Origin: Azoarcus sp.
GTDB lineage: Bacteria > Pseudomonadota > Gammaproteobacteria > Burkholderiales > Rhodocyclaceae
NCBI GenBank assembly: GCA_030656215.1
Contig: JAUSOD010000015.1
Span: forward strand, 1 to 51,739
DNA length: 51,739 nucleotides
Reading direction: 5' to 3'
The notes beneath the pieces are model-generated. The model was not told the origin of the DNA and did no database searches. It saw only the letters and a list, made by a program, of their open reading frames with translations. The position numbers and the translations under genes are program-made. Within the stretch, counting starts at the first letter, position 1; every line of letters begins with the position of its first letter. Shown here piece by piece: positions 1-51,739 of this stretch.

Positions 1-131
1 AACCCGCTGATTTCGACGAATGCCGGGTTCGCATAGGTGATGACGCCCTTTAGATCCGTCTTGGTGACGATGGGACGTTTGGGATCGAGGAACTTCTCGG
101 AAGCCGACCCCGGACTGTTTGTTGTTTTCAT
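1..131 (-). CDS. PAS-domain chemotaxis/sensor protein, N-terminal fragment
   Basis: Only the first 43 codons are inside the window. Reading leftward from ATG at 131, the protein runs MKTTNSPGS, then PIVTKTDLKGVITYANPAF, then VEISG. This is the start of a PAS domain of the kind found at the N-terminus of Aer-like methyl-accepting chemotaxis proteins. A strong Shine-Dalgarno (GCAGGAGGG) precedes the ATG. A CCGATAA element on the minus strand (182-188) resembles a sigma-28 -10 box, but I see no matching -35. The PAS start is clear; the output domain lies outside the window, so receptor versus other PAS protein is open. Confidence 0.7.
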   Translation of the reverse strand, partial: MKTTNSPGSASEKFLDPKRPIVTKTDLKGVITYANPAFVEISG

Positions 132-335
132 TTGGCGCGCCCTCCTGCGCCGGCATACCGGCAGCGTAAAGGTGCGCTGCGTTATCGGAGTGCGTCCGGC
201 TCATGCCTGTTAGCGGCCGGATGATAGTGGGAATTTAATAAATTTTCTCAAAAAAACAATTCCTTATTGCCACTTCAGGAATGCTCTTGCGAGTTCAATT
301 TGTTGATAAACAACGAATAGAGTTGCTTCCTCTAT

Positions 336-373
336 AACCAAAGCCAGAGACTGAAAAGTGCCTGGCTTTGGTT
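336..373. terminator. 12-bp hairpin downstream of phoH
   Basis: AACCAAAGCCAG (336-347) pairs perfectly with CTGGCTTTGGTT (362-373) across a 14-nt loop, starting 15 nt beyond the phoH stop. There is no U-tract on either strand, so it may be an mRNA-end stabiliser rather than a classical intrinsic terminator. The rest of 132-388 shows no gene, only AT-rich sequence (230-270) that is probably the promoter of the PAS-domain gene. Confidence 0.45.
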
Positions 374-388
374 GCGAACAGCAATGCC

Positions 389-1816
389 TTACAGCACTTC
401 GGCGGCGTGATCGGCCAGGCGCGAGCGCTCGCCGCGCTGCAAGGTGATGTGCCCCGAGTGCTGCCAGCCCTTGAAGCGATCCACCGCGAAGGTGAGGCCG
501 GACGAGCCCTCGGTGAGGTAGGGCGTATCGATCTGGGCGAGGTTGCCCAGGCAGACCACCTTGGTGCCCGGGCCTGCGCGGGTGATCAGGGTCTTCATTT
601 GCTTGGGCGTCAGGTTCTGCGCCTCGTCGATGATCAGGAACTTGTTGATGAAGGTCCGTCCACGCATGAAGTTCAGACTCTTGATCTTGATCCGGCTGCG
701 GATCAGGTCGCGGGTGGCGGCCCGACCCCAGTCTCCACCTTCGCCGGTGGTGCCGTTGAGCACGTCGAGGTTGTCTTCGAGGGCTCCCATCCACGGTGCC
801 ATCTTTTCCTCCTCGGTACCGGGCAGGAAGCCGATGTCCTCACCGACCGGGACGGTGACCCGGGTCATGATGATTTCGGAGTAGCGTTTGGTTTCGAGCA
901 CTTGGGTCAGGCCCGCTGCGAGCGTGAGCAGGGTCTTGCCGGTACCGGCCTGGCCGAGCAGGGTGACAAAATCGATCTCCGGGTTCATCAGCAGGTTGAG
1001 CGCAAAATTCTGTTCGCGGTTGCGCGCAGTGATGCCCCAGATGTTGTTCTTCTGGTGGCTGAAGTCGGTGAGGGTTTCGATAACGACGGTGCGCCCGCTC
1101 TGCTCCTTGACCGAGGCTTCCAGCGGCTGTTCGCCGCTCTGGTAAAGGAACTCGTTGAGCAGCATGTCCGCGGTCAGCGGGCCCTTCAGGCGGTAGTAGG
1201 TATGTCCCTCGTTTTTCCACGACTCCATGCCCTTGGAGTGAGTGTCCCAGAAATCGGCAGGGAGCTCGCTAGTGCCGGTGTACAGCAGGTCGGTGTCTTC
1301 GAGCACCTTGTCGTTGAAGTAGTCCTGGGCCTCAAGGTTCAGCGCGCGGGCCTTGATCCGCATGTTGATGTCCTTGGATACCAGGATCACCGAGCGGCCA
1401 GGTTCCTTCTCGGCCAGGTGCATGACCACGGCCAGGATCTGGTTGTCGCCCTTGGCCGTGGGCAGGGCCGCGGGCAGGACCACGTTGATCGCTTCGGTCT
1501 GGAGGAAAAGCTTGCCGGTGGCGAGCTCTCGCGACGGCCCCGCGAGGGCGATGCCCTGGTGGATGTCGTCGGGCGAGGCCGAGACGATCTCGTCCATCAT
1601 GCGGCTGGCCTGGCGGGCGTTGCGGGCGACTTCCGACATGCCCTTTTTATTGTTGTCGAGCTCCTCCAGGGTCATGATCGGCACGTAGATATCGTGCTCC
1701 TCAAAGCGGTAGAGGCTGGTCGGGTCGTGCATCAGTACATTGGTGTCCAGCACGAACAGCTTGCTCTTGGACGTTGCGCGGCGGCGGCTGGATTTCCGGG
1801 GGGTGGCAGCGGGCAT
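389..1816 (-). CDS. PhoH family protein with N-terminal PIN domain
   Basis: 475-residue cytoplasmic PhoH2-type protein. Residues about 20-160 form a PIN nuclease-like domain (FVLDTNVLMHD near residue 21, with the conserved acidic residues). The PhoH ATPase follows, with Walker A GQAGTGKT at about 288-295 and Walker B FLIIDEAQN further on. PhoH2 proteins are proposed to couple helicase and RNase activities. I chose ATG 1816 (RBS AGAAAGG) over the TTG at 1843. Before prophage entry this gene followed the bcp stop (1844) by 27 nt, so it was probably the second gene of a bcp-phoH unit. The prophage now separates it from the bcp promoter. Confidence 0.9.
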   Translation of the reverse strand: MPAATPRKSSRRRATSKSKLFVLDTNVLMHDPTSLYRFEEHDIYVPIMTLEELDNNKKGMSEVARNARQASRMMDEIVSASPDDIHQGIALAGPSRELATGKLFLQTEAINVVLPAALPTAKGDNQILAVVMHLAEKEPGRSVILVSKDINMRIKARALNLEAQDYFNDKVLEDTDLLYTGTSELPADFWDTHSKGMESWKNEGHTYYRLKGPLTADMLLNEFLYQSGEQPLEASVKEQSGRTVVIETLTDFSHQKNNIWGITARNREQNFALNLLMNPEIDFVTLLGQAGTGKTLLTLAAGLTQVLETKRYSEIIMTRVTVPVGEDIGFLPGTEEEKMAPWMGALEDNLDVLNGTTGEGGDWGRAATRDLIRSRIKIKSLNFMRGRTFINKFLIIDEAQNLTPKQMKTLITRAGPGTKVVCLGNLAQIDTPYLTEGSSGLTFAVDRFKGWQHSGHITLQRGERSRLADHAAEVL

Positions 1817-1843
1817 GTGCGAGGACCTTTCTGGGTGGGGCAA

Positions 1844-1981
1844 TCAGAGCGACTGGACGAATGCGAGCACTTCCTCGGCGTGGCCGGGCACCTTCACCCC
1901 GCGCCATTCGCGCGCCACCGAGCCGTCGGCCTCGATCACAAAGGTGCTGCGTTCGATGCCGCGTACCTGCTTGCCGTACAT
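1844..1981 (-). pseudogene. bcp: Displaced native 3' end of bcp (peroxiredoxin)
   Basis: From attL to the TGA at 1844-1846 the minus strand encodes YGKQ followed by 40 residues, including ERSTFV, EWRGVKV and EVLAFVQSL. This is the C-terminus of a Bcp/PrxQ peroxiredoxin without its catalytic part. By eye it matches the C-terminus of the complete bcp at the other prophage end at 27 of 40 positions. It is the host's original end, cut off by phage integration, and has no start codon or RBS of its own. It abuts phoH on one side and the integrase stop on the other. Confidence 0.9.
1968..1981. repeat. attL core (14 bp)
   Basis: TGCTTGCCGTACAT is identical to 39745-39758 and lies at the point where bcp homology stops on each side. 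On the minus strand it encodes the peroxiredoxin residues MYGKQ. The crossover must lie within or close to these 14 bp; flanking bases differ (CC versus AT before it, AG versus GT after it). Confidence 0.85.
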
Positions 1982-1996
1982 AGTAAAACCTAGCAT

Positions 1997-3049
1997 TTAT
2001 GCCCCTTTCAGACGTGAGTGTGTCACAGGTGTGACCGTTGCGAGTTCGGGTGGCCGGACGTTGCCGGCGTATTGTGCGACGTAGCTGGGCGCGAGGTGGG
2101 CGTATCGCATGACCATCTCGATCTTGTGCCACCCCCCGAGCTGCTGCAGCGCATGCAGTGGTGTGCCGCCCATGACGTGCCAGCTTGCCCAGGTGTGGCG
2201 AAGGTCGTGCCAGTGGAAGTTCTCCACCTGGGCGGCCTCGAGCGCGGCATACCAGGTGTTGCCGCTGGCCTTGGGGATGGGCTTGCCGTCGGCCTTCGGG
2301 AACACCCAGCGAGGATGCTTGCCCCCCTGCTCCCGCAGGATCTGCAGGGCGTCGTCATTGAGGGGAACGGATAGCGCCACGTCGTTCTTGACGTCCTCGG
2401 CTTCGACCCATGCGGTTTTCAGGGCGAGGTTCACGCGGCTCCACTCGAGGTGGGTGCAGTTGCGCTCCCGCAGGCCCGTGGCCAGGGTGAAGCGGGCGCA
2501 TGCCGCCCACGGTTCGGGCAGTGCCTTGATGAGCCGCTCGGCCTCGTCGTTCATCAGGAATCGGATGCGGCCCTTTGGCTCGCGTAGCTTGCGGATGGCC
2601 GGGGCGCTCTTGATCCATCCCCACGCCACGCACTTGCGCAGCACTTTGCCGAGGATCTCGATGTGCCGGTTGACCGTGGCGGGGCTGGTGGGCTTGGGAG
2701 GGTGCTTGCAGGTGAGCACGGCGCGGCGGCGCTTGATGAGCTCTTCGATCGTCTCTTGATCGATGGTGTCGATGTTGCGGCCGGCCAGGTGTGGGCTTAG
2801 CCACTTCAGCATGGCGGCATCGTGCCACAGGGATTTATGCTGCGCTTCGTCCAGGAATCGGGTAACGGCCTCTTCCCATGTGTGCGCTGGGATCTCGTCG
2901 AGATTGGCCTGCCGCCAAAGCTCGACCTTTACGCGGTCGTGATACTCCTGCGCCGACCGTTTATCAGTGATGCCAGTCGAGCGTCTAATGCGCTGGCCTT
3001 CGTGGCGGATATCGATCCACCAGACATTGCCGCGTTTGATGATCGACAT
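1997..3049 (-). CDS. int: Tyrosine recombinase, phage integrase
   Basis: 350 residues counted from ATG 3049 (MSIIKRGNVWW); an upstream in-frame start at 3103 would add 18 atypical residues inside the excisionase gene. The catalytic set is visible: Arg194 (TGLRERN), His281 and Arg284 (HDLRH), His308 (GGWH) and Tyr316 (MRYAHLA). The N-terminal part matches phage integrase SAM-like/core-binding domains. The stop codon lies 16 bp from the att core, the usual int-next-to-att arrangement. The first 121 bp overlap the 3' end of the excisionase gene, so the two are co-transcribed. It reads toward the bcp remnant and phoH and could supply transcription to phoH. Confidence 0.93.
   Translation of the reverse strand: MSIIKRGNVWWIDIRHEGQRIRRSTGITDKRSAQEYHDRVKVELWRQANLDEIPAHTWEEAVTRFLDEAQHKSLWHDAAMLKWLSPHLAGRNIDTIDQETIEELIKRRRAVLTCKHPPKPTSPATVNRHIEILGKVLRKCVAWGWIKSAPAIRKLREPKGRIRFLMNDEAERLIKALPEPWAACARFTLATGLRERNCTHLEWSRVNLALKTAWVEAEDVKNDVALSVPLNDDALQILREQGGKHPRWVFPKADGKPIPKASGNTWYAALEAAQVENFHWHDLRHTWASWHVMGGTPLHALQQLGGWHKIEMVMRYAHLAPSYVAQYAGNVRPPELATVTPVTHSRLKGA
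2018..2036. repeat. Candidate integrase arm-type site, left
   Basis: GTGTGTCACAGGTGTGACC contains the 6-2-6 inverted repeat GTCACA-GG-TGTGAC and lies inside the 3' end of int, about 40 bp from the att core. A related sequence, CTGTGTCCACATTGTGACC, lies near attR (39585-39603). Position and similarity suggest accessory binding sites for integrase or excisionase. Confidence 0.4.
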
Positions 3050-3246
3050 GGGGGCGCTCTCTTCGGGGATGGCTTGGGCTGGCCGTATTGTGACCGCAGC
3101 CATTCGATAAGATCAACCTCGATAAAAACCCACTGCCGCCCCGGCTTGGCACCGGGCAGGATGCCGGCCCGGGCCTTGCGCTGTACCGCGTCCTCGCTCA
3201 TGTGGAGCAAGGCCGCGGCTTGGGAGAGGTTGAGGGTGGTGAGCAT
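2929..3246 (-). CDS. Excisionase-like DNA-binding protein
   Basis: 105 residues. The first 60 (LNLSQAAALLHMSEDAVQRK, then KPGRQWVFIEVDLIEWLRSQYG) match the MerR-like winged helix of the phage excisionase/HTH_17 family, including the recognition helix and the basic residues after it. The remaining 45 residues are low-complexity and overlap the start of int in another frame. It would bend att DNA and set the direction of Int-mediated recombination. The SD is weak. An 18-bp palindrome (3264-3281) lies 18 nt upstream of the start and is probably an operator. Confidence 0.7.
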   Translation of the reverse strand: MLTTLNLSQAAALLHMSEDAVQRKARAGILPGAKPGRQWVFIEVDLIEWLRSQYGQPKPSPKRAPPCRSSNAAMSGGSISATKASALDARLASLINGRRRSITTA

Positions 3247-3263
3247 GTGCGGGGAAAATGGTC

Positions 3264-3281
3264 CACGTCAAGATTGACGTG
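3264..3281. promoter_or_regulatory. CACGTCAA-GA-TTGACGTG palindrome upstream of xis
   Basis: Perfect 8-2-8 inverted repeat at the junction of the ASCH-like gene stop and the excisionase start. The same arms with a 1-bp spacer occur between the -35 and -10 of the right-end leftward promoter (39479-39495). No obvious -10 follows the left copy. It is inferred to be an operator that links expression at the two prophage ends. Confidence 0.5.
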
Positions 3282-3894
3282 CCCCCCCGCTGCCGACGGT
3301 ATCTGCGCGCCTGAATTCGATCACCCACACCCACGGGTTTGCGGCCCATGATCCGCGGCCGTTGATCTGCTCCCACAGAGTGGAGTAGTCATGAACGGCG
3401 TCATCCCACGCCACTCCTTCTGCCATTGCGTCGGCGTGGCTGATGTCCTGCAGGCGCTCGACGCGGATGGCGGTAATTTCGAGCAGGATGCGGCTGGCGG
3501 CCCTCGGCATGAACATGCCCGGCCGGCACTTTCCGGGCTGCAGGCCTGGCAATCCGCCGAGACGGCCTCCTAAGTCAGCGTCGTACCAGAACGGGACCGC
3601 CAGCGTCCGCCCGGTGTCAGCAACGGGAAGGAGTGACGGCTTGATTCTGTCGTATGCCTTTTCGGTACGGTATGCCTCACGAACCCAAAGCCTTTCGCCG
3701 GGCTGGCCGTATGCCGAATTCGTGTAGTCGCCGACGTTGATTTCTCCGGACAGTTCATGAGGCGCCAGCGCACAGCCAAAGGCGCGGTCATTGCGCGGCT
3801 TCACGGCCCGCCGCGTCTGCGTCTTCGTGCCGGCGAGAATGGCGCGTACCATCGCCGCGCTGAACAAGATGGGGCGCTCTTTCGCTCGGCTCAT
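3268..3894 (-). CDS. Phage ASCH-like (PUA-fold) protein
   Basis: 208 residues. The N-terminus (RPILFSAAMVRAILAGTKTQ, then TRRAVKP) is the hallmark of a phage family often labelled morphogenetic protein, related to ASCH/PUA RNA-binding folds. The conserved TKTQTRR motif is present, as are later aromatic patches (PWVWVIEFRR) near the C-terminus. The start ATG overlaps the stop of the upstream exonuclease gene (ATGA). The family's biochemical role is not established; its place in a leftward early operon argues against a structural role. Confidence 0.65.
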   Translation of the reverse strand: MSRAKERPILFSAAMVRAILAGTKTQTRRAVKPRNDRAFGCALAPHELSGEINVGDYTNSAYGQPGERLWVREAYRTEKAYDRIKPSLLPVADTGRTLAVPFWYDADLGGRLGGLPGLQPGKCRPGMFMPRAASRILLEITAIRVERLQDISHADAMAEGVAWDDAVHDYSTLWEQINGRGSWAANPWVWVIEFRRADTVGSGGARQS

Positions 3895-4487
3895 TGGGCG
3901 GCCTCACGATTTTCCGTGAATGGGTAAGCAAAGTTCGCCGGTGCCAGCGCAAGATGCGGGTTCATGATCCGAATCAGGTGCAGCGCCTGGCTTTCGGCGT
4001 CCGCCACGGCGTTGTGGTGGGTTCCCATCCGCTCGAATTGGATGTCACGGTGCATGCTCTTGAGCGTGCGATAGCAGCGGTTTCGCCACCACTTCCAAGG
4101 CTGTTCGATGCCGGTGTTGCGGTATGCGCTGGCGAGGATGACGTTGTCGAAGTCGCTTCCGCAGCCCCACACCTCGGCCTCGGGGTCGGCGAACTCGGCA
4201 AACCACTCGCGCAGCAGCAGCAGCGCCGGGGCGAGATCCGTTTGCCCGGCGGTGCGCGTGATCTCGGCCCGGGCATCCACGCTTTGCTGCATCCACCACA
4301 GGATGGTGCCGGCATCCACGGTGCCGCCGGCCGCCATTGCAGAGGCCAGCGTGATGCGCTGGTAGTAGGCGTCGGGGCTGATGGTGCAGCTGGTGAGGTC
4401 AAAGGCTACCGCGCCGATGGCGACAATGGCCGCATCGGGGGTTTGCCCCATGGTCTCGAGGTCGATCATCACGTGGCTGTAGATCAT
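3891..4487 (-). CDS. RNase T-like 3'-5' exonuclease (DEDDh)
   Basis: 198 residues from ATG 4487, which overlaps the ParB-like stop (ATGA). Exo I motif VMIDLETMG is near residue 6, a GSDFDNVILASAY block is in the middle, and HHNAVADAESQA holds the exo III His and Asp. This matches the DnaQ/RNase T fold of phage 3'-5' exoribonucleases (Rv2179c-like). It probably trims RNA or ssDNA during early phage growth. It sits between the ParB-like and ASCH-like genes in one coupled transcript. Confidence 0.82.
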   Translation of the reverse strand: MIYSHVMIDLETMGQTPDAAIVAIGAVAFDLTSCTISPDAYYQRITLASAMAAGGTVDAGTILWWMQQSVDARAEITRTAGQTDLAPALLLLREWFAEFADPEAEVWGCGSDFDNVILASAYRNTGIEQPWKWWRNRCYRTLKSMHRDIQFERMGTHHNAVADAESQALHLIRIMNPHLALAPANFAYPFTENREAAQ

Positions 4488-6403
4488 GCCGCTACCCCCC
4501 GGCCAGCCGTCACAGCGCTGGCCTTGAGCTCCGGGAAACTCGCCTCGAGCAGATCCATGGTCCGGTCGCAGCGGATGGCCGGGCTCTCGGTGCTGGGGCA
4601 TGCGGTGGTTTTATCCATCCTCTCGGCCGCAGCGCGGCCGCTTTTCAATGCCTTTCCCGTGGCTTTTTTTGCCGCGCCAGCGGCCTGGCCATTGCCTTTG
4701 ACGGGCTTCACGCTCGCCGCCCGCGCAGCTTTCGTCGGCACCGGGGTTTCCGAAGGCGCGGTAACTTCGCCCCCACGCGGAGCTGTGGTAGGGGTAGGAG
4801 CCGTTTTCGCGGCCTTGGGGTCTTCAATGGATACCCGGATGGCATCAGCATCAAGCCCGGCCCGGCGCACGCTATCGAGCAGTGGATCGGGGGTGCTGAT
4901 GTCGGTGGAGTAGGTGGCCACGTCCAGGGTGCTGATCAGGGCTAGGTCGAGCAAAAACAGGATGAGCTGGGCGTGATTGAACTCGTCGATCATCGCGTTC
5001 ATGCGGCGGGTGCGGCGGTAGTCCTCATCCTGGTATTGCGAATCGCCGTCCTCGCGTTCGGGGGCGTCGGGCACGTACATGCGCGCCAGGCGCTTGCATG
5101 CGTCGCTGCCGCGGCTTGCCCAGAACTGCCGGGCGATCAGGGCGAGATCCTCGCGCCCGATGTGGGGCTTGCTGGCGGTGTTGAGGGTGCTCCGGGCCGC
5201 CGCATGGTGCGCCTCGAACAGCGCCATGCGCACTTGCTTTTCCAGCTTGCATGCGTGTTCGTGGGCGATCTCGCGCGGTGAGCGGGTGGTGCTCTTGCTC
5301 ACCTTGACGCCCGCCGCGCGCAAGGCCTCGGTCAAGGTCTTGCTCGACACGGCCTCCACCAGGCGCCCACTGCGGGCGTCCTCGATCAGCACGATATCGA
5401 TGGACTGATCCCCGATCGCTGCCCGGGCCGTGCGGTGCTCGTTACCGTAGTACTCCTTGACGTCGAGCTGCACATAATCGCCGACCTTCGCGCTGTGCAT
5501 GCCGTGCGGGGCGAGCTTGGCCGCTGCCGGGCCGGTGATGAGCTTGCGCTCCATGACGCGTGCCAGTTCGATTTCATTTGACAGGTTCCGGGCCTTTTTC
5601 TCGGCATAGCAGCCCGGGTCTGTGCAGACGTCTGGATTCACGTCGGGGAACAGCTCGGGGCTGTTGCCGGCGCGCTTGGGGCACTTGCCGCAGGGCGGTG
5701 CCCGCATCAGCAGCAAGGGGTCTTCCGTTTCGAACGGCGCTTTGGTGAGGTCGAGCATGAAGGTGCGCTGCACATAGTCGGCCGCGGCACGGTAGGCCAT
5801 GGGGCCGTGGTACTCGTCGCCGCCGATGCGGGCAACGGCCTCTTGCTGCAGCGCCTTGCCGGGGATGCGCGCTACCAGGAGCGCGTGCGATGCGCTCAGC
5901 TTGCCCTCGCGAAAGGCCTTGCGCGCCTCTTCGCACAGGGCGCACAGCTTGAGGCGCCCGTAGATATAGGCGCGGCTCTTGCCGACCTTGTCCGCCAGTT
6001 CGTCGGCGGTGTAGCCATGCTGGCGCATCATCAGGTCATAGCCTTCGGCCTCTTCGAGCTCGCTCACGTCGCGGCGCTGCAGGTTCTCGACGATCTGCTG
6101 CTCGAGCACCTGGCGGGTGGTGACGTGCCGCACCAGGGCGGGGATGGTGTCCAGCCCGGCCAGCACGGACGCCCGGTACCGGCGCTCACCGGCGATGATC
6201 TCGTACAGCGGGCGGTCGGTGCAGTCGTCGGGCGTGGGGTAGTCGTCGGGCCACAGCCGGGCGAGGATGGGCTGCATCACGCCCTGTTCGCGGATGGAGG
6301 CGGCAAGGTCCTCAAGGTCGGCAAATGTTTTGCGCGGGTTGGTGGGGCTGGGGTGCAGGGTGTGCAGCGCCAGCTCATGCAGCATGGGCATGGATGGGTT
6401 CAT
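4484..6403 (-). CDS. Long ParB/RepB-like DNA-binding protein without ParA
   Basis: 639 residues from ATG 6403, whose leader GGAGCCCATC matches that of several neighbours. The N-terminus has the ParB nuclease/CTPase-like block (IREQGVMQPIL, IIAGERRYRASVLAGLDTIP, EQQIVENLQRRDVSELEEA), then a helix-turn-helix (TADELADKVGKSRAYIYGRL). A Cys cluster follows (PCGKCPKRAG, VCTDPGCYAEKKA) that probably binds zinc. The long C-terminus ends in an Ala/Pro/Lys-rich tail. Canonical ParB is about 290 residues and paired with ParA; no ParA gene is in the window. The role may be early regulation or DNA processing rather than partition. Confidence 0.8.
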   Translation of the reverse strand: MNPSMPMLHELALHTLHPSPTNPRKTFADLEDLAASIREQGVMQPILARLWPDDYPTPDDCTDRPLYEIIAGERRYRASVLAGLDTIPALVRHVTTRQVLEQQIVENLQRRDVSELEEAEGYDLMMRQHGYTADELADKVGKSRAYIYGRLKLCALCEEARKAFREGKLSASHALLVARIPGKALQQEAVARIGGDEYHGPMAYRAAADYVQRTFMLDLTKAPFETEDPLLLMRAPPCGKCPKRAGNSPELFPDVNPDVCTDPGCYAEKKARNLSNEIELARVMERKLITGPAAAKLAPHGMHSAKVGDYVQLDVKEYYGNEHRTARAAIGDQSIDIVLIEDARSGRLVEAVSSKTLTEALRAAGVKVSKSTTRSPREIAHEHACKLEKQVRMALFEAHHAAARSTLNTASKPHIGREDLALIARQFWASRGSDACKRLARMYVPDAPEREDGDSQYQDEDYRRTRRMNAMIDEFNHAQLILFLLDLALISTLDVATYSTDISTPDPLLDSVRRAGLDADAIRVSIEDPKAAKTAPTPTTAPRGGEVTAPSETPVPTKAARAASVKPVKGNGQAAGAAKKATGKALKSGRAAAERMDKTTACPSTESPAIRCDRTMDLLEASFPELKASAVTAGRGVAA

Positions 6404-6416
6404 GATGGGCTCCATA

Positions 6417-6626
6417 TCAGTGAAAGTTCGTGACCTTGCACACCAGCGCGCGGATGCCCTGGGGGCTGCTCCGGCGGCCGACGAACACATTGCCCTCGGT
6501 GTGGGTGCGGTACAGGAGGTAATGGGTGCCGGTGCAAGCCGGCTTTTCGACGACGAACAGGCCGTAAGATCGCGCGATTGTCTTGGCCTCTTTGAACTGC
6601 TGTAGCGGGCTGTGACGGCGGGTCAT
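6417..6626 (-). CDS. Small phage protein of unknown function
   Basis: 69 residues (start MTRRHSPLQQFKEAKTIARS), with a mixed alpha/beta look and a compact C-terminus (FVGRRSSPQGIRALVCKV). I do not recognise the family. It lies 13 nt upstream of the ParB-like ATG, and its own ATG overlaps the stop of the preceding gene. Conserved spacing and good coding character support a real early gene. Confidence 0.6.
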   Translation of the reverse strand: MTRRHSPLQQFKEAKTIARSYGLFVVEKPACTGTHYLLYRTHTEGNVFVGRRSSPQGIRALVCKVTNFH

Positions 6627-6964
6627 TGCGCACCCCCGAAGCGGTAGCGTGCCACCTTGTCGAGCCTGCGTTCAATGGTGTTTTCGCGGGCGTAGCAGGC
6701 GAGGTATTGGCCGATGCTCAGCGAGGACACCTTGAGCCCCTGCTTGAGCAAGGCCGCTTCCACCTCGGCTGCGGTGTGCCACTGGCCGGGCGCCGTCCGG
6801 AGTACTTCCAGCGCCGCGGCGCGGTCTTTCATGTGGCGCACGGTGCGATGGTTGACGCTCGCTCGCCGCGTGGCGGGGGTGGTGCGCTTGAGCTCGGCCC
6901 AGCATGCGGCGATGGCGGCCACCTGGTCGGCGAGGGGGATGGGGATCTGCGGGCGGGGCTGCAT
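6623..6964 (-). CDS. Putative winged-helix phage protein
   Basis: 113 residues from ATG 6964, overlapping the upstream stop by ATGA; a GTG one codon earlier is also possible. The centre (AALEVLRTAPGQWHTAAEVE, then AALLKQGLKVSSLSIGQYLA) reads like a winged helix-turn-helix: a helix, a turn at HTAAEVEAAL and a recognition-like helix, followed by a basic wing (IERRLDKVARYRF). It may be an early regulator or replication accessory. The family is not identified with certainty. Confidence 0.55.
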   Translation of the reverse strand: MQPRPQIPIPLADQVAAIAACWAELKRTTPATRRASVNHRTVRHMKDRAAALEVLRTAPGQWHTAAEVEAALLKQGLKVSSLSIGQYLACYARENTIERRLDKVARYRFGGAQ

Positions 6965-7467
6965 CACTCGCCCCCTTCGATCAGGTTTTGCAGGGTGGTG
7001 ATGGCGTCGAGGGCTTCAACGACCTGGTGGGCGGGCGTGGGGATCTCGATCCCTCGCCATTCGAGGTAAACGCTCTGCGCTGCATCGTCGATGGTCATCG
7101 CGGCATTGGTGCCGGCGAACAGGTCCTGCAGGTGCTGGATGGCTGCGGGGGTGGTGATGGGGGTCGATCCCATCAAGGCGACATCCCCGACAGAGGAGAT
7201 CAGCGACTGTATCTGGTTGCATACCGGTACGCCGGGCACGTACCTGCGGCCAATTACGCTGATGACGTCGTCGCGTTCGCGCAGCAGGTTTGCGTGATGC
7301 ACGATCAACCGCTCAACGATCTCCGGCACGTCGGCGAACTTCGTGCCGTCCTCGAGCCAGTCGCCGTCGTGAAGCACGCGCGCGGTCTGGTTGATCATCT
7401 CCTCGAAAGTCTTGGGAGCGGGGCGATTCTTCGGCGCCGCTTTCGGCAGGACTTGTGTCTGTGTCAT
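6964..7467 (-). CDS. Phage early protein of unknown function
   Basis: 167 residues. The N-terminal 20 residues are basic and Pro/Ala-rich; the rest is helical and acidic (FEEMINQTARVLHDGDWLED, later DIEIP-like stretches and LDAITTLQNLIEGGE). No catalytic motif, Cys cluster or membrane segment is visible. ATG 7467 overlaps the upstream stop and its own stop overlaps the next ATG, placing it firmly in the coupled leftward operon. Confidence 0.55.
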   Translation of the reverse strand: MTQTQVLPKAAPKNRPAPKTFEEMINQTARVLHDGDWLEDGTKFADVPEIVERLIVHHANLLRERDDVISVIGRRYVPGVPVCNQIQSLISSVGDVALMGSTPITTPAAIQHLQDLFAGTNAAMTIDDAAQSVYLEWRGIEIPTPAHQVVEALDAITTLQNLIEGGE

Positions 7468-7664
7468 GACAACCTCATTTCAGCGGCCTCGAGGCCGGCG
7501 ATAAAAACGGCGTCCACCACATCGCTATCAGTCGCGGTGGGGTGGCGCTCACGGAATTTGGCGAGCAGCAGTTCCAGGCGGATGGCCTGCACCGGGGTGA
7601 TGCACACGGTCACCGGCACCAGGTCGTCATCCTGCTCAACCAGGGCGGGCGGCAACGGGCTCAC
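7464..7664 (-). CDS. Small phage protein of unknown function
   Basis: 66 residues from GTG 7664 (VSPLPPALVEQDDDLVPVTV), overlapping the stop of the upstream membrane gene by GTGA. The body (CITPVQAIRLELLLAKFRER, ending SDVVDAVFIAGLEAAEMRLS) is amphipathic and helical, with an arrangement reminiscent of small ribbon-helix-helix or coiled-coil regulators. That reading is tentative. A longer in-frame extension to 7730 has no RBS and poor composition. Confidence 0.5.
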   Translation of the reverse strand: MSPLPPALVEQDDDLVPVTVCITPVQAIRLELLLAKFRERHPTATDSDVVDAVFIAGLEAAEMRLS

Positions 7665-7792
7665 GAAAACACCCCGGCCAGCGCCATCAGCCCCAGCACC
7701 CACGCCGCGGCATACAGCCGCCAGAACCACACGCGGGCGTCGTGGTCGCGCTCGTGGTCGGGAACGTCGTCGTGCTCCATCGGCGCGGCCAT
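7661..7792 (-). CDS. 43-residue single-pass membrane protein
   Basis: MAAPMEHDDVPDHERDHDAR followed by a hydrophobic segment (VWFWRLYAAAWVLGLMALAG) that would make one transmembrane helix with an acidic cytoplasmic N-terminus. The ATG at 7792 overlaps the stop of the upstream gene (ATGA) and its stop overlaps the GTG of the next gene. It fills a gap that would otherwise break the coupled operon. Function unknown; small early phage membrane proteins are sometimes exclusion or inhibitor proteins. Confidence 0.55.
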   Translation of the reverse strand: MAAPMEHDDVPDHERDHDARVWFWRLYAAAWVLGLMALAGVFS

Positions 7793-8004
7793 CACTGCAA
7801 CACCTCGCGCTTGGCTGCCCGCTCGATGTCGCGGCGCACCTGCTCGCTGCTGCGGGTGTCGATCGCCCGGCGCATGCGCACCACCGCCGCGCGCTGGCGG
7901 TCGAGTGCCGCGGGGGCGTGGTGCTCCATGAAGGCCAGATCCTGTTCCATGCGCTGCAGCCGGGCGCGCTTGAGGGACAGCAGGCGGGTAAGGGCGGCGT
8001 TCAT
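7792..8004 (-). CDS. Small basic coiled-coil phage protein
   Basis: 70 residues, almost entirely helical and rich in Arg and Ala (LKRARLQRMEQDLAFMEHHA, then QRAAVVRMRRAIDTR). Heptad-like spacing of Leu, Met and Val suggests a short coiled coil. ATGA overlaps at both ends couple it to its neighbours. No family recognised. Confidence 0.5.
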   Translation of the reverse strand: MNAALTRLLSLKRARLQRMEQDLAFMEHHAPAALDRQRAAVVRMRRAIDTRSSEQVRRDIERAAKREVLQ

Positions 8005-8261
8005 GAGGCACCCCGCATCTGCGGGGCGCTGTGGACGAAGCGCACGTAGGTGTAATCGGTGGTGATGGTGGCGCCGCCGGGCAGCAGCTCATGCGCGTCA
8101 ATGCAGCCGAGCTCGTCGCCAAAGGCATAGCCCGGCAACGGCCCGAGACCCGCCGCGGTTGCGTATTCCGGCCGCAGCCCGTAGCAGATGCCCGCGCCGG
8201 TGCGGGCTTGATGCACTTCCACCTCGCGCTGGCGGTGGGTGCCGATATTGATCAGGCTCAT
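8001..8261 (-). CDS. Small phage protein of unknown function
   Basis: 86 residues (MSLINIGTHRQREVEVHQAR...). Several Gly-rich turns and aromatic residues (YATAAGLGPLPGYAFGDELG, then TTDYTYVRFVHS) suggest a small beta-rich fold. There is no diagnostic motif. The ATG overlaps the stop of the P-loop gene upstream and the stop overlaps the next ATG, so it is translationally coupled. Confidence 0.5.
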   Translation of the reverse strand: MSLINIGTHRQREVEVHQARTGAGICYGLRPEYATAAGLGPLPGYAFGDELGCIDAHELLPGGATITTDYTYVRFVHSAPQMRGAS

Positions 8262-8503
8262 GCTGCACCTCGGGCGATGCGCTCGATGTCGGCGGCGTCG
8301 TGGGCGCGGATGATCTCGGCGCCGGTGGGCGTGTCGATGTCGTCGGGGTTGGCGTTGGTCAGGGCCAGCGTGCCGGGGTAGAGGCGCTGGGTGCCGTCGT
8401 AGTCGTCGACGATCATGTTGCAGCGGAGGGCCACGGCCAGCTGCCGGGCGTGCCGGGTTTTGCCGGTGGCCTGGGGGGCGCTGAGGATGACGATGCGGGG
8501 CAT
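8258..8503 (-). CDS. Small P-loop NTPase, paralogue A
   Basis: 81 residues from ATG 8503, preceded by GGAGCCCACC. It opens with a beta strand and Walker A-type loop (IVILSAPQATGKT), then a helix and LRCNMIVDDYDGTQRLYPGT. It is far shorter than ordinary AAA or kinase domains, so it would be a minimal P-loop fold. Its layout resembles the product of 9299-9679: APQxxGK[S/T] loop, a Cys-containing strand, D-G, then a Leu/Thr-rich strand. The two look like diverged paralogues. Function unknown; nucleotide binding is inferred from the motif only. Confidence 0.6.
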   Translation of the reverse strand: MPRIVILSAPQATGKTRHARQLAVALRCNMIVDDYDGTQRLYPGTLALTNANPDDIDTPTGAEIIRAHDAADIERIARGAA

Positions 8504-8517
8504 GGTGGGCTCCGGGC

Positions 8518-8949
8518 TCAGACGATGAGGGATGCAGCGGGCACGGTGTCGGCCTGCTCGGCGGGCACCCAGTGGATGAGCAGCAGCCAGCCGGCCTGGT
8601 GGTGCCACACCGTGCTTTGCGGCTGGAAGGCGGGCAGGTGGGCGGGCTTGGGCTGCAGGTGGGCGCCGGCCAGAATCTCCATGCTGGCCGGGGTGCGGGC
8701 CTCGGTGGGCACGGTGGCCACCACCAGGATCGCGCCGGAAGCGGGCTTTTCGAGTGCGGGCATCACCGCCGACGAGCGATAGGTGATGGGCAGGCCGGCG
8801 GCCACGAGCGCGGCCAGGGTGGTGGCCACGTCGCCGAACTCCTGCGCCCGGGCGGTGACGCGGCGAGTCTCCAGCCGGTGGCGCAGCGCCATGTCTTCCA
8901 GGGCGGATTGCATGGGGTCGAACGTGGCGGGGTAGGCTTGGGTTTGCAT
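8518..8949 (-). CDS. Phage early protein of unknown function
   Basis: 143 residues from ATG 8949 with the operon's typical leader GGAGCCCACC. The N-terminus (MQTQAYPATFDPMQSALEDM) resembles that of the gene starting at 9679 (MQTSAHPTPLQ). The rest has alternating strands and helices with no catalytic signature (ILVVATVPTEARTPASMEIL, WLLLIHWVP). It lies 14 nt upstream of P-loop paralogue A. In-frame starts further upstream lack an RBS and would run into the region of the rightward gene at 9001. Confidence 0.55.
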   Translation of the reverse strand: MQTQAYPATFDPMQSALEDMALRHRLETRRVTARAQEFGDVATTLAALVAAGLPITYRSSAVMPALEKPASGAILVVATVPTEARTPASMEILAGAHLQPKPAHLPAFQPQSTVWHHQAGWLLLIHWVPAEQADTVPAASLIV

Positions 8950-9000
8950 GGTGGGCTCCGGTGCTAAAGTGCGTGATTCAATGTCAGAGGAGTAAGCGAA

Positions 9001-9363
9001 ATGCAGTTCTATTACGGGTACCGCGTGTTCCTGCCCTACTGTCTTGAGCGGCTTTCGGATGGCCGCTACATCGTTCTCAATGCAGACTTCAAGCCGCTTG
9101 GTGTGCCCAGCTTTGAAGATGTCGATCTGGAGACGCATCCGAGTGCGCATACCATCAACATCACGCCGGAACTGGCCAGAAAACTATCGGTAAGCGGCAG
9201 CGATGCGCTCGACTGCATCTATCTCCACGAAGGCAAGGAGCTTGGCCCGCCAGAAGAGGGCGAGCGCCTCGCCGCTTATGCCGCCCGCCTAGCGGTCTTC
9301 ATGCGGCTGAAGATAGAAGTGCAACTGCCCTATCGAATCCCGCCTTTGTCCGCGCCTCGATAA
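9001..9363 (+). CDS. Rightward orphan gene inside the leftward operon
   Basis: 120 residues with a good RBS (AGAGGAG) before ATG 9001. The sequence (MQFYYGYRVFLPYCLERLSD, later LDCIYLHEGKELGPPEEGER) looks like a genuine folded protein with less GC-biased codons than its neighbours. It is the only rightward gene between 3 and 9.8 kb. Its last 65 bp overlap the convergent gene 9299-9679. Its position fits a moron expressed separately from the leftward operon. No family recognised. Confidence 0.6.
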   Translation: MQFYYGYRVFLPYCLERLSDGRYIVLNADFKPLGVPSFEDVDLETHPSAHTINITPELARKLSVSGSDALDCIYLHEGKELGPPEEGERLAAYAARLAVFMRLKIEVQLPYRIPPLSAPR

Positions 9364-9679
9364 TCAGATCTGCCTTACCACCCCAATCGCGCTCTGTCGT
9401 GATAACCAGCGCGCCCGCTCGCGGGATGTCGGCCGGGTTATCGACGTCGAAGCCGTTGAGCGTTTCGCCCTCGATCACGTGGGTGCAGCCGAGTACCTTG
9501 GCAAAGGCATTGGCCTGGATGCTTTTGCCGCAGCCCTGGGGGGCGATCAGCAGCACGGTGGGGGCTTCGGGGTTGTAGCGGAACGACGTGGAAGCAAAGC
9601 CGTAGTCGGCTTCGTTGGTCGTGCCGATGAACAAGGCACGATCGGCTTGCAGGGGGGTGGGGTGTGCAGACGTTTGCAT
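9299..9679 (-). CDS. Small P-loop NTPase, paralogue B
   Basis: 126 residues from ATG 9679 (leader GGAGCCCAGC). A strand and Walker A-type loop (TVLLIAPQGCGKS) is followed by a helix (IQANAFAKVLGCTHVIEGET) and a second strand (GALVITTERDW). It resembles a stripped-down P-loop domain and shares architecture with 8258-8503. First gene of the leftward operon, directly downstream of the intergenic promoter region. Its 3' end overlaps the convergent gene 9001-9363. Family not identified; nucleotide binding is inferred. Confidence 0.6.
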   Translation of the reverse strand: MQTSAHPTPLQADRALFIGTTNEADYGFASTSFRYNPEAPTVLLIAPQGCGKSIQANAFAKVLGCTHVIEGETLNGFDVDNPADIPRAGALVITTERDWGGKADLIIEARTKAGFDRAVALLSSAA

Positions 9680-9689
9680 GCTGGGCTCC

Positions 9690-9857
9690 TGCCCCAGACC
9701 GCCGGCACGTGGGGCCGGTGCGGTGGGGTATGGCCCATTATCCATCTATGGGTTTTAATGTCAATCCATATAAGGGTATTTTTTCACGGCAATCAATATT
9801 GCCGATGGCATTCTGTTACAATCCAAATGCCATTAATCTGGACTTGTGGGGATTGAC
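9690..9857. promoter_or_regulatory. Divergent intergenic control region
   Basis: AT-rich stretch between the leftward operon (start 9679) and the rightward zinc-ribbon gene (start 9858). It holds an inverted repeat CGGCAA-N6-TTGCCG (9787-9804), half-site-like ATGGGTT and AAGGGTA elements similar to those at the repressor operators, and TACAAT (a possible rightward -10). No gene fits here. It is presumably the early leftward promoter plus the promoter of the lysogenic gene. Confidence 0.45.
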
Positions 9858-10190
9858 ATGACGAGCAAATACACAAAGTACTGCAAGAATTGCCAGCAAG
9901 AGACCATTCACGAGTCGACCAGCACCTCCCACGTGCTGCACTTGCTGCTCTCGGTGATTACCGTTGGGTTGTGGGTCCCGGTGTGGATACTGGTGGCGTT
10001 GAGCAACGGCAGCCAGGGGTTATGTTTGACCTGTGGGCGAAAGGTGGGGGCGTTCGGGTCCGGCAGTGGGGGATACAAGGACGCTGCGCCCAATCCAGGA
10101 ACGCACGTGAAGTGTCCGGACTGTGCCGAACTGGTGAAGCGCGAGGCGCGGGTATGCAGACACTGCGGTTGCAAACTCAGCCCGCAGTGA
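9858..10190 (+). CDS. Zinc-ribbon membrane protein, candidate lysogenic-conversion gene
   Basis: 110 residues from ATG 9858. Four CxxC pairs are present: CKNC, CLTC, CPDC and CRHC. The last two sit in a typical C-terminal zinc-ribbon knuckle (KCPDCAELVKREARVCRHCG). Between the first two pairs lies a hydrophobic segment (LHLLLSVITVGLWVPVWILV), a transmembrane helix or hairpin. It is monocistronic and faces the repressor tail to tail, the usual place for genes expressed in the lysogen such as superinfection exclusion. The function is inference; the zinc ribbon and membrane segment are plain. Confidence 0.7.
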   Translation: MTSKYTKYCKNCQQETIHESTSTSHVLHLLLSVITVGLWVPVWILVALSNGSQGLCLTCGRKVGAFGSGSGGYKDAAPNPGTHVKCPDCAELVKREARVCRHCGCKLSPQ

Positions 10191-10291
10191 CCCATGGCTG
10201 GCAAAGGCCGGCGGATCAAGTCCGATTTTCGATATGCCTTACGGTTTGATGTCGCGCGGCTGGAACTTGTAGATTCTCGCGGTGGTGGAGA

Positions 10292-10744
10292 TTACGCCGA
10301 CCGTTTTTCTGTCTGCGAGGCAAATTGCTGGTGCGCTTGCTCGATCGCCGCATCAAGGCGCCCTTGCACCCACAACTTTGCATCATCGGGCAAGCTTTGA
10401 TAGGCGCTTTCGCTGGCGTGCGGGAATGGCCACGAGATAGCGTATTCGCGCCGTGGCTGTGCCGCATACGTAGCCGGCTGCGCAGGAGGCGCCTGCAATA
10501 TTCTCTGTGAATTTTCCGGGGAAAATTCAATGGCTTCAGCAATCAACTCGGCCACGGTTCGCCCAAAGGCTGCGGACAGCCCTTCCAGGTTGTCGAGCGT
10601 AAGGTTTGCCTCGGCATTCCTCGCTCTCTGAATAGTCCCATAGCTGACGCCAGATCTCGCCGCGAGCTTCTTGATGGTGTCCAAGCTCGGCGAAGCAGCC
10701 ATCCAGGCTGCCAAGTTCTTGGCGACAGTTTGCTTAATGTCCAT
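10292..10744 (-). CDS. CI-type repressor without peptidase domain
   Basis: 150 residues from ATG 10744; ATG 10759 would add five residues but lies inside an operator. A helix-turn-helix is clear at residues about 20-70 (IKKLAARSGVSYGTIQRARN, then LTLDNLEGLSAAFG). The C-terminal 80 residues are Pro/Gln-rich and lack the Ala-Gly cleavage site and Ser-Lys pair of S24 (LexA/CI) repressors. It is divergent from the Cro-like gene across a 75-bp operator region. Most likely the lysogeny repressor. Induction by RecA-stimulated self-cleavage seems unlikely. Confidence 0.75.
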   Translation of the reverse strand: MDIKQTVAKNLAAWMAASPSLDTIKKLAARSGVSYGTIQRARNAEANLTLDNLEGLSAAFGRTVAELIAEAIEFSPENSQRILQAPPAQPATYAAQPRREYAISWPFPHASESAYQSLPDDAKLWVQGRLDAAIEQAHQQFASQTEKRSA

Positions 10745-10746
10745 GT

Positions 10747-10805
10747 CTGGATATTGCATCCAGCAATAAACAATGTGCGGGTATTGCGCATACCCATATA
10801 TGGGT
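10747..10805. promoter_or_regulatory. Repressor/Cro operator cluster
   Basis: Two 17-bp inverted repeats share one geometry: CTGGAT-ATTGC-ATCCAG (10747-10763) and GGGTAT-TGCGC-ATACCC (10779-10795), each with 6-bp arms and a 5-bp spacer. A 14-bp perfect palindrome, ACCCATATATGGGT (10792-10805), overlaps the second. All lie between the divergent repressor and Cro-like genes, so they are probably the operators controlling both promoters. Confidence 0.65.
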
Positions 10806-10819
10806 TTAGTATCCATCGC

Positions 10820-11092
10820 ATGAGTACTCCAATAAATCTCTATGACTACGTGATGTCCTGTTTGCGGGCTCGCGAGATCCCTCAGCGCACGGTCGCAAGC
10901 GAGTCCGGCGTGCCGTTCTCCACCTTGGCAAAGATCGCCCAAGGGTCGGTGAGGCATCCAAGCGTCCATACCATCCAGCGCCTGGCCGACTTCTTTACCA
11001 GTCGTCAGGTTGCGGATGACGACGGCCTGCCCGACAACCTGCGCACCGCGTCCCGCCCCACCGAAGCCCATCAGGAGCAATCCCATGTCTGA
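10820..11092 (+). CDS. Cro-like helix-turn-helix protein
   Basis: 90 residues from ATG 10820. One XRE-type HTH is visible (REIPQRTVASESGVPFSTLA, then HPSVHTIQRLADFF), followed by a hydrophilic tail. There is no obvious SD before the ATG. The start is 15 bp beyond the ACCCATATATGGGT palindrome. First gene of the rightward early operon and divergent from the repressor, so a Cro or antirepressor role fits. Its stop overlaps the next ATG by 8 bp. Confidence 0.75.
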   Translation: MSTPINLYDYVMSCLRAREIPQRTVASESGVPFSTLAKIAQGSVRHPSVHTIQRLADFFTSRQVADDDGLPDNLRTASRPTEAHQEQSHV

Positions 11093-11303
11093 ACAGTCCG
11101 TCCGCGTCCAGGTTGCCGGTATCGGCCACCTGAGTGATGAAGTGATCACCCGCATGGCCGCGTCGATGCGCAAGATGGTCGCTATCAGGCAGCCCCGAAA
11201 GCCTCGTTCAGCAATTCAAGTGATTCGCTCACGCTTTGCCGAAACGCGTCGTCAGTTTCGCCCTCGCGCATTGCCAGATCGGCCATTTCATGTGCCGCGG
11301 TAA
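11085..11303 (+). CDS. Small early rightward protein
   Basis: 72 residues from ATG 11085 with RBS AGGAGCAATCCC, overlapping the Cro-like stop. The first 35 residues (MSEQSVRVQVAGIGHLSDEV, ITRMAASMRKM) look like a designed alpha/beta protein. The last 35 are Arg/Pro-rich and lie antisense to the gene at 11185-11439. Either the C-terminus is overprinted or the gene has lost its original end. Function unknown. Confidence 0.5.
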   Translation: MSEQSVRVQVAGIGHLSDEVITRMAASMRKMVAIRQPRKPRSAIQVIRSRFAETRRQFRPRALPDRPFHVPR

Positions 11304-11439
11304 AGGCGCTGTCGATCTGTGATTTCTGCATGCCCTTCGCCGGGTACAGCGCAAGGAAGGCGAAACGCAAGGCGGTGTGCTCAATGCAGAGCTGGCGGTG
11401 GTTTTCTTCAATTTGTTCGATGCGTTCTTCGATTGTCAT
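11185..11439 (-). CDS. Small acidic helical protein on the opposite strand
   Basis: 84 residues with RBS GGAGCACACC before ATG 11439. The sequence (MTIEERIEQIEENHRQLCIE, then DSAFTAAHEMADLAMREGET) is acidic and coiled-coil-like, with a conserved look. It runs against the rightward early operon and overlaps 11085-11303 by 119 bp. Its start module is shared with genes of the leftward operon and with 11587-11895, suggesting common descent or shared translational control. No family recognised. Confidence 0.6.
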   Translation of the reverse strand: MTIEERIEQIEENHRQLCIEHTALRFAFLALYPAKGMQKSQIDSAFTAAHEMADLAMREGETDDAFRQSVSESLELLNEAFGAA

Positions 11440-11462
11440 GGTGTGCTCCAGGGGGTGGTGTC

Positions 11463-11735
11463 GTGGTGGATGACTTGAGTCGGGTGCTTGAAGTGCTGCA
11501 GGCGGAGATGCTCGATGTGCCAGCGGATGCCTGGAAGCGGGTAGAAGAGATCGTGCGCGACCGCTTCGGCATGCAGCGCCTTTACATCAAGGCCGCGCCG
11601 CGGGATCGGTACTTGGAGGTGTTGGCGCAGCTGGGTGCTGTGAGGCGCGCACTGTCTCAACCCACTCATCAAACCGTGCGCGAAAAACTCGCTGCAGTTC
11701 GGGGTCGGCGTCTATGTCATCCATGCGGTCGTTGA
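11463..11735 (+). CDS. Mor-like regulator fragment, paralogue 1
   Basis: About 90 residues from GTG 11463 (RBS GGGGGTGG). The first 55 residues (DDLSRVLEVLQAEMLDVPAD, then RFGMQRLYIKAAPRDRYLEV) match the N-terminal part of the protein at 19557-19814 in spacing and key residues (DVP, W, FG, R-[IL]-YI). Both resemble the dimerisation half of Mor/C transcription activators. The expected C-terminal HTH is not seen; the tail is antisense to the gene at 11587-11895. Probably a regulator that lost or replaced its DNA-binding end. Confidence 0.5.
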   Translation: MVDDLSRVLEVLQAEMLDVPADAWKRVEEIVRDRFGMQRLYIKAAPRDRYLEVLAQLGAVRRALSQPTHQTVREKLAAVRGRRLCHPCGR

Positions 11736-11895
11736 TTCGGTCGAGCGCTTTGACCAGGTCGAGCAGCACGGCTTCGGTGTCGAAGCGCAGGTGCGGAATC
11801 AGGGCCTGCAAAAGGATCTCGATTACGCGTACCTCGGCCTGCGTTTCGAGGCCGATGTTTATCACCTGCTCTATTTGGGCGGCATTGTCTTTCAT
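11587..11895 (-). CDS. Small helical protein on the opposite strand
   Basis: 102 residues with leader GGAGCGCACC before ATG 11895. The sequence (MKDNAAQIEQVINIGLETQA, then LVKALDRINDRMDDIDADPE) is helical and acidic, ending in a Pro-rich tail. It overlaps 11463-11735 tail to tail by 149 bp. Like 11185-11439 it interrupts the rightward early operon. Function unknown. Confidence 0.6.
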   Translation of the reverse strand: MKDNAAQIEQVINIGLETQAEVRVIEILLQALIPHLRFDTEAVLLDLVKALDRINDRMDDIDADPELQRVFRARFDEWVETVRASQHPAAPTPPSTDPAARP

Positions 11896-12003
11896 GGTGC
11901 GCTCCTGTGGTGATGATGATCGTGTGGAAACCTGATTCTATCCGCGGTGGGCGTGCCGCCCGTTTTACCGAGTTCTCTGTCTCTCCTCGGCCCTCGGGCC
12001 TTT

Positions 12004-12041
12004 GCACCGGGTGGCGGTGTCGCTGCCCGGTGCCCTTTTTT
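12004..12041 (+). terminator. Intrinsic terminator upstream of the CII-like gene
   Basis: GCACCGGG (12004-12011) pairs with CCCGGTGC (12026-12033), followed by CC and six T. It lies between the cro-side genes and the CII-like gene, as tR1 does in lambda, so replication genes beyond it probably need read-through or an antitermination step. The remainder of 11906-12100 has no gene; ATG 12101 follows GAGGAGA. Confidence 0.75.
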
Positions 12042-12100
12042 GCCGGGGTGGGGCAAGTGTAGGTGTGGTGTTTTCGAAAGTGGACTGAGGAGAAATAACA

Positions 12101-12613
12101 ATGACTCACGCAACTCTTGGCCACGGCGACGCCGTTTTGGCCTTGCATAACGACGCCAAGCGCTACCCGGACGGTATCTCCGCCCTGGCGCGCCTCATTG
12201 GGCGCTCGCCCGGCGTGCTGCACAACAAATTCAGCGACTCGATGCCCAATTACGACATCACGGATCACGAGGCCGATGCGCTTGCCCTGGCGATCGCCGA
12301 AAAGACCGGCGCCACGGGCTATATCGATGCCAAGTGCGCCACCTTTGGCGGGCTGTTCGTGCCGTTGCCCGAGAGCGAGGCGGGCGAATCGGATCTGCTG
12401 CAGGCGCAGCTGGAGATGATGCGGCGCTTTGGCGAGCTGGCCAGTGAGTACACTGAGAGTCGGCGCGATGGGCTCATTACACTCGACGAAGTGGCCGCCC
12501 TGCGCCTGGCCGGGCACCGTGTGGTGCGCGCGGTGTATGCCTTCGTTAAGGAAGTGGAGAGCCAGGTGCTGCCGGATCCGGCACAGGCCTCGATGGTGGT
12601 GGTTGGCCGATAG
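12101..12613 (+). CDS. Phage regulatory protein, CII (CP76) family
   Basis: 170 residues with RBS TGAGGAGAAA. The N-terminal HTH region (AVLALHNDAKRYPDGISALA, RLIGRSPGVLHNKFSD) is characteristic of the CII/CP76 regulators of P2-like and related phages. A helical C-terminus follows (LRLAGHRVVRAVYAFVKEVE). These proteins act early on the lysis/lysogeny choice or replication genes. The primase-helicase ATG follows its stop by 3 nt, so the two are one transcript beyond the 12004 terminator. Confidence 0.8.
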   Translation: MTHATLGHGDAVLALHNDAKRYPDGISALARLIGRSPGVLHNKFSDSMPNYDITDHEADALALAIAEKTGATGYIDAKCATFGGLFVPLPESEAGESDLLQAQLEMMRRFGELASEYTESRRDGLITLDEVAALRLAGHRVVRAVYAFVKEVESQVLPDPAQASMVVVGR

Positions 12614-12616
12614 CCT

Positions 12617-15091
12617 ATGTCCGATCACGCACAGCCGGCACCGTGGGCAGACCTGCCCGCCTACCGTGCCGCCTACCGACTGCGCTGCCCGCCGCCCACC
12701 ACGGCGCCCCCCATGCTGGCGGCCTTGCCGCAGTGGCTGGTGTGGCGCTATGAGCCGGGCGAGACGCCCGAAAAGAAGCCGCGCAAGATGCCGTATTACG
12801 CTTGCGGGCGTAAGCGCTCGGGCGGGGCGGGAAGCCAGGGCAGCGAGCGCGACCGGCGCGACCTGGCAACCTTTGCCGAGGCCTCCGCGGCGGCCATCAA
12901 GGGCGACTTTGACGGGGTAGGGCTGGCCTTTTTGCCGGGCGATGGCCTGATCGGTATCGACCTGGACGGGATGATCAACCCGGAAACCGGCGAGGTGGCG
13001 GAGCGCCTGGCCTCCATCGTGCATGCCTGCGATACCTATACGGAGTACTCCCCCAGCGGCACCGGGGTGCACATCATCGGTGCGGTCACGGCAGAGACGC
13101 AGGAGGCGTTCAAGGCGGAAGGGCGCAAGCTCACGTTCAAGAGCAACAAGATTGGCGTCGAATGTTTTCACGGGGTGCAGTTCTTCACCTGGACCTCGAA
13201 GCCGTGGGGCGGCGCCCCGGCCGATGTACGCCCGGTGGCCACCACGGCATTGCGCCGGCTGTATGTGACGGTGAAGGGTGCGGCTACCCCGGCGCCGGCA
13301 CCGGCCGCCCACCACGCCCCTTCGCCGGCCCCGGTGATCGGTGGCCGGCAGCGCAGCATGGCCGAAAGCGTGGCGCTGGCCGAAGAGGCCCTGCAGCATG
13401 TGGATCCGGGCGAGTACTCGCAGTGGATCACCGTCGGCATGGCGTGCAAGGACCTCGGCGCCGCCGGCTACCTGGTGTGGGATGCCTGGAGCGCCCGCAG
13501 CGACAAGTACGCGGGCGGGGATGACACGGCCAAGCGCTGGGCCGGGTTCGCGCCCACGGATATCCACCTGGGTACGCTGTTCGCACTGGCAGAGCAGGGC
13601 GGGTGGGTGGCGCCCTGGACGAAGGCAAAGGAGCGGCGTGCGCGCTCGCAGCCGCCTGCGCCTGCCTCGCCCCCGGTCGATATGCCACCCGCCGCGACGG
13701 TAGCTCCCGCGGGGGATGTGTCGAGCCCGCCGACATGCGATAGCGATAACCGGGATTCCGGTTATGGCCCCCCGGGCCCCCCGGATGACTTCCCGCCCGA
13801 CGATCTCGGGGGCGATGAGCCGCCGCCGGATTGGGAGGCCGATCTGCTGAAAAAGAAGGGCGATATCTCGCCCTGCCTCGCCAACGCGGAGCTGGTGCTG
13901 TCGTGCATGCACGAGTGGCGCGGGGCGATCGGCTACGACGAATTCGCCGAGAAAACCGCCTACCGCCGCGTGCTGCCCTGCGATCGCAAAGGCAAGCCCT
14001 TTGGCGAATGGACGGACCACCTCGACGCCACCGCGGCCATCTGGCTGCAGCGCCGGTGGGGCGTCGAGTTCTCGCCCTCCACCGTGGGGCAAGCGGTGGA
14101 GGTGCTGGCCCGCCGTCACCCTTTCCACCCCGTGCGCGACGCCCTGGCCGCCCTGCCGCCGTGGGATGGCATCCGGCGTAACGCGGAGTGGCTGTCCGAT
14201 TACCTGGGCGTGGCGCGTACCGAATACGTGGGGCTGGTGGGGCAGTTCTTCCTGCGCGGCATGATCAAGCGCGTGATGGAGCCCGGGTGCAAGTTCGACT
14301 ACTGCCTGGTGCTCGAAGGGGAGCAGGGCAAGGGCAAGAGCGCTGCGGCTCGCATCCTGTCATGGCGCTGGTTCTGTGACACTGACCTTGACCTCAACAA
14401 CAAGGACGCGCTGATGGCGCTGCCTGGGCATTGGGTCTATGAGATCGCGGAGCTCGGGTCTTTGATGAAGGCCGAAGAGCGCAAACAGAAGTCGTTCCTG
14501 TCCCGTCAGGATGACGAGTACCGCCCGCCCTACGGCAAGCGCGTCATCAAGGTGCCGCGCCAGTCCGTGTTCATCGGCACCACGAATGAGGAGGAATACC
14601 TCAAGGACGCCACGGGCGGCCGGCGCTTCTGGCCGGTGATGTGCGGCGAGGAGTTCAACCTGGACGGCCTGCGCGACACCCTTGAGCTGATGCTGGCCGA
14701 AGCGCTGGCCGACTACTACGCGGGCGAGCGCTGCTGGCCCTCGCAAGACGAGCAGCTGCGCCTATTCACCCCCGAGCAGGCCAAGCGCGGCATGCCCGAA
14801 CCGTTCGAGGACTTCCTCTACAAGTGGGTCAATGAGCAGGTTGCACCGTTCTCGATGGCAGATGCCGCTTCCGGGCCGCTGGGGCTGACGCCCGACAAGC
14901 TCACCCCGGCAGTGGTCACCCGGCTGGGCATGGCCCTGCGCAAGCTCGGCTGCACCCGTATCGAGGACCGGCTATCTGCCGACCCGGGCAGGCGCCGCCT
15001 GTACCTGTCGCCCGCGCTCGCAAAGAGCAAGGCGCGGCCCATGCCTGCGCCAGCCATGGTGGGCGATGACGACCACGGGGCGCCCTTCTGA
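12617..15091 (+). CDS. Primase-helicase (PrimPol-like, PriCT-2, VapE/DUF5906)
   Basis: 824 residues. The N-terminus is an archaeo-eukaryotic primase-like domain with the DxD motif GIDLDG at about residue 114 and SPSGTGVHII soon after. A PriCT-2-type linker follows (YSQWITVGMACKDLGAAGYL). After a Pro-rich hinge (about residues 345-410), the C-terminal virulence-associated-E SF3-like ATPase has Walker A GEQGKGKS near 568-575, and the conserved blocks VYEIAELGSL, SRQDDEYRPPYG and FIGTTNEEEYL. It would prime and unwind phage DNA. The repeat array immediately downstream is a natural candidate for its origin. Confidence 0.88.
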   Translation: MSDHAQPAPWADLPAYRAAYRLRCPPPTTAPPMLAALPQWLVWRYEPGETPEKKPRKMPYYACGRKRSGGAGSQGSERDRRDLATFAEASAAAIKGDFDGVGLAFLPGDGLIGIDLDGMINPETGEVAERLASIVHACDTYTEYSPSGTGVHIIGAVTAETQEAFKAEGRKLTFKSNKIGVECFHGVQFFTWTSKPWGGAPADVRPVATTALRRLYVTVKGAATPAPAPAAHHAPSPAPVIGGRQRSMAESVALAEEALQHVDPGEYSQWITVGMACKDLGAAGYLVWDAWSARSDKYAGGDDTAKRWAGFAPTDIHLGTLFALAEQGGWVAPWTKAKERRARSQPPAPASPPVDMPPAATVAPAGDVSSPPTCDSDNRDSGYGPPGPPDDFPPDDLGGDEPPPDWEADLLKKKGDISPCLANAELVLSCMHEWRGAIGYDEFAEKTAYRRVLPCDRKGKPFGEWTDHLDATAAIWLQRRWGVEFSPSTVGQAVEVLARRHPFHPVRDALAALPPWDGIRRNAEWLSDYLGVARTEYVGLVGQFFLRGMIKRVMEPGCKFDYCLVLEGEQGKGKSAAARILSWRWFCDTDLDLNNKDALMALPGHWVYEIAELGSLMKAEERKQKSFLSRQDDEYRPPYGKRVIKVPRQSVFIGTTNEEEYLKDATGGRRFWPVMCGEEFNLDGLRDTLELMLAEALADYYAGERCWPSQDEQLRLFTPEQAKRGMPEPFEDFLYKWVNEQVAPFSMADAASGPLGLTPDKLTPAVVTRLGMALRKLGCTRIEDRLSADPGRRRLYLSPALAKSKARPMPAPAMVGDDDHGAPF

Positions 15092-15202
15092 TGACGACGA
15101 TGGGGCGGGGCGATTCGTATAGCAACAACCGGGCCATGCGCTCGAAACGGCTTGAATGCGCCGTTTCAGCCGCTTGCCGTGCGTTTTGCTCGTCGGATGC
15201 GT

Positions 15203-15480
15203 TTCCCAACCTTCCCAACCTCTGCGCAGAGGTTGGGAAGCTAAAAGCCGCGCCGTTGCTGGGTGTTCCCAACCTTCCCAACCTTCCCAACCTATTTCCG
15301 GCCTCTCGCGTGAGGCGCGCATGTGCGTATGCGTCACCCGCGGGCGCGCGCGTCCTGCGCGTGAGTGCTGATAAAAAAAGGTTGGGAAGGTTGGGAAGGT
15401 TGGGAAGTAGCAGAAGAATCAAGTCCTTGCACTTCCCAACCTCGCCGCAAAGGTTGGGAAGGGTGGGAACCAGGGGTGGG
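15203..15480. repeat. TTCCCAACC inverted/direct repeat array, candidate origin
   Basis: Eleven perfect copies of TTCCCAACC or its complement occur at 15203, 15212, 15231(-), 15266, 15275, 15284, 15380(-), 15389(-), 15398(-), 15433 and 15452(-), with variants GGTGGGAA after that. Copies are phased at 9 bp within clusters. Positions 15211-15240 form a 30-bp perfect palindrome. The triplets 15266-15292 and 15380-15406 are 27-bp inverted repeats 87 bp apart. A further hairpin (GAAACGGC/GCCGTTTC, 15144-15167) lies upstream. Located directly after the primase-helicase. Open frames here are repeat artefacts (LGRLGRLG, PNLPNLPN). Confidence 0.85.
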
Positions 15481-15512
15481 AACGCAATGATTTGCTCGAT
15501 GAGGGGGTGGGT

Positions 15513-15821
15513 ATGGACTCGATGAAGTCGGTGATCGGCAAGATGCGCGCGGACTTTGTTCGCGTGGCAGAGGTGCGCAAGGAGCGGGGCGATTGGTCCG
15601 AGGCCGACCAGGCGGAGATTGGCGAGGCCATCAAGGCCGCGGTGGCCAAAGGCGACCCGGACATGATCCTGAGCTGGGCTGCCTGGCTGGCCGACCTGTC
15701 GCACGCCATCGCGGCATGGGATCTGATCGTTCGTGGCAGCGTGGCCCGCATGCGTGCCCAGGCGCGCACCGAACGCGAAGCCCGGGAGGCAGAGCAGGCG
15801 CAGGCGAGGGCGGCACGATGA
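15513..15821 (+). CDS. Small helical phage protein
   Basis: 102 residues from ATG 15513 (RBS GAGGGGGTGGG). Charged and helical (MDSMKSVIGKMRADFVRVAE, then a Trp-rich centre LSWAAWLADLSHAIAAWDLI), ending in an Ala/Arg/Glu-rich coiled-coil tail. It overlaps the next gene by ATGA. It is the first gene after the repeat array and so at the head of the late region. Function unknown. Confidence 0.6.
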   Translation: MDSMKSVIGKMRADFVRVAEVRKERGDWSEADQAEIGEAIKAAVAKGDPDMILSWAAWLADLSHAIAAWDLIVRGSVARMRAQARTEREAREAEQAQARAAR

Positions 15822-16708
15822 CCCCGATCCGGATCAACGCAACAGACAATCTGCCGGTGGTGCTGGCCAACCTGGGCGCCCTGTCTTCCAGGCACGGCCC
15901 CTACATCCTCGGCACCGCAATCAACCGCACCGCCACCAAGGCGGCCAAGGCGGGCAACGAGGCCTTGCGGGCCGCCATCGATCGCCCGATCGCCCGCACG
16001 GCCAACGCGGTTAAGGTGTTCAAGGGCGTGTCCCGTGCCGATCGTGAGGCCGGCCGCTTCGAGGCCGTGGTCAATGTGTATGACGGCAAGCCCGGCATGG
16101 CCGCCACTGACAGCCGCGTGCTGTCGGCGGGCAAGAGCAGCGTGTTTCCCAATCGCTACCTGGCCGCACAGATCGATGGTGGTCGACGGGTCGATAAGCG
16201 GTTCGAGCGCGCACTGAGCAAGGCAGGGCTGTTGCCCGCCGGCCTGCAGGCTGTGTTCGCCAAGCGCTCGGGCTACCTCAATCAGTACGGCAACCTCGAT
16301 GCCGGTCGTATCGTCCAGATCCTCGCGTGGTTCAAGGCCTTCCCCGAGGTCGGCAGCAAGGCCAACCTGACCGACGCATCCCGCACCAAGGCCACCTTCG
16401 GCAAGCTCAACAAGCGCACAGGCGTCAAGAGCTTCGGCCGTGGCCGGCAGTACGGCTACAGCTATTTCGTATCCCGTGGCGAGCGCTCGGGTGGCCTGGG
16501 CATGCGCCTGCCCCCCGGCATCTGGGAGCGCAACTATCCCAACGGCACCGCAGGCAAGAGCTTCATCAAGCCCGTGCTCCTCTTCGTCAAGCCCACCACC
16601 TACCGCGTCCGCTTCCCCTTCTACCTGGTCATGCAGCAGGCCATCGACCGCACATTCCCCGCCGAACTCAAAGCCGCCGCCGACCTCGCCCTCAGGACCG
16701 CCCGATGA
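15818..16708 (+). CDS. Minor tail protein Z-like
   Basis: 296 residues from ATG 15818, coupled to the previous gene by ATGA. The N-terminal third (YILGTAINRTATKAAKAGNE, ALRAAIDRPIARTANAVKV) resembles lambda GpZ-type tail-completion proteins in its basic helical pattern. The central part is rich in Gly and aromatics (YLNQYGNLDAGRIVQILAWF) and the C-terminus is strand-rich. Its place before the terminase, away from the tail genes, is unusual for GpZ, so the call rests on weak pattern similarity. Confidence 0.45.
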   Translation: MTPIRINATDNLPVVLANLGALSSRHGPYILGTAINRTATKAAKAGNEALRAAIDRPIARTANAVKVFKGVSRADREAGRFEAVVNVYDGKPGMAATDSRVLSAGKSSVFPNRYLAAQIDGGRRVDKRFERALSKAGLLPAGLQAVFAKRSGYLNQYGNLDAGRIVQILAWFKAFPEVGSKANLTDASRTKATFGKLNKRTGVKSFGRGRQYGYSYFVSRGERSGGLGMRLPPGIWERNYPNGTAGKSFIKPVLLFVKPTTYRVRFPFYLVMQQAIDRTFPAELKAAADLALRTAR

Positions 16709-16871
16709 CCCCCCAGACCGCCCCCCGGCACCCCCCCGGCACCCCCACCCCCCCAGCCGCCCCCCTCACAATCGCGGCCCTGATCACGGGTCCTTCCCAC
16801 CCCTTCCGCCTACGGGTGATTAGGACCCCGATGAATCGCCAGTTCTGGGCGCCACAGGGGGTTTACTGACT
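16709..16871 (+). other. Non-coding segment before terminase, candidate cos region
   Basis: 163 bp with long C-runs (16720-16765) and an inverted repeat GGGTCCT/AGGACCC (16788-16794 and 16822-16828) flanking a pyrimidine-rich stretch. In lambda, cos lies just upstream of Nu1, and a Nu1/GpA-type terminase starts at 16872. I cannot identify the nicking site itself. Confidence 0.35.
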
Positions 16872-17348
16872 ATGAAAGTCATCGGGCAGCAGGGGGTGGC
16901 GGACATGTTTGGCGTGTCGCGCGAGACGATCGACAACTGGCAGCAGCAAGGTTTGCCGGTATCGGTCCGGGGTGGCCCGGGCGTACCGAGCGAATACGAC
17001 TCCGCCCCCTGCGTCCGCTGGCTGATCGAAAGGGAGCTCCGCAAGGTGCGGTCAGAGTCGCCGAACGACCGATTGGCGCGCGTGCGAGCTGACGCGATCG
17101 AGATGGACAATGCCGAGCGGCGTGGCACGCTGATTCCGGCCGACCTCCTCGAGCCAAAGCTCAAGGCCGCGATGATTGCCGCCCGCGAAATGCTGCTGAA
17201 TGAGCCCCCGCGCCTGGCACGCGACGCCCAGGGGAAGACCGTGCAAGAGCTCGAGGACATGCTTTCCGCCGCGTTCGAGGGCTTCCTGACGGCCCTGTCG
17301 CGCTGGTCGGACCCTGAAGATGATGACCTCCTCGAGGACGGCGAATGA
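16872..17348 (+). CDS. Terminase small subunit, Nu1-like
   Basis: 158 residues. An N-terminal winged-helix DNA-binding domain (GQQGVADMFGVSRETIDNWQ, QQGLPV) is typical of Nu1, which recognises cos. A central basic helix (RLARVRADAIEMDNAERRGT) and a C-terminal acidic helix probably contact the large subunit. Length is close to lambda Nu1 (181). The stop overlaps the large-subunit ATG (ATGA), the usual coupling. Confidence 0.85.
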   Translation: MKVIGQQGVADMFGVSRETIDNWQQQGLPVSVRGGPGVPSEYDSAPCVRWLIERELRKVRSESPNDRLARVRADAIEMDNAERRGTLIPADLLEPKLKAAMIAAREMLLNEPPRLARDAQGKTVQELEDMLSAAFEGFLTALSRWSDPEDDDLLEDGE

Positions 17349-19573
17349 CATTCGACGGGGGCGGTCTCTCGCTTGCTGAAGTGACGCCCGACGGGTGGGC
17401 CAAGCGTGCGCTGGCGGCGATGATGCAGCGTGCGCTTGCGGAGATCGCTCCGCGGGAGCCGCTCACGCTGATCGAGTGGGCAGAGCGATACCGCATCCTG
17501 TCGAAAGAAGAGGCGAATGATTTCGCCGGGCCGTTTGACCTCAACAACACGCCGGCCCTGCGCGGCATCCTGGCCGCGCTGAGCGATCGCAACACCCGCC
17601 GCTGCATCGTCCAGAAAGCGGCGCAACAGGGCTATACCGCGGGGGTCGTGTGTACGGTGCTCGGCTACCACGTGCACTGGAAGCCATGCGTCCAGGTCGT
17701 CATGTTCCCGCGCGAAAAATCCGCCAAGGATTTCGACGCGGAGAAATTCGCGCCGATGGTCCGGGCCACCCCGGCCCTCTACAAGCGCATCCGCCTCAAG
17801 AGCCGCAGCGACGGCAACAGCGCCACCCGCAAGCACTACGCGGGCGGTCTGGCCAAGTTCGTGGCGTCGAACTCGCCTAGTGACCTGAAGTCGACAAGCG
17901 CCAAGGTCCGCATCGTCGAAGAGCCCGACGACACCAACAAAAACGTGAAGGGGCAGGGCAATGCCATCTCGCTGTTGCGCGAGCGCGGCAAAACCGTGCG
18001 CGAGTCGCTCGAGCTGATCGGCGGCACGCCCACGGCCAAGGGCGCGAGCGAGATCGAAAAGGAAATGCGCACCACCGACCAGCGCCGCTTCCTCGCCCCT
18101 TGCCACCACTGCGGCGAGCGGCACGAAGTCGAGTGGGCGCACGTCGTCATCCCCGGGCTGCAGCTCAGTGACGAAGAGCTTCGCGCCCCGGATCTCGATG
18201 CTCGGTTCCCCGTGCGCGAGGTGTACGGCCGCGCCCGGCACGAAGATGCGTTCTATGTCTGCCCGCACTGCGGGGGGCTCTGGACCGACGATGACCGCAT
18301 TGCCAACATCCGCGCCGCGGCAAAGGTGCCGCCGCTGTACGGATGGGAGCCCACCGCCCCAAATCCCGACCCCGGCTTCTACTGCAACGAACTGCAGAGC
18401 GTATTCGACGGCTCTCACGTGCCGATCCTGGCGGAGAAGTTCCTCCGCGCGCAGCACCTCATGGACCGCGGCGACCCCACCGAGATGGTCGCGTTCTGGA
18501 ACAGCACCCGCGGCATGTGCTGGGAATACAAGGGCGAGCTCCCCGAAGAGGACGAACTCGCCGCCCGTGCCGAGCCCTACCCCGAGTGGGGCACCCCCGC
18601 CGGCGGGCTGGTGCCCACGATGTCGGTCGACGTCCAGCACGATCGCCTGGCTGTCACCGTGTGGGTGGTCGGCCGCGGTGAGGAAATGTGGCTCGCCTAC
18701 TGGGGCGAGCTGTACGGGCAAACCGTCGTCGCCCACCAAGGCGCGTGGATCGAGCTCGAGCAGCTGCTCGGCAAAACCGTGCGCCACGCCAGCGGCACCC
18801 CCATGTCCATCGCCGCGGTCGGTATCGACTGCTCCGACGGTCAGACCTCCGATGCCTCTTACGCATTCGTGCGCAAGCACAACCGCCCCGGCCGTCCGGT
18901 GCTCGCCCTCAAGGGCGCGTCCGAGATCGAAGGCAAGGTCGAGATCTGGACACCGCCCAAGCCCATCGACCCCAACAACCGCAGCACCAAGGCCAGCCGA
19001 TTCGGCGTCCAGGTGCATATTGTCGGCGCTGCAAAGGCCAAGGATCTGATACTCGGCTGGGCGCAAGAGGGCGGCCGCGTCCGCCTGGTGGGCGATGGCC
19101 CCGGCCGGATGCACTGGTATATCGGCGTGCGCGGCGACTTCTTCGAGCAGTTGCTCGGCGAAATGAAAGTGCCCAGCCGGCTCAACCCCAACAAGCGCTA
19201 CTGGAAGGCCCGCACCGACCGCCGCAACGAGGCGCTCGACTGCACCGTCTACGCGCTCTACCTCAGCCGCCACCTCCGCCTGCACCTCCGCCGGCCGGCG
19301 CAGTGGGATGTGATCGAGATGACCATGCGCCAGGGCGTGCTGATCCCCATCGATGACACCCCGCCCCCCGATGTGCAGACGTCTGCGCTACCAGATCCGG
19401 ACCCCATCGAACCCGATGCAGACGCCCCGCAAAGCGGAACGGATACCCCGGAAAGCGAAACGGAAGCGCCCGAAACCGAAACGCCCGCCCCCGATCTGCG
19501 CGCCACCCTGGCCGCCCAGGCCTTCGCCAACCTCCTGTCGCAGAGGAGGGCGCGCCATGGCGTCCGGCGATAG
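17345..19573 (+). CDS. Terminase large subunit, GpA family
   Basis: 742 residues, the packaging motor and nuclease of lambda-type phages. The N-terminus has the GpA pattern (LTLIEWAERYRILSKEEAND), an ATPase P-loop region near residue 90 (CIVQKAAQQGYTAG) and Walker-B-like IVEEPDD near 195. Zinc-knuckle-like Cys pairs (PCHHCGERHE and VCPHCGG) lie between, as in other GpA proteins. The second half contains the RNase H-like nuclease (SVDVQHDRLAVTVWVVGRG, AVGIDCSDGQTSD). A Pro/Glu-rich tail overlaps the next gene by 17 bp. Confidence 0.92.
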   Translation: MTFDGGGLSLAEVTPDGWAKRALAAMMQRALAEIAPREPLTLIEWAERYRILSKEEANDFAGPFDLNNTPALRGILAALSDRNTRRCIVQKAAQQGYTAGVVCTVLGYHVHWKPCVQVVMFPREKSAKDFDAEKFAPMVRATPALYKRIRLKSRSDGNSATRKHYAGGLAKFVASNSPSDLKSTSAKVRIVEEPDDTNKNVKGQGNAISLLRERGKTVRESLELIGGTPTAKGASEIEKEMRTTDQRRFLAPCHHCGERHEVEWAHVVIPGLQLSDEELRAPDLDARFPVREVYGRARHEDAFYVCPHCGGLWTDDDRIANIRAAAKVPPLYGWEPTAPNPDPGFYCNELQSVFDGSHVPILAEKFLRAQHLMDRGDPTEMVAFWNSTRGMCWEYKGELPEEDELAARAEPYPEWGTPAGGLVPTMSVDVQHDRLAVTVWVVGRGEEMWLAYWGELYGQTVVAHQGAWIELEQLLGKTVRHASGTPMSIAAVGIDCSDGQTSDASYAFVRKHNRPGRPVLALKGASEIEGKVEIWTPPKPIDPNNRSTKASRFGVQVHIVGAAKAKDLILGWAQEGGRVRLVGDGPGRMHWYIGVRGDFFEQLLGEMKVPSRLNPNKRYWKARTDRRNEALDCTVYALYLSRHLRLHLRRPAQWDVIEMTMRQGVLIPIDDTPPPDVQTSALPDPDPIEPDADAPQSGTDTPESETEAPETETPAPDLRATLAAQAFANLLSQRRARHGVRR

Positions 19574-19814
19574 CCTGCGCGAGATCCTGGACATTGCCCG
19601 CCGCGACATGCCCGACGTGCCGCCTGAAGTGTGGGGGCGCCTCGAGGGCCTGATCCGGCTCAACTTCGGCACAGAGCGGATCTATATCGCCGCGCACAAG
19701 AAACAGCGCCACCTGGCCACGATGGAGCAGGCCGGCGCCGCGGATGCCGATCGGCTGGCGGAAATGCTGGGCGTGTCGGTGCGGCGGGCGCAGCAGCTGA
19801 AGCGGTTGCGGTAG
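19557..19814 (+). CDS. Mor-like regulator with C-terminal HTH, paralogue 2
   Basis: 85 residues from ATG 19557 (RBS AGAGGAGGG), overlapping the terminase stop in another frame. The N-terminal half (DSLREILDIARRDMPDVPPE, then NFGTERIYIAAHKKQRHLAT) resembles the Mor dimerisation domain and the product of 11463-11735. The C-terminus (ADRLAEMLGVSVRRAQQLKR) is a compact helix-turn-helix. Mor activates middle transcription in Mu; here it may act on late transcription. It is odd to find it within the packaging genes. Confidence 0.6.
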   Translation: MASGDSLREILDIARRDMPDVPPEVWGRLEGLIRLNFGTERIYIAAHKKQRHLATMEQAGAADADRLAEMLGVSVRRAQQLKRLR

Positions 19815-19873
19815 CGGCAAAGAATGGGTAAGCCTTGGCACCCGTGAGACGAGGCACTGCAGGAGGTCTGAAG

Positions 19874-20125
19874 ATGGAATTTCGTTTAGTTGAATTCAAT
19901 GACCGGCGATATGCGCGCGGCGCAGACGCCGCAAGAGTGGCTGCGATTGAGGATGGCGAAGAGGTTTGGCTTTGGATGAGCAAGCGCGACATTGAGAAAA
20001 ACATGACGGCGTTTGGCCGACACCCCGAGCTGGTGAAAGCCCTCGAGGCATACGGGCATAACGCGGGAAATGAGGCACGCGAAGCGTCCCGATCGATTGA
20101 AGTGTTAGGCAATGGAGGTAAATGA
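19874..20125 (+). CDS. Small protein of unknown function (moron-like pair, first gene)
   Basis: 83 residues from ATG 19874 with a strong RBS (GCAGGAGGT). Mixed alpha/beta sequence (MEFRLVEFNDRRYARGADAA, then EVWLWMSKRDIEKNMTAFGR). Codon use is visibly less GC-rich than the terminase or portal genes on either side. It overlaps the next small gene by ATGA. Together they are inserted between terminase and the connector gene. No family recognised. Confidence 0.6.
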   Translation: MEFRLVEFNDRRYARGADAARVAAIEDGEEVWLWMSKRDIEKNMTAFGRHPELVKALEAYGHNAGNEAREASRSIEVLGNGGK

Positions 20126-20403
20126 TGAGCGTATCCGGACAGTACAAGAGTGCCTTTGCTGATGCGACACACTGCCTGTTCAATGGACATTTGGACGATC
20201 CTGATTTTCGGGAGGTCGCCATACAACGCGTCGTTGAGCGAACAGCCGGCACCGTGACGCTCTCCAAAAGCGGGGAGCTGCCCATCAATAAAAAGGGAGG
20301 CCGGGAATACGTTGATCTGGCGTACCAGGGAATTTTCGGAAAACAGCGGACGACTGGGCACCCGTTCAAGGACGACCGGACTGAGTTGCCTAACGCGTTG
20401 TAG
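20122..20403 (+). CDS. Small protein of unknown function (moron-like pair, second gene)
   Basis: 93 residues (a second ATG follows the first directly), with RBS GGAGG. Sequence MMSVSGQYKSAFADATHCLF through ELPINKKGGREYVDLAYQGI. Like its partner it is AT-richer than its surroundings. Translational coupling to a second small protein suggests an interacting pair, possibly an accessory or defence-type module; that is only inference. It ends 11 bp before the 27-bp repeated element. Confidence 0.6.
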   Translation: MMSVSGQYKSAFADATHCLFNGHLDDPDFREVAIQRVVERTAGTVTLSKSGELPINKKGGREYVDLAYQGIFGKQRTTGHPFKDDRTELPNAL

Positions 20404-20414
20404 ACGCCACCCCC

Positions 20415-20441
20415 GCGAAATTTCTTGCCTAGTTTCTTCGC
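20415..20441 (+). repeat. 27-bp direct repeat, copy 1
   Basis: GCGAAATTTCTTGCCTAG followed by TTTCTTCGC; copy 2 at 24094-24120 differs at one base. Each copy stands just upstream of a head gene (ATG 20466 here). The ends GCGAA/TTCGC are complementary. A short hairpin (GCCCGC/GCGGGC, 20446-20465) lies between this copy and the ATG. Possible promoter, processing site or recombination footprint. Confidence 0.75.
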
Positions 20442-20465
20442 CCCTGCCCGCTCACCATCGCGGGC

Positions 20466-21023
20466 ATGAGCGCACTTACCCAACTCCGCGCCGGCGATTC
20501 TGCCGGCTGGACTGAAACCCTCCCCGACCACCCGCCCGCCGCTGGCTGGGCGCTGCATTACCGCCTGCTGTGGCCCAGCGCCGCGGCTGTCGATATCGCA
20601 GCCGTGGCCGGCGCCGACGACTACACCGTCACCATACCGCCCGCCACCACCGCCACCCTCCCGGCTGGCATTGCCACCCTGGTGTGGTGGGTAGAGCGGG
20701 GCGCGGACGAAACGCTCGAGCGCGTCTCGCTCGGCTGTCAGCCGCTCAGCATCCTGCCCAACCTCACCACCGCCACCACCTACGACGCCCGCACCCTCAA
20801 CGCCATCGCCCTGGCCGAAGCCAAGGCCGCGCTGGCCGCGCACGTCGCCAGCGGCCGCGCCCACGTGGGGGAATACAGCATTGCCGGGCGCAGCATGAAG
20901 TTCCGCACCGCCGACGAAATCACCGCGCTCATCCAGTACTACGAGCGCGAATGTGCCAAAGAGCGCGCCCTGCTCGCCAGCCTGCAGGGCCACGCGCCCG
21001 GCCGCATCCTCACAAGGTTCTAA
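20466..21023 (+). CDS. Head-tail connector with gpW-like C-terminus
   Basis: 185 residues. The first 100 form a beta-rich domain (WALHYRLLWPSAAAVDIAAV and WWVERGADETLERVSLGCQP). The last 60 (ALAAHVASGRAHVGEYSIAG, then MKFRTADEITALIQYYEREC) resemble lambda gpW in the basic strand followed by a helix. Its position directly before the portal matches W-B order in lambda. The N-terminal domain is extra compared with gpW (68 residues). Function as a connector is inferred from context and weak pattern. Confidence 0.55.
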   Translation: MSALTQLRAGDSAGWTETLPDHPPAAGWALHYRLLWPSAAAVDIAAVAGADDYTVTIPPATTATLPAGIATLVWWVERGADETLERVSLGCQPLSILPNLTTATTYDARTLNAIALAEAKAALAAHVASGRAHVGEYSIAGRSMKFRTADEITALIQYYERECAKERALLASLQGHAPGRILTRF

Positions 21024-21026
21024 GCC

Positions 21027-22655
21027 ATGCGCCTGCTCTCCCGCCTATTCTCCCGCGGCGAATCCTCAGCCGATCGCGGCGCCTGGCTCGACACCGCCAT
21101 CCAGACCGCCGGCGAACGCGCGCACAACCGCTATCTGCAAGAGATGCGCACCGCGCAACGCAGCTTCGAAACTGCCGAAACCCCCGCGTGGACCGAGTCG
21201 TGGCCCTCGCACGCTGCGCCCATCAATGACGACCTCGCCCGCCAGCTGCCCACCCTGTGGGCCCGCTCCTGCGGCCTGGCGCGAAACAACGAATGGGCGC
21301 AGCGCTACCTCATCGAGCTCGACGACAACGTGCTCGGCCCCGCCGGCATGCAGCTGCAAATGCGCCTCACCCAGCGCGTTCGCGGTGGCGCCGACCCCGT
21401 TCCCGACAAAGCCGCAAACGATCTCCTCGAAGCCGCGTGGGCGAAGTGGGGCGACAGCGATTGCGAAGCATCCGGCCTGCCGTGGTTCGAAGTTGAAACC
21501 CTCGCCCTCAACACCCTCGCGCGTAAGGGCGAACTGCTGTACCGCATTCTCCCCGGCGCCGGCCCCATGCGCTTCCAGATCCAGCTGCTCGACCCCGTGC
21601 TCATCGATGTCAGCCTCAATCGCATCTGGGGCGGCAACCGCATCCGCATGGGCAAAGAGATCGACGACGCCGGCAAGCCCGTCGCTTTCTGGCTGCAAAT
21701 GGCAAAGACCGGTGACGGCCCCGCCGACTACATCACCGTCGGCCGGCACATGCGCGTGCCCGCCGCGGAGATCCGCCACCACTACCTGGTGGAAGAGGTC
21801 GGCCAACTGCGCGGCATCCCCTGGCTCACCGTCGGCGCCCGCCGGCTGTGGATGCTGCACGACTTCGAAGAGGCCGCCGCGGTGGCCAGCTCCAACGCCG
21901 CCAAGCGGCAGGGCTTTTTCTTCTCGCCCACGGGCGAGGCCCCGGCCGGCTTTGCCGACACCATGATCTCCAGCGTGCTCGACGCCGCCAAAGCCGCCGG
22001 CAAAGTCCTCTCGCCGGACGAGATCCAGGCGCTCACCGCCGCCGCGGAAAAGTACGCCACCACCGTGCCCGGCCAGTTCGACACCCTGCCGCAGGGCTAC
22101 CAGTTCCAGCCGTTCGAAAGCAAGTGGCCCACCATCAGCTCCGAGAGCTACGTCAAGCAACAAGTGCGCGGCTGGGCCGCCGCCAGGGGTATGTCGTATG
22201 TCTCGATCGGCAACGACCTCGAGGCGGTCAATTACTCCAGCGCCCAAGTCGGCATCCTCGGCGAGCGTGAGCACCACAAAAAAACCCAAACCCGCCTGCG
22301 CAACTGGCTGCACCGCGAAGTGTTCGCCGCCGCGCTCCCGTACCTGGTGCTCGCCACCCCCGGCCTGTCCGCCTCGCGCCTCCCCGAATACCTGGCCGCC
22401 GCGTCCTGGCAGCCGCGCCGCTGGGCACCGCTCGACCCGATCAAGGCCGCCAACGCCGCAGAGATCCGCCTCCGCCTAAAGCTCACCAGCCGCCGCCGCC
22501 TGGCGCTCGAAGCCGGCGAGGACCCGGACGAGATCGCCGCCGAAGTCGCGGCCGAAGAAGTCATGTACGGCAAGCTCGACAGCGAAAACATGCCCCGCCC
22601 GAAAGAAGAGCCGGACGAAGACGGCACCCCCGCTAAACCCAGTAAAAAGGAATGA
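21027..22655 (+). CDS. Portal protein, lambda GpB family
   Basis: 542 residues, similar to lambda GpB (533). Characteristic blocks are LWARSCGLARNNEWAQRYLI, VLGPAGMQLQMR, ARKGELLYRILPGAGPMRFQ, QLLDPVLIDV and RGMSYVSIGNDLEAVNYSSA. It forms the dodecameric DNA-entry ring at one capsid vertex. The C-terminal tail is Lys/Glu/Pro-rich. It starts 3 nt after the connector gene and its stop overlaps the next ATG. Confidence 0.92.
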   Translation: MRLLSRLFSRGESSADRGAWLDTAIQTAGERAHNRYLQEMRTAQRSFETAETPAWTESWPSHAAPINDDLARQLPTLWARSCGLARNNEWAQRYLIELDDNVLGPAGMQLQMRLTQRVRGGADPVPDKAANDLLEAAWAKWGDSDCEASGLPWFEVETLALNTLARKGELLYRILPGAGPMRFQIQLLDPVLIDVSLNRIWGGNRIRMGKEIDDAGKPVAFWLQMAKTGDGPADYITVGRHMRVPAAEIRHHYLVEEVGQLRGIPWLTVGARRLWMLHDFEEAAAVASSNAAKRQGFFFSPTGEAPAGFADTMISSVLDAAKAAGKVLSPDEIQALTAAAEKYATTVPGQFDTLPQGYQFQPFESKWPTISSESYVKQQVRGWAAARGMSYVSIGNDLEAVNYSSAQVGILGEREHHKKTQTRLRNWLHREVFAAALPYLVLATPGLSASRLPEYLAAASWQPRRWAPLDPIKAANAAEIRLRLKLTSRRRLALEAGEDPDEIAAEVAAEEVMYGKLDSENMPRPKEEPDEDGTPAKPSKKE

Positions 22656-23974
22656 CGATGGCGATCAAATTACTGCAGGCCGTGGAATGGAACGGCGTCT
22701 CTTACCCCCGCGGCAGCACCCCGCCCGGGCTCAGCTTTGGCGACGAAGCCGCCCTGGTGGGTAGCCACCGCGCGGAGTGGGACGGGCAGAATCTGCAGGC
22801 TGGTGGCGCCGTGCCGGTGATGGGTCGAAACAATCCCCTCACCGGGGTGGTTGAAATTACTGCTGGCGGGGAGCCGGTTAGCGTGGGCGGCGGGTCGAGT
22901 GTTGAGGGCGACATGCGGATCTGGCGCAAAGCGATGGCCGATGTTGCGCGAGGCGCTGGCACTGGTGCGGACGTGCTGCTGATTGGTGACTCTGTGATGG
23001 AGGGCCTCAACGGCGGCAACTACATGAACCGCATCGGATACGGTATTTCCAAGCGCCTGACCGCGCGCGGAATACTGTCCGAGTACAACGGCATGTTGGG
23101 GTTCGGGTCTGTCACGACAAACGCAACCGCTTTAGCTGCCGACAGCAGAATAGCGACTTTTGGGTCTTCAAACGTCGACTCCACATTTGCTGCGAACCCT
23201 ACAAATTTCACGCTGAGCCACATTATTGGTGGCTCCCGCTGCCTGCTGCCCGCCATCGGATCGCCGTCAATCGAGTTCCAGCCGCTGCACGAGTACGACC
23301 GCGTTCGCGTCTGGGGGCAAACCGACCCGACATACGCAACGGACATCGTAGCCAAGAGTGGCGGCGTCGAAATCGGCACGCTCATATGCCGGTCAGGGCA
23401 GGCGTCCAGTGGCGTAGCGAATGCAACCTACTCTGTCGCCCTGAACTCTGCGCCTCTGAGCTTTGAGAGGCTCAACGACCTTGGATCAGGCCGGCTTATC
23501 GGGTTCCAGGCATACAACAGCACGAAGCCTGCGATCCGGATACTGAAGGCGGGCGTGAGTTCGTCACGCTCCAGGTACTGGGCAAATAACGCTTTCAGAA
23601 GTAGTCCGCAGCGTTCGTTTGTCGACATCGGCGCGAAGCTCGTTGTGTTCATGGGAACGATCAATGACCGGCTCACGGACCCTGCAGAGTACATAGCAAA
23701 CCTGAAAATCATCGGCGATGCGGTTGTAGCCGCAGGCGGAAATTTCCTGATTGTCCCGAGCTGTGAGACCTCAGTCATGACGGTCAGTGACCCTATTGTG
23801 CTGGCTGCAAAGCAGGCGGCGATTGAGAACGGGTTTGCGTGGTTCAACTCCACGGCGGAGTTCGGAAGCTACGCCGATCTGTCGGCAGATTTTTATTCAG
23901 ACACCGTTCATCCGAACGCAACGGGGTACTCGGATCTTGCCCGCATCCTTGAAAAAGCGATCGCGCTCGCCTGA
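22652..23974 (+). CDS. SGNH/GDSL hydrolase with short phage N-terminal domain
   Basis: 440 residues. Residues 1-60 (LLQAVEWNGVSYPRGSTPPG) look like a small phage structural domain; a Gly/Ser linker follows. Then comes an SGNH hydrolase: block I DVLLIGDSVMEG with the nucleophile Ser near residue 114, block III-like FMGTINDRL, and block V SDTVHPNATGYSDL with the Asp-x-x-His pair. Such enzymes deacetylate or de-esterify surface polysaccharides. It is coupled to the portal by ATGA, followed by a strong terminator and flanked by the 27-bp repeats. Finding it between portal and protease rather than on a tail fibre is unusual. Codon use is less GC-biased from about 22.9 kb. Confidence 0.8.
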   Translation: MTMAIKLLQAVEWNGVSYPRGSTPPGLSFGDEAALVGSHRAEWDGQNLQAGGAVPVMGRNNPLTGVVEITAGGEPVSVGGGSSVEGDMRIWRKAMADVARGAGTGADVLLIGDSVMEGLNGGNYMNRIGYGISKRLTARGILSEYNGMLGFGSVTTNATALAADSRIATFGSSNVDSTFAANPTNFTLSHIIGGSRCLLPAIGSPSIEFQPLHEYDRVRVWGQTDPTYATDIVAKSGGVEIGTLICRSGQASSGVANATYSVALNSAPLSFERLNDLGSGRLIGFQAYNSTKPAIRILKAGVSSSRSRYWANNAFRSSPQRSFVDIGAKLVVFMGTINDRLTDPAEYIANLKIIGDAVVAAGGNFLIVPSCETSVMTVSDPIVLAAKQAAIENGFAWFNSTAEFGSYADLSADFYSDTVHPNATGYSDLARILEKAIALA

Positions 23975-24051
23975 AATCTAATCCCCTCTTGCACGGGGAT
24001 TCGCCCATCCACTGCCCCGGCACCCTCCGCACCGCTACAACAAGTACCCCA

Positions 24052-24080
24052 GGCCCCGCCCTCGAGCGGGGCCTTTTCTT
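24052..24080 (+). terminator. Intrinsic terminator after the SGNH gene
   Basis: GGCCCCGC (24052-24059) and GCGGGGCC (24066-24073) form an 8-bp GC stem with a 6-nt loop, followed by TTTTCTTT. A classical Rho-independent terminator placed in the middle of the late operon, 78 bp after the esterase stop. It implies a promoter or antitermination for the capsid genes beyond it. Confidence 0.85.
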
Positions 24081-24093
24081 TCCCCGCCCGCTT

Positions 24094-24120
24094 GCGAAAT
24101 TTCTTGCCTAGTTTTTTCGC
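24094..24120 (+). repeat. 27-bp direct repeat, copy 2
   Basis: 26 of 27 bases identical to 20415-20441. It follows the terminator at 24052-24080 by 13 bp and precedes the protease-capsid ATG by 47 bp. In this copy the ends GCGAAA and TTTCGC are fully complementary. Its position just downstream of a terminator makes a promoter role plausible, though no good -35/-10 pair stands out. Confidence 0.75.
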
Positions 24121-24167
24121 ACCCCAAACCCGAGACTCCCCCCAACGCCACAACCCACGCCCGGATC

Positions 24168-26267
24168 ATGACAACCGCCGCCACCCGCCAGCGCATCGAA
24201 GGCACCTTGCACCGCAGCCTGCCGGCCACGCTCAGCATTCGCGAAGCCACCCCCGGCCAAACCGATGACGGCCTGCTGCGCCTGCGCCTCTCCGTGTCGT
24301 CGGAGATCCCCTACCTTCGCGCGAGCTGGTGGGACGAGCCGTGGATCGAGGTGCTCGGCCACAAGGCCGGCGAAATCGACATGGCCCGCCTCAACGGTGG
24401 CGCCGCGGTGCTCGCCAATCACGACCGCTACGCCGCCCACGGCAACACCCCGCTGGCCTCCATCGGCGTGGTCGAACGCTCGTGGCTCGAAGGCGATCGC
24501 CTGCTCTCCGACGTCGTCATCAGCCGCCGCGAAGCGCTCGCCGACCTCCGGCAAGACATCGCCGACGGCCTGGTGCGCAACGTCTCCATCGGCTACCAGA
24601 TCAACGAGCGCACGCTCACCCGCACCAGCGCCGAAGGCCAGCCCAACGAATACCGCGTCACCAGCTGGACCCCCTTCGAGATCTCGCTCGTCGATATCCC
24701 CGCCGATGCCACCGTCGGCCTCGGCCGCTCGGCCGACCCCAGCAACCCCCAATCTTCCGCCCCGCATTACCGCGTGGTGGACCTGCCCGCCGAGGGCGCA
24801 ACCCCAGGAGATCGCTCCATGACCACAGCAGCAGCTACCCCGGCGGCCACCCCCACGCCCGCCACCCAGCAACCCACCCCGGCCGCCCGCGCGCAAGTCG
24901 ACGGCGTCGATTCCCTGGCCGCAGAGCGCGAGCGTGCCCGCGAAATCCGCGCCCTGGGCCGCTCGCTCGACATGAGCGAACTGGCCGATGGTGCCATCGA
25001 CAACGGCACCAGCCTCGACGGTTTCCGCCAGCTCGTGCTCAGCCGCATGAAAGACACCGGCAACCTCCGCCCCGCCGAATCGCCGGACATCGGCATGAGC
25101 GAGCGCGACGTCAAGCAGTACAGCTTCTGCCGCGCCTTGCTCGCCGCGTCCGACCCCCTCAACGCCGCCAAGCTCGCCCCGTTCGAAACCGAATGCTCCC
25201 GTGCCGCGCAAGACAAGCGCGGCGACTCCCGCGACAAAACCCGCGAAGCCGCCGTTACCATCCCCATCGATGTCCTGTCGCGCGGCATCCAGATCGGCGG
25301 TGACGTTGCCAACGCCGTCGCCCGCCAGCTCGTGGCCCGTGCGCAGCAAACCAGCCGCGACGCCTACCGCGACCTCACCGTCGGCGCCCCCACCGGTGGC
25401 GGCAACCTGGTTGCCACCGAGCTGCTCGGCTCCAGCTTCATCGACCTCCTGCGCCACACCATGGTGCTCGACCAGCTCGGCGTCACCTGGCTGCGTGACT
25501 TGAACGGAAACATCGCCATCCCCAGCCAGACCGGTGCCGCCACCGCCTACTGGGTGGCCGAAAACGGCGCCACCACCGAATCCGCCCAAACGGTCGGCCA
25601 GGTCACCCTCACCCCCAAGACGGTCGGCGCCTTCACCGACTACTCCCGCCGCCTGCTCCTGCAGTCCTCGCTCGACGTCGAAGCCTTCGTGCGTGCCGAC
25701 CTGGCCGCCATCATCGGCCAGGCCATCCAGCTCGCCGCCATCCTCGGCGGTGGCACCAACGAGCCCGTCGGCTTGCTCAACACCTCCGGCATCGGCTCGG
25801 TGGCCGGTGGCGCAGCGGGTGCCGCGCCCACGTATGAGCACATGGTGGATCTGGAAACCGCCGTCGCCAACGCCAACGCCGATGTCGGCACGCTCGCTTA
25901 CCTCACCAACTCCCGCGTGCGCGGCAAGCTGCGCAAAACGCAGGAATTCGCCAGCACCAACGGCAAGGCCGTGTGGACCTCTGGCCGCGAACGTGGCATT
26001 GGCGACGTGCTCGGTTACGACGCCGCCGTCAGCAACGCCGTGCCCAACAACCTCGTCAAGGGCGGCTCTGGCGCCGTGTGCTCCGCCATCGCCTTCGGCA
26101 ACTGGGCCGACATGCTTATCGGTATGTGGGGCGGGCTCGATGTGATGCTCGACCCCTACACCGGCGCCATCAGCGGCACCAAGCGTGTGGTTGCCCTGCA
26201 GGACGTCGACGTAGCCATCCGCCGCGTAGCCTCTTTCGCCGCCATGAAAGACGCCCTCACCACGTAA
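24168..26267 (+). CDS. HK97-type prohead protease fused to major capsid protein
   Basis: 699 residues. Residues 1-190 are an HK97-type (U35) prohead protease, with likely catalytic His85 (VLANHD) and Ser140 (RNVSIGYQ), then FEISLVDIPAD. A Pro/Ala/Thr linker (about 215-245) and a helical scaffold-like delta region follow. From about residue 360 comes the HK97-fold capsid protein (LVATELLGSSFIDLLRHTMV, NIAIPSQTG, YWVAENGATTESAQ, SSLDVEAFVRADLA, DVDVAIRRVASFAAM). Many phages have separate genes; here one frame encodes both, with an internal start at 24819. Confidence 0.92.
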   Translation: MTTAATRQRIEGTLHRSLPATLSIREATPGQTDDGLLRLRLSVSSEIPYLRASWWDEPWIEVLGHKAGEIDMARLNGGAAVLANHDRYAAHGNTPLASIGVVERSWLEGDRLLSDVVISRREALADLRQDIADGLVRNVSIGYQINERTLTRTSAEGQPNEYRVTSWTPFEISLVDIPADATVGLGRSADPSNPQSSAPHYRVVDLPAEGATPGDRSMTTAAATPAATPTPATQQPTPAARAQVDGVDSLAAERERAREIRALGRSLDMSELADGAIDNGTSLDGFRQLVLSRMKDTGNLRPAESPDIGMSERDVKQYSFCRALLAASDPLNAAKLAPFETECSRAAQDKRGDSRDKTREAAVTIPIDVLSRGIQIGGDVANAVARQLVARAQQTSRDAYRDLTVGAPTGGGNLVATELLGSSFIDLLRHTMVLDQLGVTWLRDLNGNIAIPSQTGAATAYWVAENGATTESAQTVGQVTLTPKTVGAFTDYSRRLLLQSSLDVEAFVRADLAAIIGQAIQLAAILGGGTNEPVGLLNTSGIGSVAGGAAGAAPTYEHMVDLETAVANANADVGTLAYLTNSRVRGKLRKTQEFASTNGKAVWTSGRERGIGDVLGYDAAVSNAVPNNLVKGGSGAVCSAIAFGNWADMLIGMWGGLDVMLDPYTGAISGTKRVVALQDVDVAIRRVASFAAMKDALTT
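24805..24821 (+). promoter_or_regulatory. Internal RBS and start for free capsid precursor
   Basis: CAGGAG, 9 nt, then ATG at 24819, in frame with the protease-capsid gene (codon 218, MTTAAATPAATP). It falls exactly at the linker between protease and scaffold/capsid. It would let the capsid precursor be made in excess over the fusion, in the manner of lambda C/Nu3. Confidence 0.6.
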
Positions 26268-26343
26268 TACACCCCCGCCGCAGCAGTGCGCGCCCGGTCT
26301 GGCTGCAGGCCGGGCGCGATCAACAGGCACAGGAGATCCAGCA

Positions 26344-26619
26344 ATGCCCAAACAGCTCATCATCGAGGCCTGCCTCGTCAATTACGGCGACGACCGTGGC
26401 GGCGTTGGCCAGTCCGCTGGCGACATCGTCGACGTCCCCCGCGACACCGCCCGCGGCCTCGCCACCGCCGGTCGGGCGCTCTACATCAACAAGGCCGACG
26501 ACCCCGACAAGTCCGGCCGCTTCACTGCCCCCAAGGACATGATCAAGGCCGCCGAAGCCATGGCAGCAGCCCACGCCAAGGCCGCCGTGCAAACGTCTGC
26601 ACAGGGCGAGGGCGCGTAA
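26344..26619 (+). CDS. Small head-associated protein
   Basis: 91 residues from ATG 26344, with RBS AGGAG 11 nt upstream. Short strands then a helical Ala/Lys tail (MPKQLIIEACLVNYGDDRGG, later APKDMIKAAEAMAAAHAKAA). It lies between the major capsid and the FII-like gene, where lambda-like phages encode decoration or head-completion proteins. No specific family recognised. Confidence 0.6.
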   Translation: MPKQLIIEACLVNYGDDRGGVGQSAGDIVDVPRDTARGLATAGRALYINKADDPDKSGRFTAPKDMIKAAEAMAAAHAKAAVQTSAQGEGA

Positions 26620-26622
26620 GCC

Positions 26623-26904
26623 ATGGACTTCGAGGCCGATCTGGATCTCTTCTATGCCGACGCCGACACGGTCACCCGTGGCGCCGGCATGGGCGCGCCC
26701 TTCCTCGGCTTTCTCGATAGCGCCGGCGTGCGCCCCTTCGACGGCCCCTTTGCCAACACCCACGTCCTGCAATACCGCAGCACCGTGCGCCTGGCACAGG
26801 GCGAGCTCCTCACCATCCGCGGCCGCGCCTACAAAGTCATCGCCCCCCCGCAGCTCAACGAAGGCGACGCCACCGAGCTGCTCGCCCCCCTGGTAGCCCT
26901 GTAA
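26623..26904 (+). CDS. Head-tail joining protein, FII-like
   Basis: 93 residues. Sequence MDFEADLDLFYADADTVTRG with a beta-rich C-terminal half (YRSTVRLAQGELLTIRGRAY, KVIAPPQL) resembles lambda gpFII/HK97 head-completion proteins in size, order and strand pattern. It would attach the tail to the portal-connector complex. The next gene starts immediately after its stop. Confidence 0.7.
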   Translation: MDFEADLDLFYADADTVTRGAGMGAPFLGFLDSAGVRPFDGPFANTHVLQYRSTVRLAQGELLTIRGRAYKVIAPPQLNEGDATELLAPLVAL

Positions 26905-27378
26905 ATGGCCGCGCTCACCGTCTGGCAAATCGAAACCGCCTTCCTCGCCCGGCTGGCCGCCCACCCCGGCGCCCCCGCCGGCACGCTCATTCACCAGGCC
27001 GGCACCCCGGCAGACGGCACCGTGCCCGTGCTCTATCGCACGCTCGACGCCATCGACTGGACAGACCCCGCCGCGGCCCCCATCGTCGGCGGTCAGCTCG
27101 TGTTCGGTGGCTACCTGGTGCAAGACCAATCGCCCCCGGCCACCGCCCTGGCAGAGCGCTGGGCGTTCGACGTCTACATCGATCTCGCCCGTGCCACCCC
27201 GGCCCACCGCAACGCCCTGTGCGCCCTGGTCGTAGCCGCCGCCAGCTGCATCCCTGGCTGGTACCCCCGCCCGGGGCTCGATGCCCGCCTGGTCGAAAGC
27301 GAGCCCACTGGCATCGAACCCCGTGCCGCCCGCATCAGCATTGCCTTTGTCACCCCCGTCATCCTCACCGGAATTTAA
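26905..27378 (+). CDS. Tail terminator/completion protein
   Basis: 157 residues, beginning directly after the previous stop. Pattern LTVWQIETAFLARLAAHPGA, then AERWAFDVYIDLARATPAHR and RISIAFVTPVILTG. This resembles gp37/gpU-type small tail proteins that cap the tail tube. Position before the tail tube gene agrees. Assignment rests on order and size more than on a motif. Confidence 0.6.
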   Translation: MAALTVWQIETAFLARLAAHPGAPAGTLIHQAGTPADGTVPVLYRTLDAIDWTDPAAAPIVGGQLVFGGYLVQDQSPPATALAERWAFDVYIDLARATPAHRNALCALVVAAASCIPGWYPRPGLDARLVESEPTGIEPRAARISIAFVTPVILTGI

Positions 27379-27388
27379 GGAGCACCCC

Positions 27389-28141
27389 ATGTCCATCAAA
27401 GCCTACCGCGGTTTCGGAAAAATCAAGATCGCCGCATTTGAGGAAGGCGTGCCCTTCCACAGCCTCGGCTTCCGCGACCCCGGCAACGCCAGCGCGTTCG
27501 CGCTATCCGCGGCCGAGCAGTCCGAAGATCTGCCCGACTACACCTCCGCCGCCGGTGGCGTCGACGCCTCCTATCGCCGCGTCGAGAGCGTCTCCGGCAA
27601 TGCCGACCTCCGTCACTACACCCCGCAAAACCTCGCCCAGGTCTTCTGGGGTGCGGCCAACGACTACACCGGCGCCGTCGTCGCGGCCGAAGCCACCGTG
27701 TTCCGGCCCGGGATGTTCGTGCCCACCAAGAACCTCATCGACCTCAGCGTGCCGGTGGTCATCTCCAAGAGCGCCACCCCCATCAATACGGCGGACTATG
27801 TCGCCAGCCCGGCCGGCGTCACCTTCGCGCTCACCGCCGCCACCGCCGGCCTCATCGCGGGCGATGCCATCACCATCGGCTACACCTCGGCCGACTCCAC
27901 CAACATCGAAGCCCTCATCGAAACCGCCCCGCGCGTGGCCATGCTGTTCGAGGGCGTCAACGCCGTGGACGCCAAGCCGCTTGTGGTCGCCATCTGGAAA
28001 GCCCGCCTTGGCATCGCCTCCAGCACGGCGCTGATCGGCGACGGCTTCGGCACCCTGCCCATCGGCTACACGGTCGAGAAGGACAGCCGCATCGTCACCC
28101 CCGGCCTGTCGCAGTACTTCAAGGTCCTGGTCGGCGCGTAA
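27389..28141 (+). CDS. Major tail tube protein
   Basis: 250 residues from ATG 27389 (RBS AAGGAGCACC). Beta-rich, with an N-terminal half typical of siphovirus tail tube subunits (FGKIKIAAFEEGVPFHSLGF) and an Ig-like or variable segment in the middle (YVASPAGVTFALTAATAGLI). The C-terminus repeats the compact strand pattern (TVEKDSRIVTPGLSQYFKVL). It is followed by the chaperone pair and tape measure, the standard order. Confidence 0.75.
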   Translation: MSIKAYRGFGKIKIAAFEEGVPFHSLGFRDPGNASAFALSAAEQSEDLPDYTSAAGGVDASYRRVESVSGNADLRHYTPQNLAQVFWGAANDYTGAVVAAEATVFRPGMFVPTKNLIDLSVPVVISKSATPINTADYVASPAGVTFALTAATAGLIAGDAITIGYTSADSTNIEALIETAPRVAMLFEGVNAVDAKPLVVAIWKARLGIASSTALIGDGFGTLPIGYTVEKDSRIVTPGLSQYFKVLVGA

Positions 28142-28144
28142 CCC

Positions 28145-28531
28145 ATGGCCACGCTCCCCGTTCCCACCCCGGCGCGCATCCTCACCGTGCATGAAATCAC
28201 GGTGCAGCAGGTGCGCGACTGGGCCGTGTCCATCGACACCGGCCTCGTCCCGCTCGACCCCGTCGGCGAGCTCCTGCACCCGGAGTGCGCCCTGGCCGAT
28301 CTCGTCCTCATGTCCGACGCCACCCCGGCGGAGATCGAGCAATGCACCTCCGCGCAGCTGGATCACCTGGTGGCCACGGCAAAGGCACTCAACCCGCATT
28401 TTTTCCGGGTCCGGGCGGCGCTCCAGGGTGTCGCCCGGCAGATCTCGCAAAGCATCTCGAGCGCACCTGCGCCCACCTCGTCTGCCGCGGTCACGCCAAC
28501 GTCTGGGCCTACCCCTACGCCGTCTACCTGA
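28145..28531 (+). CDS. Tail assembly chaperone, short form (gpG-like)
   Basis: 128 residues in the zero frame. The helical first 90 residues (LTVHEITVQQVRDWAVSIDT, then DHLVATAKALNPHFF) precede a Ser/Thr/Pro tail that is the out-of-frame sequence of the long form. Together with the long form it would bind the tape measure protein during tail assembly, as lambda G and GT do. The start is 3 nt after the tail tube stop. Confidence 0.8.
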   Translation: MATLPVPTPARILTVHEITVQQVRDWAVSIDTGLVPLDPVGELLHPECALADLVLMSDATPAEIEQCTSAQLDHLVATAKALNPHFFRVRAALQGVARQISQSISSAPAPTSSAAVTPTSGPTPTPST

Positions 28532-28566
28532 GCGCGCTCGACCACCTCAACGCCGGCCAGGAGTAA
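28145..28566 (+). CDS. Tail assembly chaperone, frameshifted long form (gpGT-like)
   Basis: Produced by a -1 shift at 28399-28405: 87 codons in the first frame, then CCG at 28405 onward, giving about 140 residues. The second frame carries a well-formed domain (CRPADLAKHLERTCAHLVCR, then ANVWAYPYAVYLSALDHLNA) that has no start of its own and ends 3 nt before the tape measure gene. This is the classical G/GT arrangement of long-tailed phages. Confidence 0.8.
28399..28405 (+). other. Programmed -1 frameshift site T TTT TTC
   Basis: In the zero frame the codons are CAT TTT TTC, so the heptamer fits X XXY YYZ exactly and both tRNAs can re-pair after slipping back one base. The -1 frame is open from here to 28566 and encodes the GT domain. 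GC-rich sequence downstream may fold to stimulate slippage. Confidence 0.82.
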
Positions 28567-28569
28567 ACC

Positions 28570-30957
28570 GTGGCGACTGAATACAAAGTAAAACTCAGCG
28601 GCGACAGCACCGGCCTGGTGCGGGCAACGCAGCAGGGGCAGGGCGCCCTCAAGCGCCTGTCCGCCGAGCTTACCGGCATGCAGGCGCTGGCCTCAAAGGC
28701 GCTCAACTTTGCCGGGGTAGGGGGCTTGAGCGTGGCCGCAGTGGGCGGCAGCTTTGTCGCCATGGCCCGCAATGTGGCCGGCACCGCTAAGCAAATCAAG
28801 ATTCTGTCGGAGGTCTCCAACACCAGCGCGGAAGACTTCCAGCGCCTCGCCTATGGCGCCAAGTCAGTCGGCATCGAGCAAGACAAGCTGGCCGACATTT
28901 TCAAGGACACGCAAGACAAGGTCGGCGACTTCCTCGAAACCGGCGCCGGGCCCCTCGCCGATTTCTTCGAGAACATCGCCCCCCGCGTGGGCGTCACCGC
29001 AGAGCAGTTCCGCAACCTGTCCGGCCCCCAGGCCCTGCAGCTCTACGTGAGCTCGCTGGAAAAAGCCAACCTCTCGCAATCGGAGATGACTTTCTACATG
29101 GAAGCTATCGCCAGCGATTCGGCCCGCCTGCTGCCCCTGCTACGGGAAAACGGCAAGGGGTTTCGGGAGGCGGGCGAAGAGGCGGCAAAGCTGGGTGCCA
29201 TCATGGGTGAGGATCTGGTGCAGAAGGGGATTGAACTTGAAAAAAGTTTCGAGAAGCTACAGACCTACAGCAAGGGGTTTGGCATCGCGATTGCCTCCGA
29301 GGTTATCCCGGCGCTGAACAACTTGGCCGGTGAGTTCGCCAACGCTCGAACAGCAGGGCTGAGCTTTATGGAGGCGCTGGTGGGCGTTGGCCTGTCCAAT
29401 CCTGGCAAGAGCCCTGCCGAGCAGATCGCCGCCCTGGCCAACGAAGTCGAGCGCCTCCAGCGCGGCAACCTCGGCGAAGTAAACCTGCTCGAAAAGCTCG
29501 CCCCGGAAGAATCCATCCGCATCGCACAGGGCAAGCTCAAGTACTTCCAGCTCGAGCTCCAGCGCGACGCCAGCACCTCGCAGGCCGCACTGGCAAACCT
29601 CGGCGGCGAGCTCGCCACCATCCAGGGCAACATTGCCAAGCTGGAGCAGGTGCAGGCCGATCGCGGCGGCTACCTCAACAACTTCGACAAGGCCAGCCTC
29701 GCCCGCTTCAAGCAAGAGGCCGCCGCCCTGCAAACCCGCATTGCCGAGCTGCAGAAGATCGTGGATCAGTATGCCAAGGTCGACACCGGCAGCAACCCCG
29801 AAGTCGTCGCGCTGGAGAAGGAAAAGCAGGCCGCGATTCAGCGCCTTCTGCTGGGAACAACAGCAGCCCGCCGGCAGGCGGCACAAGACGAAATCACCGC
29901 AGCAAAGGCCACAAAGCGGGCGCTTGAAGAGGCGTGGAAGGCAGCTACAGAAGGCGCGAAGGCCGCTGCCGCCGAAGCCAAAAACCTCATGCAGCAAGCT
30001 GCCGAAGCCCGCCAGTCTGGCACCGATCGCGCGGCGGACCGCCGTATGCGGGGTGCAACTGATGAGGAGAAAGACAGCTTTGCCCGCCGTCAGGTGCGCG
30101 ACCTGTCCGACCAAGCCCGCCGATCCACCGTATTTGCACAAAACGCGGGGTTCGATGGCAACCTCACCCGTGCCGCCCAGCTCGCAGCAGAGGCCGCAAA
30201 GTATGCCGAGCGTGCGGAGAAGTTCGCCGATCAGATCACGGACGATGGCGACGCGGCGAACGCCATTGAAAAAATTGCGGAACTCAAAGCGCAGGCGTTG
30301 GAAACAGCCGCAAAAGTTGAGGCGACTGTTTCCGAACAAAAGACTGATGAGGCCGGCCGTATAGCGTCTCAAATTAAATACGCCACGGATCTAGTTGACT
30401 CACTGCAAGCCAAGGCAAAAGGCCTGCAGCTCGTCATAGACCCCACGCAAGCAAAGGCCGAGCTCGACTGGCTTCAAGCCAAGCTCGACGCCATCAAAGA
30501 CAAAACCGTCACCGTCACCGTGGCCACCGTGGACGCCGCCGCCCCCAATCCGGGCACCCCGGCCGACGTGCTCCCGGCGCGCGCCTACGGAGGTCCGCTC
30601 CCTGGGCGCGCCACCAGCGATCGTGCCGACAATGTGATCTACCGCGGCACCCCTGGAGAGTGGGTTATCCAGCGCCCTGCCGTGCGTCACTGGGGCGAAG
30701 GGTTCTTGCGCGCCATCAATGAAATGCGCCTGCCAGCGTTTGCCGATGGTGGCCGCATTCCGGGTCAGTCCCTGATCAACAATATCGGCCCCGGCTTCAT
30801 CGCATCAAGTCATGCCGACAGCGCCGCCGCGCATACGCCCATCACGCTACAGTGGCCCGACGGAACAAGCGCACAAGTCACGGCAAAAGAGTCGGTCGCC
30901 AAGGAAATCGTCAGCACCTTCCGCCGCGCCGCACTCGCCCGGGGTGGCCGTCGATGA
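28570..30957 (+). CDS. Tail tape measure protein
   Basis: 795 residues, mostly helical, with long Ala/Gln/Lys/Glu coiled-coil stretches (about 290-640). The N-terminus is typical (EYKVKLSGDSTGLVRATQQG), hydrophobic segments lie near 45-65 (FAGVGGLSVAAVGGSFVAMA), and the C-terminus is Gly-rich (LINNIGPGFIASSHADSAAA). It sets tail length; at roughly 1.5 angstrom per residue the tail would be near 120 nm. Directly after the chaperone pair, and overlapping the next gene by ATGA. Confidence 0.88.
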   Translation: MATEYKVKLSGDSTGLVRATQQGQGALKRLSAELTGMQALASKALNFAGVGGLSVAAVGGSFVAMARNVAGTAKQIKILSEVSNTSAEDFQRLAYGAKSVGIEQDKLADIFKDTQDKVGDFLETGAGPLADFFENIAPRVGVTAEQFRNLSGPQALQLYVSSLEKANLSQSEMTFYMEAIASDSARLLPLLRENGKGFREAGEEAAKLGAIMGEDLVQKGIELEKSFEKLQTYSKGFGIAIASEVIPALNNLAGEFANARTAGLSFMEALVGVGLSNPGKSPAEQIAALANEVERLQRGNLGEVNLLEKLAPEESIRIAQGKLKYFQLELQRDASTSQAALANLGGELATIQGNIAKLEQVQADRGGYLNNFDKASLARFKQEAAALQTRIAELQKIVDQYAKVDTGSNPEVVALEKEKQAAIQRLLLGTTAARRQAAQDEITAAKATKRALEEAWKAATEGAKAAAAEAKNLMQQAAEARQSGTDRAADRRMRGATDEEKDSFARRQVRDLSDQARRSTVFAQNAGFDGNLTRAAQLAAEAAKYAERAEKFADQITDDGDAANAIEKIAELKAQALETAAKVEATVSEQKTDEAGRIASQIKYATDLVDSLQAKAKGLQLVIDPTQAKAELDWLQAKLDAIKDKTVTVTVATVDAAAPNPGTPADVLPARAYGGPLPGRATSDRADNVIYRGTPGEWVIQRPAVRHWGEGFLRAINEMRLPAFADGGRIPGQSLINNIGPGFIASSHADSAAAHTPITLQWPDGTSAQVTAKESVAKEIVSTFRRAALARGGRR

Positions 30958-31478
30958 GCCGCGACGGCAAGGCCTTCCAGCTCGGCGCCGTGGTCGTGCC
31001 CATCGGCGCCGCCATGAGCCTCACCCAGCGCATCGAAACCTTCGGCGGCCGCAACCGCCTGCGCTTTTCCAACGGCGCCGGGCTCAACCAGGTAGCGTGG
31101 CAAAAACAGCGCATCACCCTCAGCGGCACCGGCTGGTGTCCCCTCGGCCTGGGCGCGCTCAACTACGCCGCCCCGCTCACCCTCAAATGCGGCAAACCGG
31201 TCAGCCTCACCGCCGCCTCCAACATCCTCACCCTGCCCACCACCCGCCGCACCGATGCCGGCTATCTGCCCTACGCCTGGGCGCACCTGCCCGATGGCCC
31301 GGTCAATACCCCGGTGGTGCTCGCCGGCCACGTCGCCACCTGCACCCCGGTGGCCGGCGCAGTAGCTTACTCGGTCATGTACTACCCCGAGATCTCCGCG
31401 CTGTGCGATCCACCGGCAGAGACGGTGGAGGCGGGCGGGGCGGTGGTGTCGTGGGAACTGACGGCAGAGGAGGTCTGA
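30954..31478 (+). CDS. Tail protein following the tape measure
   Basis: 174 residues from ATG 30954, coupled to the tape measure stop. Beta-rich (MSRDGKAFQLGAVVVPIGAA, RNRLRFSNGAGLNQVAWQKQ, then WCPLGLGALNYAAPLTLKCG). Size and place match distal tail or minor tail proteins of siphoviruses. No sharper family assignment is possible by eye. Confidence 0.6.
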   Translation: MSRDGKAFQLGAVVVPIGAAMSLTQRIETFGGRNRLRFSNGAGLNQVAWQKQRITLSGTGWCPLGLGALNYAAPLTLKCGKPVSLTAASNILTLPTTRRTDAGYLPYAWAHLPDGPVNTPVVLAGHVATCTPVAGAVAYSVMYYPEISALCDPPAETVEAGGAVVSWELTAEEV

Positions 31479-31481
31479 GCG

Positions 31482-34280
31482 ATGGCATGGACATTAGCCA
31501 CGCTGCCGGGATCAGACCCCGCCTATAAGATTTTTAGGGCTGGCGGCAAGTGGATTGTTGGCACGGAATCGCCGGGGCTTTACGTCTCCGCTGCCATGTC
31601 TGCATTTGCAGCGGCGCCCCTGCCTGGGTCAGCCACAAACATCCTCGCCGTCACTAGCGACGGAACCCGGCTCTACGCGCTCACCTACGACCGCCTGTAC
31701 CGCAGCACTGACGGACTGGTAGGCGCAGCGTGGGAAAACGTCGGCGTCAGCACGTTTTTCCCCGGCTATTACGGGGCGTTCGGCTGTTACTGGATCGGCG
31801 CGGTAGGATCTCGGTTGGTCGCGACCTACGATCAATGGATTTCCGTATCCGACAACGCCGGCACGACCTGGACTGTCGTGCATGTCATGCCCAGCTACGG
31901 CAGCGTGAGCTACGAATATCGGCGCATGTCAGCACACGGAAGCACCATTGCCGTAGCAAACGGCGATCCCACTTTCGCGCTTTCGACAGACGGCGGCGAC
32001 ACTTGGACGGACATCAATCCCGCCCTCGCGGTCGTCACAAGCGTGGCGGTCACGCCGACTGGTATCGCCGTCGCGGATGGCGACTGGCGTGTCCCGCGGT
32101 ATTCCACCAACGGTGGCGCCACCTGGGCCGATATCCCCGGGTTCCCCGGCGACAACTACCAGCTCGGTTCGAGCGGGAATCATGCGTACATCCTGCGCAA
32201 AACCTACAGCAGCCCGCGGCTGTATCACTCCACCGATTTTGTCAGCTGGACGCTGATCGATGTCGCGGGGCTGCCGATATCGCTGGATGATTTCGACGCC
32301 GGTGGCGGGCTGGCCGTGGGTCGCCGCGACTCGACGCTGTACGTGTCGGACGCGCCGCTCGACGGCCCGGCAGAGACATCCCCTATTCGCCTGCCGCTGC
32401 GGCTCACTGTCGCCGGCATCACGCCTATTCGCCTGCCGCTGCGCCTTCAGGTCGGCGGCACTGGCTCGGCACTTCGCATGCCGCTCCGCTTGTCTGTCAT
32501 CGCCGCCGCGGCACTATCCGGCCTCGACGGCGCTGGCGGCTGGCCCGCGGCTCCGTCCGGCCAGTGGCGCCCAGTGGTGCTGCTCGACGGCGCAGACATC
32601 ACCGCCACGCTGGTCGGCCAGGTGAGCGTGTCGCACGGCGACAACGAAGCGAGGACGGCCGAGTTTTCGTTCCGGCCGGCATCGACTCTGCAGCCGATGA
32701 GCCTGACTGGCCGACGGGTGCAGATCGCGTTCGCAGAGCGCGCGGCAGATGGCGCCGCAATCAATGTCCAGCTGATGTTCACCGGCGTGATCGACGTGCC
32801 ATCGATCGACATGCAAACCCGCGTCGTGTCGTGCTCGTGCCACGACCAGCTGCAGGAGATCATCAGCAAGCTGCCGCGCGCCACGCTTGCCGCGGCTATC
32901 GGCGGGCGGTGGCGTGAAGAAGCAACCGGCGTGCCGGCCGACGAATGGGAATACGCCCAGGCCCGGCTACTGTCCGTGCCGGCATCAATTGCACTGGACG
33001 AGCATCAGCAACTGCGCGTCATCCCCTGGCGCGGCGCGGGGCTGAAGTCCATCACGGTGCGCGATGCCGACATGCTCGACGGCTCGCTGTCCGCGTCGCT
33101 CCCCTCGCGCGACGAGCTGCGAACCCGCGTCACCTGCCGCTTGCAGTACCGCTACGAGCGCCTGCGCGGCCGTGGCGCCATCGCCGCATTCTCCCAGCCG
33201 CTGCGGTTTTACATCGGCGATTTCCGGGAGCACGGGGCCGGCGAGCCTGGCGCGGTGTATGCCGTCAAATTCCTCACCGTGGCAATGGTCGAGGGCGCCA
33301 CAGCGGGGCTCTCGGGCTGGCAGCTGGACGGCGCGCTATCCATCGATCAGCCGGCCGCCGGGGCGTACCTGCAGGGCAATGTGGCCGCCGACGGACTGTA
33401 CCTCATCAGCCCCACGGCGGCAGTGGATTACGCGCTCGGGTTCTCGGGCAAATACACCACCCGCTGGCGGCAGACCACGACCGAGGACTACAGCATTACC
33501 GTGGCGCTGCCGTCGCTGGAGGCCGATATCGGCATCGTGCCGGAAGAGATCGGCGCCAATCTCGAAGCGCCTTTTGAGGCGGACGGATGGGAGTCTGACG
33601 CGACCGTGCTACCCGCGCTCGATATCCCGACCGCAGGCGACGTTATTACCCCGTGGCGGCCAACTGGCTACGACACCGCCGCGCGAGACGAGCTGATGCG
33701 CACGCTACTCGATCAGGCATGGGTGCGGCTGTGGTCGGCATCCCGATCGGGGCGGGTGAATTTCGACCTGCCACTGCGCCCGGATCTGTGGCTCGACTGG
33801 CTGCCGGATGTGGAGACGGTCGGCCTGATCGCCACCGGCAAAGTGGCCGGCGTTGAGCACGTCATGGACCCAGACGGCGGCAACGCCGTCACGTCGGTAT
33901 CCATCGCCGTCGGCCTGCCCGGCAATGCAGACGCAACCCTGCCGACCTGGGCGCTTCCTGCCGTGTCAATGCCGGACGAAACGCGCGGACCCGAGGCGTA
34001 CTCGTTCGAGATCGGCACATTCGTGGGCGGCGCAGGCGACGGCACCCCGCGCCCTGCGGAAGTCGGCGGCGGAGACTCCCCGCCGTTCGACTCGGAAACC
34101 ATGATCGGCTTCTCGACAAATCTGGACCTCGCGATCCAGCCGGACGAGTTCAACTGGTACCCGCATCAGCTCAGCATCAAATCCCCGCCGATCGACGCCG
34201 CCGACCGCGACCCGCTCACGCTCGAATCCGTCACCGTCATCGAAACCACTATTCCAACTGATTTGCTGGAGATCCTATGA
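31482..34280 (+). CDS. Asp-box beta-propeller fused to a tail hub protein
   Basis: 932 residues. Residues about 10-300 contain five Asp-box-like repeats near 74, 122, 166, 207 and 250 (SDNAGTTWTV, STDGGDTWTD, STNGGATWAD, STDFVSWTL), the signature of sialidase/BNR-type propellers. Residues about 302-340 have three short repeats (IRLPLRL, IRLPLRL, LRMPLRL) as a hinge. From about 360 the protein resembles a phage tail hub/gp27-like domain (DITATLVGQVSVSHGDNEAR, RVVSCSCHDQLQEIISKLPR). The hub closes the tail tube and the propeller could bind or act on surface glycans. Sialidase catalytic residues are not evident. Confidence 0.7.
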   Translation: MAWTLATLPGSDPAYKIFRAGGKWIVGTESPGLYVSAAMSAFAAAPLPGSATNILAVTSDGTRLYALTYDRLYRSTDGLVGAAWENVGVSTFFPGYYGAFGCYWIGAVGSRLVATYDQWISVSDNAGTTWTVVHVMPSYGSVSYEYRRMSAHGSTIAVANGDPTFALSTDGGDTWTDINPALAVVTSVAVTPTGIAVADGDWRVPRYSTNGGATWADIPGFPGDNYQLGSSGNHAYILRKTYSSPRLYHSTDFVSWTLIDVAGLPISLDDFDAGGGLAVGRRDSTLYVSDAPLDGPAETSPIRLPLRLTVAGITPIRLPLRLQVGGTGSALRMPLRLSVIAAAALSGLDGAGGWPAAPSGQWRPVVLLDGADITATLVGQVSVSHGDNEARTAEFSFRPASTLQPMSLTGRRVQIAFAERAADGAAINVQLMFTGVIDVPSIDMQTRVVSCSCHDQLQEIISKLPRATLAAAIGGRWREEATGVPADEWEYAQARLLSVPASIALDEHQQLRVIPWRGAGLKSITVRDADMLDGSLSASLPSRDELRTRVTCRLQYRYERLRGRGAIAAFSQPLRFYIGDFREHGAGEPGAVYAVKFLTVAMVEGATAGLSGWQLDGALSIDQPAAGAYLQGNVAADGLYLISPTAAVDYALGFSGKYTTRWRQTTTEDYSITVALPSLEADIGIVPEEIGANLEAPFEADGWESDATVLPALDIPTAGDVITPWRPTGYDTAARDELMRTLLDQAWVRLWSASRSGRVNFDLPLRPDLWLDWLPDVETVGLIATGKVAGVEHVMDPDGGNAVTSVSIAVGLPGNADATLPTWALPAVSMPDETRGPEAYSFEIGTFVGGAGDGTPRPAEVGGGDSPPFDSETMIGFSTNLDLAIQPDEFNWYPHQLSIKSPPIDAADRDPLTLESVTVIETTIPTDLLEIL

Positions 34281-34693
34281 GCACCACCTGGAGCTGGTAT
34301 GCAGACGCAGGCGGCACCGTTCCCCTCACGCGTGGCGATTTCGCGCGGGGCTCGGTGTCCGCTGCCGTCGATCGCATCGTCTATTTCATGTCGCCCGCGA
34401 CGGGCAAAAAGCTGCAGCGGGCAACGCTGCCCGGCACGAATGCACTACAGGTCAAGATCGATGACGTGGCATCCGGCAGCGGGGTCGAAGTGGCAAACAT
34501 CAAGCTCGCCCTGTCATCCGGCGGACTTGGCTCAGCAACCGGTGGCGCCGCGCTCAGCATCGGCACCACCCTGCTATCCGGTGCTGCTGGGGCTGTGGCC
34601 GTGTTCGTGCGGCTCACGTCCGCAATCACCGCGGCCGGCAATTACGACGACGCCGGGCTGTACGTCGAGGACTATCTTGAGACGGATGTCTGA
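34277..34693 (+). CDS. Small tail-tip protein of unknown function
   Basis: 138 residues, ATGA-coupled to the hub gene. It starts MSTTWSWYADAGGTVPLTRG and continues as a Ser/Gly/Ala-rich beta protein (NIKLALSSGGLGSATGGAAL). The composition resembles appendage proteins near the tail tip. No motif gives a more exact role. Confidence 0.55.
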   Translation: MSTTWSWYADAGGTVPLTRGDFARGSVSAAVDRIVYFMSPATGKKLQRATLPGTNALQVKIDDVASGSGVEVANIKLALSSGGLGSATGGAALSIGTTLLSGAAGAVAVFVRLTSAITAAGNYDDAGLYVEDYLETDV

Positions 34694-34695
34694 TC

Positions 34696-35004
34696 ATGAC
34701 AATCCCCAGCATGCTCGATGCCGCCGTCAAGCGGCTGATCGTCAAAGAGCCGCGATGGAAGCAGGCCACGACGCCACCGGCAAAGGGCGGCAAGGCGGCC
34801 GAAGTGGCTGTCGGTCGCCCTGCATCCGCACAGCAATCAACGGGCTCGGCAGGGTCTTTCGTTGAGCAGGATTACTCCGCACGAGAGCATTGGCCAGAGC
34901 GCACCGCAACCACGACAGATGGTATTTTTACCGTCATGTGGCCGCCAACAAAAAAAATAGTCGGCGAAGGCGGTCAAACGATCGAGCTGAAAGAGCCGAC
35001 ATGA
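34696..35004 (+). CDS. Small tail-region protein of unknown function
   Basis: 102 residues, starting 2 nt after the previous stop. The N-terminus is basic and helical (MTIPSMLDAAVKRLIVKEPR), the centre is low-complexity, and the C-terminus (GIFTVMWPPTKKIVGEGGQT) is strand-like. Its stop overlaps the ATG of the next, larger tail protein. No family recognised. Confidence 0.55.
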   Translation: MTIPSMLDAAVKRLIVKEPRWKQATTPPAKGGKAAEVAVGRPASAQQSTGSAGSFVEQDYSAREHWPERTATTTDGIFTVMWPPTKKIVGEGGQTIELKEPT

Positions 35005-36653
35005 GCACGGAATTCCCGCTTCCAATCGGCGCGTTTGACCGCCCCACAATCTGGGGGCGCCCGTGGCATGGCCTTGTGTCCGGCGGGGTGCTCACACTAC
35101 CAAACGGCAGCACCATGGCGCATCCCCAGCCGGCCGGTACTGCCGATCAGGCGGGCGCTGCATACAGGGTGGCAGTGCCCGGCACGCCGGCAGTTTTCCG
35201 CACCACCGAGCAGCTTGCTGACGACACCGCAGCCGGCCGGCAATGGCGCTCTGTGGCAACGCTGTCCGGGTCGCGCATGCAGCTCTACGGGCAGCACCTG
35301 GATGGGTGGATTTACGTCGATCCTGCTGGCGCAAGGTGGCTGGTCAAAACGGGCACGCTGCTCACGGCCGCGGTGGCTCTTGGCGCGTCGATTACGGCCA
35401 CAATCACCCTCACCCGCTTCGGCGATTTCAGTGCCGCGCCCCTGGTGGTAACCCGTACGGTAACGCTGGCGGACCCTGGGCAGGGAGCGCCAATACAGGC
35501 CATTTCCGGCGCTGCGCTCGAGACGTACTGGGTAATGCTTTGCGACCTGTCCCCGCAGGGTGACCGGGCGGCGCTGATGATGCACGCGCTGCGGTTCTCG
35601 GCTGATGCCGAGACCGACAATTACACCAGATACCCGCTGGGATACATCGAGCTCGCGCTCACAGGCGCAGGGTCGTCGCCCACGGTAACGCTGTCTGTGC
35701 TTCGCACGCGGGCGCAGACGATTCAGAGCAGCTACGTAGTAAGCGGGCCGGGAGACTTCACGTATCGGCCGATTCTCATAGACATCTGGTGGAACAACAA
35801 ACAGGACCATGCGGCATACATCACGCAGGATGGGGTCGAGACTCGACCGCCTGAAGTTACGATGCCATGGAATTCCGAGTCCACAATGTTGCCAGCCAGG
35901 ACGCAGCATTTATCAGCCACGGGATTCACGCTGCTAGCTGTGTGGTGGGTAGATGGCGCATGGACGGACGTCGTTCTGTCAATGGAAAGCGACGTCGACT
36001 ACCACTCGGCAGATCCATCGTTCCGCCTGATTGCCGGCGCTCCTGGTATTGGCCCTCCAGGGTGCCAGGCAGGGTGCGACAGGGTTGTTACGATTTCGTC
36101 TGAGTTCAACGTCTCCATCAAGGTCGGGGACACTCAGGTGTATGCCACGTCTGGGAGTAATAGCGCGTCAATCACGGAGACGATTAAGCAGTTAAGCGTC
36201 TTGGAATCCGCGGTTGTCACGGCGTCGAGGACGATCGACGGAGTGACAACCGACGAGAGTAGGACTGTGGGGGAGCGAGATCTTTACGATCTGTCGAACT
36301 GGAGTTTTAACATTCCCACTTATGTGAGTCCTGTTCGCTTGTTCGGGGGGCCTTTAAAGCTCAGTCCGTCCGCAGCAGATCGCGTTGGTTCGGGTAGGTG
36401 GCAGGTGCTCGATGCGCCAGTCGTTGGCAGGGATTTTTCGCTCGTCCGCTACAGCTCACACTTGATCGGCGTGGTAGCCCGCGAAGGCGATTCATCGTAC
36501 CTCTACCTTCCGCCGATCACCATCTCAGGGGCCGCCGCAGGCTCTCCGCAGACCCGCACGTTTAGCCCCCAGTCGAGACGGCTGTACGGCAGTGCGTGCC
36601 CAGTGACGGGTCAGGTCAGTTGGCTGGCGGAAAGCCCGGTTTGCTGGGTGTAA
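35001..36653 (+). CDS. Putative tail fibre/tip protein
   Basis: 550 residues from ATG 35001 (ATGA overlap); an in-frame extension to 34890 is antisense-like and rejected. Predominantly beta-stranded with many Gly, Thr and aromatic residues (FDRPTIWGRPWHGLVSGGVL, ALRFSADAETDNYTRYPLGY). A Cys pair (GPPGCQAGCD) occurs near residue 355. The last third has less GC-biased codons (about 36.1-36.4 kb), common in fast-evolving receptor-binding proteins. As the last gene before lysis it is a candidate host-recognition protein. Confidence 0.6.
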   Translation: MSTEFPLPIGAFDRPTIWGRPWHGLVSGGVLTLPNGSTMAHPQPAGTADQAGAAYRVAVPGTPAVFRTTEQLADDTAAGRQWRSVATLSGSRMQLYGQHLDGWIYVDPAGARWLVKTGTLLTAAVALGASITATITLTRFGDFSAAPLVVTRTVTLADPGQGAPIQAISGAALETYWVMLCDLSPQGDRAALMMHALRFSADAETDNYTRYPLGYIELALTGAGSSPTVTLSVLRTRAQTIQSSYVVSGPGDFTYRPILIDIWWNNKQDHAAYITQDGVETRPPEVTMPWNSESTMLPARTQHLSATGFTLLAVWWVDGAWTDVVLSMESDVDYHSADPSFRLIAGAPGIGPPGCQAGCDRVVTISSEFNVSIKVGDTQVYATSGSNSASITETIKQLSVLESAVVTASRTIDGVTTDESRTVGERDLYDLSNWSFNIPTYVSPVRLFGGPLKLSPSAADRVGSGRWQVLDAPVVGRDFSLVRYSSHLIGVVAREGDSSYLYLPPITISGAAAGSPQTRTFSPQSRRLYGSACPVTGQVSWLAESPVCWV

Positions 36654-36683
36654 CCCGCCCCCCCCAACACAAAAAGGCCCCCC

Positions 36684-37082
36684 ATGCCCGACATCGTCTC
36701 CCCCCCCATCATCTTCCTCACCGCCGCCGGTAGCCTGGCCGTGGCCGGGGTAAACACCGGCCTCGATCCGGTCATGCTCGGCCTGGGCGCATTCGGTGGC
36801 TACTGGGCCGTCTGGCGCGGCGGGCCCATGTCGTGGATCGATCGCACCTCCATCGTGCTGCTCTCGTCCATCGTCGCCGCCTACAGCGCGGGCATCATCG
36901 CCCGCCAGGCGGCGGAGCTAAACCTCGTCGCCGCCCCCAGCGAGCCAGCGCTGGCCTACCTGGCCGCGCTGCTCGTCGGCCGCCTGGCCATGCCCGTCCT
37001 CGAAAAGACCCTGCTCGATGTCGCCAAGGCCGCCGGCCAGGCGGTGGTGCGCTGGTTTGACAAGCTATGGAGCGGCCAATAA
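36684..37082 (+). CDS. Putative holin
   Basis: 132 residues with three to four hydrophobic segments (IIFLTAAGSLAVAGV, MLGLGAFGGYWAVW, IVLLSSIVAAYSAGIIA, YLAALLVGRLAMPVL) and a short basic/aromatic C-terminal tail (VVRWFDKLWSGQ). First gene of the lysis cassette; stop and next start overlap (TAATG). Holin function is inferred from membrane topology and place next to endolysin and spanins. Confidence 0.65.
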   Translation: MPDIVSPPIIFLTAAGSLAVAGVNTGLDPVMLGLGAFGGYWAVWRGGPMSWIDRTSIVLLSSIVAAYSAGIIARQAAELNLVAAPSEPALAYLAALLVGRLAMPVLEKTLLDVAKAAGQAVVRWFDKLWSGQ

Positions 37083-37381
37083 TGCTAGACACAACCCTGC
37101 AATTCGCCGGCCTCATCGCCGCAGTCGTCATCTACGCCAGGGCAGAGCCGGTGCTATCCCGCGCCGATGGCGGCGCCTTCACCCTGGTGGGCGCCGCGGC
37201 CTACTTACTCACCGCCGGCTCGATCTGGGGCGGCGTCTCCATCCTGCTCGGCTACGTGCCCAGCGTTGGCGCCGCGCTCCTGTCCGTCGGGCTGGCCCTG
37301 CTCCTGCTGTGCGGTCGCCGGCTCGAGGACATCCACATCCGCCACATACCCCCCCTCAGCCGCAAGGAGCACGAGCAATGA
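37082..37381 (+). CDS. Second lysis-cassette membrane protein (holin or antiholin)
   Basis: 99 residues with three hydrophobic segments (LQFAGLIAAVVIYA, LVGAAAYLLTAGSIWGGVSI, ALLSVGLALLLLCG) and a charged C-terminus (RRLEDIHIRHIPPLSRKEHE). It overlaps both neighbours. Paired small membrane proteins in this position are often holin and antiholin; which is which cannot be told from sequence. Confidence 0.6.
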   Translation: MLDTTLQFAGLIAAVVIYARAEPVLSRADGGAFTLVGAAAYLLTAGSIWGGVSILLGYVPSVGAALLSVGLALLLLCGRRLEDIHIRHIPPLSRKEHEQ

Positions 37382-37848
37382 CTGTCCCCAACGCCGCAAT
37401 CAGCGAGGCCCTCTCGCTCCTCCCCCCGCGGCTCGACACCCCGGCCGCCCGGGTAACCATGGTCGCCATCGGCCTGCAGGAAAGCCGCTTTCTCTACCGC
37501 CGCCAGCTCCGGGGCCCCGCCCGCGGCTTCTGGCAGTTCGAGCGCGGGGGTGGGGTGATCGGCGTACTCAGCCACCCCGCCAGCCGCCCCCTGGCGGCAG
37601 TGCTGTGCGCAGATCGGCAAGTCGACTACACCTCGGCCGCCGTCTATGAGCGCCTCGAGCACGACGACGTGCTCGCCGCCGGCTTTGCCCGCCTGCTGCT
37701 CTGGACCGATCGCCGCCCCATCCCCCCCGCCGGCGCGTCCGAGGCCGCCTGGTCCTACTACCTCGACCTGTGGCGCCCCGGCAAACCGCACCCCCAAACC
37801 TGGCCCGGCCTCTACGCCCGCGCCCTGGTCGAAACTGAGGAGCAATAA
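37378..37848 (+). CDS. Lysozyme-like endolysin
   Basis: 156 residues from ATG 37378. The pattern VTMVAIGLQESRFLYRRQ, then GPARGFWQFE, matches the catalytic region of transglycosylase/lysozyme-like muramidases, with Glu35 (QES) as probable catalytic acid. The C-terminal half is helical (YYLDLWRPGKPHPQTWPGLY). No signal peptide is seen, so export would depend on the holin. Located between the membrane proteins and Rz/Rz1. Confidence 0.7.
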   Translation: MTVPNAAISEALSLLPPRLDTPAARVTMVAIGLQESRFLYRRQLRGPARGFWQFERGGGVIGVLSHPASRPLAAVLCADRQVDYTSAAVYERLEHDDVLAAGFARLLLWTDRRPIPPAGASEAAWSYYLDLWRPGKPHPQTWPGLYARALVETEEQ

Positions 37849-37849
37849 T

Positions 37850-38245
37850 GTGCCCATTTCTTACGCCCTTTTACTCGCCGCTGTGGTGGCCGCTCTATCT
37901 GCTTGGCTTGGCCACCGCGACGGCGTCGCAGATGAGCAAGGCCGTGCCGCCCTGGCCATGCAAGCCGCCATCGTCGTCACTCATCAAACTGCACGTGCAG
38001 ACGCTGAGGCTGAATCCAAACGCCGGCAGGCCGCAGCCCTACGTGATGCGGGGCTTCAAGCCGCGGCTCGTGCCGCCAAACTGCGGGGTCAGCTAAATGC
38101 AATCCAGTCGCCTCACCGCCCTGATTGCCTGTGGCCTGCTGACCGCCTGCGCGACCTCAACGCCGGCATTACCGCCGCCAATGCCGGCACCCCACCGCCC
38201 CACGGAATGCCTCACCCCATGCCCCCCGCTCCCGGCCCTGACTGA
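37850..38245 (+). CDS. Rz-like inner-membrane spanin
   Basis: 131 residues from GTG 37850 (RBS GAGGAG). One N-terminal membrane anchor (PISYALLLAAVVAALSAWLG), then a periplasmic helical Ala/Arg/Gln/Glu region (ADAEAESKRRQAAALRDAGL) and a Pro-rich end. Classical i-spanin architecture. The Rz1 gene starts inside it in another frame. With Rz1 it would disrupt the outer membrane in the last lysis step. An ATG at 37848 in another frame does not give the membrane anchor. Confidence 0.78.
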   Translation: MPISYALLLAAVVAALSAWLGHRDGVADEQGRAALAMQAAIVVTHQTARADAEAESKRRQAAALRDAGLQAAARAAKLRGQLNAIQSPHRPDCLWPADRLRDLNAGITAANAGTPPPHGMPHPMPPAPGPD

Positions 38246-38348
38246 GCCCGACGAAACCGCCGCCGTCGTCTGGGTGCACGAGCTCATCGAAACCGCCGGC
38301 CAGTGCAGACGTATGCACGACGCCTGCCGGGCCGCCCCGGGGCACTGA
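38097..38348 (+). CDS. Rz1-like outer-membrane lipoprotein spanin
   Basis: 83 residues. Signal peptide MQSSRLTALIACGLLTAC has a lipobox LLTAC, so the mature lipoprotein starts at Cys18. The mature part is Pro-rich (STPALPPPMPAPHRP), like lambda Rz1. It begins within Rz and extends 103 bp past its stop, an overlapping rather than fully embedded arrangement. The extended C-terminus (WVHELIETAGQCRRMHDACR) is longer than in lambda. Confidence 0.8.
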   Translation: MQSSRLTALIACGLLTACATSTPALPPPMPAPHRPTECLTPCPPLPALTEPDETAAVVWVHELIETAGQCRRMHDACRAAPGH

Positions 38349-38350
38349 CC

Positions 38351-38713
38351 GTGCGCCAGCTGCTCGACGATGGCCAGGTGGCGATTACCTTCGAGCCCCG
38401 CGGTGGCACCGTGCGTGCGCTCGATTCGGTGCCCGACACCGACGACCACCCGCCCTACATCGCCGTCGGCGAAATTACCCCGCTCTCCGACGACATCGTC
38501 AAAATCCACGCCTTCGCCGGCCAGCTGCACCGCCGGCACATGCGGCTCATCGTGCGCCTGCTGCTCGAGCAAGGTTTCCGTGTGGCCTATGTCGACCGTG
38601 CCGCCGGCCACGCCCTGCCGATGGCAGAGCGGATCGAGACTGGGGACTGGGTAGGGTGGTGGCGGTTAGACCTGGTGCGGGTGCGGCTGGGCAGTCACTC
38701 CGCCCGCACGTAG
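38351..38713 (+). CDS. Late phage protein of unknown function
   Basis: 120 residues from GTG 38351, two bases after the Rz1 stop. Alternating strands and helices (VAITFEPRGGTVRALDSVPD, LHRRHMRLIVRLLLEQGFRV) end in a Trp-rich strand (ETGDWVGWWRLDL). It looks like an alpha/beta acyltransferase-sized domain but lacks recognisable motifs. Last gene of the rightward late operon; its end overlaps the convergent HTH gene by 19 bp. Confidence 0.5.
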   Translation: MRQLLDDGQVAITFEPRGGTVRALDSVPDTDDHPPYIAVGEITPLSDDIVKIHAFAGQLHRRHMRLIVRLLLEQGFRVAYVDRAAGHALPMAERIETGDWVGWWRLDLVRVRLGSHSART

Positions 38714-38970
38714 ATCATGGCCCCGCCGCGTTGGCGGGGTGGCATCTGCGGCAGCATCGCAGGCGTGACTTCCGAGATCCGCAGCAGCCACAGCCACCAG
38801 GCGGACAGCGGCATGCTGCTGTCGCCGGTCTCCCATCGCTGCCATTTGCGCTCGCTGGCGCCGACGATCCACGCGCACTGGGCCTGGGTGTAGCCGTGGC
38901 GATCGCGTATGGCGCGGATGCGGTCGGGCTCGGGCTGGCGGGCGATTTCGAGCTCGGTGAGCATCATCAT
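38695..38970 (-). CDS. HTH (XRE-like) regulator at the right end
   Basis: 91 residues from ATG 38970, ATGA-coupled to the upstream small gene; a GTG at 38982 is possible. The core RAIRDRHGYTQAQCAWIVGA, then SERKWQRWETGDSSMPLSAW, is a clear XRE-type helix-turn-helix. It is a candidate for binding the palindrome shared by the two prophage ends, though that is inference. A hairpin CCCCGCC/GGCGGGG (38721-38739) near its 3' end could end transcription from both sides. Confidence 0.65.
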   Translation of the reverse strand: MMMLTELEIARQPEPDRIRAIRDRHGYTQAQCAWIVGASERKWQRWETGDSSMPLSAWWLWLLRISEVTPAMLPQMPPRQRGGAMIYVRAE

Positions 38971-39161
38971 GACACTCGACACGCCTGCATCTCATAGCGC
39001 TGGGGCACAGTCGCATTCCGTTTGCCGCGCGCCCATTCATTTAGGTTCGCTATGGCTTTGTCGCACGCCTGTTCCTCCGTAGCCGCTTCGACAACGGTGC
39101 TCCGGCCTGCCCAAGAGCTTTCCGCGCTATTCATCACGAATACAACTTCCCATTTTTTCAC
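38967..39161 (-). CDS. Small protein of unknown function
   Basis: 64 residues from GTG 39161. The pattern KKWEVVFVMNSAESSWAGRS, TVVEAATEEQACDKAIANLN, gives strand-helix alternation like a small ferredoxin-fold domain. Codons are less GC-biased than the late genes. It is the middle gene of a three-gene leftward right-end cluster. Confidence 0.55.
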   Translation of the reverse strand: MKKWEVVFVMNSAESSWAGRSTVVEAATEEQACDKAIANLNEWARGKRNATVPQRYEMQACRVS

Positions 39162-39205
39162 GATGCACCCCTTTGCGCGCCGGGCTTTCGCTCGGCGCTT
39201 TGGTT

Positions 39206-39424
39206 TTAGATCGCGTATCGGCGCTCAACGTCCTTGATTCCGCCGAGCACAAACCAGCCTTCGGTGTTCGTGTTCGGCATCGTGCCGTAAGCATGCACTT
39301 CGGTTGCGGCACCTTGGCCGACGATGCGATATTTCCGCGTCCCGAACTCGTCACGAAGAAGCTTCCGAAGCTGTTGTTCGCGCTGGTTTGCGTAGCAGGC
39401 GGTGGTTTTGTCGTAGCTGGTCAT
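39206..39424 (-). CDS. Right-end moron-like small protein
   Basis: 72 residues (MTSYDKTTACYANQREQQLR, then GTRKYRIVGQGAATEVHAYG). First gene of the leftward right-end cluster, 48 bp downstream of a near-consensus promoter with an embedded palindrome. The strong sigma-70-type promoter suggests expression in the lysogen unless the operator is occupied. No family recognised. Confidence 0.6.
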   Translation of the reverse strand: MTSYDKTTACYANQREQQLRKLLRDEFGTRKYRIVGQGAATEVHAYGTMPNTNTEGWFVLGGIKDVERRYAI

Positions 39425-39471
39425 TTTCTTTCCCCGGGTCGGTGGTCGGCGTCATCGCCTTCCATGTCTGT

Positions 39472-39499
39472 ATATTAGCACGTCAATTTGACGTGTCAA
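39472..39499 (-). promoter_or_regulatory. Sigma-70 promoter with embedded palindromic operator
   Basis: On the minus strand TTGACA (39499-39494), a 16-bp spacer and TAATAT (39477-39472). The spacer is filled by CACGTCAA-N-TTGACGTG (39479-39495). The arms equal those of the palindrome upstream of xis (3264-3281). It drives the cluster 39424 to 38695. Beyond it, 39500-39617 has no gene. Confidence 0.7.
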
Positions 39500-39584
39500 T
39501 AGACTTTCAAACTATTTTGGCCTGACCCGACTCCGAGTCCGCATAGCAATCGCCGTGCCACACTGTGTCTAAACCTTGTCCGCG

Positions 39585-39603
39585 CTGTGTCCACATTGTG
39601 ACC
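39585..39603. repeat. Candidate integrase arm-type site, right
   Basis: CTGTGTCCACATTGTGACC resembles 2018-2036 near attL, and a partial copy (CTGTGTCTAAACC) lies 22 bp away at 39563. It stands between the right-end promoter and attR, the expected place for P-arm sites. Confidence 0.4.
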
Positions 39604-39617
39604 ACTATTGACCAGAT

Positions 39618-40076
39618 TCAACCAAGTGAGCGCACATATGCAAGGACTTCGTCGGCGTGCCCGGACACCTTCACCCCGCGCCATTCCTTGGCAATCCGGC
39701 CGGTTTCATCCAGTACGAAAGTGGACCGCTCGACGCCCCGCGATTGCTTGCCGTACATGTTCTTCATCTTGATCACGCCAAAGATGTTGCACGCCACTTC
39801 TTCGGCATCCGAGATCAGGTCGAAGGGCAACTCGAGCTTGGCCTTGAAGTTTTCGTGGGACTTAAGGCTGTCGCGCGAAATGCCGAAGACCTCGCACCCG
39901 GCAGCGGTAAACGCAGCATGGAGCGCGCCGAAGTCACGGGTCTCGTTGGTGCAGCCCGGGGTGTTGTCCTTGGGGTAGAAATACAGGGCGACTTTTTTTC
40001 CGCGCAATGCCGAAAGGGTCACGGTGTTGCCGCCGGTGGCCGGCAGGCTGAATTCGGGAAGAAGAGAATCGGTCAT
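39618..40076 (-). CDS. bcp: Peroxiredoxin Bcp/PrxQ, host-phage hybrid gene
   Basis: 152 residues, thiol peroxidase that reduces hydroperoxides in the cytoplasm. Peroxidatic Cys42 sits in TPGCTNETRDF; a second Cys61 (AAGCEVFGIS) may resolve it. RBS AGGAG precedes ATG 40076. Codons 1-106 are host DNA, residues 107-111 (MYGKQ) are the att core, and the last 41 residues come from the phage (SRGVERSTFVLDETGRIAKE...). They replace the native end now stranded at 1844-1967. Differences are conservative, so activity is probably kept. Confidence 0.92.
   Translation of the reverse strand: MTDSLLPEFSLPATGGNTVTLSALRGKKVALYFYPKDNTPGCTNETRDFGALHAAFTAAGCEVFGISRDSLKSHENFKAKLELPFDLISDAEEVACNIFGVIKMKNMYGKQSRGVERSTFVLDETGRIAKEWRGVKVSGHADEVLAYVRSLG
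39745..39758. repeat. attR core (14 bp)
   Basis: TGCTTGCCGTACAT, identical to 1968-1981. To its right bcp is host sequence up to the start codon; to its left the bcp frame continues in phage-carried DNA to a stop at 39618. Confidence 0.85.
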
Positions 40077-40167
40077 GGTGTCTCCTGTTGTACGCGTCTG
40101 CGCTCAGCGTACCGGACGAATGCCGTCGCTGACAATTACGCCGAGATGACAGGTGCCGGCCGCGGCC

Positions 40168-40548
40168 TCACTCGACTGGATCAAAGAGCAGTGCGGCGCC
40201 CACGGAGCGTCCTTCGCCCACCAGTACGTTGAAGGTGCGGCACGCGGCTGCCAGGTCCATGATCTCGAAGCCGATACGGGCTTCGATCAGGGGGCGCAGC
40301 AGTGCATGGGCGGGAAATCGCTGTTTCCTGCCAGTGCCGATCAGCAGGATCTCCACGCCAAGGGCGCAAGTCTCGACCAGGTCTTCCACGGAAAGGCCGG
40401 TGAACCCGCCCGGGGCCCAGCCGGACACGACTCGGTCGGCGGTCAGCAGGAGGTTGCCGTCATGGCGTATCTTGTTGATCAGGACGTGATCGATGCCGTA
40501 GCCGGTCACGGTGTTGATGCTGGTGAGCTGGTCTTGATGGAGCTTCAT
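40168..40548 (-). CDS. Mth938-like domain protein (DUF498)
   Basis: 126 residues from ATG 40548 (RBS near AGGAG is weak). Sequence NTVTGYGIDHVLINKIRHDG, GWAPGGFTGLSVEDL, ILLIGTGRKQRF matches the small Mth938/NDUFAF3-like fold. Its role in bacteria is not established. It lies between bcp and divergent alaA, an order I associate with betaproteobacteria. In-frame upstream extension is antisense to alaA and rejected. Confidence 0.8.
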   Translation of the reverse strand: MKLHQDQLTSINTVTGYGIDHVLINKIRHDGNLLLTADRVVSGWAPGGFTGLSVEDLVETCALGVEILLIGTGRKQRFPAHALLRPLIEARIGFEIMDLAAACRTFNVLVGEGRSVGAALLFDPVE

Positions 40549-40737
40549 GGCGGGCTGGTCAGTGGGGTGGGGGGCGGGTTGCAGGCCGGGTCTGGTGAGT
40601 GGCAAATTGCCGCGCTGAGGCGGCGGAGCTAAGATAGCAATCTTTTCGCCCTTTGCGCGAGCGGGACATGTTCCGCAGTAGAGGGCGGGCCGGCGCCCCG
40701 CGGTGGATTGAGGGCAAGTCAATAAAGGATAGCGGAC

Positions 40738-42036
40738 ATGAAAGCGGCGACGACACTGAATCTGGCAACGGCACCCACGGAACCTGTGGTCAAGGCCGAG
40801 CCCGCAGCCGCGCGCCCGATCCGCAAATCGGCCAAGCTCGCCGACGTGTGCTACGACATCCGCGGCCCGGTGATGGTTCGGGCCAAGCAGATGGAAGACG
40901 AGGGGCACAAGATCATCAAGCTGAACATCGGCAACCTTGCCGCGTTCGGTTTCGATTCGCCCGAAGAAATCCAGATGGACATGATTCGCAACCTGCCCAA
41001 TTCGGCGGGCTACTCGGATTCCAAGGGGATTTTCTCCGCGCGCAAGGCGGTGATGCACTACACCCAGCAGAAGAACATCAAGGGTGTGGACATCGAGGAC
41101 ATCTACCTTGGCAACGGTGTGTCCGAGCTCATCGTGCTGGCGATGAATGCGCTGCTCAACGCGGGTGACGAGGTGCTGGTGCCGGCACCCGACTACCCCT
41201 TGTGGACCGCTGCGGTGAGCCTCTCCGGCGGCCGGCCGGTGCATTACCTGTGCGATGAAGGCGCCGGCTGGATGCCCGACATCGCCGACATGCGCGCGAA
41301 GATCACCCCCAACACGCGCGCGATCGTCGTCATCAATCCGAACAACCCTACCGGCGCGGTGTATCCGGATGAGGTCCTGAAGGACATCATCTCACTGGCT
41401 CGCGAGTTTGATCTGATCCTGTATGCCGACGAGGTGTACGACAAGGTGCTGTACGACGGTATCACCCATACCTCGGTCGCGGCGCTGTCGGAGGACGTGC
41501 TCACCATCGTGTTCAACGGCCTGTCCAAGAACTACCGTTCCTGCGGCTACCGCGCCGGGTGGATGGTGGTGTGTGGTGACAAGCGTCGCGCGCAGGACTA
41601 CATCGAAGGTCTCAACATGCTGGCCTCGATGCGACTGTGCGCCAACGTGCCGGGCCAGTACGCGATCCAGACCGCGCTCGGCGGTTATCAGAGCATCGAC
41701 GACTTGGTGGCCGAAGGTGGGCGCATGCGGCGCCAGCGCGACCTCGCATGGGAGCTGATCAGCGCCATCCCGGGGGTGAGCTGCGTCAAGCCCCAGGCCA
41801 CGCTCTACATGTTCCCGAAGCTCGATCCGAAGATGTACCCGATCGTCGACGATCAGGCCTTCATCGCCGAGCTGCTCGAGGAGGAGCGCGTGCTGCTGGT
41901 GCAGGGCACCGGCTTCAACTGGCCGCAGCCCGATCACTTCCGCCTGGTCTTCCTGCCGCACGAAGACGACCTGCGCGATGCCGTCGGGCGTATCGCCCGA
42001 TTCCTCGAACACTATCGCAAGCGTCACGGCTCCTGA
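40738..42036 (+). CDS. alaA: Glutamate-pyruvate (alanine) aminotransferase
   Basis: 432 residues, PLP-dependent class I aminotransferase that forms alanine from pyruvate and glutamate. Close to E. coli AlaA in recalled motifs: HKIIKLNIGNLAAFGFDSPE, YSDSKGIFSARKAVM, VPAPDYPLWTAAVSLSGG, VVINPNNPTGAVYPDEVL and NGLSKNYRSCGYRAGW with the PLP lysine. An extra N-terminal 25 residues are Ala/Pro-rich. The 190-bp gap before it is the divergent promoter region shared with the Mth938 gene. hom follows after 42 bp. Confidence 0.9.
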   Translation: MKAATTLNLATAPTEPVVKAEPAAARPIRKSAKLADVCYDIRGPVMVRAKQMEDEGHKIIKLNIGNLAAFGFDSPEEIQMDMIRNLPNSAGYSDSKGIFSARKAVMHYTQQKNIKGVDIEDIYLGNGVSELIVLAMNALLNAGDEVLVPAPDYPLWTAAVSLSGGRPVHYLCDEGAGWMPDIADMRAKITPNTRAIVVINPNNPTGAVYPDEVLKDIISLAREFDLILYADEVYDKVLYDGITHTSVAALSEDVLTIVFNGLSKNYRSCGYRAGWMVVCGDKRRAQDYIEGLNMLASMRLCANVPGQYAIQTALGGYQSIDDLVAEGGRMRRQRDLAWELISAIPGVSCVKPQATLYMFPKLDPKMYPIVDDQAFIAELLEEERVLLVQGTGFNWPQPDHFRLVFLPHEDDLRDAVGRIARFLEHYRKRHGS

Positions 42037-42078
42037 GCCCGGCGCTTTTCACCCTCAACGACCATACGGAAGCACTGA

Positions 42079-43386
42079 ATGAAACCGATCAACGTGGGCC
42101 TGCTGGGCATCGGTACCGTCGGCGGCGGCACCTTTACCGTCCTGAAACGCAACGAAGAGGAAATCACCCGTCGCGCCGGGCGGCCGATTCGCATCACCAC
42201 GGTGGCGGACAAGAACCTTGAACTGGCGCGCACGGTGGCCGGCGAGGGTGTCCGGCTGACCGATGATGCGTTCTCGGTGGTCACCGATCCCGAAATCGAT
42301 ATCGTCGTCGAGCTGATCGGCGGCTATGGCGTGGCCCGCGAACTGGTGCTCAAAGCCATCGAAAACGGCAAGCACGTGGTCACCGCCAACAAGGCGCTGC
42401 TTGCGGTGCACGGCAACGAGATCTTCGCCGCCGCCCAGAAAAAGGGTGTCATGGTCGCGTTCGAGGCGGCAGTCGCCGGTGGCATCCCGATCATCAAGGC
42501 GCTGCGTGAAGGCCTGTCCGCCAACCGGATCCAGTGGCTGGCCGGCATCATCAATGGCACCACCAACTTCATCCTGTCCGAGATGCGTGACAAGGGCCTG
42601 CCGTTTGCCGACGTGCTCAAGGAAGCGCAGGCGCTGGGCTATGCCGAAGCCGATCCCACTTTCGACATCGAAGGCGTGGATGCCGCGCACAAGGCGACGA
42701 TCATGAGCGCGATTGCGTTCGGTATCCCGATGCAGTTCGACAAGGCCTACATCGAGGGCATCACCAAACTCGAGTCGGCCGACATCAACTACGCCGAACA
42801 GCTCGGCTACCGGATCAAGCTGCTGGGCATCGCCAAGAAGCGCGAGGATGGCGTCGAGTTGCGCGTGCATCCGACCCTGATCCCCGAGAAGCGCCTCATC
42901 GCCAACGTCGAAGGTGCGATGAACGCGGTGCTGGTGCAGGCCGATGCGGTCGGCGCCACGCTTTACTACGGGAAAGGTGCCGGTGCCGAACCGACCGCTT
43001 CGGCCGTCATCGCCGATCTGGTCGACATCACCCGCCTGCATACCGCCGACCCCGAGCACCGGGTGCCGCACCTGGCCTTCCAGCCCGATCAGGTGCAGGA
43101 CATCGCCGTGCTGCCGATCGAAGAGGTGATCACCTCCTACTACCTGCGCATGCGGGTGGACGACAAGCCGGGCGTGCTCGCCGACATCACCCGCATCCTG
43201 GCCGACAGCGATATCTCGATCGACGCCATGATCCAGAAGGAGCCGGGCGAGGGCGAGTCGCAAACCGACATCATCATGCTCACCCATCTGACGATCGAGA
43301 AGAACGCCAATGCGGCCATCGCCCGGATCGAGGCCCTGCCGGTGGTAAGTGGTCAGGTCAAGCGGATCAGGCTCGAAACGCTCTGA
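42079..43386 (+). CDS. hom: Homoserine dehydrogenase
   Basis: 435 residues, reduces aspartate semialdehyde to homoserine in threonine and methionine synthesis. N-terminal Rossmann motif GLLGIGTVGGG, central catalytic region NGTTNFILSEM and EGVDAAHKATIMSAIAFG, and a C-terminal ACT domain (YYLRMRVDDKPGVLADITRI) for feedback control by threonine. Standard length and single-function form. Threonine synthase, which usually follows hom in this group, is not present; a convergent nif-type operon lies there instead. Confidence 0.95.
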   Translation: MKPINVGLLGIGTVGGGTFTVLKRNEEEITRRAGRPIRITTVADKNLELARTVAGEGVRLTDDAFSVVTDPEIDIVVELIGGYGVARELVLKAIENGKHVVTANKALLAVHGNEIFAAAQKKGVMVAFEAAVAGGIPIIKALREGLSANRIQWLAGIINGTTNFILSEMRDKGLPFADVLKEAQALGYAEADPTFDIEGVDAAHKATIMSAIAFGIPMQFDKAYIEGITKLESADINYAEQLGYRIKLLGIAKKREDGVELRVHPTLIPEKRLIANVEGAMNAVLVQADAVGATLYYGKGAGAEPTASAVIADLVDITRLHTADPEHRVPHLAFQPDQVQDIAVLPIEEVITSYYLRMRVDDKPGVLADITRILADSDISIDAMIQKEPGEGESQTDIIMLTHLTIEKNANAAIARIEALPVVSGQVKRIRLETL

Positions 43387-43470
43387 CAGCGTGTTGTGGC
43401 GGGGCGGAAAGCATGGTGCTTGTCCGTCCCGTCACAAACAACTACGGCGCCAAGTACAGTGCGCGACCGA

Positions 43471-43749
43471 TCAGGTCGCAGGCGTCCGGCTCACCCGTTC
43501 CAGATCCCGCGAGGCAAGACCGACGCTGGTGGTGGCATTGCCCTCGCCGGTATTCCACCACATCGTCACCCATGCCCGACCCTCTTCATCGAAGTAATCG
43601 ATCTCGCAGACCGCACCGCGCATGAACTCGAACATCTCCCGTTCATCGTCGTCGATATCGGTGCCGATTTCGATGTTGATGATCCGGACCTCGTCGCCAA
43701 CCGCAATTGGTTGACCGTGTCTGTCGGTATGCGTGTCAGTGGCGTGCAT
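43471..43749 (-). CDS. Small protein of unknown function in the nafY operon
   Basis: 92 residues with RBS AAGGAGC. A KOW/SH3-like small beta fold is suggested (GQPIAVGDEVRIINIEIGTD, then VCEIDYFDEEGRAWVTMWWN). Third gene of the leftward nafY operon, 27 bp after the previous gene, convergent with hom. By context it is nitrogen-fixation-associated, but I do not recognise the family. Confidence 0.65.
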   Translation of the reverse strand: MHATDTHTDRHGQPIAVGDEVRIINIEIGTDIDDDEREMFEFMRGAVCEIDYFDEEGRAWVTMWWNTGEGNATTSVGLASRDLERVSRTPAT

Positions 43750-43776
43750 TTGATGCTCCTTCGGTGATCATGAAGT

Positions 43777-44043
43777 TCAGTGTTTCGAGGCCATGGCCTC
43801 GACTGCTGCGGACAGGGCAGGCACGATGCGGGCGCCGTCTTGCTGTTCGAGCAGGCGGACGGCATTCTCGACCAGTTTGTGCGCCTCGTCCGTCTTTGCC
43901 CCCAGCTTCAGTTCGGCCGCAAAACGGCCAATGCTGCCCGCCACCAGACGGGTGATGCGACCGTTCTCACCGGTCACCCGGGAACTGGCGATGGCATTGG
44001 CGATCAGGTCGGCGACGATGCGGTGATAGTCCTTGTCTGCCAT
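43777..44043 (-). CDS. Small helical protein of unknown function in the nafY operon
   Basis: 88 residues from ATG 44043. Entirely helical (YHRIVADLIANAIASSRVTG, then GSIGRFAAELKLGAKTDEAH, LVENAVRLLEQ). It lies 10 bp after the nafY stop, so co-transcribed. Expected to be made under nitrogen-fixing conditions from the sigma-54 promoter upstream of nafY. Function unknown. Confidence 0.7.
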   Translation of the reverse strand: MADKDYHRIVADLIANAIASSRVTGENGRITRLVAGSIGRFAAELKLGAKTDEAHKLVENAVRLLEQQDGARIVPALSAAVEAMASKH

Positions 44044-44053
44044 GATGTGCCCC

Positions 44054-44788
44054 TCATTCCTCGACCACGGCCGCACTGTAGTTCTTCAGCCGCTGGCCGG
44101 CGCCAACCCCGAGGATCTTGGCCAGCCACGGCGGTGGCGACTGCGTCATCATGTGCTGGAACTCGCTCAGAACCTCGGCCGCCGGGCCGCCCTCGATGCG
44201 CTTGATCGGGTAGATGCCGCCCTTGATCACCTTGGCCGCCGCCGGCCCGCCCACCGATACCACGTACAGCACATGACAGTCCGAAATGAGCTTTACCCGG
44301 AAGCCGTTCTTGTCCTCGGCAAAATCGGCCTCCAGCGCATCGCGAAGACCGATCAGGCGAATCTCTTCGGGTGACACCTGATACACGAGGTAGCGGATAC
44401 AGGAGCCGAAGTGTCCGTTGAGCGCCTCGCCGCTGTCGGACGCCAATGCAACCCGAACCGAGCCAGGCATGTCGCCGTCGACGAAGGGAATGGGCGCAGG
44501 CAGCGGGTCGCCCTCGATATCGCCCCACAGGATCCGCACCGCGAGTTTCATTGCCTCGAGGCCGATGCCGATATCCTCGCCATCTTCCTCGCCGTCGGCG
44601 CTGGCGAAAGCGGTCTTGAGGTCGGTGACGGTAACGGTGCGCAAGTCGTCGGCGTCGATCTGTTCGTTGCCGATGCGGTTCTGCAGCACATCGATCAGTT
44701 GCGACAGCGAGATGCCTGGCATGGCGCGTGCCGCCAGTGCCACACGCAGGGCGGCATCGCGGGTGATCGGAGCTGGACTCTGTTGCAT
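44054..44788 (-). CDS. nafY: Nitrogenase accessory protein NafY-like
   Basis: 244 residues from ATG 44788 (RBS AGAGGAG). The N-terminal helical domain (ALRVALAARAMPGISLSQLI) and the C-terminal NifX/NifB-C-type cofactor-binding domain (MPGSVRVALASDSGEALNGH, FGSCIRYLVYQVS, CHVLYVVSVGGPAAAKVIKG) have the two-domain layout of Azotobacter NafY (about 230 residues). NafY holds FeMo-cofactor and apo-nitrogenase during maturation. Its end PPPWLAKILG also fits. Preceded by a sigma-54 promoter and NifA site. Confidence 0.85.
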   Translation of the reverse strand: MQQSPAPITRDAALRVALAARAMPGISLSQLIDVLQNRIGNEQIDADDLRTVTVTDLKTAFASADGEEDGEDIGIGLEAMKLAVRILWGDIEGDPLPAPIPFVDGDMPGSVRVALASDSGEALNGHFGSCIRYLVYQVSPEEIRLIGLRDALEADFAEDKNGFRVKLISDCHVLYVVSVGGPAAAKVIKGGIYPIKRIEGGPAAEVLSEFQHMMTQSPPPWLAKILGVGAGQRLKNYSAAVVEE

Positions 44789-44825
44789 GGGAGGAACTCC
44801 TCTGTAGGGGGATTCATCCTTTAAA

Positions 44826-44841
44826 AGCACGATGGGTGCCA
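44826..44841 (-). promoter_or_regulatory. Sigma-54 promoter of the nafY operon
   Basis: Minus strand TGGCAC (44841-44836), N5, GTGCT (44830-44826). This matches the -24/-12 consensus TGGCAC-N5-TTGCT except for one base. Transcription would start near 44816, leaving a 5' leader of about 28 nt with the SD AGAGGAG. Confidence 0.8.
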
Positions 44842-44928
44842 GTCCGTGCGGGCGTTTGTGCTTTCGTGCAAGCGGCTGTTTTGGCGCGCTTTATTCTCGC
44901 GCTGCAAGCGGCGCGGAAGGTGGCGCAA

Positions 44929-44944
44929 TGTCGCAGCGTCGACA
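44929..44944. promoter_or_regulatory. NifA upstream activator sequence TGT-N10-ACA
   Basis: TGT CGCAGCGTCG ACA is a perfect TGT-N10-ACA element about 88 bp upstream of the -24 box, a usual distance for NifA-activated sigma-54 promoters. It supports nitrogen-fixation control of the operon. Confidence 0.75.
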
Positions 44945-44996
44945 AATGATCCCCATCAATTACGCCACAGGTGAATGGAGGCAGACTTTATCGGCG

Positions 44997-45036
44997 CCCA
45001 TGTCCGTCGGCTGCGACAGTAGTCGACGGACATGGG
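44997..45036. repeat. 13-bp perfect hairpin
   Basis: CCCATGTCCGTCG (44997-45009) pairs with CGACGGACATGGG (45024-45036) over a 14-nt loop. It lies between the NifA site and the small membrane gene. No T-tract follows on either strand, so a REP-like element or RNA structure is as likely as a terminator. No other gene is seen in 44945-45087. Confidence 0.7.
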
Positions 45037-45087
45037 TACGCGGTTTCATTTCACCCCGTGCTTTTCCTGCCCCGAGTCCCTGTCCGA

Positions 45088-45264
45088 ATGATCTTCAAGC
45101 TCGTTGTCTTTCTTGTCATCCTGCTGGTGATCGCGGTGCTCGGCGTCCGTGGCTACAGAAATGCGGTGAAGCGATTCGAGGCTGAAAGGATCGGGCCGGA
45201 CGAAGCGCTGCCCGGGTGCTCGCCGAAGCCGGAATCGCCTCACTGCCACAAGCCCACTCCCTGA
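45088..45264 (+). CDS. Small single-pass membrane protein
   Basis: 58 residues from ATG 45088. An N-terminal hydrophobic helix (IFKLVVFLVILLVIAVLGVR) is followed by a short hydrophilic tail with two Cys (GCSPKPESPHCHKP). RBS is weak. It lies 10 bp before the secreted Cys-rich gene and may be co-transcribed with it. Function unknown. Confidence 0.6.
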   Translation: MIFKLVVFLVILLVIAVLGVRGYRNAVKRFEAERIGPDEALPGCSPKPESPHCHKPTP

Positions 45265-45274
45265 AGAGATATTC

Positions 45275-45751
45275 ATGCGAACGAAGCTGACCCTGCTTTT
45301 TCTCCTGCTCCCCATGCTGTTCGCCACCCCGGTGCTGGCCGAAGGGCGCTCCTGTCCCGATCTCGCCACCGCCGTACAGGTTGCCGTCTGCCCGTCCGAC
45401 GAGGAACTCAAGTACACCTACATTGGCTACTGTGGCGACAACGCCCGGTTGTATGGCCGTGATGGAGATACCTGCGAGACGTTCGAGAATTACCGCCAGG
45501 CCAAGAACATTGCGCTGTGGGAGTCGGCCGACGGTGAATTCAGCGGCTATCTGTCATGTGAAACGTCAGATCAAGCCATCCGGTCTGCAAAGCCGGCGCG
45601 GATGGCGGTCGAGCGCAAGGGCAGCTTGACCCGGCTGATCTGCAGCTACACCGGCGATGTCAGCCTGATTCATCGCACCAAGGCGGTGTGCAAGGTGGAA
45701 GGGGATGGAGACTGTAGCGCGGCGGGTAATTGCCAAGCGAGCTGCGAGTAG
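45275..45751 (+). CDS. Secreted cysteine-rich protein
   Basis: 158 residues. Signal peptide MRTKLTLLFLLLPMLFATPV with a likely cleavage after LAEG-type sequence near residue 22. The mature part contains ten Cys spread evenly (SCPDL, VCPSD, YCGDN, TCETF, SCETS, ICSYT, VCKVE, DCSAA, NCQAS, SCE), enough for five disulfides in the periplasm. No enzymatic motif is visible. Confidence 0.75.
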   Translation: MRTKLTLLFLLLPMLFATPVLAEGRSCPDLATAVQVAVCPSDEELKYTYIGYCGDNARLYGRDGDTCETFENYRQAKNIALWESADGEFSGYLSCETSDQAIRSAKPARMAVERKGSLTRLICSYTGDVSLIHRTKAVCKVEGDGDCSAAGNCQASCE

Positions 45752-45757
45752 GCGTGT

Positions 45758-45820
45758 CGAAGGGGGCAGTAGGGGCAGCACGTCGAGTATCTTTTGCAGG
45801 CGAGGAGAAAGCTGGGGCAT
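45758..45820 (-). pseudogene. 5' remnant of a class I methyltransferase gene
   Basis: Minus strand from ATG 45820 with an intact SD (AAGGAG): MPQLSPRLQKILDVLPLLPP, which is how many small SAM-dependent methyltransferases begin (then usually G-x-R-V-L-E-I-G-C-G). Homology stops after about 20 codons and the frame runs on into antisense of the Cys-rich gene. It looks like a truncated gene start. The rest of 45821-45920 shows nothing. Confidence 0.4.
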
Positions 45821-45920
45821 CGTTCGCACTCCTTCAGTTACGGTTACCCGTGATTGAGAGATGCGATGGCGCGTCGCCGCTGTCGAACCCTTGCCGTCCT
45901 CCAGCAATGACTATGCGCTG

Positions 45921-46334
45921 TCACCGCAAGCGCTCCAGTCGCCCCTTTCGTCGGACGATGTTCTTGTAGTCCCACTGGATGTCCCGAGCCTTGCTAAGCC
46001 AGCGCACCAATTCATCCTGCCGAACCTGGGTTGCGGACGTGTAGCGTGCCTCGGCGGCTTTGAACTTGCCTTCTGGCTGCAGGGTGGGCTCATCGAAGGA
46101 CTGTCCGCTCCAGAACAGCAGCCTCACGCTGTCTTTCAGCTCGCTATAGCCGACGACGGGGTTTCCGTCCAGAAACCAGACGGGATGTGCATGCCATATC
46201 TTGCGTTCGGCCTCCGGGAATTCGCGGTCTATGAGCTCGGCCAGCAGAGTACAAATCTCCTGATCGGTGGGTGAGCGTGCGGCGTTGTAGGCGTCGATGT
46301 CCGTGCAAGCGGGGCGGTTGGGCAGGCGCGTCAT
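45921..46334 (-). CDS. DUF1801 (YdhG-like) protein
   Basis: 137 residues. The core EICTLLAELIDREFPEAERK, IWHAHPVWFLDGNPVVGYSE, VRLLFWSGQSFD matches the DUF1801/YdhG family, small cytoplasmic alpha/beta proteins often found near ECF sigma and YCII genes. It starts 24 bp after the SnoaL-like stop, so it is the second gene of that transcript. Confidence 0.75.
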   Translation of the reverse strand: MTRLPNRPACTDIDAYNAARSPTDQEICTLLAELIDREFPEAERKIWHAHPVWFLDGNPVVGYSELKDSVRLLFWSGQSFDEPTLQPEGKFKAAEARYTSATQVRQDELVRWLSKARDIQWDYKNIVRRKGRLERLR

Positions 46335-46358
46335 GGTATCTCCGCAGATGAAAGGGCG

Positions 46359-46802
46359 TCAGGGTTCCAGCCACAGCGCCTTATCGCTCTGCGGGTCGAA
46401 AGGGGCAGAGAAGTGTTCATGTACGATCCGCCATCTGCCGTGCTGCTTCTGGTAGCCGGCGGTCATGCGCATCCAGCCGGACATTTCCTTGCCGTCCGGT
46501 CCGGTGCCGCCACAGCGGTTCAATGCGTGAGCAAAGGCCAGTTCCTCGCCCGAGGTGATCTGAAGGTCATGGAGTTCGAAGATCATCGGGCCGGTGCACA
46601 TCGTCATGCAGGTTTCCCAGTGCTTGCGGTACGCGTCTGCGCCCTTGAACTGCAGCTGTGCAATGGCGTCGAAGGCCACGATGTCCGGCGCGTAATGGGC
46701 GAAGATGCGATCGACGTCCTTGGCGCGGACCGCGCCTGCCCAGTCTTCCAGTTCGCTGCGAATCTCGGTTTCAGTGCGTGCAAGGGTGGATAGGGTGTCC
46801 AT
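46359..46802 (-). CDS. SnoaL-like (NTF2-fold) protein
   Basis: 147 residues from ATG 46802 (an in-frame upstream extension crosses the promoter and is rejected). Sequence IRSELEDWAGAVRAKDVDRI, FAHYAPDIVAFDAI and the strand-rich end (YQKQHGRWRIVHEHFSAPFD) are typical of the SnoaL/DUF4440 ketosteroid-isomerase-like fold. It is a likely target of the neighbouring ECF42 sigma factor through the promoter at 46847-46873. Confidence 0.82.
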   Translation of the reverse strand: MDTLSTLARTETEIRSELEDWAGAVRAKDVDRIFAHYAPDIVAFDAIAQLQFKGADAYRKHWETCMTMCTGPMIFELHDLQITSGEELAFAHALNRCGGTGPDGKEMSGWMRMTAGYQKQHGRWRIVHEHFSAPFDPQSDKALWLEP

Positions 46803-46846
46803 GACGGGTCTCCTTCGGTTGGATAATCGGCTGTGTGTACCTGCTA

Positions 46847-46873
46847 GTCGATTCGCCGGTGGCCAAATCGACA
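46847..46873 (-). promoter_or_regulatory. ECF42-type promoter of the SnoaL-like gene
   Basis: Minus strand TGTCGA (46873-46868), 17-bp spacer, CGAC (46850-46847) followed by TAG. The same two boxes, the same spacing and CGACTAG recur at 47398-47424. TGTCGA and CGA[C/T] boxes are what I recall for ECF42 promoters in Streptomyces. Confidence 0.75.
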
Positions 46874-46886
46874 TCGGTTCGCCGGT

Positions 46887-47279
46887 TCAGCGGTCTGATT
46901 CCGGTGCGGCGGCACCCAGTGCGCGCAACGTCTGCAAATCCTCCGCGACCGGCCGCACCTCGACGCAGCCAAACTTCGCTCCTGGGATGCGGGACGCGAC
47001 CTGGATCGCCTCGTTCAGGTCCCGGGCCTCAATCAGGTAGTAGCCGCCGAGCTGCTCCTTGGTCTCTATCCAGGGCCCGTCTGTGACCGAAACCCGGCCG
47101 TCGCGCACCCGGACGGTACTGGCGGCATTGGGTGGCAGCAGCCGGTTGCATCCGACGTAGTGGCCGCTTTGCCGGATGTTGTCGGTAAAGTTGCGGTACT
47201 CCTCGAAGTGCTTGTCCGCATCGGCGCGGGGCATCTGCTCCATCACCTTCTCGGCACAGATCAGGCACAGGTATTTCAT
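46887..47279 (-). CDS. YCII/DGPF-domain protein
   Basis: 130 residues from ATG 47279 (RBS AGGAGAACC). KYLCLICAEKVMEQMPRADA, then VRDGRVSVTDGPWIETKEQL, GGYYLIEARDLNEAIQVASR is a clear DGPF-type YCII domain. These proteins are the standard partners and targets of ECF42 sigma factors; enzymatic activity is not established. It lies between the sigma gene and the SnoaL-like gene. Confidence 0.88.
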   Translation of the reverse strand: MKYLCLICAEKVMEQMPRADADKHFEEYRNFTDNIRQSGHYVGCNRLLPPNAASTVRVRDGRVSVTDGPWIETKEQLGGYYLIEARDLNEAIQVASRIPGAKFGCVEVRPVAEDLQTLRALGAAAPESDR

Positions 47280-47397
47280 GACGGTTCTCCTGGTCAATGG
47301 TGGATGGGGGCCGACAATCGGCACCCGTTACGCTCAACAACCCTCAGGGTTCGCGTGTCGCAGCGCGTCGTGTTCGGTTGCGGCTTCCGTACCCCTA

Positions 47398-47424
47398 GTC
47401 GAATGGCGTGCCGCCAGATCGACA
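47398..47424 (-). promoter_or_regulatory. ECF42-type promoter of the DGPF gene
   Basis: Minus strand TGTCGA (47424-47419), 17 bp, CGAC (47401-47398), then TAG. Identical boxes and spacing to the site before the SnoaL-like gene. The distance to the ATG (47279) gives a leader of about 110 nt. Confidence 0.75.
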
Positions 47425-47438
47425 TACGGTCGGCGACA

Positions 47439-48746
47439 TCACGTCGGCAATTCCGCGAGCCGCCGCTCGAGGAAGCGACGCTCGGGCTCCTGCCGGGCCA
47501 GCGCAAGCGCCCGTTGGTAGGCCTCCCGCGCCTCCTCGGTTCTGCCCAGACGCCGACACATGTCGGCGCGGGCGGCATGCGCGAGGTGGTAGCCGGCAAG
47601 CTCGCCGCGCGCGAGGATCACGTCGATCGCCGCCAGCCCGGCCGTGGGGCCATCGCGCATTGCCAGCGCCGCGGCGCGATTCAGTTCGACCACCGGCGAC
47701 GGGTCTAGCCGCAGCAACACGTCGTAGAGGCCAACGATCTGGGCCCAGTCGGTCGCGGCGGCTGCGGGCGCCTCGGCATGCACCGCCGCGATTGCCGCCT
47801 GCAGTGCATAGGTGCCGGCGCGGCCCGAGACCAGTGCGCGCGCGACCAGCGCCAGGCCGTCGCGGATTAGCTCGGAGTTCCACAAGGAACGGTCCTGCTC
47901 GTCTAGCAGCACGAGATCCCCCGCGGGTGTGGTACGCGCCGCGCGCCGCGACTCCTGGAGCAGCATTAGCGCCAGCAGACCGATCGACTCCGGTTCCGGG
48001 AGCAGTTCAACCAGCAGCCGGCCGAGCCGGATCGCTTCGCCCGACAGGTCGGCGCGGGTCAGCGAATCTCCGGTCGATGCCGAGTAGCCTTCATTGAACA
48101 CGAGGTAGATGGCACACAACACGCTGCCGAGCCGAGTCGGCAGTTCCGCATGCGGGGGCACTTCATAGGGGATGCGCGCGTCGCGAATCTTGGCCTTGGC
48201 GCGCACGATGCGCTGCGCGAGCGCGGGCGGTGCAACGAGAAAGGCGTGCGCGATTTCCTCGGTGGTGAGGCCGCACACCTCGCGCAGCGTCAGCGCGACC
48301 TGCGCCTCGGACGACAGCGCGGGGTGGCAGCAAGTGAAGATCAGCCGCAGGCGATCGTCTTCGACGCTGTCCGCGTCGGTCATCCCTGCGGCCGCATCTA
48401 GGCTCGCCGGATCGGGCCGGTCGTCGAGATCCTCCACGAAGTCGAATCGCGTGCGCCGCCGCACCGCATCGATCGCCTTGAAGCGGCCGGCCGACACCAG
48501 CCAGGCGTGCGGGTTGGCCGGCATGCCCTGCAGCGGCCACTGCTCGAGCGCGACGCGAAAGGCATCGTGCAGCGCTTCCTCGGCAAGGTCGAAATCGCCG
48601 AGCAGACGAATCAGCGTCGCGAACATCCGGCGCGATTCTGTCCGGTAGATCACCTCCAGCTGCTCACGTACGTTATCAGCCGCTCCGGCGGGTGTTTCTG
48701 GCAAGGGCTGGTGCGATTCGTCCGATGAAGCCTTGCGATCGTCCAT
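47439..48746 (-). CDS. ECF42-type RNA polymerase sigma factor
   Basis: 435 residues (RBS GGGAGG), longer than usual ECF factors (about 200). Sigma-2 region is near 30-95 ([40 protein letters not shown]) and sigma-4 near 130-180 ([20 protein letters not shown]). A DUF6596 domain follows ([20 protein letters not shown]). The C-terminal TPR-like helices ([20 protein letters not shown]) are the extension that defines ECF42. No anti-sigma factor is nearby, as is usual for this group. It directs the DGPF and SnoaL-like genes. Confidence 0.9.
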
Positions 48747-48939
48747 TAGCGCCTCCCGGGGTCGTCTCGGAATTCGGCGACTATCCTACGCCAAACCGTT
48801 GGCAGGTCCGACATGTTCGCAAACGCTTGTTATCGAGAAGCCTTCGTGATGATGCGGGCTGCTAACACTGTCAGAGGGCGACTGCACCAATTCAGGGGCT
48901 GGCCGCCGCGTGTGCAGCGGGCTTATGAAGGGGTGGGCC

Positions 48940-49072
48940 ATGAGCTCCGCCGACACCTTACGTCGGCGGCAGCATTGACACTGCCACCAAGGAACGCGCA
49001 GCCAGCACGCTCGAAGTATTGGGGCTGTCGATTTTCGATGCCATCCGCCTGCTGATGAACTACACGTATCAG
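48940..49072 (+). pseudogene. Decayed RelB/DinJ-type antitoxin gene
   Basis: ATG 48940 starts MSSADT, then an extra T shifts the frame. The continuing frame reads YVGGSIDTATKERAASTLEV, LGLSIFDAIRLLMNYTY, which matches the RelB/DinJ antitoxin pattern (I-D-x-x-T-K-x-x-A-x-x-x-L-x-x-L-G-L-x-x-x-D-A-I-R). Homology ends near 49072; no toxin gene follows before dnaE2. The surrounding 48747-48939 and 49073-49152 show no other gene. Confidence 0.65.
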
Positions 49073-49152
49073 CGATACCGACCTGGCCATCATCCCGCCA
49101 GCATCGGGGGTCGGCTTCAGCCGGCTGCCTGTGCTGAAACCGGGCATCCATC

Positions 49153-51739
49153 TCAATGAAAATCCCGGCTCGGTGCTTCGAGCTGGCCGAGCAGGGCCGA
49201 ATGGTCGACCACCCGTCCGGCGATCAGGTGCACCACCTGGCCTTCGCGGCTGATCTGGCCATACACGCCGAGCAGGCGCGAACCGAGCAGGGCGCGGCGC
49301 TGGCGTTCGACCAGGTCGGGGCGGACGATCACGTTGGTGAGGCCGGTTTCATCCTCTAGTGTGATGAACAGCGTGCCCTTGGCGGTGCCCGGACGCTGCC
49401 GGCAGGTGACGATGCCGGCGCCACGGGCAAGCATGCGGTCGCTGCATTGCATGATCTCGGCCGCGGACAGAAAGCGCATGCCACGCAAGGTGTCGCGCAA
49501 CAATGCGAGCGGATGGCGGCCGAGGGTGAAGCCCAGGCGGTGGTAGTCGGCGCGCAGGTCTTCCGCTTCGGAAGGCGGTGCGAGCGGGATGACCGCCTCG
49601 TGACCGGCCGCGCCACCGAGGATGCCGGGCAGGGGAGTGTTGCCGGCGGCCTGCCATAGAGCCTGGCGCCGGTGTCCGGCCAACGATTTCAATGCGCCGG
49701 CGGCGGCCAGGCGCTGCAGGGTGGCCGCATCCAGCCGGGCCCGGGTGGCGAGATCGGCAACATCGGCGAAGGGGGCGGTGCTACGAGCAACAACGATGCG
49801 TTCGCTGACTTCCGCACCAAGCCCGCGCACCATGCACAGACCGAGACGGACCACCGGCGTTGAATGCGGCTGGCGCACCGATGCGCCAATTTCGTCTGCC
49901 ATCTCGCCACCGCAGCTGCTTTCCCTGCGCGCCGACCTCGTGTCGTCGTCGGTGAGGGCGGCATCTTCGGCGCCGTTGTCGGCCCAATCGTGAGCGGTAT
50001 CGCTCGTCGAGCGGACGTCGGGTGCAGTGGCCGCGAGCTCCAGCGTGCAGTCCCACTTGCTCGCGAGCACATCCGCTGCGCGCACGGCGACATCGTGACG
50101 ACGCGCATCCTGGATCAGTTGCGAGGGCGAGTAGAAACCCATGGGCTGGCTGTTGAGCAGGGCGCACAGGAAGGCGGCGGGCTCGAAGCACTTCAGCCAG
50201 GCCGAGGCGTACACCAGCAGCGCGAAGCTGGCCGCGTGGGATTCCGGGAATCCATAGCTGCCGAAACCCTCGATCTGGCGACACAGTCGTTCGGCAAACT
50301 CCACTTCATAACCATTCAGCTCCAGGCCTGCCATCAGCTTGGCGCGGTAGCGTTCGAGTTCGCCTTTCTTGCGCCAGGCGCCCATCGCCCGCCGCAACTG
50401 GTCGGCCTCGCCGCCGGTGAAGCCGGCCGCCACCACCGCGAGCTGCATGACCTGCTCCTGGAAAATCGGTATGCCGAGGGTGCGTTCGAGCACGCCGCGG
50501 ATCTCGGGGCGCAGGTCTGCCAGCGGGTCTTCCTTGCGCGCCTTGCGGGCCCGGGCCTCCAGATAGGGATGCACCATCCCGCCCTGGATCGGCCCCGGGC
50601 GCACGATCGCGACCTCCACCACCAGGTCGTAGAAGCACGCCGGCCTGAGCCGCGGCAGCATGCTCATCTGCGCGCGCGATTCGATCTGGAACACGCCGAC
50701 GGTGTCCGCCTGCGACAGCATGCGGTACACCGCCTCGTCCTCGCGCGGGATGTTGGCCAACGTCATGTGCTGGCCGCGCCAGTCAGACACCAGGTCGAGC
50801 GCGCGGCGCAGCGCGCTGAGCATGCCCAGTGCGAGCACGTCGACCTTGAGCAGGCCGAGGGTGTCGAGGTCGTCCTTGTCCCACTGCAGCACGGTGCGCC
50901 CGGGCATGGCGGCGTTCTCGATCGGCACCAGTTCGTCGAGCCGGCCGCGGGCGATGACGAACCCGCCGACGTGCTGCGACAGATGACGCGGAAAACCGAT
51001 CAGCTCGTGGGTGAGCACGAGCAACTGGCGGACCTGCGGGCTGTCGGGATCGAAGCCGGCTTCGCGCACCCGCTCGGGGAGGATGCGGCTGCCGTCGAAC
51101 CAGAAGCGATCGCGGGTCAGGCGTTCGATCTGGGAGGTTTCGAAGCCCAGCGCGCGGCCAACGTCGCGCAGGGCGCTGCGGGCGCGGTAGCTGATCACGG
51201 TGGCGGCGAGTGCGGCACGCTCGCGACCGTACTTGCGGTAGATGTACTGGATCACCTCCTCGCGGCGCTCATGCTCGAAATCGACGTCGATATCCGGCGG
51301 TTCGTTGCGCTCGCGCGAGATGAAGCGTTCCACCAGCATGATGCCGAGCGAAGGATCGACTTCGGTGATGCCCAGCGCCCAGCACACCACCGAATTGGCC
51401 GCGGAGCCGCGTCCCTGGCACAGGATGCCGACGCTGCGGGCAAAGCGGACGATGTCGTGCACGGTCAGAAAATAGGCTTCGTAGCCGAGCTCGCCGATCA
51501 GCGCGAGTTCGGTCTCGATCTGCCTGCGCGCCTTGGGCGGTGCGGGATCGTCGTCCGGACAGGACGGCAGGGCGAGCGCTGCGCTTGCTGACGCTGCCCT
51601 GTGGTAACGCCAGGCCAGGCCGGCCTCCACCAGTCTGCGTAACCACGAAGCCGGGGTTTCACCGGGCGGAACCAGTTCTTCCGGGTATTCGTAGCGCAGT
51701 TCGTCGAGACTGAAGTTGCAGCGCTCGGCCACCACCAGG
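49153..51739 (-). CDS. dnaE2: Error-prone DNA polymerase III alpha, partial
   Basis: About 862 C-terminal residues; the N-terminal PHP domain start is outside the window. The polymerase core is plain: [20 protein letters not shown], the catalytic [40 protein letters not shown] and a C-terminal OB-fold ([20 protein letters not shown]). DnaE2 does translesion synthesis in the SOS response with ImuA/ImuB, whose genes would lie beyond the window. A hydrophilic stretch of about 50 residues (roughly 49866-50020) interrupts the region between TLEL and VVRLGL and looks like an insertion. Confidence 0.93.

Follow-up and report, generated by a model that had tools for sequence, protein, structure and literature searches.

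A prophage inside bcp

The window, the whole 51,739-nt stretch of an Azoarcus sp. contig (JAUSOD010000015.1) that was analysed, contains a 37.8 kb lambda-type prophage inside bcp, a peroxiredoxin gene. The prophage is bounded by two exact copies of a 14-nt att core, ATGTACGGCAAGCA (+ strand 1968-1981 and 39745-39758), which occurs nowhere else in the window (Table 1). Both copies lie in the identical reading frame of bcp, where they encode MYGKQ as the initial annotation had proposed. No tRNA or tmRNA gene was found in the window, and the core sits in bcp and not in a gene of either kind. At attR, the bcp frame continues intact across the core and ends in phage DNA, giving a gene made of a host part and a phage tail. 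At attL, a bcp fragment that includes the core (1981..1844, − strand) lies directly upstream of phoH. The same annotation had described a host gene running into 41 phage codons with a stop and 40 native codons stranded at attL, and both are confirmed; its count by eye of 27 agreeing residues out of 40 between the two C-termini was reproduced exactly when the positions beyond the core were recounted.

By gene content (a gpA-type terminase, a lambda-family portal, an integrase and a repressor-like gene with a weak match only, E 1.4e-7), the prophage is a lambda-type temperate phage.

Table 1 Features of the prophage and its flanks, in window coordinates.
Feature	Position	Strand	Evidence
phoH, usual downstream neighbour of bcp	389..1843	−	Pfam PhoH, E 8.9e-47
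Displaced native bcp tail, 40 codons + stop	1844..1967	−	Shares 41-44/45 residues, counted with the core codons, with four same-genus prophage-free genomes
attL core, 14 nt	1968..1981	−	One of two exact core copies in the window
Tyrosine integrase; its end lies 15 nt from the core	1997..3103	−	Pfam Phage_integrase, E 3.1e-28; PHROG 1 integrase; groups in one clade with the two other integrases flanked by bcp
Candidate excisionase, a small helix-turn-helix protein whose ORF overlaps the integrase ORF start	2929..3246	−	HTH_17, E 1.7e-12; PHROG excisionase, E 1.4e-9
Phage primase/helicase	12617..15091	+	PHROG 15962, E 3e-286
Terminase small and large subunits	16872..19573	+	Phage_Nu1, GpA_ATPase, GpA_nuclease
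Portal protein, lambda family	21027..22655	+	Phage_portal_2, E 1.5e-64
Major head protein with a possible protease portion	24168..26267	+	PHROG 617, E 1.1e-130; PHROG 4523, E 1.1e-52
Major tail protein	27281-28141	+	PHROG 807
Tape measure protein	28570-30957	+	PHROG 2854
Pair of putative arm-type sites with a separation of 11 bp, TGGTCACA and TGGACACA, immediately past the phage tail	39586..39604	−	Sole exact TGKWCACA matches in the window
bcp tail from the phage (final base of core codon 5, followed by 41 codons + stop)	39618..39744	−	27/40 identical to the native tail; Dechloromonas phage tail is its DNA-tree partner (98/95, 120 columns)
Hybrid bcp, 152 aa	40076..39618	−	AhpC-TSA family, E 1e-33
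attR core, 14 nt	39745..39758	−	Identical in sequence to the attL core (1968-1981)
5' part of bcp from the host, 106 codons + att core	39745..40076	−	82-91/106 residues identical to four same-genus Bcp; AhpC-TSA

Identity of the native tail

The displaced tail agrees with the tails of four same-genus prophage-free genomes at 41, 41, 41 and 44 of 45 residues, versus 33, 32, 32 and 32 of 45 for the phage tail that now ends bcp. At the DNA level, the displaced fragment is 85-89% identical to these same-genus native tails. The match of the fragment to bcp is not due to chance, because it was recovered by a whole-genome DNA search (E 1.2e-12) and the same-genus genomes identify the native copy. Among 92 prophage-free loci, bcp is uninterrupted in all and followed directly by phoH in 88. 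The other four comprise L072, which stops 63 nt past bcp, and L224, L237 and L251, where Bcp is full-length, its tail is native-like and the neighbours are genes other than phoH. The initial annotation had held that a phage-type C-terminus beside phoH in prophage-free relatives would speak against its reading; no host tail among the 92 loci groups with the phage-type tail, and the four same-genus tails are of the displaced type, so that this comparison did not refute it. On these comparisons, the tail beside phoH is the native one.

The two tails in the window agree at just 95 of 135 nucleotides (70%, core codons included), as might be expected if the left fragment were an old bcp duplication or a pseudogene with no tie to integration. 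We consider this extremely improbable, given the identity of the fragment to same-genus native tails, its native place before phoH and its start at the core, and given that two other integrase-flanked tails start at the same codons. A duplication is also contradicted by the same-genus tail comparison together with the flanks, which give an uninterrupted Bcp of 151 aa when joined in silico. In annotation terms, bcp (152 aa) is a hybrid of host and phage sequence, and the fragment by phoH is a displaced native end and not a decayed pseudogene.

Related integrases and their targets

The initial annotation had advised looking for bcp fragments beside integrases of this type. Two further loci with related integrases have one (L088, and L037, which is the same record as L142), and in both the bcp tail begins at the same codons as in the window. 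An HTH_17 ORF occupies the equivalent position in L037 and L088, and the three bcp-flanked integrases form one clade in the integrase tree. A virus contig carries phoH, a bcp tail and an integrase of 61% identity, which together make up a second attL, in another host; this contig stops short of its attR. The virus contig was reached via phoH and recovered again with a two-sequence integrase alignment. Viral contigs scanned with nothing but the integrase protein gave no relative, and a DNA pattern degenerate over the core codons matched only the virus record already found via phoH.

A contig of a Dechloromonas MAG carries a 59%-identical integrase, the core, a phage-type tail and paired repeats, in that order, and the bcp-phoH pair of the MAG itself is intact elsewhere in the same assembly. 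From this arrangement the contig reads like an attP. It ends ~40 nt past the tail stop, without a terminal repeat that would mark a circle, so the second arm is visible only in part. Its core differs from that of the MAG's own bcp at 3 of 14 positions, and the contig may therefore be misbinned or originate in a different host. The paired TGKWCACA repeats, 11 bp apart, stand at the same spacing after the tail as in the window. The arm motif is weak on the side of the integrase, where the window has a single match, with one mismatch, the Dechloromonas contig has one exact match and the virus contig lacks an exact match. RNA folding downstream of the tail revealed no notable structure (z −1.06).

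When 102 loci were scanned for bcp tails beside other integrases, only the window's own, L088 and L142 were positive, and the window's own locus was the only positive among 30 order-level integrase loci. In 399 genomes of the order (matches at E 1e-60 or better), the next best integrase scored 351 bits, versus 713 for the window's own. A total of 650 deposited phage records match the integrase, all below 60% identity (38-41% among the 30 matches listed). Bcp is matched by 27 records; in none of them does the match start at the core, and the latest start is at residue 83.

In the wider integrase family, a tRNA gene adjoins int in 63 of 93 loci (a few entered twice via two collections), and in the integrase tree, where identical proteins were merged and an identity of at least 37% was required, a tRNA gene lies beside 55 of the 78 non-bcp rows. 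The earlier statement that protein genes are targeted more rarely than tRNA genes thus holds in this family as sampled. In relatives that adjoin a tRNA gene, this gene and int are convergent, and by geometry the regenerated gene would fall on the int side, whereas the regenerated bcp lies at the end far from int. The target orientation appears reversed relative to these relatives. These patterns suggest a target switch, with an integrase clade using a protein gene, in reversed orientation, within a mostly tRNA-adjacent family. Zhao and Williams (2002) reportedly describe, to judge by their title, an element in which the usual target-gene orientation is reversed, as the bcp prophage appears to show.

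Proposed integration and the borrowed gene end

We propose that a temperate lambda-type phage would integrate via its tyrosine integrase at the 14-nt core within the MYGKQ codons, ~70% along bcp. Its attP would consist of an integrase-side arm, the core, a phage copy of the last 41 bcp codons with a stop, and a second arm with the paired direct repeats, which may serve as arm-type sites. Integration would fuse the phage tail onto the 5' part of the host's bcp, producing attR at the end far from int, and would strand the native tail between int and phoH as attL. The lysogen would be expected to make a full-length, presumably active hybrid Bcp, and exact excision would restore native bcp. We regard this course of events, from integration in bcp with a phage replacement tail to a hybrid Bcp in the lysogen and a native gene after excision, as very probable.

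Since the phage carries its own version of the last part of bcp, the cell probably keeps a working hybrid enzyme. Conserved residues likewise suggest that the hybrid probably works, as the phage tail keeps 21 of the 22 columns that 90% or more of the 92 hosts conserve, and the hybrid aligns nearly full length with solved Bcp-type structures (to residue 151 of 152, 5enu). An inactive or reduced Bcp, with a phage tail that keeps the frame and not the function and a prophage that acts as a partial knock-out, could be argued from the 13 of 40 residues that differ from the native tail and from the change of the highly conserved V6 to S, but is unlikely given the retained columns and the structural alignment.

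The window and Dechloromonas phage tails form one clade in the DNA tree (98/95, from 120 columns and with an unsettled bootstrap), and by raw identity they are no closer to each other (26/40) than the window's phage and native tails are (27/40). The Dechloromonas phage tail keeps just 18 of the 22 highly conserved columns. Between the phage tails dN is 0.278 and dS 1.39, and the resulting dN/dS of 0.20 is much like the 0.29 between the window's phage and native tails, so that selection acting in phages is not demonstrated by these values. Each of the first 45 of the 46 phage-tail residues (core codons included) also occurs in the same alignment column of one or more of the 92 hosts, and the altered tail is therefore not to be taken as adaptive. 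Rare residues common to the two phage tails are not significant alone, as host pairs reach their count in 7.8% of cases.

It is possible, if rather doubtful, that the tail came out of a bacterium not sampled so far, perhaps in a separate event for each phage, and is only a passive component of attP whose coding look was inherited from the donor and is not kept up in the phage. The similar dN/dS values, the occurrence of all 45 residues in hosts, a mean identity to hosts (25.3/40) that falls within the hosts' own range (lowest host mean 24.3) and the small number of columns behind the phage-tail clade are consistent with such an origin. However, the two phage tails group together and not with any host tail, and the best host matches to the window phage tail reach only 30 of 40 residues and 68% of nucleotides. 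At the other extreme, the bcp tail could be a long-resident, selected phage module used across host genera, with the properties of the hybrid Bcp set by the phage in a lysogenic conversion by protein-tail replacement, and with the separation of bcp from phoH as part of the effect; we consider this improbable. Having two diverged phage-borne tails allows one to ask whether phages keep borrowed gene ends functional, a question on which e14, with its nearly identical copy of icd, offers little help.

No earlier report of bcp as a phage integration target was found, and this widely conserved redox gene is added to the known phage targets. Phage 21, like e14, integrates into icd of Escherichia coli. 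The proposed mechanism is that of e14 at icd; the target is new, the tail is far more diverged and the target orientation appears reversed relative to the tRNA-adjacent relatives. In two e14 studies, the element enters the 3' part of icd, supplies an in-frame replacement end and moves the native end to its other side (PMC6379469, PMC11148124), all of which have counterparts at bcp. Over 54 codons, the e14 replacement departs from the native icd end at 12 nt and in two conservative residues according to one study (PMC11148124), and by one conservative change according to the other (PMC6379469), whereas 13 of 40 residues differ here. Prophages and islands in tRNA genes (Islander class; PMC4383910) also carry the end of the target gene, so that integration regenerates it, but the target here is a protein gene. 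Of 68 thaumarchaeal elements whose sites are defined, 14 occupy the 3'-distal region of a protein gene, and one is shown with a replacement stop codon (PMC6563490); those elements are archaeal and use other targets, and in the example shown the stretch replaced is eight nucleotides and not homologous, in contrast to the 41 homologous codons at bcp.

A peroxiredoxin gene at the prophage junctions

The window is one entire contig, and its layout is very probably explained by phage integration into the peroxiredoxin gene bcp, with a replacement 3′ end carried by the phage. A 14-nt core (ATGTACGGCAAGCA) lies in bcp and, with the next base, encodes MYGKQ. As described in the initial annotation, this core, the 41 phage-supplied codons with their stop and the 40 displaced native codons can all be read in the window sequence. 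The 37.8 kb between the two core copies encodes an integrase, a candidate excisionase, an exonuclease, a primase/helicase, a terminase, a lambda-family portal protein, and head, tail and tape-measure proteins. No tRNA or tmRNA genes were detected in the window using ARAGORN.

Features of the prophage and its junctions in the window
Feature	Position	Strand	Description
Hybrid bcp	40076-39618	minus	106 host-character codons, core, 41 more codons and stop
Second core copy	1968-1981		Followed by 40 codons and stop running directly into phoH
TGKWCACA pair	39586 and 39597		Exact matches
Repressor-like helix-turn-helix gene	38695-38982		Near attR, the junction inside hybrid bcp; PHROG 7950, E 1.4e-7
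668-aa phage ORF	4484-6490		PHROG ParB-like partition proteins, E 7.6e-40; DNA methyltransferase match weaker
440-aa ORF	22652-23974		Between portal and head genes; GDSL lipase/acylhydrolase match sub-threshold; no PHROG match

In four genomes of the same genus, the window's own not counted, phoH follows bcp and the prophage is absent. The fragment beside phoH agrees with their tails at 41, 41, 41 and 44 of 45 residues (85-89% of nucleotides), as against 33, 32, 32 and 32 of 45 (66-69%) for the phage tail that now ends bcp. The bcp genes of these four genomes match the phoH-side fragment best, in agreement with the earlier assignment of the native copy to attL (the junction beside int and phoH) and the altered copy to bcp. 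Joined in silico, the host 5′ part and the left fragment give a 151-aa Bcp without interruption.

We profiled 92 prophage-free loci (the 4 same-genus loci, 27 among the loci returned by a search with matches in 141 genomes, 60 fetched additionally, and 1 Dechloromonas host; two duplicates of same-genus genomes and the window's own locus were omitted). Of the 141 genomes, 51 fall outside this bcp-site sample. phoH was directly downstream of bcp on the same strand in 88 loci; the other four comprised one near a contig edge and three with other neighbours and an intact bcp. At 389-1981 in the window, the prophage parts phoH from bcp; phoH now follows int in the same orientation, and its expression may be different in the lysogen.

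Relationships and conservation of the probable phage-borne tail

When 95 tails were placed in a DNA tree, based on 120 columns only and with bootstrap unsettled, the phage tails of the window and of L088 (Dechloromonas MAG contig JAABQV010000052.1) formed one clade (98 bootstrap, 95 SH-aLRT) separate from the 93 others. By contrast, these two phage tails agree in raw identity at 26 of 40 residues, no more than the phage and native tails of the window do, for which alignment bore out the initial count of 27 of 40, and the rare residues common to both phage tails were not significant. The dN/dS ratio between the phage tails (0.20; dN 0.278, dS 1.39) is also near the 0.29 obtained when the window's phage tail is set against its native one (dN 0.294, dS 1.01). 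These identities and ratios slightly lower the confidence in the integration reading, which stays very probable, and slightly raise that in the tail having been acquired from an unsampled bacterium, perhaps separately by each phage, as a passive part of attP (the site in the free phage), which we nevertheless consider unlikely. The ratios indicate that constraint has acted on the Bcp tail, not necessarily within phages.

Of 22 columns with at least 90% conservation among the 92 hosts, the phage tail of the window retains 21 (that of L088, 18 of 22), and each of the first 45 of the 46 residues of the window's phage tail is present at its column in some host. Residues 3-151 of the hybrid Bcp align with the solved structure 5enu (E 1.8e-58), and its alignments with Bcp-named structures reach residues 148-149. 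The RSTF motif contains the arginine that is conserved in the active site of peroxiredoxins, so Bcp cut short before it would probably lack activity. Under the preferred reading of a phage-borne replacement, the phage tail would give bcp its new end in the lysogen, including this arginine.

Recurrence in relatives and putative arm sites

The initial annotation proposed looking for bcp fragments beside integrases of this type; two relatives have one, at the same codons. L037 (virus contig IMGVR_UViG_3300045973_001487), reached through phoH, has in this order an integrase sharing 61% identity with that of the window, a 204-aa ORF, the core, a bcp tail and phoH (72% identical), and is an attL in another host. 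The L037 tail is of native character, agreeing with the closest host tails at 35 of 40 residues. Searching the whole record gave no other bcp piece, so the second junction lies outside view. The 204-aa ORF (L037:4190-4801) resembles the integrase's own N-terminal domain at its start (41% over 41 aa, E 1.25e-4) and is HNH-like by eye at its end, with no Pfam matches up to E 1.

L088 (8,744 nt) carries an integrase (59% identical), the core, a tail ending in RSLG that resembles the window's phage tail, and a repeat pair before the contig end. Because bcp is intact, with phoH next to it, at another locus of the same MAG, L088 reads like the attP of an unintegrated relative; no terminal repeat indicating a circle was found in it. 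At 3 of 14 positions the L088 core departs from the bcp core of the MAG itself, and it is matched exactly in 5 of the 92 hosts, so the phage may belong to a host other than this MAG. For the core of the window, 28 of the 92 hosts are identical. At the sequence level, the integration system is well supported as real and recurring.

The 51.7-kb window has two exact TGKWCACA matches and no more; they are spaced 11 bp apart immediately past the phage tail, and L088 has a pair with equal spacing at the corresponding position. Near the integrase the motif is less clear: the window has no exact copy there but a single copy with one mismatch, L088 has one exact copy, and L037 has no exact match. By analogy with lambda, we take the pair to be putative integrase arm sites, which would place the bcp tail inside attP, between the core and the second arm.

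An in-frame ATG lies just before the core in the window (MLGFT-MYGKQ; 1844-1999), L037 (MHFFSLNK-MYGKQ) and L088 (MRFN-MYGKQ), which could allow translation of a short peptide from the Bcp tail behind int.

Known systems and the origin of the integrase

The principle that an element restores its target is described for tRNA genes in the introduction of the Islander paper, as is frequent switching of target genes in integrase evolution (PMC4383910), and 14 of 68 thaumarchaeal elements are integrated at the 3′ end of a protein gene (PMC6563490). The E. coli element e14 is inserted after codon 362 of icd, with a 165-bp displaced segment, 12 nucleotide differences and two conservative residue changes (PMC11148124), or 163 bp and one change by another account (PMC6379469). 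The prophage follows the same scheme as e14, replacing the end of its target gene, with another target (bcp instead of icd) and an unusually diverged replacement end. The literature searched, with most subscription papers outside its scope, nowhere described bcp as the target of a phage, which is weak evidence of absence in line with the earlier remark that it is not a standard one; in the passages of PMC9535894 consulted, 'peroxiredoxin' appears only in a reference title. Judged from sequence, the system is of a known kind, its new aspects being the target gene (as far as searched), the divergence of the replacement end and the reversed target orientation.

The integrases adjacent to bcp tails formed one clade in both a quick tree (three members; SH-aLRT 100) and a careful tree (two members; 100/100). 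Among 127 integrase matches, 96 combined a full-length gene with 150 nt or more of sequence after its stop, and 93 of these have no bcp next to them (including a few present in two collections). In 63 of these 93 loci a tRNA gene begins between -60 and 400 nt relative to the end of the integrase gene, every one convergent with int and at a median distance of 36 nt; after merging of identical proteins and restriction to identities of 37% or more, 55 of 78 loci had one. Loci with no detected tRNA gene were mixed through the integrase tree. The bcp clade is most simply interpreted as a switch from a tRNA to a protein gene. In the tRNA-adjacent relatives, where the tRNA gene converges on int, geometry would put the regenerated gene copy on the int side, whereas in the window bcp and int are on one strand, with the regenerated gene at the far end from int and the displaced fragment beside int.
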